Shown in pieces: positions 1 through 34,082 of a stretch of 34,082 bases of DNA. This DNA is from Prosthecobacter sp. (GTDB lineage: Bacteria; Verrucomicrobiota; Verrucomicrobiia; Verrucomicrobiales; Verrucomicrobiaceae). Position numbers and translations under genes: made by a program. The stretch is from positions 1 through 34,082 of the forward strand of contig JAURHS010000022.1 of assembly GCA_030833205.1 (NCBI GenBank), read 5' to 3'. The first letter of the stretch is position 1, and the number at the start of each line of letters is the position of its first letter. The notes below the pieces were generated by a model. The model saw only the letters and a list, made by a program, of their open reading frames with translations. It was not told where the DNA came from and made no database searches.

Positions 1-2
1 AT

Positions 3-182
3 TATAGCAATTTACTAATTGACATTAAAAATATATTAAAAGATAAACAAATACCATCTACAACGGTTACAGTTACTGGTGGTGCATCTTCTGTTGGGGC
101 GAATCGCGGATTTGATAATGAAGCTTTAGCAAAAAGAAGAGCAAATAAAAGCGCTTTCTTCATGAAGAGGCTTGAAGCTTAA
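3..182 (+). CDS. C-terminal fragment of an OmpA-like protein (5' end outside window)
   Basis: An open frame enters from the left edge and ends with TAA after 59 residues, so only the C-terminus is visible. The pattern VTVTGGASSVGAN followed by DNEALAKRRANK resembles the end of OmpA/MotB peptidoglycan-binding domains, where a V-x-G-x-(A/T)-S stretch precedes N-x-x-L-(A/S)-x-x-R-A. The predicted role would be to anchor an outer-membrane or periplasmic protein to the cell wall. The DNA is AT-rich (about 33% G+C by count) and uses TTA, AAA and AGA codons, unlike every other gene here. It looks more like a low-GC genome such as Bacteroidota than its neighbours. The reading frame is clear; the family call is moderate because the fragment is short. 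Confidence 0.5.
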   Translation, partial: YSNLLIDIKNILKDKQIPSTTVTVTGGASSVGANRGFDNEALAKRRANKSAFFMKRLEA

Positions 183-322
183 GATTCAGCCTACTACTGT
201 CAATTCAATAATCGGTGCCGACGGATATAAATTCGTTAGTCTAAAACCGCAGAGTTAACCAGCCATCAACTCTCGAGCTTACAACCCATGATGCAATGGC
301 AGCCCTTGGCCTCGGGCGCGTT
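183..322. other. Non-coding transition zone from AT-rich to GC-rich DNA
   Basis: This spacer lies between the stop of the left-edge fragment and the stop of truA, which face each other. G+C rises from about 38% over 181-240 to near 50% over 241-300, then to the level of the rest of the window. I see no convincing gene, terminator hairpin or RNA in it. It may be the edge of a transferred segment or an assembly junction. Confidence 0.4.
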
Positions 323-1150
323 TCAGTAAAACACCCGCTCGAGATACAACCCGCCAGCGGGTGCGGTTTGGTTGCTTTGCAGGCCCTCGCGGTTCTGCAG
401 CATTTCCGCCAGCCAGTCCAGCGGGGCGCGGCCACGGGCCACATGCAGGAGGCTGCCGACCATCATGCGCACCATCTTGTACAGAAAGCCATCGCCTTCA
501 AAGGCCAGCTCCAACACCGCGCCCTGCTGGCTCATGCCGCTGTGCCAGATTTCGCGGGTGGTTTTCTCCGGGTTGGCGCGGCGCTGCACCTCGGGCATGT
601 CGCCGCGGTTGGCGGAGAGCCGGACAAAGTTGTGCCGGCCGCGCAGCAACTCCAAGCCCTGAGCCAGCAGGTCCTCGTCGAGGGCGCCGTAAAGGTGCCA
701 GGCGCGATCGGCCTCAAAGGGGTCGAGCAGGCGCTGGCGCCAGATGCGGTAGGCGTAGCGTTTGCCACGGGCGTCAAAGCGGGCGTGGAAATCGGCGGCG
801 CAGGGGGCCGCCTCGAGGATGCGAATGCTCAGCGGCAGGCAGGCGTTGAGGGCGTCGCGCCACGAGTCAGGGCTCAACTGGACATCGCAGGGCACATCGC
901 AGTGCGCGACCTGGGCACGGGCATGCACGCCGGCATCGGTGCGGCCGCTGCCCTGCACCTGGGTCTTGACTGAAATGGCCTTGGCAAAGGCCTGACGCAG
1001 TTGGTCCTGAATGCCGTCGCCGCTCTGCTGGCTTTGCCAACCGCGCCATGGGGTGCCGCAGTAGGCCACGACCAGGCGCAGACGCTGGGCATCGGCTGCC
1101 GCGGGGCGATTGAGCCCGAGTTTACCTTCGACGCCGGCCTCGGGGTTCAT
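323..1150 (-). CDS. truA: tRNA pseudouridine(38-40) synthase TruA
   Basis: TruA isomerises uridines 38, 39 and 40 in the anticodon arm of many tRNAs in the cytoplasm. The 275-residue product has the family signature GSGRTDAGVHA, with the catalytic aspartate at about residue 72. It also has the substrate-loop pattern FHARFDARGKRYAYRI and, near the C-terminus, FLYKMVRMMVGSLL, which is typical of the second half of TruA. The start chosen is the ATG at 1150, which begins MNPEAGVEG. The open frame extends further upstream, but that stretch is the antisense-like shadow of ruvX. The start lies inside ruvX with a 29-base overlap, so the two genes are probably translated from one message. The length is normal for the family, with about 20 extra residues before the first strand. 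Confidence 0.95.
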   Translation of the reverse strand: MNPEAGVEGKLGLNRPAAADAQRLRLVVAYCGTPWRGWQSQQSGDGIQDQLRQAFAKAISVKTQVQGSGRTDAGVHARAQVAHCDVPCDVQLSPDSWRDALNACLPLSIRILEAAPCAADFHARFDARGKRYAYRIWRQRLLDPFEADRAWHLYGALDEDLLAQGLELLRGRHNFVRLSANRGDMPEVQRRANPEKTTREIWHSGMSQQGAVLELAFEGDGFLYKMVRMMVGSLLHVARGRAPLDWLAEMLQNREGLQSNQTAPAGGLYLERVFY

Positions 1151-1622
1151 GGCTGGGTTCCTCGGGAAAGGCGTCGGCGCCCTCGGGCAACAGCAAGCCC
1201 TGCGCCCCGCGCTGGTGGTTGAGATACTCCTGCAAAATGACCACGGCGGCGAGCTGGTCCACGACCTCGCGCCGGGCGCGGGCATCGGTGACGCCGCTGC
1301 GCTTGAGTGCCGCCTCGGCCTCGACGGAGGATAGCCGCTCATCCACCAGCTCCACATCCACGGAGGGCGGCAGCAGGGGGCGCAGGGTTTCCACCCAGGC
1401 CTGCACGCGCAGGGCAGCCTCGCCATGGCTGCCGTTGAGGTGCAGGGGCAGGCCCACGATCACGCGTTCAACGCTTTTCTGGCGGGCGATCTCGGCAATG
1501 GCCGCCGCAGCCTGCGGGGTGGAGGGCAGGGTCTTGAGCGGGTTGGCCACGCACTGCAGCACATCGCTGAGCGCCAGTCCGATGCGGACGGTGCCGTGGT
1601 CAATGGCGAGGATGCGGGACAT
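1122..1622 (-). CDS. ruvX: RuvX/YqgF family putative Holliday junction resolvase / pre-16S rRNA nuclease
   Basis: This RNase H-fold protein of 166 residues belongs to the YqgF/RuvX family, implicated in final 5' processing of 16S rRNA and, by fold, in Holliday-junction cleavage. Visible motifs are ILAIDHGTVRIGLALSD at the N-terminus with the first acidic residue, VIVGLPLHLNGS in the middle, VDERLSS with the second acidic site, and VVDQLAAVVILQEYL with the third near the C-terminus. The last ~25 residues are Arg/Pro rich and run into the start of truA. It is the first gene of a ruvX-truA pair and is divergent from serA, with 108 bases between the two starts. Confidence 0.93.
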   Translation of the reverse strand: MSRILAIDHGTVRIGLALSDVLQCVANPLKTLPSTPQAAAAIAEIARQKSVERVIVGLPLHLNGSHGEAALRVQAWVETLRPLLPPSVDVELVDERLSSVEAEAALKRSGVTDARARREVVDQLAAVVILQEYLNHQRGAQGLLLPEGADAFPEEPSHEPRGRRRR

Positions 1623-1673
1623 GGGGGCGTCGCAACGGAGGATGCGGGCGTATCCTAGCCTCCAAGGCCGCTC

Positions 1674-1701
1674 TTGCCACCCCGAAAAATTGGCCTAAAT
1701 T
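1674..1701 (+). promoter_or_regulatory. Possible sigma70-type promoter for serA
   Basis: TTGCCA at 1674-1679 and TAAATT at 1696-1701 are separated by 16 bases and sit in the only AT-rich patch of the ruvX-serA divergent spacer. TAAATTTA at 1696-1703 is also palindromic, so it could serve either direction. The implied leader of serA would be only about 20-25 bases, ending in a pyrimidine-rich stretch before ATG. This is inferred from consensus similarity only. Confidence 0.35.
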
Positions 1702-1730
1702 TACTTCCCCCTTTTTCCCTTTTCACGCCC

Positions 1731-3341
1731 ATGGCCAAGAAGTTCACCATCCTCATCGCCGGCAACAATGACCCGATCTCCAGCAAGGGGATCGAACTGC
1801 TGCAAGCCGAGCCCTCCTTCAATGTGGTGGTCAACATGAACCTCAAGGCCGAGGAGGCCATGATCGAAGCCTCCCGCGAGGCCCATGCCATCATCGTGCG
1901 CAGTGGCGCGAAGGTCACGGCCAAGGTGCTGGAGGCCGCCCCCCATCTCAAGGCCGTGGGCCGCGCCGGCGTGGGCGTGGACAACATCGATGTGCCCGTG
2001 GCCAGCAAGCGCGGCGTGGTGGTGATGAACACCCCAGGCGGCAACACCATCTCCACCGCCGAGCAGGCCTTCACGCTGATGATGGCCCTCTCGCGCAAGA
2101 CCCCGCAGGCCCACGCCACCATCGTGGCCGGCAAGTGGGACCGCAAAAGCTTCCAGGGCACCGAGGTCAACGGCAAAGTCCTCACCGTGCTGGGCATGGG
2201 CCGCATCGGCGCCGAGTTCGCCAAGCGCGCCAAGGCCTTTGGCATGAGCATCGTGGCCTATGACCCCTACCTTTCCAAGAACCGCGCCGACAGCCTTGGC
2301 GTGACCCTCTGCGAGGACTTGGACGCGGCCATCGAGCAGGCGGATTACATCACGATGCACATGCCGCTGACGCCCGAGACCAAGCACATGATCAACGCGC
2401 AGCGTCTGGGCAGGCTCAAGAAGGGCTGCCGCATCATCAACTGCGCCCGCGGCGGCCTCATCGACGACCAAGCCTTGGCTCTGGCCCTGGAATCCGGCCA
2501 GATTGCCGGCGCCGCCCTCGATGTGTTTGAAGTCGAGCCGCCCCCGGCCGATTACCCCCTGCTGCGCGCGCCCAACACCGTCTTCACCCCGCACCTTGGC
2601 GCCAGCACCGAGGAAGCGCAGGAAAATGTGGGCATTGAAATCGCCGAAGTCATCAAGGCCCACCTCCTTCAGGGCACCGTGGTCAACGCGGTGAACATGC
2701 CCAATGTGGACCCCAAGGTCCTCGCCGAGATCGGCCCCTTCCTGAAATTCGGTGAACTGCTCGGCCGCCTGGTCTCGCAGATCGCCGAGCAGCGCGCCCA
2801 AACCCTCACCATCAGCTACAGCGGCAAGGTGGGCAGTGGCGACACCACCCTCATCTCCCGCGCCGTGCTCAAGGGCTTTTTGGAGCGCGCCGTCGGCCCC
2901 GAGCAGGTCAATTACATCAACGCCAGCGGCGTGGCGGAAAACCTTGGTCTGCGCTTCAGCGAAACCCGCCTGCCCCAGGCCGGTGAATTCACCGACCTCA
3001 TCGAAGTCGAGGTGCAAGGAGCCGAGGGCTCAGCCAGCATTGCCGGCACCTTCTTCGCCGGCTCACCGCGCATCGTGAAGGTCAACGGCCGCCACATCGA
3101 GGCCCGCCCCGAAGGCACCCTGCTGTTCATCGAAAATCAGGATCGCCCCGGCATGATCGCCTCCTACAGCACCATCCTCGGCCGCAACCAGGTCAACATC
3201 GCCGACATGTCCATGAGCCGCAGCCGCGAGGACGGCAAGGCCCTCACCCTGCTCACCCTCGACAGCACCCCCAGCGAAGCTGTGCTGCAGGAACTTAGCC
3301 AAATCGCCGGCATCACCCGCGTGCGCTGCGTGGTGGCCTGA
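1731..3341 (+). CDS. serA: D-3-phosphoglycerate dehydrogenase, long form with ASB and ACT domains
   Basis: SerA oxidises 3-phosphoglycerate to 3-phosphohydroxypyruvate with NAD+, the first step of serine synthesis. The 536-residue protein has the substrate/nucleotide domains typical of D-2-hydroxyacid dehydrogenases (about residues 5-315), including the Rossmann motif GMGRIGAEFA. The catalytic trio is the Arg in NCARGGLID (about residue 240), the Glu in FEVEPP (about 269) and the His in TPHLGAST (about 288). An allosteric substrate-binding domain follows, then a C-terminal ACT domain beginning near GTLLFIENQDRPGMIASY. The length matches the long class (about 525-530 residues) rather than the 410-residue E. 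coli type. The start is ATG 1731 (MAKKFTILIAG); an in-frame TTG upstream would add 19 unlikely residues. The ACT domain suggests feedback control by serine, which is inference. Confidence 0.97.
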   Translation: MAKKFTILIAGNNDPISSKGIELLQAEPSFNVVVNMNLKAEEAMIEASREAHAIIVRSGAKVTAKVLEAAPHLKAVGRAGVGVDNIDVPVASKRGVVVMNTPGGNTISTAEQAFTLMMALSRKTPQAHATIVAGKWDRKSFQGTEVNGKVLTVLGMGRIGAEFAKRAKAFGMSIVAYDPYLSKNRADSLGVTLCEDLDAAIEQADYITMHMPLTPETKHMINAQRLGRLKKGCRIINCARGGLIDDQALALALESGQIAGAALDVFEVEPPPADYPLLRAPNTVFTPHLGASTEEAQENVGIEIAEVIKAHLLQGTVVNAVNMPNVDPKVLAEIGPFLKFGELLGRLVSQIAEQRAQTLTISYSGKVGSGDTTLISRAVLKGFLERAVGPEQVNYINASGVAENLGLRFSETRLPQAGEFTDLIEVEVQGAEGSASIAGTFFAGSPRIVKVNGRHIEARPEGTLLFIENQDRPGMIASYSTILGRNQVNIADMSMSRSREDGKALTLLTLDSTPSEAVLQELSQIAGITRVRCVVA

Positions 3342-3430
3342 CAGGCCAAGCGCCCCGCCGCCTCCAAGCGCCCACAACGCCTGAGCTCTCCGAGGTTGTC
3401 AGCGGCCCTGGGCTGTGCTGCTCTGCTGCC

Positions 3431-4396
3431 ATGAACTGCCAGCCGCCTCGGCCCAGACCAAGCCTCAAGGCGGCGCTCATCGTCCAGCTCACCGCCCTGC
3501 TGCTACCGGGCTGCTGGCGCCATTCATCGGCCCCCGACGCGCCACAGCCCGAGCGCGGCGAATCCCTGCACCAAGGACAGAGCATGGGCAGCCGCTGGAG
3601 CCTGCGCGCCAGCGCACTGAAACCCGAACACTGCGCCCTGCTGCAGCAGCTCTTCGACGAGCGCGAGGCGCAGTGGTCCGTCTGGCGTCAGGACTCAGAA
3701 ATCTCGCGCTTCAACGCCAACCCAAGCCTGCAATGGCAACCCGTCTCCAAGCCACTGCTGCAGGCCGTGATGCTGGCCCGGCAGATCAGCCTGCAGACCA
3801 AGGGCGCCCTGGATGTGACCTTGGGAGCCGCGATTGCCAAGGCAGGCTTCGCCCCACCCTGGAATCTGCCACCGCCTCCCCTGGTCCAGGGCTGGCAACA
3901 CCTGCAATGGCGCGAATCGCCCCCCGCACTGCGCAAACGGCACCCCAACCTCCGCCTCAATGTCAACGCCGTCGCCGAGGGCCTGGCCCTGGATGAAGCT
4001 GCCGCCTTGCTGCGCGCCCAAGGCCTGCAGGATTTTCTTCTCGAGCTCGGCGGCGAAGTCATCGCCAGCGGACTCAACGCCCAAGGCCAAGCCTGGCAGG
4101 TGGGCATTCAAGACCCCGGAGGCGAAGTCGGCGCCATCATGCAACAACTGCCCTTGAGCAACCAAGCCCTCGCCACCAGCGGAAGCTACCGCCAGCGCAA
4201 CGCCGCAGGCCCACACCTGCTGGATCCCAGCAACGGCCAACCCATCACCCACGCCCTGACCTCCGTCAGCGTCCTGCACCCACGCTGCGCCCTCGCCGAT
4301 GCCTACGCCACCGCCCTGATGATCCTCGGCCCACAACAAGGCCGCGAGGTGGCCCGGCAACTGGGCCTGCGCGTGTTTTGGATTCAAGCGCAGTAA
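3431..4396 (+). CDS. apbE: FAD:protein FMN transferase (ApbE family), lipoprotein
   Basis: ApbE proteins attach FMN covalently to Ser/Thr of extracytoplasmic flavoproteins, such as NQR/RNF subunits, using FAD as donor. The 321-residue protein begins with a signal peptide ending in a lipobox (LLLPGC), so it should be a membrane-anchored lipoprotein. Family motifs in order are DSEISRFNANP, LNVNAVAEGLALDEA (the G-x-x-KG-like FAD loop), LLELGGEVIASG, ALATSGSYRQ, HLLDPSNGQPI and the metal-binding CALADAYATALMILG. The usual Lys-Gly of the central motif reads Glu-Gly here (VAEGLALD), which is unusual but within a well-preserved context. It follows serA by 89 bases on the same strand and could be co-transcribed. 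No flavoprotein target is visible in the window. Confidence 0.9.
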   Translation: MNCQPPRPRPSLKAALIVQLTALLLPGCWRHSSAPDAPQPERGESLHQGQSMGSRWSLRASALKPEHCALLQQLFDEREAQWSVWRQDSEISRFNANPSLQWQPVSKPLLQAVMLARQISLQTKGALDVTLGAAIAKAGFAPPWNLPPPPLVQGWQHLQWRESPPALRKRHPNLRLNVNAVAEGLALDEAAALLRAQGLQDFLLELGGEVIASGLNAQGQAWQVGIQDPGGEVGAIMQQLPLSNQALATSGSYRQRNAAGPHLLDPSNGQPITHALTSVSVLHPRCALADAYATALMILGPQQGREVARQLGLRVFWIQAQ

Positions 4397-4460
4397 GCGA
4401 GCGCCCTGCGCCAGGCAGTCCTGCAGCGCCAGAGCCTGCAACAGCAACCCGCAGCAGCCC

Positions 4461-5321
4461 CTAGGATTTGCTGCCGGCCTTGCTGCGTCCCTCGGCCTTG
4501 GCAGCGCCATCCATCCAATCCAACACCTTCTCCAACCAAGCCGCACTGGGCGCCCCATGACCCTGCCCAGGGATCTCAAACAAGCGCACCTGCTTGAACT
4601 CATTGGCCACAAAACCCTGCTCGTAAATGGCCCGCGTGTTGTCGAGATTGAAATCCTTCTCCCCGGTGACCAGCGCAATGCGCGACTGCCCCTGTGCCAG
4701 CGTGGCAATCTCCGGATGCGGGATGTACCGCGCCTCATAGGTGCTGCCGTCCTTGCCCTGCGTGGGAAAGAAAAAATTCACCCCCATGAAACAGGCCGCG
4801 CCACTGAACATATCCGCATAAGCCACCGCCAACATCGACGCCACCCGCGAGCCGCCACTATGCCCGCTGACATACACCCGCTGCGGATCAATCGTGTAAG
4901 CCTGCCGCAACTGATCATTGGCCGTGATCGCCAACTGCATGCGCGCAAAGACCTCGCGATTGTTGCCACTGCGCAGCGCCCCAATGAAAATCAAACGATG
5001 CCGGGCCAAGACCCGCTCCCAATCCGCTGGCAGCGCGCAGCTGTCCCCCGGACTGATCCAAATAAAAAGCCCATGCGGCTCACTGCGCTTGAACCCCGCG
5101 GGCAGCAGGATCTCGTACTGCTCGGTGCTGATCTCCAAATTGCCCGGATTTTCCGAAGACCGCAAACGCATCTTCAACTGCGCACCCGAAGCCATCTCCG
5201 TGCCCTGCTGAAGCACCACCTTGGCGCGTTGCCCGGGCTTGAGCTTGGAAAGGTCCAAGCCCTCAGCGGCCAGCCCGAAGCCAGACATCAGAACCCACAG
5301 GACAGACGACAACGCGCGCAT
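4461..5321 (-). CDS. Secreted alpha/beta hydrolase, PHB-depolymerase/LpqC-like esterase
   Basis: This 286-residue protein starts with a signal peptide (MRALSSVLWVLMSGFGLAAE) and has an alpha/beta-hydrolase catalytic set. The nucleophile elbow is SGHSGG (Ser about 155), the acid is probably the Asp in TGEKDFN (about 223), and the base is the His in GQGHGAP (about 255). The spacing and the preceding oxyanion-like segment (LFIWISPGDSCALP) fit the esterase group related to LpqC and extracellular PHB depolymerases, so it probably cleaves a carboxyl ester outside the cytoplasm. The substrate cannot be read from the sequence. The start was placed at ATG 5321 because the open frame upstream is only the antisense of the next gene. 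It is convergent with apbE and divergent from the PAP2 gene. Confidence 0.78.
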   Translation of the reverse strand: MRALSSVLWVLMSGFGLAAEGLDLSKLKPGQRAKVVLQQGTEMASGAQLKMRLRSSENPGNLEISTEQYEILLPAGFKRSEPHGLFIWISPGDSCALPADWERVLARHRLIFIGALRSGNNREVFARMQLAITANDQLRQAYTIDPQRVYVSGHSGGSRVASMLAVAYADMFSGAACFMGVNFFFPTQGKDGSTYEARYIPHPEIATLAQGQSRIALVTGEKDFNLDNTRAIYEQGFVANEFKQVRLFEIPGQGHGAPSAAWLEKVLDWMDGAAKAEGRSKAGSKS

Positions 5322-5402
5322 GGGCCATGCTTGCGGCAGCCCATCGCCTTGTCGAATCCTTTGTGTGCCAGCCTTGCCCACCGCGCAGGCGTAGATCAAA
5401 CC

Positions 5403-5993
5403 GTGCGTCACCTGCTCACCCCCCGCGTCATTGCCGTCACCCTCTGGGGCTGGAGCATGCTTGGCCTCTACCTGCTCATCGCCCACCACCCCCTGAGCCC
5501 GCCCAGCGTCGTGCTCATGCCCGACTGGGTGCCCTTCTGGCCATGGCTCACCCCGCTGTACCTCGGCATGCTTCTGGCCGCCTGGGCCCTTCCCCTCGGC
5601 ATTGCCGATGAAGTCCTGTTTCGCCGCTGCATCGCCAGCATCAGCCTCACCTTCGCCTTCTGCCTCCTGCTTTGGCTGCTGCACCCCACCACCATGCCCA
5701 GACCACCCGCCGACCCTGGCTGGTGGAACTTCCACTATCGCCGCATGATCGCCATTGACCCGCCCACCAACATCCTGCCCGCCGCCCACGGCATTGGCCC
5801 GCTCATCGGCGCCTGGTTCCTGGGACAGGACAAACCGCGCTGGCGCCCCTGGCTGTGGAGCGGCGTGCTGCTCTCCATGCCCAGCATCGCCCTGGTGCAC
5901 CAACACCGCCCCCAGGACATCGCTTTGGGCAGCGCCCTCGCCGCCCTCTCCCTCCTGCTTACCCACCGCCAACGCTTCGGCGCCGCCGCCTGA
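5403..5993 (+). CDS. PAP2-like integral membrane phosphatase
   Basis: The product is about 196 residues with five or six hydrophobic segments. It has remnants of the PAP2 (type 2 phosphatidic acid phosphatase) signature: PAAH at about residues 126-129 in place of P-S-x-H, and SIALVHQHRPQDI at about 161-173, matching the third motif with His 168 and Asp 172. Such proteins dephosphorylate lipid phosphates or transfer head groups at the membrane. The Ser of the second motif is Ala here, so catalysis is likely but not certain. The start is set at GTG 5403, which places a short polar N-terminus before the first membrane segment and has the pyrimidine-C context seen at the other starts. ATG 5457 is an alternative that would cut into the first membrane helix. 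Its stop lies six bases from the convergent kinase gene. Confidence 0.62.
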   Translation: MRHLLTPRVIAVTLWGWSMLGLYLLIAHHPLSPPSVVLMPDWVPFWPWLTPLYLGMLLAAWALPLGIADEVLFRRCIASISLTFAFCLLLWLLHPTTMPRPPADPGWWNFHYRRMIAIDPPTNILPAAHGIGPLIGAWFLGQDKPRWRPWLWSGVLLSMPSIALVHQHRPQDIALGSALAALSLLLTHRQRFGAAA

Positions 5994-5999
5994 AAAGGC

Positions 6000-7469
6000 T
6001 CAGCTTTGAGCGGCGGGCAGGGGGAGTGCGGGCAGGATGAATTCCACGCCCAAGCCGCCGCCTTCGCGATTGAAGGCGCGGATCTCGGCCTTGCAGGCCT
6101 GCATGCAGCGCTGCGCGATGGCGAGGCCAAGGCCGCTGCCGCCGCTGTTGCGGCTGCGCGCAGCCTCAGGACGGAAGAAGGGCTCGAACAAACGCGGCAG
6201 GGCCTCTGGTGGCACGCCGGGGCCGCGGTCCAAGATGCGCAGGTGCAGTGATGACGCAGGACTGATCTCGCCCTCGATGCGGATCTCGCAGGCGTAGCGC
6301 ACGGCGTTGCGCAGGACATTGCCAAGAGCGCGGTCCAGGGCGGCGGCATGCGTGGGCCATTGCAGGGCCTCTGGCAAGGCCAGGGCAATCTCTGCTTCAG
6401 GGGCTTCGCGCTCCATCACGCGACCCAACAGGGCGTTGATGTCCACGAGGCTGGCGGCCTCACTCTGCGGCAGGCGCTCGGCGCGCGAGAAGGCCAGCAC
6501 TTCCTCAACCAAGGCGGCCATGTGCTGCAGCTCGCGATCGAGGCGCTGCACATAGGCTTGTTGGTCGGGTTGCGCGCGTTGCTCAAGCACGCCCAGGGCC
6601 ATCTGCATGCGCGCAATGGGCGAGCAGAGTTCGTGGGCGATGTCGGCAGTGATGCGTCGTTGCTGGGCAACATACTCCCCGAGCTGCGAGGCCATGGCGT
6701 TGACGCTGTGCGCCAGCTCGCCGAGTTCATCGCCGCGATGCACCTCAAGACGCTCATCAAAGCCGCCACCGGCAATGCGCCCAGCGGCCTCGTTGAGCTG
6801 GCCAATGCTGCGCGTGATGCCGCGCACCACCGGCAGCCAGATGAAGACGGAGAGAATCAGGCCGCCGGCCAGCAACCAAATCCAGGGGCGACTTTCCAGG
6901 AAGAAGCCGTTGCCCAGCAGGTTGGGAGAGCGCAGCAGCAGGGTCAGGGCGCGCCCGTCCCTGGGTTCGATCAAGTCGAGATGGACGCCGGCCCAATAAA
7001 AGGGCGGCGAGCCTGCGCGCACGAAGAACTGCGGTTTGCGCGGTGAGTTGAGCGGGCGGCTGGCGGCAGATCGTTGCTTGGGTGCAGCAGGTCTGGGTCT
7101 GGGGCCGGCCTTGGGCTGGCCTGGACCGCGGCGGTCCAACAACAGCGGCCGCAGCTCCGGCGGTGGTTCCAAACCAAGGCCACTGACCTGCCGGCCCTCA
7201 TTGTCGAAGATGGCCATCTCCACGCCGTAGCGCTGGCCCAAGTCCTGCAACTGCCCCTGCCACTGCGGCAGGCTGAGACGGGAAAAATCGCGGGTGACCT
7301 CATCGCCCAACTGGGCCATGCGCTGGCCAAGACCTCCGGCAAGCATCCAATCCAGCCCAAGCTTGAACTCGCTGCGCAGAAATAGAAAAGTGATCGCCGC
7401 CAGCAGGCTGACATTGAGCGTGAACCAAAACCCGATCCGCAGGGCAAGTGGCAGGCCGCGGGCTTTCAT
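6000..7469 (-). CDS. Membrane sensor histidine kinase, CpxA/EnvZ-like
   Basis: The 489-residue protein has an N-terminal membrane helix (about 10-30), a periplasmic sensor region with a Pro/Arg/Lys-rich insertion near residues 115-150, a second membrane helix (WIWLLAGGLILSVFIWLPV), and a HAMP domain. These lead to a HisKA domain with HELCSP (phospho-acceptor His about 279) and an ATPase domain with N box ALGNVLRNAVRYA, G1 ILDRGPGVP, F box LFEPFFRP and G2 SGLGLAIA. It should sense an envelope signal and phosphorylate the regulator encoded just upstream. Its ATG overlaps the regulator's TGA in an ATGA arrangement, so the pair is translationally coupled. The C of HELCSP replaces the usual Arg/Lys/Thr. 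The signal is unknown. Confidence 0.92.
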   Translation of the reverse strand: MKARGLPLALRIGFWFTLNVSLLAAITFLFLRSEFKLGLDWMLAGGLGQRMAQLGDEVTRDFSRLSLPQWQGQLQDLGQRYGVEMAIFDNEGRQVSGLGLEPPPELRPLLLDRRGPGQPKAGPRPRPAAPKQRSAASRPLNSPRKPQFFVRAGSPPFYWAGVHLDLIEPRDGRALTLLLRSPNLLGNGFFLESRPWIWLLAGGLILSVFIWLPVVRGITRSIGQLNEAAGRIAGGGFDERLEVHRGDELGELAHSVNAMASQLGEYVAQQRRITADIAHELCSPIARMQMALGVLEQRAQPDQQAYVQRLDRELQHMAALVEEVLAFSRAERLPQSEAASLVDINALLGRVMEREAPEAEIALALPEALQWPTHAAALDRALGNVLRNAVRYACEIRIEGEISPASSLHLRILDRGPGVPPEALPRLFEPFFRPEAARSRNSGGSGLGLAIAQRCMQACKAEIRAFNREGGGLGVEFILPALPLPAAQS

Positions 7470-8167
7470 GGCGTGGTGGGCGGCACGAGTTGATAGCCGT
7501 AGCCGCGCACGGTGCGGATGAAGCGAGGCTTTTGCGGATCGTCGCCAAGCTTGCGCCGCAGGGTGGAGATGTGCATGTCGATGGCGCGATCCAGCCCGTC
7601 CCATTGGCGATCGGCGATTTCCTCGATGAGTTCCTCGCGGGTACGCACGCGGCCCGGTGAACGGGCCAGCGCCACCAGCAGGCCGTACTCCGCCGGAGTG
7701 AGTTGCAGGGGTTGATCCTGCAGCAAAACGCGGTGGGTCTCGGGATTGAGGCGCAGGGGGCCGACGACCCACTCGCGGTTGGGCTCTGCGGGTTGTTGCT
7801 GCTCCAGCCAGCCGCTGCGCCGCAGCACGGCGCGCAGGCGGGCCAGCAGTTCGCGGGAGGAGAAGGTCTTGGGCAGGTAATCATCAGCGCCAAGCTCCAG
7901 GCCCACGATGCGATCCACCTCCTCGCCACGGCCGGTCAGCATGATCACGGGCACACGGGATTTTTCGCGGATGCGGCGCAGCACCTCAAAGCCGTCGCAG
8001 CCCGGCATCATGACATCAAGCAAAATGGCCGACCAGACTTCAGAGGCGGCGCGTGCCGCGCCCTTGATTCCCTCATGTTCCATCTCAACAAGAAAGCCCA
8101 TGGGCCGCAGATAGTCGGCCACAAGCTGGCATAGCTCGCTGTCGTCGTCGATGATCAGGAGGCGCAT
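7466..8167 (-). CDS. OmpR-family response regulator, CpxR-like
   Basis: The 233-residue protein has a receiver domain (about 1-120) with the acidic pocket IIDDDSE, the phospho-acceptor Asp 51 in LLDVMMPGCDG, and the conserved Lys in ADDYLPK. A winged-helix DNA-binding domain follows (about 135-228) with LTPAEYGLLVALARSPGRV and IDMHISTLRRKLGDD...IRTVRGYGYQL. It should be phosphorylated by the kinase encoded directly downstream and bind DNA as a dimer. It is divergent from the giant secreted-protein gene, with 134 bases between the two starts, so that locus is a natural candidate target. No target is proven by the sequence. Confidence 0.94.
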   Translation of the reverse strand: MRLLIIDDDSELCQLVADYLRPMGFLVEMEHEGIKGAARAASEVWSAILLDVMMPGCDGFEVLRRIREKSRVPVIMLTGRGEEVDRIVGLELGADDYLPKTFSSRELLARLRAVLRRSGWLEQQQPAEPNREWVVGPLRLNPETHRVLLQDQPLQLTPAEYGLLVALARSPGRVRTREELIEEIADRQWDGLDRAIDMHISTLRRKLGDDPQKPRFIRTVRGYGYQLVPPTTP

Positions 8168-8233
8168 GAATGGCTTGGACAGGTCCAGCTCAAATTATGA
8201 GTGGGCACCTCGGGCTGCGCATCAATCTTTACA

Positions 8234-8248
8234 GAATTCAGACAATTC
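8234..8248. promoter_or_regulatory. Inverted repeat GAATT-N5-AATTC in the divergent spacer (possible operator)
   Basis: GAATT at 8234-8238 and AATTC at 8244-8248 form a perfect inverted repeat with a 5-base centre. AATTC also occurs twice in direct orientation, 9 bases apart (8235 and 8244). It sits in the 134-base spacer between the response-regulator gene and the giant gene, in locally AT-rich sequence. TTTACA at 8228-8233 could be a -35 element for the giant gene, but no good -10 follows. The role is inference from position. Confidence 0.28.
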
Positions 8249-8301
8249 AAGCCGCTGCACCTCAACAGATGCTGACAAGCCGATGCGATGCTGCATCCGC
8301 C

Positions 8302-11300
8302 ATGAAAGCCTTTGTCGCACTTGCCGCCTTGTTGCCGCTGGTCCTGCGCGCCCACGATTTGCCAAGCACGGACAAGGAAGCCCTGCGCGCTCATCTGCTG
8401 GAGGAATACCTGCAGCAGCATCCCGGAAAACCGATGACCAGGCTCAAGGCAAGGCCAGCACCCCAGGCCCTGCCCAAGACCCTGCGCCGTCCGGTGAATG
8501 TGGCCGCCGCCTCTGCCTTTGATTTCACTGCCCTGCTGGGCGCCGCCGCGGCGTTGCCGCCCTCAGGCAATGGCCTGCTGATGGCGGCCTCCTTCGCGCC
8601 CTTCAAGCCCAAGGTGCGTTTCAACTGGGACTCCAGCACCTTCTTTCTGGAATCCGACAACATGCCAGAGGGCATGCCCAACCGCATGTTTGGCATCACC
8701 ACCTGGCAGCAGCAGGTGCCCATTGCCGCAGCCTATTTTGCCCACTCCATCAGCAACGAAAATGACGCCGCCTCCCTCGGCTACCAGCAGCCCAATGTCT
8801 GGCGCATCCCGCTGGTGCCCGTGCCCTCGGCCTCGCCGATCACCATTTACAATCCACCGGCCCCGCCCACCAACTTTCTGCGCGGCGCCGTGGCCTTGGC
8901 CTCCAATGGCGTGGCCATCTTCAATCCCTCCAACAACGGCGGCAATGTCTCCTATGAAATCGGAGAACTCGACATCTACGGAGGCCACTGCGGGCTGGCC
9001 GATGACTACCACTATCACATCGTGCCAACGCACCTTTACAGCCGCTTCGGTGGCCCGCTGGGCGATGACAAGCCCGCCGCCTGGGCCTTGGATGGATACC
9101 CCATCTATGGCTTCGTGGAGCCCGATGGCAGTGCCAGGCAGGGCTTGGACAACGAGGGCGGCCATGACCACGGCAATGGCTGGGGTTACCACTACCATGC
9201 GGTGGGCAACACCAGCGTGGACGCCACACATCCCTTTGGCACGCCGCAGTCGCCCTACTTGATGAAGGCCTTCCATGGCACGGTGGTCAACTACGGCAAT
9301 CAGGTCGACGGCCAGCCTGCTGTTGGCAATCTGCGCGGCGATGGCACCGGGGGTTACAATGCCAAGGCAGTGGCCGGCGCCTACATTGTGGCGATGATGA
9401 ACCCGGCACCGCTGACCACCGATGGCAACGGCCATCTCAATCTGGTGTCCGGCGTCAGCTTGACCAACTGCGTCACTACCTACGGCAGCAGCACGGTGAG
9501 CTGCAGCAGCACGGCATCGCTGACCGTTGGCCATGCGGTGGTCGGTTATGGCGTGGCCAACAATGCCAGAATCAAGACCATTCTCAGCGGCAACAGCTTT
9601 GAGCTGAGTCAGCCGGCACTGGCCAGCAGCAGCGGCAGGAGCTTTAGCGTGGTGCCCATGACCACCGCCTCCGCGGACGCCTGGTTGATGCGGGTCAACA
9701 TGGGCGGCGTGGATTACGATGAATGCTGGACGCTCAATCGCAAGGCCCTGCCAAGGTCGTTGACCATGACCTGGCGCGCGCAGGCCCTGATCGGCGGAGC
9801 CCTTGGCGGGCCGGTGCTCACCACCACCCAGACTTACACGCCCACGGCAGGCTCGGCCTCTGGCAACCGCATCACCGCCTACCCGATGGCCGCGTGGTCA
9901 GAGGTCAAACTGCCGGACACCTCGCAGGCCATCAGCAGCACCAACACCTTTGGCGAGGACAGTGATTACGCCACCGCTCCCCAAGCCAATCCACAGTCGT
10001 TCACCGACAACGGCAACGGCACCATCACCGACAATGTCACCGGGCTGATGTGGCAGAAGTTGGATGCCGGTGAGATGACCTGGGAAAACGCAGTGACCAA
10101 CGCCGCCAGCCAGACCACAGGCGGCTACAGCGATTGGCGCCTGCCCAACCCGCATGAACTCATGAGTCTGTTCAACTACGAGGCGGGCAATCCGGCAATG
10201 AACTCCACCTACTTTCCGCTCAATGGCCTTGGCGCGGAGTACTGGTGGAGCCGCGACAGCTTTGGCATCAGCACCAGCAATGTTTGGGCGGTCAACGCAG
10301 GCGGCGGTGTCGGCCCCAAGCCCAAGAGCGAAACGATCAGCGCCGGCGGCAGCCTGCGCTACCACGCGCGCTATGTCCGTCTGGCTCAGGCCAACATGAC
10401 GCACAACTACATCAATCATCTCGATGGCACAGTCACCGACACGGACACCGCGCTGATGTGGACGCAGATGCCGGGCAGCGCAATGACCTGGGAGGCGGCC
10501 TTGAGTTGGGCGGAGAACCTCAGCGCGGGCGGCTACAGTGATTGGCGCCTGCCCAATATCAAGGAGTTGCAGACCCTCACGGATTACGCGCTGGCGAGCT
10601 CAAGCAGCGCCTCAGCCAATCTCAAGCCCGCCCTGAATCGCACGCTCTTTGCCAAGACCATGAGCCCCTGCGGATTGACCTCCGGCAGCGCCGTCATCAC
10701 CACCAACGACACCAGCGACCTGGCGGTGGGCATGACGGTTGTCGACCCCTTCAGCGTGGCCGGGGCCTACATTGACCACGCCACCGCACCCTACATCACG
10801 GCCATCAACCCCAACATCAGCTTCACCTTGAGCACTGCTGCCAAAGCCACCAAGAGCAATCTCATCCTGCGCGCCTTGCCTCGTGCCACCGCATATTGGT
10901 CCTCCACTTCCAACAAGGGCACGCCCACGGAAGCCTGGTTGTTGGAGATGGGCGTCAACACCAGCGTGCCGGCCAATGAGGGGCCCAATCGAGGGGCGCA
11001 GGGCATCATCAGCTATCAGGCCAAGACCGCCTCCTTCCCGGCCTTCGCGGTGCGCAGCGCCACCCTGACCACCAGCCTGAGCGTGACGCTGGCTGGCAAC
11101 ACCCTCACGGACTCATTGGGCACAGTCAGCTTTGGCAATGTCGATGTGGGCAGCACACAGAGCAAGACCTTCACCATCACCAACACCGGCAGCACGACGC
11201 TCAACATCAGTGGACTGAGCCTCGATGGCACGGGCGGCAATTCATTTGCGGTCGTCACCACGCCCGCCGCAACCTTGGCTGCAGGGGCCAGCAGCGACTT

Positions 11301-14300
11301 CAGCCTGAGCTTCACACCACAGAGCTTTGGCAACAAGGTTGCGGCCCTGCACATCGCCAGTGATGATGCCGGCAATCCCAGTTTTGACATCAACCTCGCA
11401 GGCAGCGGATACATTGCGCCGCCAACCATCAGTCAGGTGGGGCTCAATCCCATTTCGCCGACCAGCAGCGACAGCGCCAATATCACCGCGCGCATCAGCC
11501 CCGGAGCCTTTGGCAGCATCAGCAGCGTGAGTCTGCAGTATGATTTTGGACCGCAGGTCACTGCCGATGTGTTCCGCGAGACCTTCGCCATGACCGCCTC
11601 CAACAACTGGGCGGGCAGTGGCGCACTCAACGCCTGGTCGACCTCGGGGGCGGGTGCCACAAGGCAGGCCAACTTTGGCAGCAACCGCAGCGCGCCCATC
11701 ACGCTGAGCAACTGCGGGACTGTTGAAGGCAGCAACACAGTGACCTGCGGCAGCACCGCCAACCTCTGGCCGGGCATGATCCTCATCGGGCCGGGTCTTG
11801 CCGCCAACTGCAGCATTGCCAGCATTGGCAGTGGCACCACGCTGCAGCTCAATGCCCCAGCCACGGCCACCAGCAACAGCGCCACACTGACCGCCAACGG
11901 CCTGAGCCTCACGAATTGCACGACCAGCGCAGGCAGCAACACGGTGAGCTGTGACAGCACGCTGGGCCTGGTCGTCGGCATGTCGCTGAGCGGCACCGGG
12001 CTGGCCAACAACGCCACGGTCAGCAGCATCACCAGCGGCAGCAGTTTTCTGATGAGCGCCAATCCCCTCACGCCCGGCACGGGCCTGACTCTGACCGTCA
12101 GCGGCAACGCCCTGGAATTTCAGGGCGCGTCCGCTAGCCTGAGCACGGCCACCGCCACCTCTCCTGCCATCAATGCCACAGGCAGCGCCGGCTTTGTGGA
12201 GTTCTACGTGCAGACCCGTGATCTCAACAGTCTCTTGCCCAACAACCAATGGACCTTTCAGGTTTCACCGGATGGCGGCACGACCTGGAACACCCGCCTG
12301 ACTGAGGATTGGAGCGGCAGCAGCCTCAGCCTGAACAATGTGGTGACCAATGCCGCGGGCAACGCAGGTGGCAGCAGCACCGTGACCTGCGCCAGCACCG
12401 TCGGCTTGAGTGTGGGCCGAAGTGTCTCCTCCCTGCCTGTGTATGTCACCGGCAACACGACGGCTGGCAGCGCGATCGTCACCTCCACCACCACTGGCAA
12501 TCTCAAGGTGGGCATGTTTGTCACCAGCACGGGAACGACTCTTCCCGCTGCCGTCCGCATTCTCAGCATTGATTCTGCCTCGCAGTTTACCATGACCGCC
12601 AACGCCGGGGCCAACGGCACGGCCATCAACATCGCCGCCACTGTCTTCGCGGGCAATGCCACCGTCGCCAGCATCACCAATTCAACCAGCTTCACCCTCA
12701 GCGCGGCGGCCTACGCCGACACCAGCGCAGCGCCGATCAGCGCCTTTGCCAGCAGCCTCAATCACGGCTTCACCACCAAGGCCGATGGCGGCTCCCAGCC
12801 CTACCGCTACGCGCTCGATGCCAGCGAGCGCAGCGCCAACCTGAAGCTCCGCTTTCAATATGCGGGTGGCACGGTGACGCAGCCCACGCGGGCGCCACGA
12901 GTCAGCATTGACGACATTGTGGTCAACAGCACGCAGGGGCTTGCGCCCGTCACTCTGGCGATGTTCGACGACGGCCAACACGGCGATGGCGCCGCCAATG
13001 ACGGAGTGTGGGGCGCCAGCATTCCGCCCCAGGCCGATGGGGCCACGCTGTATTACCGCATCATTGCCAATGACGCCTTGGCGGGCGCCAGCACCAGCAG
13101 CAACGCCAGCTTTACAGTGGCACCTGCCCCAACCATCAGCACAACCTCGCCGCTGCCTGCCGGCAGCACGCTCACTGCCTACTCTCAAACCCTGAGCGCC
13201 AGCGGCGGCAGTGGCAGCGGCTATGTCTGGTCTCTGGTCAGTGGCGCCCTGCCTGCGGGACTGAGCCTGAGCAGCAGCGGCCTGCTCAACGGCACGGCGA
13301 CGGCTGCGGGCAATTTCAATTTCAGCGTTGAAGTCACCGACTCGGCGGGGCGCAGCGCCATCAAGCCAATGACCCTGAGCATCAGCGCTCAGACGGCCCC
13401 CAACATTGTCGTCATCATCACCGACGACCAAGGCTGGGGCGATGTGGGCTATCACAGCCCGCCAGGCCAGGTGCCGATCCAAACGCCGACGATGGACAGC
13501 TTTGGCACCAGCCGCGCCGGTTCCATCCGTCTCGAACGCTTTTATGCGACAACGGTTTGTTCCGTCACGCGCTCCACCTTCCTGACCGGACGCAACGCCA
13601 TCCGCCACGCCACCAACAACGAGCGCGGCACCGACCTGAGCGAGCACCTGCTGCCGCAGACCCTCAAAAGCGCGGGCTACCAGACCTACCTCTGCGGCAA
13701 GTGGCACATGGGCGGCAGCGACAAGAACACGAGCTACCTGTCGGTCAACGGCGTCAACACCCGCATCATCAAGGAAGGCCTGCAGTACGCACCCTACAAC
13801 CGGGGCTTTGATTCGCACTACGGTCAATACAGCGGTGCGATCGATTACTTCACCCACATGAGCGCCGAGGCCGAGGTGCCTGACAAACCGGACTGGTGGC
13901 TTAACGGCGTGCAACAGGACGGTCCCAGCGAACACACCGACTCACAGAACACCGGCGGCTGGTCGCCCAACCTTCTTGCCGACAAAGCGATCTCACACAT
14001 TCAAAACCGAGATCCCTCCAAGCCAATGTACCTGCATCTGGCTTTCAACAGCATTCATGGGCCGGTCTCCGCGCCGCCTGCCCTCATCACCAAGTACCAA
14101 AACCTTGGCGTCACCAACACCAACCGGCGCCTCATCAGTGCCGCCGTGGATGGAATGGATCAGGCCATGGGCCGAGTGCTTGCTGCACTGGACGCCGCAG
14201 GCATCACCAACAACACCCTCGTGATCTGGTTTGGCGACAACGGCGGCGATGAAATCAAGGGCTCACTCAACGATCCACTGCGTGGCGACAAGGGCGACAG

Positions 14301-17300
14301 TTACGACGGCGGCCTGCGTGAAGTGGCCGGCATTTCCTGGCCCGGCGTGTTGCCCGAGGGCGGCGTCATCAGCCATCAGTATGTTTGGGTGGGCGACCTG
14401 TTCCCCACGATCTGTGCGGCCACCGGCGTGACGCCGCAAAACAGCAAGCCTCTGGATGGCGTCAATCTTTGGCCCAATCTGCTGACAGCCACCAGCAGCA
14501 ACAGCACCACGGAGCGCCCCGGCAACGCGCCGCTGATCACCGATACGGCGGCGCCCATCGCGATCAAAAAATTCATCGACCCGGTTGGCGGCGGCAGCAA
14601 GGACTTCAAGCTGCGACGCTCCCGCGTGGGCAACAGCACAGTGACCGAACTTTTCAATCTCAGCACGGACGAATACGAAACCACCGACCTCTCCGGCATT
14701 GCCGCCTATGCCTCAATCGTGACGGAACTGACCAACAGCATCACCGCCATCAGCCCCGACAACAACAAGCCCTACATCGGACCAGCACTGATCACGGCCT
14801 CCGTTCCCGCTGGTGGCGGCATCGAACTCTATGCCCCCTTCACCAGCTACAAGGCCCCCACGGTGCAGTGGCGCAAAAACGGAGTCAACATCCCAGGGGC
14901 TACCAGCTTCACCCAAGTCACTGACACTCTGGGCACCTTGGTCAGCGGAAGTTACACCACCAAGCTGATGATCAGCAACGCCTCGGCTGCCGATGCCGCC
15001 ACCTATGATGTGATGGTCAGCAATGTTGGCGGCAGCAGCAGCAGCGCCTCTGGAGTGCTCAGCGTCACCAGTGCCGCGCCGCAATTGAATCTGCCAGTCT
15101 TCAGCAAGGGCAGCACGGCGACCTTGACCTGGGCTGCAGTGCCAGGTGCCGTGAATTACAGCATCGAACGCAGCAGCACCAGTGACTTCAGCGTGGTGAC
15201 CGAGACTCTGACCAGCAGCGTCACCTCGGTGACCTTTACCAATCTGGCTGCAGGCAGCAGCCATTACTACCGGGCCCGCGCAGGCGACGGCAGCAGCTTT
15301 GGCGCCGCAGGAGCCGTGGTCAGCTCGACGCAGGATGCCGCCTCACCCATCCTGCTGATCACTTCTCCCGCCAATGCCATCACCGTCACCTCAGGCAGCA
15401 TCACGCTGCGCGGCAGCGCCGTGGATGCACTCTCCGGCATCAGCTCCGTCACGGTCAACGGCGTTGCCGCCGCCAGCGCCAATGGATTTGCGGATTGGAG
15501 CCTCACCCTGCCTCTTGTCCCCGGACTCAACACCCTGACGGCAACCGCCACGGACGGCGCCAGCCCTGATGGCAACAGCAGCCAAACCAGCATCAGCCTG
15601 ACCTACCGCGCCGACGGCCCCAACATCAGTGCCGTGTCAGTCACGCCCACCGTACCCAACTTTCTCGACCCCACGCGCATTCTGGCACAGGTCGCTCCAG
15701 CGCCGGGGGGAAGCGTCGCCTCCGTACGCGTCGATTATGACAGTGGCACGCCCCTGAGCCTGCCCGTGCTGCGGGAGACCTTTACCAACACAAGCTCCAA
15801 CAACTGGAACGGAAGCGCCGCGCTCAATGCTTGGACCACGGTGGGCGCAGGCAATGTGCGCCAGGCGGTGGCTCAATCCAACCGCACGGCAGCGATCGCC
15901 ATCAGCAATGCAAGCACCACGGCAGGCAGCAGCACCGTGACCTGTGCCAGCACCGCGGGCCTTTGGCCGGGCATGTTGATCACCGGGCCCAACATTCCCG
16001 GCAGCATCAATGGCAGCAACACGGGCAACACCACGGTCGCCAGCGTGAGCAATGCCACCAGCTTTGTGCTCTCGCAGTCGGCCACCGCCAGCGGCAGTGG
16101 CCTCAACCTGACTGCCTGCGGAGTGACCCTCAGCAATGCCACAACCAGCGCGGCAAGCGTTGTTGTGACCTGCGACAGCACGGCGGGCCTTATCAGTGGC
16201 ATGGCGCTCAGCGGGACTGGCCTTGCCGGCAATGCCACCGTGGCCAGCGTCAGCAGCGCCACCAGCTTCAGCATGAATGTGGCGCCCACCACGCCAGGAA
16301 GCGGCCTGACCCTTGCTGCCAGCGGCGCTGCCGCCGAATTCAATGGAGGCACGGCCAACCTCTCCGAGAGTATGTTGACCACCACCAACGCCATCAACAC
16401 CACTGGAGCCGCCGGTTTCGTCGAGTTTTATGTGCAGACCCGCGATCTGTTTGCCAACAACAATTGCGGCTGGGCTTTTCAGGTGTCCTCAGACAATGGC
16501 GCGACCTGGAACACCCGCCTCAGTGAGGATTGGACCAGTAAGACCGTCAACCTCAGCGCCGTGATCACCAATGCGGGTGCCGCCAGTGCCGGCAGCACCA
16601 GCGTCACCTGTGCAGACACCAGCGCGTTGAGCGCGGGGCGCAGCCTGCTGATGGCGCCCATCAATGTGACTCTTGGCCTGACCCTGGGCAGCAGCACCGC
16701 CACCTGCAGCAACACCACCGGTCTGCTTCCGGGCATGTTCATCAGCGCCACAGGCATCCCCAACAACACCCGCATCGGCAGCATCACGCCCAATGTGAGT
16801 CTTACCCTGGTGACCGGCAACCCTGGCACGGCGGTCAGCGCCACGGCCAGCAATGCCAGTGCCGCGGCCGCTGCCTCCTGTTTCGCCTCTGGCACAACCA
16901 TCAGCAGCATCACCAATGCCACCACCTTTGTGATCAGCACGGCCGCCTACGCCAATACCGCGTCGGCCTCATTTGCGGCCTACGCCACCACGATCAATCA
17001 TGGCTTTACGCTCTTCCATTACGATCTTGTCGGCGCGGAATTGGGCCCACAGACCAAGATACGGTTTCAGGCCACCGGCTATTCCGCAGTGGCGCCGACA
17101 CGAAGCCCGCGCATCAGCATTGACGATCTGGTGGTGGCGACCACAGCACCACCGCCAACGCTGAGCATCACCCTTTTCGATGATGGCCTGCATGGCGATG
17201 GAGCGGCCAATGATGGGCTTTGGGGCGGCAGTATCCCCGCCCTGCCTGGAGGCACCAGCGTCAGCTTCAAGGTCATTGCCACCGGTGGTGACGGCAGCAG

Positions 17301-20300
17301 CTCAACCAACCCGGCCAGCGGTGTCTATGGTTATGTGGTCAATGCCACGCTGACGGATGCCACGGTGAGCAGGGCGGAGTTTCTGGGCATTCCAACCAGC
17401 AGCGGCATCACCCTGAACCTTGTCTTTGCCAGCGATCAGGAGGTCTATGTTGAGTACGGCACGGTCGCCGGCAGGTTTGATCAAAGCACCCCTCCAGCGA
17501 TCTTTCCAGCAGCAGCCGGGCCGGTTGAAATCAGCCTCAGTGGTCTGAATGCAGACTGCGATTATTTTTACCGCCTGCGCCACCGCGCCGCGGGCACACA
17601 GGCCGCCTTTGCTGCCAGACCTGAGCGCCGCTTCCACACGGCGCGCCCGGCCAATCGGCCCTTCACCTTCACGATCACCGCCGATCCGCATCTCGATGAG
17701 GCCACGGATGTTGACTTGTTCAAGACCACGATGGCCAACATCCGTGCCGATCAGCCCGACCTGCACATTGACTTGGGCGACATCTTCATGACAGATAAGT
17801 TGGCCACCACGCGCGCCGACCTTGGTGGTGGTCTGATCAACGCAGAGCGCGTCATGCTGCGAGCGTCCATGTTGCGCAGTCTCTTCGAGGAGACCTGCCA
17901 CAGCGTGCCGTTTTTCTACACCTCGGGCAATCATGAGGCGGAGTATGGCTATCTCTTTGCCGCCGCCGCGGACAAACAAAACAACATTCCTGCATGGAAT
18001 CTCAGGGCGCGCAAGGCGCTCTACCCGACCCCGGTGCCCAGTGCCTTCTATGGCGGCAACAGCACGCCACTGGACTACAACGGCGGCAGCTTGGGCCTGC
18101 TTGAAAACTACTACGCCTGGCAATGGGGCGATGCGTTGTTCATCGTTCTGGATCCCTTCTGGAACACGATGGCCAACCCAACCAGCGCTGCCGGCGGCAA
18201 CTGGAATTGGAGTCTGGGCAAGGCTCAGTACGACTGGCTGGCACAGACCCTGCGCAACAGCAGCGCCAAGTTCCGCTTTGTCTTCACCCATCATCTTGTG
18301 GGCGGCACCGACTCAGCGCGCGGCGGCACCGAGGTGGCCCGCCGCTATGAGTGGGGCGGACGCAACGCCGATGACAGCGCCGGCTTTGCGCTGAATCGCC
18401 CGGGCTGGGAGAAGCCCATCCATGATCTGCTCAAGGAACATGGGGTTCAGGCTGTCTTCCATGGCCACGATCACCTCTATGGCTATCAAACCCTCGATGG
18501 CATTGTCTATTTGGAGTGCCCACAGCCCGGCACGCCAAATTTCACCAGTCTCGGCAGCGCTGCTGATGGACAGTATAGCGATGGCGTTCTGCTCCCCAAC
18601 AGCGGCCACATCCGAGTTGAGGTCGGGGTAGAGCAGGCGGTTTGCTCCTATGTTCGAGCCTACCGCAGCTCGGATGAAAATTTCACACGCCACAATCGCG
18701 ACATCGGCCACAGCTTCACGATGGCTGCCCTGCCCATGGCCATACTGGAGCTGCGCGATGATTCCGGCGTCATCCTTGGAACAGGCGATACGCTTGACTT
18801 TGGCAATGTGACTACGGGCCGTCCGGCAACGATGAACCTGAAAGTGCACAACACAGGCAATCTCGAATTGAGCCTCTCGGCCATCCAGTGCAGCGGGCCG
18901 TGGCTCTGCGGACTCAACAGCGGCACCTTGCCTGCAGGCGGCAGCCTTGATCTGTCCCTAACCCTTACTGCACTTGCTTCGGGAGCCTTGCAGGGAACTC
19001 TGGCGCTAGTAAGCAATGACTTTCTCAACCCCGCTTTTAGCGTCAACCTTGCTGCACATGCAGGTGCCGCCCAGAGTCTGAGCTTTGCTCCGATTGGCAT
19101 GCAAGATGCAGGGGCGTTGCTGACTCCAAGCGCCACGGCAAGCAGCGGCCTGCCCGTATCCTTCACCGTCACGCAGGGCGCCGATTTGGTGCAGTGGGAG
19201 GGTGGCGCCCTGCGGTTGAACAAAAGCGGCAGCGTGACCCTGCGTGCGGTTCAAGCTGGCAACGCCGAGTACGGCGCTGTCAGTGCCTCACAAAGCTTTC
19301 TGGTGCGCCGGCTCTCCTCGGAGTTGCGTCTCGATCCTCCACCGCCAGCCTCCGCGTGGTGGCAGAGCAGCGTGATGCTTGAAACCCGCTCGGCACAACA
19401 CGGTGGGACCGTCAGCCTTCAAGTGACCAGCGGGCCCGGCCTGCTGCAGGGCAATAGGCTGTCCTTCACTGGGAAGGGCAATGTCATGCTGCGCGCCTTT
19501 TTACCCGCCACAGATGTCTACGATGCGGGGTTGGTTGAATTCAGCATTGTGGCACGCGACGCGGTGGCACTGAATGCCATCAACGGTGGCTTCAGTGGAC
19601 GGGTCAACGATCAGCTCAAAGGTCGCGTCAGCTTCAGCAATCTCGCCGGTCTTGAAGAGCCCGTCACCGTGGAGTTTCTCGGCCTGCCCAGCCATGGCAG
19701 GGTTTCGTGGGTGGGATCTGCAGGAGATTTTCTCTATCAGCCCGACCCGGGCTTTGAAGGGGAAGACCGCTTCACCTTTTGTGCGCGGCAGCTTGGAGAG
19801 GCAAGCAATGTGGCGGAGGTGTTGCTTTTGATTCGATCCCGTTTGGCTGATTGGACCTGGCAGGGCGGCCAAGCTGGCGCCAACGCCAAGGCTGTGCTCA
19901 GCCCTGTCAACGGCGATGACAGAAGCCCATGCCCCGGGGCGCGAGCAGCCTCAGTGCACTGGAGCGACAATGATGGTCGACGGATGCTTTTTGGGGGCTG
20001 GGGTTATGGCGGCAACAGTGGTCCCGGGTTACTGGCTGATCTCTGGTGTCAGGACCCAATCACAGCGCGTTGGCTGCTGCTCAAGGAGCCGACGGAGATC
20101 AACGCCTCACGCGTGGTCGGCGAGGTTGGAGTCGAGCGATCTGGCCAGTCTCCTGGCGGCCGCAGCGAGGCCTGCTGGTGGATTGGATCTGATGGCGCAC
20201 TGTGGTTGTTCGGCGGACAGGGTTTGGACAGTCACGGCAAGCCTGCGCTCATGGCAGACCTCTGGCGCCTGAACCTGACGACTCTTTTGTGGACCTGCAT

Positions 20301-23300
20301 CAAGGATGGCAGCCCCAATCAAAATGGTAGCGCCGCTGCACCAGGGGCGCGCAGTGCGGCAGCGTGCTGGCGCGACGATCAAGGCCGCTTCTTGATGTTT
20401 GGAGGGCGGGGTCTGGGGACTTCAGGTAGCAGTGTCGGCGCGCTGAGTGATCTTTGGGCATTTGATCCTTCAAGCGGTCATTGGAGTGCTGTGGGGGGCA
20501 GCCGCGACCTCAATGCTGGAACGATCATGGATGGCAGCACGGCTTGGCCCGCAGCACGCTCCCACGCTGCGCTCTGGAAGGACTCCCAGCGGGGCATCCT
20601 TCTTTTCGCCGGTGCAGGAACCAATTCGTCTCCACTCAATGATCTGTGGTGTTATCAACCCTTTCTCAATCGTTGGGTAATCCTGCGTGCCGCGAGTGCA
20701 AGGCCACAAACCTCCATGATCGGTGAAATGGGGCAGGCAGGTGAGGGAGACTGGCCAGGCAGTCGCAGCGCAGCCACCTTCTGGAGCGATGCTGCGGGCA
20801 ACCACTGGCTCATTGGCGGCTACGGGCTGGGCAGCGCTGGAGCGGGGGCATTGGGTGATGTCTGGTGCCTGCAACGCGAGTCACTGCAATGGGCCTGCAT
20901 GAAGGGGCCGTTGTCAGCAGGCAGCCTGCCAGCGCCTGGCAGGCTTGGTGAGGCTTCCGACGCGACCAGCCCGGGGGCACGATCGCAATCCATGGCATGG
21001 TCAGCCAACGACGGTGATGTCTGGCTGTATGGAGGGCGAAACGCGAGCAGGCTTTACGGTGAGAACTGGAGTCTGGACTTGCCGGCGCTGCCCCAGCTCA
21101 GCCAAACCCAGGCCCGCGTTGCTGCGCCCATGGACCAGGGACAGGTCAGCCTTGAACTCTCCACGCGGGTGCAAACGCAGGGGCAGGCTTGCCGCGTGTG
21201 GTGGCGCATCGGCCGTCAACCCGACCTGAAAGATGCGGTGGAAAGCAGCTCCGATTCACTCACGGGAACCCAGTCAAGCGTGACCTCCTCGCTTCTGGTC
21301 AACCAAAGCGCCGCCACTTGGTTTTACCTTCAGGCCTGCTGCGAAAATGCTGCTGGTGTCGCCTTTTCACCCATCCTCAGCCTAGGCACTGAATCTGGGC
21401 TAAATCCGGCGCGCGTGCAATGGGAACAGACAACAAGCTCGATCGACGAGGCACAAATACTGGATGGCACGCCCGAAGCGGGGGTGCTGCGCGTCACGCT
21501 GCAACTCGATCGTCCTGCAGCAGGCATCATCATCGTCCCCATAGCACTTCAAGGTGAGGCCATTGAAGGTCGGGATTACATTCCCCCCGCCGCCGAGGTT
21601 TCCTTCCTCAACGGACAGACTCAAAGCTGGTTTGAACTACGGCTCAAGGACGACGGGATTCAAGAGGCACGAGAGAGCCTACAGATCACTCTGGGCGAGC
21701 CAAGCGGCCCGGCAGCGTTGGGTGCAGTGACGACCCATCAAGTGTTCATTGAGGACAATGATGTCGCGCCACAGATCCAAATCCAGCCGCGCTCGCAGTT
21801 TGCCAAAATTGGGGGGCCTGCAATCACGCTGGACTATGCCCTGTCTGCGGGCACCGAACCCTTCAGCCATCAATGGTCAAAGAAGGGCTTGGCTCTACCC
21901 GCCGCACGAGGCGCAGCATTGACCCTGCCAGCAATCAGCGCCAGTGCGGGTTTCTATGAGCTCACCATCTCCAACGCCACTGGCAGCGACAGCAGTACGC
22001 GCGCTCATTTGGTCATGCTGCAGCCCCTGCCTGCATTGGTCTCCGCGAAGTTGGGTGGCAGCGTGGCGCTCAAACAAATCGCTTTTGGATCCGGTCTGCC
22101 GCTGAGCTATCAGTGGTATCGTAAAATCGGTTTATCTGATGTGCCCTTGAGCCCGGCGGAATATTCAGGCGCTGATAGCGCAACGCTAAGCCTGAGCAAT
22201 CTCAGCGTCGAACACAGCGGCGAGTACTTCTGCCGTGTGTCGAATGAAACTGGGCAGGGCGAGTGCCACGCCGTCCTTCAGGTTGCGGGGGTGGCGCCCG
22301 AGATTTTGCCTCCAACTCTGCCTCAGGGATTCATTGGTGAGGTCTACCAGTTTCAGCTGCAGCTGAAGGATCCAATCAACGGCGGTTCTGGGAGCTTTGC
22401 TGCATCGGGTCTGCCAACGGGGCTTTCACTCACTGCTGGGGGCATGATTACGGGCAGGCCCACCTCAACAGCAGTCAACAAAACCGTGGTCTTTACGGCA
22501 CGCAACAGTTTGGGCAACGGCAAGAGCATTTCAGCAGAGATTGACATTGATGCCATGCCAACCAACATCCCAGGGACTTATCTTTCGCTTGGCAGTTTGG
22601 AGGGCGAGGCCATGAGGCTGGATGTCACGCTCAACACCTCTGCCGCCCTCAGCCTCAAGATCACCAGTGATGATGGCAGCATCAGCGCGCGTGCATTGGG
22701 AGTCTATGACTCCGCCAAAGACCAACTGAGCGCATCCTGCCTCATCAAACCACCTGGACGATTCGCGCCGCTGCTGCTAGAACTGACCATGAGCGGCGAC
22801 CATCTCAGCGGTCGCTGGGTGCAGCCACTGAATTTTCAGGTGCTTGGCGGGTTCAGTGGATATCGGCAGGTCTGGAACACAACGCGCAGCCCGCGCAACC
22901 AAAGTGGCTACCACAACCTGCTGCTGCAACCACCCGCCGAGTTACGAGGGGATCTGGATCTGCCGCAGGGAACTGGCTACGCAGCCTTCACAATTTCCGC
23001 CACCAACGGCGGGCTGTCACTAAGCTCCCGCGATGCTCTGGGAGTTTCCTACACGGGCTCGAGCTTTCTGGGGCCGGAGGGCCAGGTGGCGGTGGTGTGC
23101 CATAATTCCAGCAATGCCAGCACACTCTTTGGCGTCCTTAACCTGCGTGCCTCACCCGCCTCAATCCAAGACCCCAACCCTGTCGTGGGCAATTTGCAGT
23201 GGAGTAAGGCGGCAATCGCTAGCCTCAGCCACCGCACTTATCGCCGTGGTTTTGAGACCTTGGATCTCGAGGCGGTGGGCGGCCGTTATCGCGCGCCGCC

Positions 23301-23676
23301 AATCGGCACCATTTTCATGAACCTTCCCCGATCCGCGCAGAACAATGCAAGATTGTTGTTCTCGCAAGGAGGGCTGTTGCCAGGCGAGTTTGCCCTGCGG
23401 TTCGACAATCCCGTTGGTTCTTTGCAAAAAGTAACCACGCCCAGCGCGCTCAAGCTGGTTTTCAGCCCATCCACGGGATTGTTCTCCGGCAGCTTCAGCA
23501 CTACCCAAAGCGGACCAACACGCCTTGTGAACTTCAGCGCGATGGCGGTGCCAGATGCGTTGAGCTGGCGGGCCGCAGGCCATTTCCTTGTTCCCGATCT
23601 ACCGCAGCCTGGACAGACGCTTCTGAGCTCACCCGTCCTCAGCGGCTTGATTCAAATGCTTCCTCTTGAACCCTAA
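8302..23676 (+). CDS. Giant secreted multidomain protein: YHYH, Lcl repeats, sulfatase, metallophosphoesterase, kelch propeller, Ig-like arrays
   Basis: The product is 5124 residues. The start is ATG 8302, giving signal peptide MKAFVALAALLPLVLRA; an earlier ATG at 8170 lacks a signal. Approximate order: YHYH domain 85-350 (YHYH at 236-239 and again at 296-299); Gly/Ser/Thr repeat 381-451; two Lcl/DUF1566 domains 565-697 and 704-920; choice-of-anchor-D/HYDIN-like 927-1037; module A 1040-1606; putative-Ig 1608-1699; sulfatase 1700-2153; Ig, FN3-like and Ig-like 2157-2438; module A' 2439-3013; purple-acid-phosphatase-like N-domain and metallophosphoesterase 3014-3473; anchor-D-like; cadherin-like 3753-3848; six kelch motifs 3849-4263; Calx-beta 4367-4489; Ig pair and putative-Ig 4490-4753; C-terminal domain to 5124. 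Phosphoesterase ligands are all present (D3128, H3130, D3160, N3210, H3211, H3330/3331, H3389, H3391). The sulfatase has D1708/D1709 and D1979/N1980, but CSVTR at 1753. Probably an extracellular or surface ester hydrolase and adhesin. No sorting motif is seen at the C-terminus. Confidence 0.9.
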   Translation: MKAFVALAALLPLVLRAHDLPSTDKEALRAHLLEEYLQQHPGKPMTRLKARPAPQALPKTLRRPVNVAAASAFDFTALLGAAAALPPSGNGLLMAASFAPFKPKVRFNWDSSTFFLESDNMPEGMPNRMFGITTWQQQVPIAAAYFAHSISNENDAASLGYQQPNVWRIPLVPVPSASPITIYNPPAPPTNFLRGAVALASNGVAIFNPSNNGGNVSYEIGELDIYGGHCGLADDYHYHIVPTHLYSRFGGPLGDDKPAAWALDGYPIYGFVEPDGSARQGLDNEGGHDHGNGWGYHYHAVGNTSVDATHPFGTPQSPYLMKAFHGTVVNYGNQVDGQPAVGNLRGDGTGGYNAKAVAGAYIVAMMNPAPLTTDGNGHLNLVSGVSLTNCVTTYGSSTVSCSSTASLTVGHAVVGYGVANNARIKTILSGNSFELSQPALASSSGRSFSVVPMTTASADAWLMRVNMGGVDYDECWTLNRKALPRSLTMTWRAQALIGGALGGPVLTTTQTYTPTAGSASGNRITAYPMAAWSEVKLPDTSQAISSTNTFGEDSDYATAPQANPQSFTDNGNGTITDNVTGLMWQKLDAGEMTWENAVTNAASQTTGGYSDWRLPNPHELMSLFNYEAGNPAMNSTYFPLNGLGAEYWWSRDSFGISTSNVWAVNAGGGVGPKPKSETISAGGSLRYHARYVRLAQANMTHNYINHLDGTVTDTDTALMWTQMPGSAMTWEAALSWAENLSAGGYSDWRLPNIKELQTLTDYALASSSSASANLKPALNRTLFAKTMSPCGLTSGSAVITTNDTSDLAVGMTVVDPFSVAGAYIDHATAPYITAINPNISFTLSTAAKATKSNLILRALPRATAYWSSTSNKGTPTEAWLLEMGVNTSVPANEGPNRGAQGIISYQAKTASFPAFAVRSATLTTSLSVTLAGNTLTDSLGTVSFGNVDVGSTQSKTFTITNTGSTTLNISGLSLDGTGGNSFAVVTTPAATLAAGASSDFSLSFTPQSFGNKVAALHIASDDAGNPSFDINLAGSGYIAPPTISQVGLNPISPTSSDSANITARISPGAFGSISSVSLQYDFGPQVTADVFRETFAMTASNNWAGSGALNAWSTSGAGATRQANFGSNRSAPITLSNCGTVEGSNTVTCGSTANLWPGMILIGPGLAANCSIASIGSGTTLQLNAPATATSNSATLTANGLSLTNCTTSAGSNTVSCDSTLGLVVGMSLSGTGLANNATVSSITSGSSFLMSANPLTPGTGLTLTVSGNALEFQGASASLSTATATSPAINATGSAGFVEFYVQTRDLNSLLPNNQWTFQVSPDGGTTWNTRLTEDWSGSSLSLNNVVTNAAGNAGGSSTVTCASTVGLSVGRSVSSLPVYVTGNTTAGSAIVTSTTTGNLKVGMFVTSTGTTLPAAVRILSIDSASQFTMTANAGANGTAINIAATVFAGNATVASITNSTSFTLSAAAYADTSAAPISAFASSLNHGFTTKADGGSQPYRYALDASERSANLKLRFQYAGGTVTQPTRAPRVSIDDIVVNSTQGLAPVTLAMFDDGQHGDGAANDGVWGASIPPQADGATLYYRIIANDALAGASTSSNASFTVAPAPTISTTSPLPAGSTLTAYSQTLSASGGSGSGYVWSLVSGALPAGLSLSSSGLLNGTATAAGNFNFSVEVTDSAGRSAIKPMTLSISAQTAPNIVVIITDDQGWGDVGYHSPPGQVPIQTPTMDSFGTSRAGSIRLERFYATTVCSVTRSTFLTGRNAIRHATNNERGTDLSEHLLPQTLKSAGYQTYLCGKWHMGGSDKNTSYLSVNGVNTRIIKEGLQYAPYNRGFDSHYGQYSGAIDYFTHMSAEAEVPDKPDWWLNGVQQDGPSEHTDSQNTGGWSPNLLADKAISHIQNRDPSKPMYLHLAFNSIHGPVSAPPALITKYQNLGVTNTNRRLISAAVDGMDQAMGRVLAALDAAGITNNTLVIWFGDNGGDEIKGSLNDPLRGDKGDSYDGGLREVAGISWPGVLPEGGVISHQYVWVGDLFPTICAATGVTPQNSKPLDGVNLWPNLLTATSSNSTTERPGNAPLITDTAAPIAIKKFIDPVGGGSKDFKLRRSRVGNSTVTELFNLSTDEYETTDLSGIAAYASIVTELTNSITAISPDNNKPYIGPALITASVPAGGGIELYAPFTSYKAPTVQWRKNGVNIPGATSFTQVTDTLGTLVSGSYTTKLMISNASAADAATYDVMVSNVGGSSSSASGVLSVTSAAPQLNLPVFSKGSTATLTWAAVPGAVNYSIERSSTSDFSVVTETLTSSVTSVTFTNLAAGSSHYYRARAGDGSSFGAAGAVVSSTQDAASPILLITSPANAITVTSGSITLRGSAVDALSGISSVTVNGVAAASANGFADWSLTLPLVPGLNTLTATATDGASPDGNSSQTSISLTYRADGPNISAVSVTPTVPNFLDPTRILAQVAPAPGGSVASVRVDYDSGTPLSLPVLRETFTNTSSNNWNGSAALNAWTTVGAGNVRQAVAQSNRTAAIAISNASTTAGSSTVTCASTAGLWPGMLITGPNIPGSINGSNTGNTTVASVSNATSFVLSQSATASGSGLNLTACGVTLSNATTSAASVVVTCDSTAGLISGMALSGTGLAGNATVASVSSATSFSMNVAPTTPGSGLTLAASGAAAEFNGGTANLSESMLTTTNAINTTGAAGFVEFYVQTRDLFANNNCGWAFQVSSDNGATWNTRLSEDWTSKTVNLSAVITNAGAASAGSTSVTCADTSALSAGRSLLMAPINVTLGLTLGSSTATCSNTTGLLPGMFISATGIPNNTRIGSITPNVSLTLVTGNPGTAVSATASNASAAAAASCFASGTTISSITNATTFVISTAAYANTASASFAAYATTINHGFTLFHYDLVGAELGPQTKIRFQATGYSAVAPTRSPRISIDDLVVATTAPPPTLSITLFDDGLHGDGAANDGLWGGSIPALPGGTSVSFKVIATGGDGSSSTNPASGVYGYVVNATLTDATVSRAEFLGIPTSSGITLNLVFASDQEVYVEYGTVAGRFDQSTPPAIFPAAAGPVEISLSGLNADCDYFYRLRHRAAGTQAAFAARPERRFHTARPANRPFTFTITADPHLDEATDVDLFKTTMANIRADQPDLHIDLGDIFMTDKLATTRADLGGGLINAERVMLRASMLRSLFEETCHSVPFFYTSGNHEAEYGYLFAAAADKQNNIPAWNLRARKALYPTPVPSAFYGGNSTPLDYNGGSLGLLENYYAWQWGDALFIVLDPFWNTMANPTSAAGGNWNWSLGKAQYDWLAQTLRNSSAKFRFVFTHHLVGGTDSARGGTEVARRYEWGGRNADDSAGFALNRPGWEKPIHDLLKEHGVQAVFHGHDHLYGYQTLDGIVYLECPQPGTPNFTSLGSAADGQYSDGVLLPNSGHIRVEVGVEQAVCSYVRAYRSSDENFTRHNRDIGHSFTMAALPMAILELRDDSGVILGTGDTLDFGNVTTGRPATMNLKVHNTGNLELSLSAIQCSGPWLCGLNSGTLPAGGSLDLSLTLTALASGALQGTLALVSNDFLNPAFSVNLAAHAGAAQSLSFAPIGMQDAGALLTPSATASSGLPVSFTVTQGADLVQWEGGALRLNKSGSVTLRAVQAGNAEYGAVSASQSFLVRRLSSELRLDPPPPASAWWQSSVMLETRSAQHGGTVSLQVTSGPGLLQGNRLSFTGKGNVMLRAFLPATDVYDAGLVEFSIVARDAVALNAINGGFSGRVNDQLKGRVSFSNLAGLEEPVTVEFLGLPSHGRVSWVGSAGDFLYQPDPGFEGEDRFTFCARQLGEASNVAEVLLLIRSRLADWTWQGGQAGANAKAVLSPVNGDDRSPCPGARAASVHWSDNDGRRMLFGGWGYGGNSGPGLLADLWCQDPITARWLLLKEPTEINASRVVGEVGVERSGQSPGGRSEACWWIGSDGALWLFGGQGLDSHGKPALMADLWRLNLTTLLWTCIKDGSPNQNGSAAAPGARSAAACWRDDQGRFLMFGGRGLGTSGSSVGALSDLWAFDPSSGHWSAVGGSRDLNAGTIMDGSTAWPAARSHAALWKDSQRGILLFAGAGTNSSPLNDLWCYQPFLNRWVILRAASARPQTSMIGEMGQAGEGDWPGSRSAATFWSDAAGNHWLIGGYGLGSAGAGALGDVWCLQRESLQWACMKGPLSAGSLPAPGRLGEASDATSPGARSQSMAWSANDGDVWLYGGRNASRLYGENWSLDLPALPQLSQTQARVAAPMDQGQVSLELSTRVQTQGQACRVWWRIGRQPDLKDAVESSSDSLTGTQSSVTSSLLVNQSAATWFYLQACCENAAGVAFSPILSLGTESGLNPARVQWEQTTSSIDEAQILDGTPEAGVLRVTLQLDRPAAGIIIVPIALQGEAIEGRDYIPPAAEVSFLNGQTQSWFELRLKDDGIQEARESLQITLGEPSGPAALGAVTTHQVFIEDNDVAPQIQIQPRSQFAKIGGPAITLDYALSAGTEPFSHQWSKKGLALPAARGAALTLPAISASAGFYELTISNATGSDSSTRAHLVMLQPLPALVSAKLGGSVALKQIAFGSGLPLSYQWYRKIGLSDVPLSPAEYSGADSATLSLSNLSVEHSGEYFCRVSNETGQGECHAVLQVAGVAPEILPPTLPQGFIGEVYQFQLQLKDPINGGSGSFAASGLPTGLSLTAGGMITGRPTSTAVNKTVVFTARNSLGNGKSISAEIDIDAMPTNIPGTYLSLGSLEGEAMRLDVTLNTSAALSLKITSDDGSISARALGVYDSAKDQLSASCLIKPPGRFAPLLLELTMSGDHLSGRWVQPLNFQVLGGFSGYRQVWNTTRSPRNQSGYHNLLLQPPAELRGDLDLPQGTGYAAFTISATNGGLSLSSRDALGVSYTGSSFLGPEGQVAVVCHNSSNASTLFGVLNLRASPASIQDPNPVVGNLQWSKAAIASLSHRTYRRGFETLDLEAVGGRYRAPPIGTIFMNLPRSAQNNARLLFSQGGLLPGEFALRFDNPVGSLQKVTTPSALKLVFSPSTGLFSGSFSTTQSGPTRLVNFSAMAVPDALSWRAAGHFLVPDLPQPGQTLLSSPVLSGLIQMLPLEP
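9442..9654 (+). repeat. Copy 1 of a ~70-residue Ser/Thr/Gly repeat
   Basis: The encoded segment follows the pattern N-C-x-T-x-x-G-S-S-T-V-(S/T)-C-x-S-T-x-x-L-x-V-G, then a short strand, N-x-x-I-x-x-I-x-S-G-x-S-F-x-L-S. Ten recognisable copies occur in the giant protein; this one links the YHYH domain to the first Lcl domain. Such modules are predicted beta-strand spacers seen in large secreted and phage-tail proteins. Confidence 0.65.
10663..10872 (+). repeat. Copy 2 of the repeat, inserted inside the second Lcl/DUF1566 domain
   Basis: The Lcl domain runs from HLDGTVTDTDTALMW through YSDWRLPNIKEL to NRTLF, is interrupted by this copy (CGLTSGSAVITTNDTSDL, then ITAINPNISFTLSTAA), and resumes with ATAYWSSTSNKG. 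The first Lcl domain of the same protein has no such interruption. The copy is therefore an insertion in frame at a loop before the YW(S/W)S strand. Confidence 0.6.
11419..13119 (+). repeat. Large internal module A (first copy), containing four repeat units
   Basis: About 567 residues, from PPTISQVGLNPISP to NASFTVAPAP. Landmarks shared with module A' (15616-17343) are RETF..(S)NNW.GS.ALNAW, GFVEFYVQTRDL, W.FQVS.D.G.TWNTRL.EDW, NHGFT, PRVSIDDIVV and FDDGQHGDGAANDGVWG. Inside are repeat units at about 11699-11901, 11902-12105 and a nested pair at 12340-12725. The DNA copies have diverged at many third positions, so the duplication is not recent. Confidence 0.75.
15616..17343 (+). repeat. Large internal module A' (second copy), containing four repeat units
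   Basis: About 576 residues, from GPNISAVSVTPTVPN to NPASGVYGYVVNA. It has the same landmarks and order as module A: RETFTNTSSNNWNGS, GFVEFYVQTRDL, TWNTRLSEDW, NHGFT, PRISIDDLVV, FDDGLHGDGAANDGLWGGS. Repeat units lie at about 15892-16122, 16123-16325 and a nested pair at 16559-16975. Module A precedes the sulfatase and A' precedes the metallophosphoesterase, so each enzyme domain has its own copy. Confidence 0.75.
19846..21090 (+). repeat. Six kelch motifs (predicted beta-propeller) inside the giant protein
   Basis: Six units of roughly 60-75 residues repeat the pattern P-G-(A/S)-R-(S/A)-x-x-x-x-W-x-D-x-x-G-x-x-x-L-(F/I/Y)-G-G, then D-L-W. The hallmark positions are PGARAASVHW, PGGRSEACWW, PGARSAAACW, PAARSHAALW, PGSRSAATFW and PGARSQSMAW, each followed by FGG, FAG, IGG or YGG. 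This fits a six-bladed kelch/galactose-oxidase-like propeller, usually a binding or scaffold module. No galactose oxidase Cys-Tyr active site was recognised. Confidence 0.8.
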
Positions 23677-23693
23677 AGCCAACCCAACACCTG

Positions 23694-26054
23694 ATGCCAA
23701 TCCCTCGCATTTTTCTCATCGCTCTTGCCCCGATTTCAATCGAGCTGCTGGCTCATACGCCTGATCCCTCCATCAGCGGTCGCTCAGAGCTGCGGCGCAG
23801 CCAGCTTGTGGCACAGTGGCAACGCCATCAACCCAAGATTGCCTCGGCCTCCTCCATGCTCCCACTTGCCGCTGCCGCCGCGCAAAGCGCGCAGCAGGCT
23901 CCGGCAACAGCGAAGCCGTTTTTGCCCTTCACCAAACTCGACCTGCATGCCGACGCTGAATTCCTCTGGGTCGGCTCCAATGGACTGCCTGATCACGACA
24001 TGATGGTGGGCATCACCGCGTGGCAGCAGCAGCTGCCGCTGCCACAAGACTACCGCGGCGACAACGCCTGGCGCCTGCCACTCAAGCCGCGACCTGCATC
24101 CAAGCCTGCCATGCTTCACAATCAGTTTCTTCGCGGCGCCGTGGCGCTGGCCGTCAATGGCGTGCCCATCTTCAATCCACAAAACAACCGCGGTGAAGTG
24201 GCGCAGGAAATCGGTGAGCTTGACCAATGGGGCGGGCACTGCGGCCGCGCCGATGACTATCACTACCACATCGCGCCACTGCATCTTCAGGCCCAGGCTG
24301 GTGTCGGCATGCCCATTGCCTTTGGATTGGATGGCTACCCGCTCTACGGACCCAACGAGCCCAAGGGTGGTGCACCGCGAAACCTGGATCTCTGCCATGG
24401 CCACGAGCACGACGCCATGGGCTATCATTATCATGCCAGCCTGCGCATGCCCTATGTGATGGCAGGCTTTCACGGCGAAGTCGGCATGCAGGGCGATGGC
24501 GTGGAGCCACAGCCGCGCGCCCAACCCCTGCGCGAAGCGCTGCAGGCCCTGCGAGGGGCCAGCATCAACGAATTCAAACGCCACCCCAAGGGCTTTGCCG
24601 TCGGCTACAAGCTGCAGGGCCAACAGCACTGGGTACGCTATGAAATGCTCTCAGAGACCCAGTACCGTTTTGAGTTCATTGACGGCAGGGGGCAGCGCGA
24701 GGAGCAACTCTACAACCGTCGCAGCGGCGTCGGCGCAGACCGACCCAAGGGGCAAGCCAGGCAGAGTGGGCGCATGCCGCGCGCCAGCGATCCTGATCCC
24801 GCTGCTGCCGAGCCCGCCGCGGCTCCACAATCGCCCGTCAGCGGTTTTCAACTCAGCAGCCCCGCCTTTGGCAACGGCGGCACCCTGCCACTTGCCTTTA
24901 GCGGCAATGGCGCGGGACAAAGCCCACCGCTGCAGTGGAAAGGCGAGCCGGTGGGCACCCGCGCCTTTGCCCTGCTCATGGAGCACACCGACCGCGAAGG
25001 CGAAGTCAAAAGCTATTGGCTGCTGGCCAACCTTCCAGCATCCCTGCACAGCCTCGCCGCCAACGCGCAGGGTGTTGGCGCAGTTGGCAGCAGTTTCCGC
25101 GGCAAGCAGGGATACGAGCCGCCACACTCGCGAGGCCCCGGCCTCAAGACCTACACCCTTCGCTTGTTTGCCCTCTCCAAGACTCTATCCCTGCCCGCCG
25201 ATCAGAAGACATGGCAGCGGCAATCCCTGCTCCAAGCCATGCAGGGCCTGGTGCTGGGCAGCGCGGTATTGGAGGTGACTCATGACAGCAGCGCTGCGGA
25301 GGCATCCGCCCCTGAGCCCACCTCAACGCGCAAGCTCACGCCGACGAAGACAAGCGCACAGAGTGCCGGTCTGGGCTCCAGCGTCCCCGTTGTTGAGCCC
25401 GCAAGGCCCAAGGGCGGCAAGAACAAGGACGAGCCCAAAGGCAAGGCCGGCGGCCTGATCAAGCCCTCGATGGATGACACTCTCAATCTCAATGTCTATG
25501 CCGACAACTGGTTCATGCTCTACATCAATGGCCGCCTCGCCGCCGTGGACAGCATTCCCTTCACGCCGCACAATGTGATCAGCGTGCAGATCCTCCCGGA
25601 ATACCCGATGACCATCGCCATTCTGGCCAAGGACAATGCCGACCCAACCACGGGTTTGGAATACGGCTCGCAGATTGGTGATGCCGGACTTTGCCTAAAG
25701 TTCTCCGATGGCACAGTGAGCAATGCCAGATGGAAGGCGAAGTCCTTTTTCCATGGGCCCATGGGTGGCAACACGCAAGCTCCCAAGGTCTCAAGGCAGC
25801 CGCTGCCGCCCAACTGGTGGGCTGTGGACTTTGATGACCGCGCCTGGCCACAGGCCAAAACCTACAGCACCGAGGAAGTGGATCCGAAGGCCCCGTTTTT
25901 TGAGGCGGATTTTCAAGGCGCCAGCTTCATCTGGAGTGAGGATCTGGCGCTGGACAACACGGTCATCTTTCGCACCCGCATCGACAAACCAGGATGGAAG
26001 GCGCGTTGGAACACCCAACCCGATCTCGATGTCAGCAAAGCCCCTCAGGAATAA
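23694..26054 (+). CDS. Secreted YHYH-domain protein with PEBP-like and C-terminal lectin-like domains
   Basis: The 786-residue protein has a signal peptide ending near LAHT. A YHYH domain (about 75-270) follows, clearly homologous to that of the upstream giant protein: shared segments are ITAWQQQ/ITTWQQQ, FLRGAVALA.NGV.IFNP, EIGELD..GGHCG.ADDYHYH and LDGYP.YG. YHYH lies at 189-192 and again at 244-247. A PEBP/YbhB-like domain (about 383-530) has SPPLQWKGEP and GPGLKTYTLRLFAL, but lacks the DPDxP and HRY residues of classical PEBP. A Ser/Pro/Lys-rich linker leads to a C-terminal domain (about 590-775) with NWFMLYING, WWAVDFDDRAW and DNTVIFRTRI, resembling galactose-binding-like folds. It starts 17 bases after the giant gene's stop and is followed after 15 bases by the sulfatase gene, so the three probably form one operon. 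Its biochemical role is unknown. Confidence 0.85.
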   Translation: MPIPRIFLIALAPISIELLAHTPDPSISGRSELRRSQLVAQWQRHQPKIASASSMLPLAAAAAQSAQQAPATAKPFLPFTKLDLHADAEFLWVGSNGLPDHDMMVGITAWQQQLPLPQDYRGDNAWRLPLKPRPASKPAMLHNQFLRGAVALAVNGVPIFNPQNNRGEVAQEIGELDQWGGHCGRADDYHYHIAPLHLQAQAGVGMPIAFGLDGYPLYGPNEPKGGAPRNLDLCHGHEHDAMGYHYHASLRMPYVMAGFHGEVGMQGDGVEPQPRAQPLREALQALRGASINEFKRHPKGFAVGYKLQGQQHWVRYEMLSETQYRFEFIDGRGQREEQLYNRRSGVGADRPKGQARQSGRMPRASDPDPAAAEPAAAPQSPVSGFQLSSPAFGNGGTLPLAFSGNGAGQSPPLQWKGEPVGTRAFALLMEHTDREGEVKSYWLLANLPASLHSLAANAQGVGAVGSSFRGKQGYEPPHSRGPGLKTYTLRLFALSKTLSLPADQKTWQRQSLLQAMQGLVLGSAVLEVTHDSSAAEASAPEPTSTRKLTPTKTSAQSAGLGSSVPVVEPARPKGGKNKDEPKGKAGGLIKPSMDDTLNLNVYADNWFMLYINGRLAAVDSIPFTPHNVISVQILPEYPMTIAILAKDNADPTTGLEYGSQIGDAGLCLKFSDGTVSNARWKAKSFFHGPMGGNTQAPKVSRQPLPPNWWAVDFDDRAWPQAKTYSTEEVDPKAPFFEADFQGASFIWSEDLALDNTVIFRTRIDKPGWKARWNTQPDLDVSKAPQE

Positions 26055-26069
26055 CAATCCCCAAGCCTC

Positions 26070-28850
26070 ATGATGCGTCATGCTCTTCCCCTGCTCCTGC
26101 TTGCAGGTGCACTCCATAGCCAGCCTTCACCCAACTTCATCATTCTCATGGGCGAGGCTCAGGGTTGGGCCTCGACCTCGGAGCCACTGGATGATCGCCA
26201 TCCCAAGGAGAGCCAAAGCGATTTCCTGCTGACTCCCAACCTTGATGCGCTGGCCCGGCGAGGCATCCGTTTTTCGGATTTTTATGCGGCATCGCCGCGC
26301 TGCACTCCAACGCGGGCCGCGCTTTTTACCGGGCGCAGCCCGGCGCAATTGGGCATGACCTTTGTCAATGAAGGCGGCGAGGGCAAAAAAAGCGGCGCGC
26401 CCACTCCAGGCTTAAGCCGCGTGGAGAGCCTCACGGAGTTGCCGCTTGGCACGCCCACCATGGGCAGCCTGCTCAAGTCCAGAGGCTACCGCACCGCGCA
26501 TTTCGGCAAGTGGCATGTGGGTCGCAGCGATCCGGCAAGTCTTGGCTATGAACAAAACGACGGAGCCAACAGCAATGACGGCCCCGAGCATGTGCAGGAA
26601 CCCAATCCCACTCAGGCTCATGCCATCACCCGTCTGGGTCTGGAGTTCATTGCCGAGCAGGCCCGTGCCAAACAACCGTTTCTGCTGCAAATCTCCCACT
26701 ATCCCGGCCGCAGCCCTGAAGCGGCTTCTGCCCCCTTCCTCGAAGAAGCCAAGGCCCGCCTTGGCAGCAGGCTTGATGCGATGCGCCTTGGGCTGGCTGC
26801 CGGCAATGCCGAGGCCGATGCGACCTACGGCGAGATCTTTCGCGCACTGCGCGATCACGGTCTGCTTGAAAACACCTACCTCATTTACACGGCCGATCAT
26901 GGCGCCCAAGGCAACCGCGCCAATGGCGGCCTGAAGATGGGCAAGGGCAGTGTGTGGGAAGGCGGCCTGCGCGTGCCCTTGATTGTCGCAGGGCCGCAGA
27001 TCAAGCCCAATCAGTTTGCCCATCAGCGCGCCAGCAGCGTTGACCTGCTGCCCACCGTGCTTGATCTCGCAGGGCTGCCTGCATCCCAATGGCCAAGAGG
27101 CCTTGAGGGCAGCAGCCTAAGACCGCTGTTTGCCGAGGCCAAGGGCGCTGAGCTCAAGCGCGCGCACCCTGAGCTGCTCATCCATTTTCCGCACCACGAC
27201 AAGGATCCGATGGGCCCGGCCTCAGCACTGCTGCAAGGCCCCTGGAAGCTCATCCATTTTTACCGCGACGATCAGTGGCAGCTCTACAACCTCGATGAGG
27301 ATCTTGGCGAAACCAGGGATCTGGCAGCGGCCCAACCGCAGAGACTCGCGCAGCTCAAGGCCGACATGAGCGCGGCCCTGCAGCGCGTGAAGGCGAAGCT
27401 GCCACAGGCTGATCGGACAAGGCCAACCCAACAGGCCGAGCCCCAGCCCACGCAGCCGCAGCAAGGCGGCATGAGCAAGCCAGGCGGCAAGCCAGGGCCG
27501 CAGAAAAAAAACCGTGGGATGGTTGATGCAGGGGGTGGAGGTGCGACGGTTGAGCCCGCGCAGGTGCCTTCGTATTTGGGCAATGCCTGGCTCTGCCGAC
27601 CTGGGGCCGATGTCTGTGATCTCTCCCTGTTGGCATGGCAGGATCTCAAGGTGGAGGTGTTTTTTGGTCAGGCCCAAGGTGAGTTGGCGCAGCACGCTGA
27701 GGTGGCGCTGAGCGCCGGCGTGCCCAAGACCATTTCCCTCAAGCCCCTGCGGCCCAACAGCGCTCAATGCTATCAAGTGCGCTGGCTGCCCAAGGACGGG
27801 CCGCCGGTGCAGGAGGCGCCTGCTTACTTCCACACGCAGCGCCGCGTGGGTGAGGGGTTTCAATTCGCGCTGCAGGCCGACAGTCATTTGGACACGGCCA
27901 CCTCGCCTGAGCTGTATCAGGAAACCCTGCGTCTGGTTGGCGAGGGCGGGCATGACTTTCTCATCGACCTGGGCGACACGACGATGGTCGATAAGTTTGG
28001 CCGTTTCTACACCCGCGCGCAGTCGCAGTATTTGGCCCAACGCTATTATCTGGGACTGATTGCGCACAGCCTGCCTGTCTTCATGGTGCTTGGCAATCAC
28101 GATGGGGAACGCGGCGGCCTTGGCGCAGAGCCGGCGATGGCGTTCTGGAGTCTGCCCAGGCGCAAGGCCTTCTTTCCCAATCCCGAGCCCGGCGGCATTT
28201 ACAGCGGCAATGACTTCAGGCTGCCTGAGTTGGGCCTGTTGCAGAATTACTTCGCCTGGCAATGGGGTGACGCGCTCTTCATCGCGCTGGATCCCTTCTG
28301 GAGTTCAGGCGCCCGCGCCAGCGATGATCCCTGGTCCAGCACTCTTGGTGAGGCCCAGTACCAATGGCTCAAGCGCACGCTGGAGGGCTCGCAGGCGCGC
28401 TACCTGTTTGTGTTGATTCATCACCTCAGCGGCGGCCTGCAGCGCGATAGCCGCGGCGGGGCCAGTGCGGCGCTCAGCGGCGAGTGGGGCGGCCGCGATG
28501 CGCAGGGGCGCGATGCCTTCAAGAGCCGGCGGCCCGGCTGGGAGATGCCGATCCACGCGCTGCTTTGCAAGCATCGCGCCAGCGCGGTGTTTCACGGACA
28601 TGACCACCTCTATGCCCACGAAGAGCTCGAGGGTCTGGTGTATCAGGAGGTGCCGCAACCCGGACACCCTGGTGGCAATGTGGGCAAGGCGCAGGACTAC
28701 GGCTATCGCGGCGCAGTGCTGGGCAGCAGTGGCTTTGTGCAGGTGCAGGTGGATGCGCAGGCCGCCGTCGTTCGCTACATCGGCAGCTCACTGGACCCGA
28801 CGCAAAGCGGCCGCCTTCGCGATGAGTACCGCATCGCGCCGAGGCGCTGA
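26070..28850 (+). CDS. Secreted sulfatase-like and metallophosphoesterase fusion protein
   Basis: The 926-residue protein has a signal peptide (MMRHALPLLLLAGALHSQ). A sulfatase-fold domain (about 20-445) has a standard formylglycine motif CTPTR at Cys 78, GKWHVGR, and GKGSVWEGGLRVP, but the first metal-ligand pair reads GEAQ (28-31) where active sulfatases have DD, and the later pair is D276/H277. A Pro/Gln/Gly/Lys-rich linker (about 447-495) follows. A phosphatase N-domain and a calcineurin-like metallophosphoesterase (about 598-900) come next, with all usual ligands: ADSH (604-606), GD (636), GNHD (676-677), HH (784-785) and GHDH (844-846). The phosphoesterase half is strongly similar to that in the giant protein (NYFAWQWGDALFI.LDPFW, HGHDHLY). 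Phosphate-ester cleavage outside the cytoplasm is likely. Sulfatase activity is doubtful. It is the last gene of the run, convergent with pheT. Confidence 0.88.
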   Translation: MMRHALPLLLLAGALHSQPSPNFIILMGEAQGWASTSEPLDDRHPKESQSDFLLTPNLDALARRGIRFSDFYAASPRCTPTRAALFTGRSPAQLGMTFVNEGGEGKKSGAPTPGLSRVESLTELPLGTPTMGSLLKSRGYRTAHFGKWHVGRSDPASLGYEQNDGANSNDGPEHVQEPNPTQAHAITRLGLEFIAEQARAKQPFLLQISHYPGRSPEAASAPFLEEAKARLGSRLDAMRLGLAAGNAEADATYGEIFRALRDHGLLENTYLIYTADHGAQGNRANGGLKMGKGSVWEGGLRVPLIVAGPQIKPNQFAHQRASSVDLLPTVLDLAGLPASQWPRGLEGSSLRPLFAEAKGAELKRAHPELLIHFPHHDKDPMGPASALLQGPWKLIHFYRDDQWQLYNLDEDLGETRDLAAAQPQRLAQLKADMSAALQRVKAKLPQADRTRPTQQAEPQPTQPQQGGMSKPGGKPGPQKKNRGMVDAGGGGATVEPAQVPSYLGNAWLCRPGADVCDLSLLAWQDLKVEVFFGQAQGELAQHAEVALSAGVPKTISLKPLRPNSAQCYQVRWLPKDGPPVQEAPAYFHTQRRVGEGFQFALQADSHLDTATSPELYQETLRLVGEGGHDFLIDLGDTTMVDKFGRFYTRAQSQYLAQRYYLGLIAHSLPVFMVLGNHDGERGGLGAEPAMAFWSLPRRKAFFPNPEPGGIYSGNDFRLPELGLLQNYFAWQWGDALFIALDPFWSSGARASDDPWSSTLGEAQYQWLKRTLEGSQARYLFVLIHHLSGGLQRDSRGGASAALSGEWGGRDAQGRDAFKSRRPGWEMPIHALLCKHRASAVFHGHDHLYAHEELEGLVYQEVPQPGHPGGNVGKAQDYGYRGAVLGSSGFVQVQVDAQAAVVRYIGSSLDPTQSGRLRDEYRIAPRR

Positions 28851-28883
28851 TGATGCTACGGCGCGTTGGGCACTGCTGCCGGC

Positions 28884-31289
28884 TTACTGGCGCAGCGTGG
28901 CGGGCAGCGCCTTGGTGAGGGCCGCAACCACGCGCGCGTGGGCTGCATCAACCTCCGCAGCTTCAAGGGTGCGGTCTGCGGCGCGGTAGGTGAGACTCCA
29001 GGCCTGAGATTGACGATCGGCGCCCAAGCGCTTGCCGCTGGGATCGCGGAACACATCGAAGAGTTCGCGGCCCACCAGCAGCGGCTCGCTGAGGCCTTCA
29101 AAGAAGGCGCTGACCTTGGCGGCGGCACAGTCAACCGGCAACTCGAAGGCCACATCGCGGGTGATGCTCGGGAAGCGCGGCAGTTCGGCAAACTTGGCCG
29201 GTCCGCTGCGCAGCTGCCGCAGGGCACTGGGCAACAGCTCGGCGACCAGCCAGGCCGCACGGCCATGGCCTTGACGGACACGGGCGGGATGCACCTGCGC
29301 CACCCAGCCCAGCACGCGATTGCCAACCCGCAGTTCTGCCGCCAGCACGAAGGCTGCGTTGGCTGGCAGAGTCTTGAGCTCGATGCGTTGCGGAGCCCAG
29401 AATCCTTCGAGCAAACCGAGCAGATCGTGGAAGTCTGCGGCGGCAGGCTCGGCCTGATGCCAACTGCGGGCCTGTGCCGGGCCGCCGATGAGCAGGCCCA
29501 GGCGTTCCTCTTCGCGCACACCGCCCTTGGGCAGCGGCAGGAACACGCGACCGACTTCAAAGAAGCGCAGCCGCTCACTGCCCTGATGCGCGTTGCGATC
29601 CGCCACGGCAAGCAGGCCGGGGATCAGGCTGGGGCGCAACACCGCATGATCTTCTGAGAGAGGATTGCTCACCGCCGCGCCCTGACCCTGCGCATTGCCG
29701 AGGGCCTCGGCGACCTGCGCCTGTGAAATGAGGCGCAAACACTGTGCCTCCTGCAAGCCGCGGGCGGCCAGGCTGCGGCGCATCGCCATGGCCTCGTCGT
29801 ATTGGCGGTCCGGGCTGTTGCCGCCGGCGGCAGCCATGAACTGCGCAGTCAGACGCGAGGGCACCTGATCCAAGCCAATGACGCGGGCCAGCTCCTCAAT
29901 CAAATCCACCGGCCGCTGCAAGTCCAGGCGCCATGGCGGAATCTGCCACAGGCTGCCCTGCGCGTCGCTCTGCACGGCCTTCAGACCAAGGGCCTGCAGG
30001 ACCTGCTCGACCTGCGCTGCGGATAGATCCGCGATGCCCAGCAGCCTGCGCGCGTGGGCGAGTTCGAGGCGTTGTGGGGCCGGTGCCGACGGCATCGCGC
30101 CGGCCACGCGCAGCTGCGGTTCCATGCTGCCGCCGGCGCATTGCACGATCAGCTCACAGGCCAACTGACTGGCCTGGGCAATCTGCGCGGCATTGACCCC
30201 GCGCTCAAAACGGTAACTGGAATCACTGCCCAGGCCCAAGCGCCGGGCGCTGCGACGCACCGATGAGGGATCGAAGGTGGCGCTCTCCAGCAGAATGCGC
30301 TTGGTCTGCGCACTGACACCACTCTTGGCGCCGCCCATCACGCCGGCCAAGGCAAGGACTTCGCCGCTGCCCGAGGCTATGACCAAGTCCTGCTCGTCGA
30401 GAGCGTACTCGCGGTTGTCCAGGGCCAGAAACACCTCGCCCTTGGCGGCACGGCGCACCACGATGCCGCCTTGGATCTGGTCGGCGTCAAAGGCGTGCAG
30501 GGGCTGGCCAAGCTCCATCATGACAAAGTTGGTGACATCCACCGCGCTGTTGATGCTGCGCAGACCAATGCTCTCCAGGCGCTGCTTGAGCCAGGCGGGG
30601 CTCTCTGCGACCTGCACGCCCTCGATCAGGCGGGCGCTGTAGTAAGGGCAGCCTGGATCGGCAAGGCTGACCTCAGCTTCAGTGGCCGCTCGCTGCGCCA
30701 CCTCAGCCCTCAGAGCCGCGGGCTCATGCGCGGGCAGTTTGGCCAAGGCGGCCAACTCGCGGGCCAGGCCCCAATGGCTCAGGAGATCCGGGCGGTTGGG
30801 CGTGACTTCAATTTCAAGCAGCGTGTCATTGCCAAGCCACTGGCTCAGGGGCGTGCCCAAGGGCGCGTCCTCAGGCAGAATGGCCAGACCGCCATGGTCC
30901 TCGCCCATGCCCAATTCACGGGCGCTGCACATCATGCCCATGGACAACACGCCCCGCAATTTGCCCTCGCGGATTTCGATGCCGCCGGGCAATTTGGCGC
31001 CGGGCAAGGCCAGCGGGATTTTGTCGCCGGCCTTGAAGTTGCGCGCGCCGCAAACCACTTGGCGCGTCGCGCCGCTGCCGTCCTGCACCTGACAGACGCT
31101 GAGGCGATCGGCATCGGGATGCGGCACAAAGGACTCGATGCGCCCGACGACAACCTGCGGACTGCTGACGCCGAGCACGCGGATGTCCTCGACCTCCACG
31201 CCGGCAAAGGTGAGCCAGTCTGAAATCTGCGCGGTGTCGGCCTCACCGAGCTCCAGATGCGTCTTCAACCAATTGAGGGAAACAAGCAT
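28884..31289 (-). CDS. pheT: Phenylalanine--tRNA ligase beta subunit
   Basis: PheT is the 801-residue beta subunit of the (alpha-beta)2 phenylalanyl-tRNA synthetase and carries the editing site. Visible regions are the N-terminal MLVSLNWLKTHLELGE, the tRNA-binding EMAP-like domain (about 40-150; GRIESFVPHPDADRLSVCQV), the central DFTPNRPD-type segment EVTPNRPDLLSHWGLARE with the B3/B4 editing region, the B5 domain, and a C-terminal anticodon-binding domain with FPSITRDVAFELP and FRDPSGKRLG. The length is normal. It lies 23 bases after pheS and is surely co-transcribed with it. It converges on the sulfatase/phosphoesterase gene, with 33 bases between the stops and no obvious terminator hairpin there. 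Confidence 0.97.
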   Translation of the reverse strand: MLVSLNWLKTHLELGEADTAQISDWLTFAGVEVEDIRVLGVSSPQVVVGRIESFVPHPDADRLSVCQVQDGSGATRQVVCGARNFKAGDKIPLALPGAKLPGGIEIREGKLRGVLSMGMMCSARELGMGEDHGGLAILPEDAPLGTPLSQWLGNDTLLEIEVTPNRPDLLSHWGLARELAALAKLPAHEPAALRAEVAQRAATEAEVSLADPGCPYYSARLIEGVQVAESPAWLKQRLESIGLRSINSAVDVTNFVMMELGQPLHAFDADQIQGGIVVRRAAKGEVFLALDNREYALDEQDLVIASGSGEVLALAGVMGGAKSGVSAQTKRILLESATFDPSSVRRSARRLGLGSDSSYRFERGVNAAQIAQASQLACELIVQCAGGSMEPQLRVAGAMPSAPAPQRLELAHARRLLGIADLSAAQVEQVLQALGLKAVQSDAQGSLWQIPPWRLDLQRPVDLIEELARVIGLDQVPSRLTAQFMAAAGGNSPDRQYDEAMAMRRSLAARGLQEAQCLRLISQAQVAEALGNAQGQGAAVSNPLSEDHAVLRPSLIPGLLAVADRNAHQGSERLRFFEVGRVFLPLPKGGVREEERLGLLIGGPAQARSWHQAEPAAADFHDLLGLLEGFWAPQRIELKTLPANAAFVLAAELRVGNRVLGWVAQVHPARVRQGHGRAAWLVAELLPSALRQLRSGPAKFAELPRFPSITRDVAFELPVDCAAAKVSAFFEGLSEPLLVGRELFDVFRDPSGKRLGADRQSQAWSLTYRAADRTLEAAEVDAAHARVVAALTKALPATLRQ

Positions 31290-31312
31290 GGCAGGAAAGG
31301 GGCTTGGGCGGT

Positions 31313-32335
31313 TTAGGCAAACTGAGCCAGGAAGCGGCTGTCGTTTTCGATGAGGTGGCGAATGTCGCCGATGCCATGCAAAATCATGGTCAGGCGCTCC
31401 AGGCCCATGCCAAAGGCAAAGCCACTGACCCGCTCGGGATGCAGCAACTCATCGCCGCGTGTGCGGCTCACCGCCTCAAAGACTGCGGGGTCCACCATGC
31501 CGCAGCCGGCAATTTCAATCCAACGCGCCTCTCGGCCCTTGGCCTCAAGCTTGACATCAATTTCAAAACTGGGCTCGGTGAAGGGAAAGAAATGCGGCCG
31601 AAAACGCACCGCTGTGCCACTTCCCAAGAGCTCCTTGAAGAAAAACTCCAGCGTGCCTTTGAGGTCGGCAAGGCTGACTTCATCGGCCACATAGAGGGCC
31701 TCGATCTGATTGAAGACGCTCAAATGGGTGGCGTCGATTTCATCGCGGCGGTAGGCCGCCCCCGGAGAAATGATGCGCACCGGCAGACTCTTCACGCTTT
31801 CCAGGGTGCGAATCTGCACACTGGAGGTGTGGGTGCGCAGCAACTTGCCATCAGGCATGTAAAAGGTGTCGCTGGGATGGCGCGCCGGATGGTCCTCCGG
31901 AGTGTTGAGCGCATCAAAGCAATGCCAGGCAGTTTCCACCTCCGGGCCTTCGGCGAGCACAAAGCCCAATTTGCGCAAAATGCGCACGGCCTGATCGCGC
32001 ACCTGAGTCAGCGGATGCAGACTGCCCTGCCCTGCTCCCGGGCGACCGGGCAGCGTGATGTCCAAGCCGGCCACGGCTGCGGCGTCCTTGGCAGCCTGCA
32101 GGGCCTCCTGCTTGGCGCTGAGGGCCTGGGTGATGGCCTCGCGCACCTCGTTGAGTTTGGCGCCAACCTCGCGCTTGAGCGCGGGGTCCACATCGCGCAT
32201 GCCGGCGCTTAAGCTGGTGAGGTGGCCCTTCTTGCCCAAGTACTCCACGCGAAAGGCTTCAATGGCAGCCTCCTCGGTGAGGGTGTAGAGAGCTTGCAGA
32301 GCCTGAGCCTTGAGGGAGTCGAGTTGGGACAGCAT
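31313..32335 (-). CDS. pheS: Phenylalanine--tRNA ligase alpha subunit
   Basis: PheS is the 340-residue catalytic alpha subunit, which charges tRNA-Phe. It has the N-terminal coiled-coil arm (KALQALYTLTEEAAIEAFRV-like region, then YLGKKGHLTSL), the class II motif 2 region RPHFFPFTEPSFEIDV, and motif 3 GFAFGMGLERLTMI. The substrate-binding segment HPSDTFYMPDG is preserved. The start is ATG 32335 (MLSQLDSLKAQ). An in-frame TTG at 32380 would place the start inside the leader hairpin and adds residues not expected for the family. It is followed by pheT after 23 bases and preceded by rplS 106 bases upstream on the same strand. Confidence 0.97.
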   Translation of the reverse strand: MLSQLDSLKAQALQALYTLTEEAAIEAFRVEYLGKKGHLTSLSAGMRDVDPALKREVGAKLNEVREAITQALSAKQEALQAAKDAAAVAGLDITLPGRPGAGQGSLHPLTQVRDQAVRILRKLGFVLAEGPEVETAWHCFDALNTPEDHPARHPSDTFYMPDGKLLRTHTSSVQIRTLESVKSLPVRIISPGAAYRRDEIDATHLSVFNQIEALYVADEVSLADLKGTLEFFFKELLGSGTAVRFRPHFFPFTEPSFEIDVKLEAKGREARWIEIAGCGMVDPAVFEAVSRTRGDELLHPERVSGFAFGMGLERLTMILHGIGDIRHLIENDSRFLAQFA

Positions 32336-32359
32336 GGGCGAATGGGGGCAGTAATATTC

Positions 32360-32395
32360 CTTGAGCAGGCTGGCTGACAAGCCGGCGTCCTCAAG
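32360..32395 (-). promoter_or_regulatory. Hairpin in the rplS-pheS spacer, possible pheS leader element
   Basis: CTTGAG (32360-32365) pairs with CTCAAG (32390-32395), and after a 3x3 internal loop GCTGGC (32369-32374) pairs with GCCGGC (32381-32386), including one G-U pair, around a 6-base loop. The structure ends 24 bases before the pheS ATG. No U-tract follows on the minus strand, so it is not a typical intrinsic terminator. It may be a processing, attenuation or translational control element of pheS. Confidence 0.42.
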
Positions 32396-32441
32396 CAGCC
32401 ACGGGCCAACTGCGCCGCGAGCGATCCCGGCCTGACCTCAA

Positions 32442-32801
32442 TCAGGACTCGACATATGCCTGGTCCTTGACGGACATGGCGTCCTTGCCCTGGCGCTTGC
32501 GCAGGTAGTGCAGGCGGGCGCGGCGCACCTTGCCGGACTTGGTCACTTCGACCTTGGCCACCTTGGGGCTGTGCAGGGGGAACACGCGCTCAACGCCTTC
32601 GCCGTAAGAGATTTTGCGCACGGTGAAGGCCTCATTGAGGCTGCAACCCTTGCGGGCGATGACGATGCCAGCGAAGATCTGGATACGCTCCTTGTCACCT
32701 TCGATGACTCGGGTGTGGACCTTCACGGAATCCCCCACGCGGAAGGAGGCGACGTCTTTTTTGAGCTGCTCGGCTTGCAGTTTGGAAATGAGGGTGCTCA
32801 T
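32442..32801 (-). CDS. rplS: 50S ribosomal protein L19
   Basis: L19 sits at the interface of the 30S and 50S ribosomal subunits. The 119-residue protein shows the full family pattern: [53 protein letters not shown] and a basic C-terminus with [16 protein letters not shown]. The C-terminal extension VKDQAYVES is short and acidic, which is normal. The gene lies alone between coaX and pheS, without trmD or rimM, which often neighbour it in other bacteria. Confidence 0.97.
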
Positions 32802-32812
32802 GGCGTTGAAGG

Positions 32813-32868
32813 GAGAGAGGAGGAAACCCGGGGCACTGGGGCCGCTGCAACAGGCAGCAACCTCTCTC
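32813..32868 (-). promoter_or_regulatory. Structured 5' leader of rplS
   Basis: GAGAGAGG at 32813-32820 and CCTCTCTC at 32861-32868 are perfect 8-base complements. Within their 40-base spacer GCTGC (32844-32848) and GCAGC (32854-32858) form an inner hairpin with a 5-base loop. On the minus strand the outer stem closes 11 bases before the rplS start, so it could sequester the pyrimidine-rich region before the ATG. Autoregulatory leaders for L19 are known in other bacterial groups; the link here is inference. Confidence 0.45.
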
Positions 32869-32933
32869 AGGCCAAGGGGGCGGGCAAGGTGCAGGAGAAC
32901 GGCGATTTGGCAACCGCTTTTTGCGGCAGCCCC

Positions 32934-33692
32934 TCAGCCCTGCGCCAGCAGACCGACAAGGCGCAGGCCCTTGAGGGTCAGATCCTCGTCCACCACAATG
33001 CCCAGCTCTGGCATGCCGCCCACGATCCAGGAGGCGTCTCCGCCCGTGGCCACCACGCGGATTTGCCCGCCACCAAGCTCAGCCCTCAAGGCCGCCAGAA
33101 TCCCTTGAACCATACCGCGGTAGCCCAAGGCAGCACCGGCCTGGATGGCGCCCACGGTGCTGCGCCCGATGGCAGAAATCGGCTCCGCCAACTCCACCTT
33201 GGGCAACAGAGCCGTGCGCTCGTGCAGGTAGTCGGTCATCAGCCGCAGGCCCGGGGCAATCACCCCGCCCAAATAGCTGCGCTGTGCGGAGAGAATATCG
33301 AAGGTCACTGCCGTGCCAAAATCAATGCCTATGCCCGGCGCCCCGTAAAGGTGGGCCAAGGCCACCGCATTGGCCAGACGATCCGGCCCAATGCTCTGGG
33401 GCTGCGGGTAGTCAATGCCAATGCCCAGGAGACTGTCATGGCGCAACTCCAGCAAACCTGGCTGGGCCTGCTTCCAGGCGGCCGTGGCCGCGGGCACCAC
33501 CGAGCTGAGCACCACGCGCCCGAAGGACCACCCCGTCAGCGCCTGCGCAATGGTCTGCGGCGTTGTCCCTGCCGTGGGCAAATCGCGGCGCTGCAAAAGA
33601 CCTGCGCCCTGCCCAGCGGCCTCATCCGCACTGGCCAAGGCCAGCTTGGTGCTGCTGTTGCCCACATCCACCAGTAAAAAATCGGCCTGCAT
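32934..33692 (-). CDS. coaX: Type III pantothenate kinase
   Basis: CoaX phosphorylates pantothenate with ATP, the first step of coenzyme A synthesis; the type III enzyme has an actin-like ASKHA fold. The 252-residue protein has the N-terminal phosphate loop LLVDVGNSSTKLALA, the central GPDRLANAVALAH, IGIDFGTAVTFDIL with the catalytic-site Asp, GGVIAPGL, and VVATGGDASWI near the C-terminus. The start is ATG 33692 (MQADFLLVDVGNS). Longer frames upstream would add about 40 unconserved residues before the first strand. It lies between nadB and rplS on the same strand. No birA gene, a common neighbour elsewhere, is seen. Confidence 0.95.
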   Translation of the reverse strand: MQADFLLVDVGNSSTKLALASADEAAGQGAGLLQRRDLPTAGTTPQTIAQALTGWSFGRVVLSSVVPAATAAWKQAQPGLLELRHDSLLGIGIDYPQPQSIGPDRLANAVALAHLYGAPGIGIDFGTAVTFDILSAQRSYLGGVIAPGLRLMTDYLHERTALLPKVELAEPISAIGRSTVGAIQAGAALGYRGMVQGILAALRAELGGGQIRVVATGGDASWIVGGMPELGIVVDEDLTLKGLRLVGLLAQG

Positions 33693-34001
33693 GACGACGG
33701 TGCAGGCCCGGCCCGCTGCGGGCATCATGCCCTCAACCGCGGCCGCTGGCAACCCCTGAGGCGAACATCCTGCCCACCCATGGCCGGCGCCGGCAAGCCT
33801 TGGCTGCAGGACCATCAGGCCAACAGCTCATCGGGGCGTTTTTTGCAAGATTCCTGGTAGGAATGTTCATGGAGGGGAGTCGGTGAAGTCTTCCACATCG
33901 ATTCGCGTGCAGTATTCTTGAGTGGAATCCTTTTAAGGTAGACCTCAAGTCTGAGCTCAAGTGTTTTGCCCCCCGTGCTTTCAGGGTTGAGAAAGCCTGC
34001 C
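33693..34001. other. Non-coding spacer between nadB and coaX with short repeats
   Basis: No gene is supported in this 309-base stretch. It is less GC-rich than its neighbours between about 33840 and 33965. It holds a perfect inverted repeat ATTCCT-GGT-AGGAAT (33850-33864) and two direct CTCAAGT copies 12 bases apart (33944 and 33956), with one inverted CTTGAG at 33917-33922. These could be operator half-sites for coaX, but no clear promoter was found and no U-tract terminator for nadB is visible. Confidence 0.4.
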
Positions 34002-34082
34002 CTAGTCCCGTCGCAGGATGGTGTCGCGCGGGGGGATGCCGTCGTTGGCCTGCGGATAGTCCAGGGTGTAGTGCAGGCCGCG
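34002..34082 (-). CDS. nadB: L-aspartate oxidase, C-terminal end (5' part outside window)
   Basis: The reverse strand entering from the right edge encodes RGLHYTLDYP followed by 16 residues and a TAG stop. The R-G-L-H-(Y/F)-x-x-D-(Y/F)-P motif is characteristic of the C-terminal end of NadB, the FAD enzyme that oxidises L-aspartate to iminoaspartate for NAD synthesis. Succinate dehydrogenase flavoprotein subunits end differently. Only 26 residues are visible, so the call rests on this motif. Confidence 0.8.
   Translation of the reverse strand, partial: RGLHYTLDYPQANDGIPPRDTILRRD

What the first reader, a model, noticed from the sequence alone, without database searches (positions are those of the whole stretch)
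8302..28850. Fused and split versions of one YHYH / sulfatase / metallophosphoesterase set in the same operon
The 5124-residue protein carries YHYH, sulfatase and calcineurin-like phosphoesterase domains in that order. The next two genes carry the same domains in the same order as smaller proteins, with short shared stretches such as AWQWGDALFI and EIGELD..GGHCG.ADDYHYH. Gaps of 17 and 15 bases argue for one transcript. A co-linear paralogous set suggests the three activities act together on one extracellular substrate, for example a sulfated and phosphorylated polymer, and that one set arose from the other by domain fusion or splitting. The function is inference; I know of no described system with this layout.
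Basis: partly seen in the sequence, partly recalled or inferred. Interest (0 to 1): 0.85.

Follow-up and report, generated by a model that had tools for sequence, protein, structure and literature searches.

The report
Giant and split sulfatase–phosphoesterase kits together
A genome of the Verrucomicrobiaceae group carries, side by side, a 5124-residue protein and a two-gene set that hold the same three enzyme domains in the same order, and the same kit recurs in shuffled and fused forms in other bacteria; it is predicted to be secreted and would likely strip sulfate and phosphate groups from a sugar polymer outside the cell.

Summary
The giant (8302-23676) and the next two genes carry YHYH, sulfatase and metallophosphoesterase (MPE) domains in the same order, far above chance. 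In relatives the usual unit is regulator < > YHYH-PEBP-P2C > sulfatase > MPE as separate genes; 25 of 68 family genomes add a giant-type gene, always with a small YHYH gene. Seven fused architectures of these domains were seen: strong evidence that they work together. The two copies are not a recent duplication: giants are one YHYH clade, a window-pair clade is rejected (AU p 0.002), and the two sulfatases fall in different clades. The small-set sulfatase has E-(A/G) in place of the DD metal pair, with DH, and keeps the formylglycine motif; the giant's is canonical. Best reading: a predicted secreted, two-component-controlled, perhaps sugar-binding esterase kit for a sulfated/phosphorylated glycan. 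Substrate and every activity are untested. New variant of a known kind (secreted sulfatase clusters), not a classical polysaccharide-utilisation locus.

The parts
8302..23676 (+). giant protein, 5124 aa, signal-like N terminus
   Evidence: 52 public relatives other than the window's own with YHYH-Lcl-Lcl-sulfatase-MPE in this order
8593..9345 (+). YHYH domain of the giant
10003..11064 (+). two Lcl_C (PF07603) domains of the giant
13393..14754 (+). sulfatase domain of the giant: canonical TDDQGW, GKWH, GDNGG; CSVTR at the formylglycine site
17617..18669 (+). metallophosphoesterase domain of the giant, metal motifs kept (GNHE variant)
19915..21084 (+). Kelch region of the giant (present in some of its relatives only)
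23694..26054 (+). YHYH-PEBP-P2C protein, 786 aa, signal-like N terminus
23919..24539 (+). YHYH domain of the small set
24843..25283 (+). phosphatidylethanolamine-binding-protein (PEBP) domain
25449..26027 (+). 'P2C' domain: about 192 aa, no Pfam match, 55-73% identity to 27 locus rows; weak structural likeness to a GH78 rhamnosidase beta-sandwich and a fungal lectin
26070..28850 (+). sulfatase-MPE fusion protein, 926 aa, signal-like N terminus
26124..27419 (+). sulfatase-fold domain of the E-type: GEAQGW in place of xDDQGW, CTPTR kept, TADHG in place of xxDNG
27837..28793 (+). metallophosphoesterase domain of the small set
7466..8167 (-). OmpR-type response regulator, divergent from the giant (134 bp between start codons)
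6000..7469 (-). sensor histidine kinase, likely partner of the regulator

Best explanation
The locus encodes two anciently separated versions of one predicted secreted enzyme kit, a giant single chain and a YHYH-PEBP-P2C plus sulfatase-MPE pair, that would likely be switched on together by the divergent two-component pair and would likely remove sulfate and phosphate esters from one extracellular glycan. Shown: the domains and their order, the kept metal motifs of both MPE and both YHYH copies, the canonical metal-site motif of the giant's sulfatase, the altered one of the small sulfatase, the recurrent clustering and fusion, and the conserved divergent regulator in relatives. Inferred: export (signal-like N termini only); cotranscription (gaps of 17 and 15 bp); sugar binding by P2C (weak structural likeness to a GH78 accessory domain and a lectin); metal-dependent hydrolysis by YHYH (predicted in print, PMC7824862); formylglycine formation in both sulfatases; that giant and split kit act on one substrate. 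The giant chain would hold the activities at one site, with the split set as a differently tuned complement.
For: Clustering: of 80 public loci chosen by MPE alone, 56 have a same-strand sulfatase within 5 kb, 32 a YHYH (1 of them fused in one frame), 27 P2C, and 38 PEBP within 8 kb. In 23 non-window genomes holding the small MPE, 22 have the sulfatase within 4 kb on the same strand, and YHYH genes number only 1-2 in most genomes (G033 has 3, the fragmented G022 4). Seven fused architectures: YHYH-Lcl-Lcl-sulfatase-MPE, sulfatase-MPE, sulfatase-YHYH-PEBP-MPE, sulfatase-YHYH-MPE, YHYH-MPE-sulfatase, YHYH-PEBP-MPE, YHYH-MPE-MPE. Giant-type YHYH: 25 of 68 family genomes, 25 of 25 of these also with a small YHYH; in 7 of the 12 where both lie within 25 kb the giant-type gene ends 17-88 bp before the YHYH-PEBP-P2C gene on the same strand. 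Regulator: 26 held loci (21 genomes by contig) with a close response regulator, all divergent from the nearest YHYH gene. MPE core Asp/His/GD/GNH/GHDH kept in 53 of 53 giant and 123 of 123 other rows.
Against: Among 123 sampled neighbours no classical glycoside hydrolase, lyase or SusCD-type family is in the 25 commonest of 145 families; only 3-keto-disaccharide hydrolase (PF06439) appears, in 3, so the glycan is a guess. The small sulfatase lacks the usual metal pair and an active-site His, so it may have another reaction or none. 13 of 25 giant-bearing genomes have giant and small YHYH on different contigs, and in two with long contigs (G023, G013) they are clearly apart. In G440 and G441, two of the seven close pairs, the giant-type frame is short and has no MPE. 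24 of 80 MPE loci lack a nearby same-strand sulfatase and 48 of 80 lack YHYH (some contigs are short). No close regulator lies in the held stretch of several small sets (L001, L013, L141, L142, L153, L155). The window's small-set domains sit on long branches, which could mean relaxed constraint. No expression, secretion or activity data.
Confidence: 0.4

Rival explanations
1. A sulfur and phosphorus scavenging kit: the enzymes release sulfate and phosphate from small or mixed organic esters under starvation, not from one polymer.
For: Sulfatase plus phosphoesterase without classical glycan-cleaving families among the commonest neighbours; some clusters in other lineages also hold arylsulfotransferase-like genes.
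Against: P2C weakly resembles sugar-associated beta-sandwiches; the regulator scores higher against CpxR and OmpR than against PhoB models, all below cut-off; Lcl and Ig-type domains suggest a large surface target (inference).
Confidence: 0.2
2. An envelope-remodelling kit: the enzymes trim sulfate and phosphate from the cell's own exopolysaccharide or outer membrane.
For: The window's kinase scores best against CpxA and RstB models; no uptake family is among the commonest neighbours apart from two ABC-type ATPases; PEBP domain.
Against: All these NCBIfam scores are far below their cut-offs, so the sensed signal is unknown; several relatives have another regulator pair or an ECF sigma factor nearby.
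Confidence: 0.2
3. The small-set sulfatase is a pseudoenzyme or binding protein, and only the giant's sulfatase works.
For: DD to EA, loss of the His seen in canonical rows, DN to DH; long end branch of the window copy.
Against: Cys, Arg and the GKWH Lys/His are kept in every readable E-type row, and DH goes with E in 42 of 42 readable rows, so selection keeps a site; the E-type rows form one clade (100*).
Confidence: 0.15
4. Recent local duplication followed by fusion or splitting made one set from the other.
For: Same domain order side by side; 38-43% identity for YHYH and MPE.
Against: Giant and small copies separate in all three domain trees; a window-pair YHYH clade is rejected, p-AU 0.002. 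Caveat: quick trees, and the window's small rows are long branches.
Confidence: 0.02

Closest known systems
Secreted S1 sulfatases (PF00884; solved examples ARSB 1fsu, iota-carrageenan sulfatase 6b0k, kappa-carrageenan sulfatase S1_16 9fo1)
   Same: Fold family, formylglycine-type C-x-x-x-R motif, GKWH, signal-like N termini; the giant's domain aligns best with 1fsu, the small one with 9fo1.
   Different: The giant has Val in place of Pro/Ala in the motif; the small one has an E/DH site in place of DD/DN; both are joined to an MPE.
Polysaccharide utilisation loci of Verrucomicrobiota and Planctomycetota
   Same: Sulfatase-containing, predicted secreted, with two-component or ECF sigma regulators nearby.
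   Different: No classical glycoside hydrolase, lyase or SusCD-type family among the 25 commonest of 145 families in 123 sampled neighbours (PF06439 in 3); none in the window among the genes scanned.
YHYH proteins of jumbo and pelagic phages (PMC7824862, PMC7029224; passages read)
   Same: YHYH core; in PMC7824862 predicted to bind zinc through three His and an Asp and to be a metal-dependent hydrolase.
   Different: Here in cellular gene clusters with PEBP, sulfatase and MPE, not in tail proteins.
Metallophosphoesterases (PF00149), weakly PhoD-like and purple-acid-phosphatase-like
   Same: D-x-H, GD, GNH, H and GHDH motifs.
   Different: Only E 0.15 to a solved purple acid phosphatase; GD is followed by xxM, not by the xxY of that family (motif recalled); fused or adjacent to a sulfatase.

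Membership tests
S1 sulfatase, giant's domain | Pfam PF00884 above cut-off, DD pair, C-x-(P/A)-x-R, GKWH, DN | tested here: met
   147.4 bits against 25; motifs present except that CSVTR has V for P/A
S1 sulfatase, small set's domain | Paired Asp metal ligands (DD) with DN (roles recalled from the textbook S1 site) | tested here: not met
   GEAQGW and TADHG in the window; E in 43 of 79 small-set rows, DH in 42 of 42 readable of these. DH alone is not unusual: one other sulfatase of the same genome has DD with DHG (L125)
S1 sulfatase, small set's domain | Pfam PF00884 above cut-off and formylglycine motif C-x-P-x-R | tested here: met
   165 bits; CTPTR at residue 78
S1 sulfatase, both copies | Cys converted to formylglycine | not testable with these tools
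   The genome holds six PF03781 matches, but whether any is a true formylglycine-generating enzyme was not tested
Metallophosphoesterase PF00149 | Metal-binding D-x-H, GD, GNH, H, GHxH | tested here: met
   Kept in 53 of 53 giant and 123 of 123 other rows at these positions; 39.0 and 39.9 bits
Purple acid phosphatase | GDxxY iron ligand (motif recalled) | tested here: not met
   GDIFM and GDTTM
YHYH PF14240 | Pfam cut-off and the YHYH motif with conserved His/Asp | tested here: met
   28.8 and 36.4 bits against 25; GGH and DDYHYH kept in 51 of 51 giant and 46 of 46 other rows
YHYH PF14240 | Zinc-dependent hydrolase activity | not testable with these tools
   Prediction in PMC7824862; no solved relative by sequence at E up to 5; no fold match found
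Polysaccharide utilisation locus | Glycan-cleaving enzyme and uptake system beside the cluster | tested here: not met
   For the window: the nine flanking proteins scanned are truA, serA, apbE, HK, RR, pheT, pheS, coaX and one without a match. For relatives the test is partial: 123 of 353 neighbours, 25 of 145 families shown
GH78-type N-terminal carbohydrate-associated domain (P2C) | Beta-sandwich with detectable homology to the GH78 domain or a lectin | tested here: inconclusive

The most novel reading that the evidence does not exclude
A previously undescribed extracellular esterase machine found in more than one phylum: YHYH, PEBP, P2C, a sulfatase-fold enzyme with a rebuilt E/D/H metal site, and an MPE act as one unit that several lineages have fused in their own order, with the giant as an old, separately assembled single-chain version built around a canonical sulfatase. 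The E-type clade would be a new class of formylglycine enzyme using a transition metal, and P2C a new sugar-binding family.
Probability: 0.32. Interest if true: 0.8.

Novelty: new variant of a known kind. Interest (0 to 1): 0.63.

Why it matters
Sulfatases are abundant in Verrucomicrobiota and Planctomycetota and are usually read as polymer desulfatases acting alone. A conserved cassette that ties them to an MPE, to the uncharacterised YHYH family and to a domain without a Pfam family, by gene order and by several fusions, gives a testable partner set for orphan families. A sulfatase clade with a coordinated change of metal-site residues would widen what the formylglycine fold can do. The giant offers a natural one-chain version whose activities can be assayed together.

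Tried and rejected

The fused proteins carry no taxon, some rest on one record, and their independence was not counted on a tree. Some of L036-L115 are the same contigs as L001-L035 and L136-L155. Every second giant row was dropped from the MPE and sulfatase trees (150 and 104 rows left); all trees are 'quick' (SH-aLRT only), treekit warned of meeting long branches in the sulfatase tree and of odd composition of the window's small sulfatase. In one search, 6 of 79 rows could not be typed; all rows there were found through the cassette, so the E-type's link to it is partly by construction. In one search, 4 of 20 other sulfatases of the window's genome had no readable N-terminal motif; the other 16 had DD, one of them with DHG. 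A2 used 33 of 35 and A3 27 of 29 locus pieces (near-copies dropped). In one search I left out G436:C8:24558, the second piece of a giant already counted, and added two edge fragments. The window's genome is 88% complete, so 'exactly two' of YHYH and MPE is for the assembled part.
Full report
WHAT IS THERE. The three + strand genes are real and placed as stated. The giant runs from 8302 to 23676 (5124 aa); an ATG at 8170 would add 44 residues, but the N terminus from 8302 (MKAFVALAALLPLVLRA) looks like a signal peptide, as do those of the other two proteins (reading of the sequence; no predictor was run). Pfam and NCBIfam give the giant YHYH, two Lcl_C matches, choice-of-anchor D and X, sulfatase, Ig/fn3, metallophosphoesterase (MPE), Kelch, Calx-beta and Ig domains; gene 2 YHYH and PEBP; gene 3 sulfatase and MPE. 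The shared order YHYH, sulfatase, MPE is therefore right. Identity between copies is 43% (YHYH), 38% (MPE) and 25% (sulfatase), 65-257 bits against at most 26 in 100 shuffles per domain.

THE GIANT IS A FAMILY. A search with residues 1735-3505 of the 5168-aa reading found 57 proteins including the window's own. With domain queries cut from the window, 53 of the 57 carry YHYH, sulfatase and MPE in this order with Lcl matches between YHYH and sulfatase; the four others are P0301 (no YHYH seen), P0307 (sulfatase-MPE, then Lcl), P0308 (no MPE; multicopper-oxidase domains listed) and P0309 (Rhs-type). In 39 of 57, the window's own included, the match covers the whole 1771 residues, at 53-70% identity apart from the window's own, so linkers are conserved too; the Kelch part is present in only some.

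THE USUAL FORM IS SEPARATE GENES. In 56 genomes (the window's and 55 relatives), MPE was found in 24 and YHYH in 33. The window's genome (88% complete) has two of each, all at this locus. In the 23 other MPE-bearing genomes, 22 have the small-type sulfatase on the same strand within 4 kb (the exception, G021, has the MPE about 4 kb from a contig end), and 16 also have the YHYH-PEBP-P2C gene in the held stretch (for G007 with the giant in between, L035). In G014 and G033 the small YHYH is on another contig than the small MPE. The common order is YHYH-PEBP-P2C > sulfatase > MPE. So the window's gene 3 is itself a fusion of two genes that these relatives keep apart. Where MPE was not found, YHYH-PEBP-P2C and sulfatase still sit together with the regulator (G008, G012, G028, G031).

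GIANT BESIDE SMALL SET. In the family, 52 of 68 genomes have a YHYH match; adding two edge fragments, 25 genomes have a giant-type YHYH and all 25 also have a small one, while 27 have only the small one. Several giant-type frames are cut by contig ends. In 12 of 25 the two lie within 25 kb; in the other 13 they are on different contigs, and in G023 and G013 the contigs are long enough to say they are apart. In 7 of the 12 (window, G033, G439, G440, G441, G449, G455) the giant-type gene ends 17-88 bp before the YHYH-PEBP-P2C gene on the same strand. Two of these seven, G440 and G441, are short forms that end after the sulfatase and hold no MPE. G455 has the window's exact order with sulfatase and MPE unfused.

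THE REGULATOR. The window has a response regulator (7466-8167) and histidine kinase (6000-7469) divergent from the giant. Close regulators (at least 335 bits to the window's) occur in 26 held loci from 21 genomes by contig; all 26 are divergent from the nearest YHYH gene, in 17 of the 21 genomes within 1 kb. In G007 and G029 the divergent partner is the giant, as here; otherwise it is the small operon. Loci were fetched for their core genes, so presence is biased, but orientation is not. Several other small sets have no close regulator in the held stretch (L001, L013, L141, L142, L153, L155). The regulators share 74-79% identity with the window's in six loci compared. Some other lineages have a different regulator pair whose kinase is nearest to a heavy-metal sensor model, below its cut-off (L048, L067, L095), and ECF sigma factors occur among neighbours. 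The window's kinase is nearest to CpxA and RstB models but far under their cut-offs, so the signal is unknown.

BEYOND THE FAMILY. Of 80, 56 have a same-strand sulfatase within 5 kb, 31 a YHYH and 1 a YHYH-MPE frame, 27 P2C, 38 PEBP within 8 kb, 6 Lcl within 8 kb. By record title, YHYH, P2C, sulfatase and MPE lie together in Verrucomicrobiota (for example L103, L105) and Planctomycetota (L070, L074, L099); titles of other phyla (L095, L100, L112) may be mis-binned. Chance neighbours cannot explain YHYH, which numbers 1-2 in most genomes; sulfatases are common (60 matching stretches in the window's genome), so that part is weaker alone. Fused forms differ in order: SULF-YHYH-PEBP-MPE (P0028, P0029), SULF-YHYH-MPE (P0023), YHYH-MPE-SULF (P0014), YHYH-PEBP-MPE (P0094), YHYH-MPE-MPE (P0030), SULF-MPE (P0003 and others), besides the giants; taxa of these records are not given. 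Gene orders are shuffled too (L105: P2C > SULF > YHYH-PEBP > MPE). In some Lentisphaerae- and Verrucomicrobia-titled clusters the YHYH-PEBP gene is replaced by an FGE-like-PEBP gene (two scanned) with arylsulfotransferase-like neighbours. In a wider draw MPE at E 1e-40 occurred in only 21 of 387 genomes of the phylum: the cassette is patchy.

NOT ONE DUPLICATION. YHYH: 54 giant rows against 45 small rows, one branch, 100*, length 0.81; the tree with the two window copies held together is 108 log units worse, p-AU 0.002. MPE: the 27 giant rows kept, with four locus rows that are giant pieces and one single MPE, form a 98*-supported set without the window's small copy. Sulfatase: 42 E-type rows form one 100* clade that holds the window's small copy; the giant's copy lies elsewhere. 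The window's small copies have long end branches (YHYH 0.3, sulfatase 0.92, MPE 0.87), and these are quick trees.

TWO KINDS OF SULFATASE. Of 79 small-set rows, 43 have (G/A)E(A/G)xGW, 30 have DD, 6 could not be read. Of the E-type, 42 of 42 readable rows have D-H; of the DD type, 30 of 30 have D-N; of the giants, 54 of 54 readable rows have DD with D-N. The E-type also lacks the His at the place where most DD rows have '(L/V/I)H' and has 'S(H/Q)Y' or 'D(H/Q)Y' (once CHY) just before, but keeps RCTP(S/T)R and GKWH wherever readable. The commonest giant motifs read CSVTR. Sixteen other sulfatases of the window's genome with a readable start all have DD, one of them with DHG, so DH alone is not special; four could not be read. 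The E-type therefore looks like a clade with a rebuilt metal site, not random decay (inference from covariation; ligand roles recalled from the textbook S1 site and compared with alignments to solved sulfatases).

HOW IT MOST LIKELY WORKS. The regulator pair senses an unknown outside cue and turns on the set. All products are likely exported. P2C, Lcl and Ig-type parts hold the target, likely a glycan; sulfatase and MPE remove sulfate and phosphate, and YHYH would hydrolyse another bond. The giant keeps the activities on one chain; the small set supplies a second, differently tuned sulfatase. Each of these functional steps is inference. Among 123 of 353 neighbours the 25 commonest of 145 families include histidine kinases, response regulators, arylsulfotransferases, ECF sigma factors and 3-keto-disaccharide hydrolase (3 members), but no classical glycoside hydrolase, lyase or SusCD family; this speaks against a classical utilisation locus and leaves S/P scavenging or envelope trimming as serious rivals.

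LITERATURE. Searches for YHYH (44 papers, 30 listed, nearly all unrelated by title; 2 with 'YHYH domain', 1 with 'YHYH protein'/PF14240), for giant genes and sulfatases in Verrucomicrobia, and for sulfatase with metallophosphoesterase or arylsulfotransferase found no description of this cassette in the listings. Only open-access papers are held. In PMC8857213 a term search found no phosphatase, phosphoesterase or YHYH; PMC5615132 (passages) notes sulfatase genes beside carbohydrate-binding-module and cytochrome genes in freshwater Verrucomicrobia; PMC11992049 (passage) lists YHYH among Pfams of diatom transcripts in temperate waters.

CHANGES ON CHECKING. Confidence in the mechanism was lowered from 0.42 to 0.40, the novel case from 0.33 to 0.32 and interest from 0.64 to 0.63, because two fusions and one 'independent' record were dropped, two close giant-type genes proved to lack the MPE, and DH was seen with DD outside the cassette.

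Noticed in passing
L043, L044, L046, L047, L057, L058, L063: A third sulfatase subtype in these clusters: KCECSR in place of CxPxR and GKWQ in place of GKWH; one clade with 100* support. It may be an altered or inactive enzyme.
   Followed up: partly
L069, L071, L076, L080, L082, L084, L090: PEBP proteins without YHYH in these clusters; the two that were scanned (L069, L071) carry an FGE-sulfatase-like domain, and arylsulfotransferase-like domains were found in L071, L080, L083 and L084.
   Followed up: partly
P0258, P0259, P0274, P0307, P0308: Some giants list further domains in their precomputed Pfam: FGE-sulfatase (P0258, P0259, P0274, P0307), arylsulfotransferase (P0307), multicopper oxidase (P0308).
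   Followed up: no
L146 (G440), L147 (G441): Short giant-type genes (open frames of about 1,860 aa) that end after the sulfatase, without an MPE, directly before the YHYH-PEBP-P2C gene.
   Followed up: partly
window 23694-28850: All three small-set domains of the window sit on long end branches (0.3, 0.92, 0.87), unlike the giant's: fast evolution of the small set in this genome, perhaps linked to its fusion.
   Followed up: no
P0017, P0019, P0020 and others: 89 of the 120 listed relatives of the sulfatase-MPE protein show two MPE matches and no sulfatase, possibly a large family with tandem MPE domains.
   Followed up: no
L043, L044, L046: An FMN-dependent dehydrogenase-type gene and one or two further genes lie between sulfatase and MPE in one group of relatives.
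   Followed up: no
window 4557-5993 + / 4461-5972 -: Two overlapping long open frames on opposite strands between apbE and the histidine kinase; the + frame has no Pfam match. Which one is the gene was not decided.
   Followed up: no
L033/L034 (G033 C10): After giant and YHYH-PEBP-P2C come a third, 356-aa YHYH-like protein and a giant-type sulfatase: a different extension of the same cluster.
   Followed up: no
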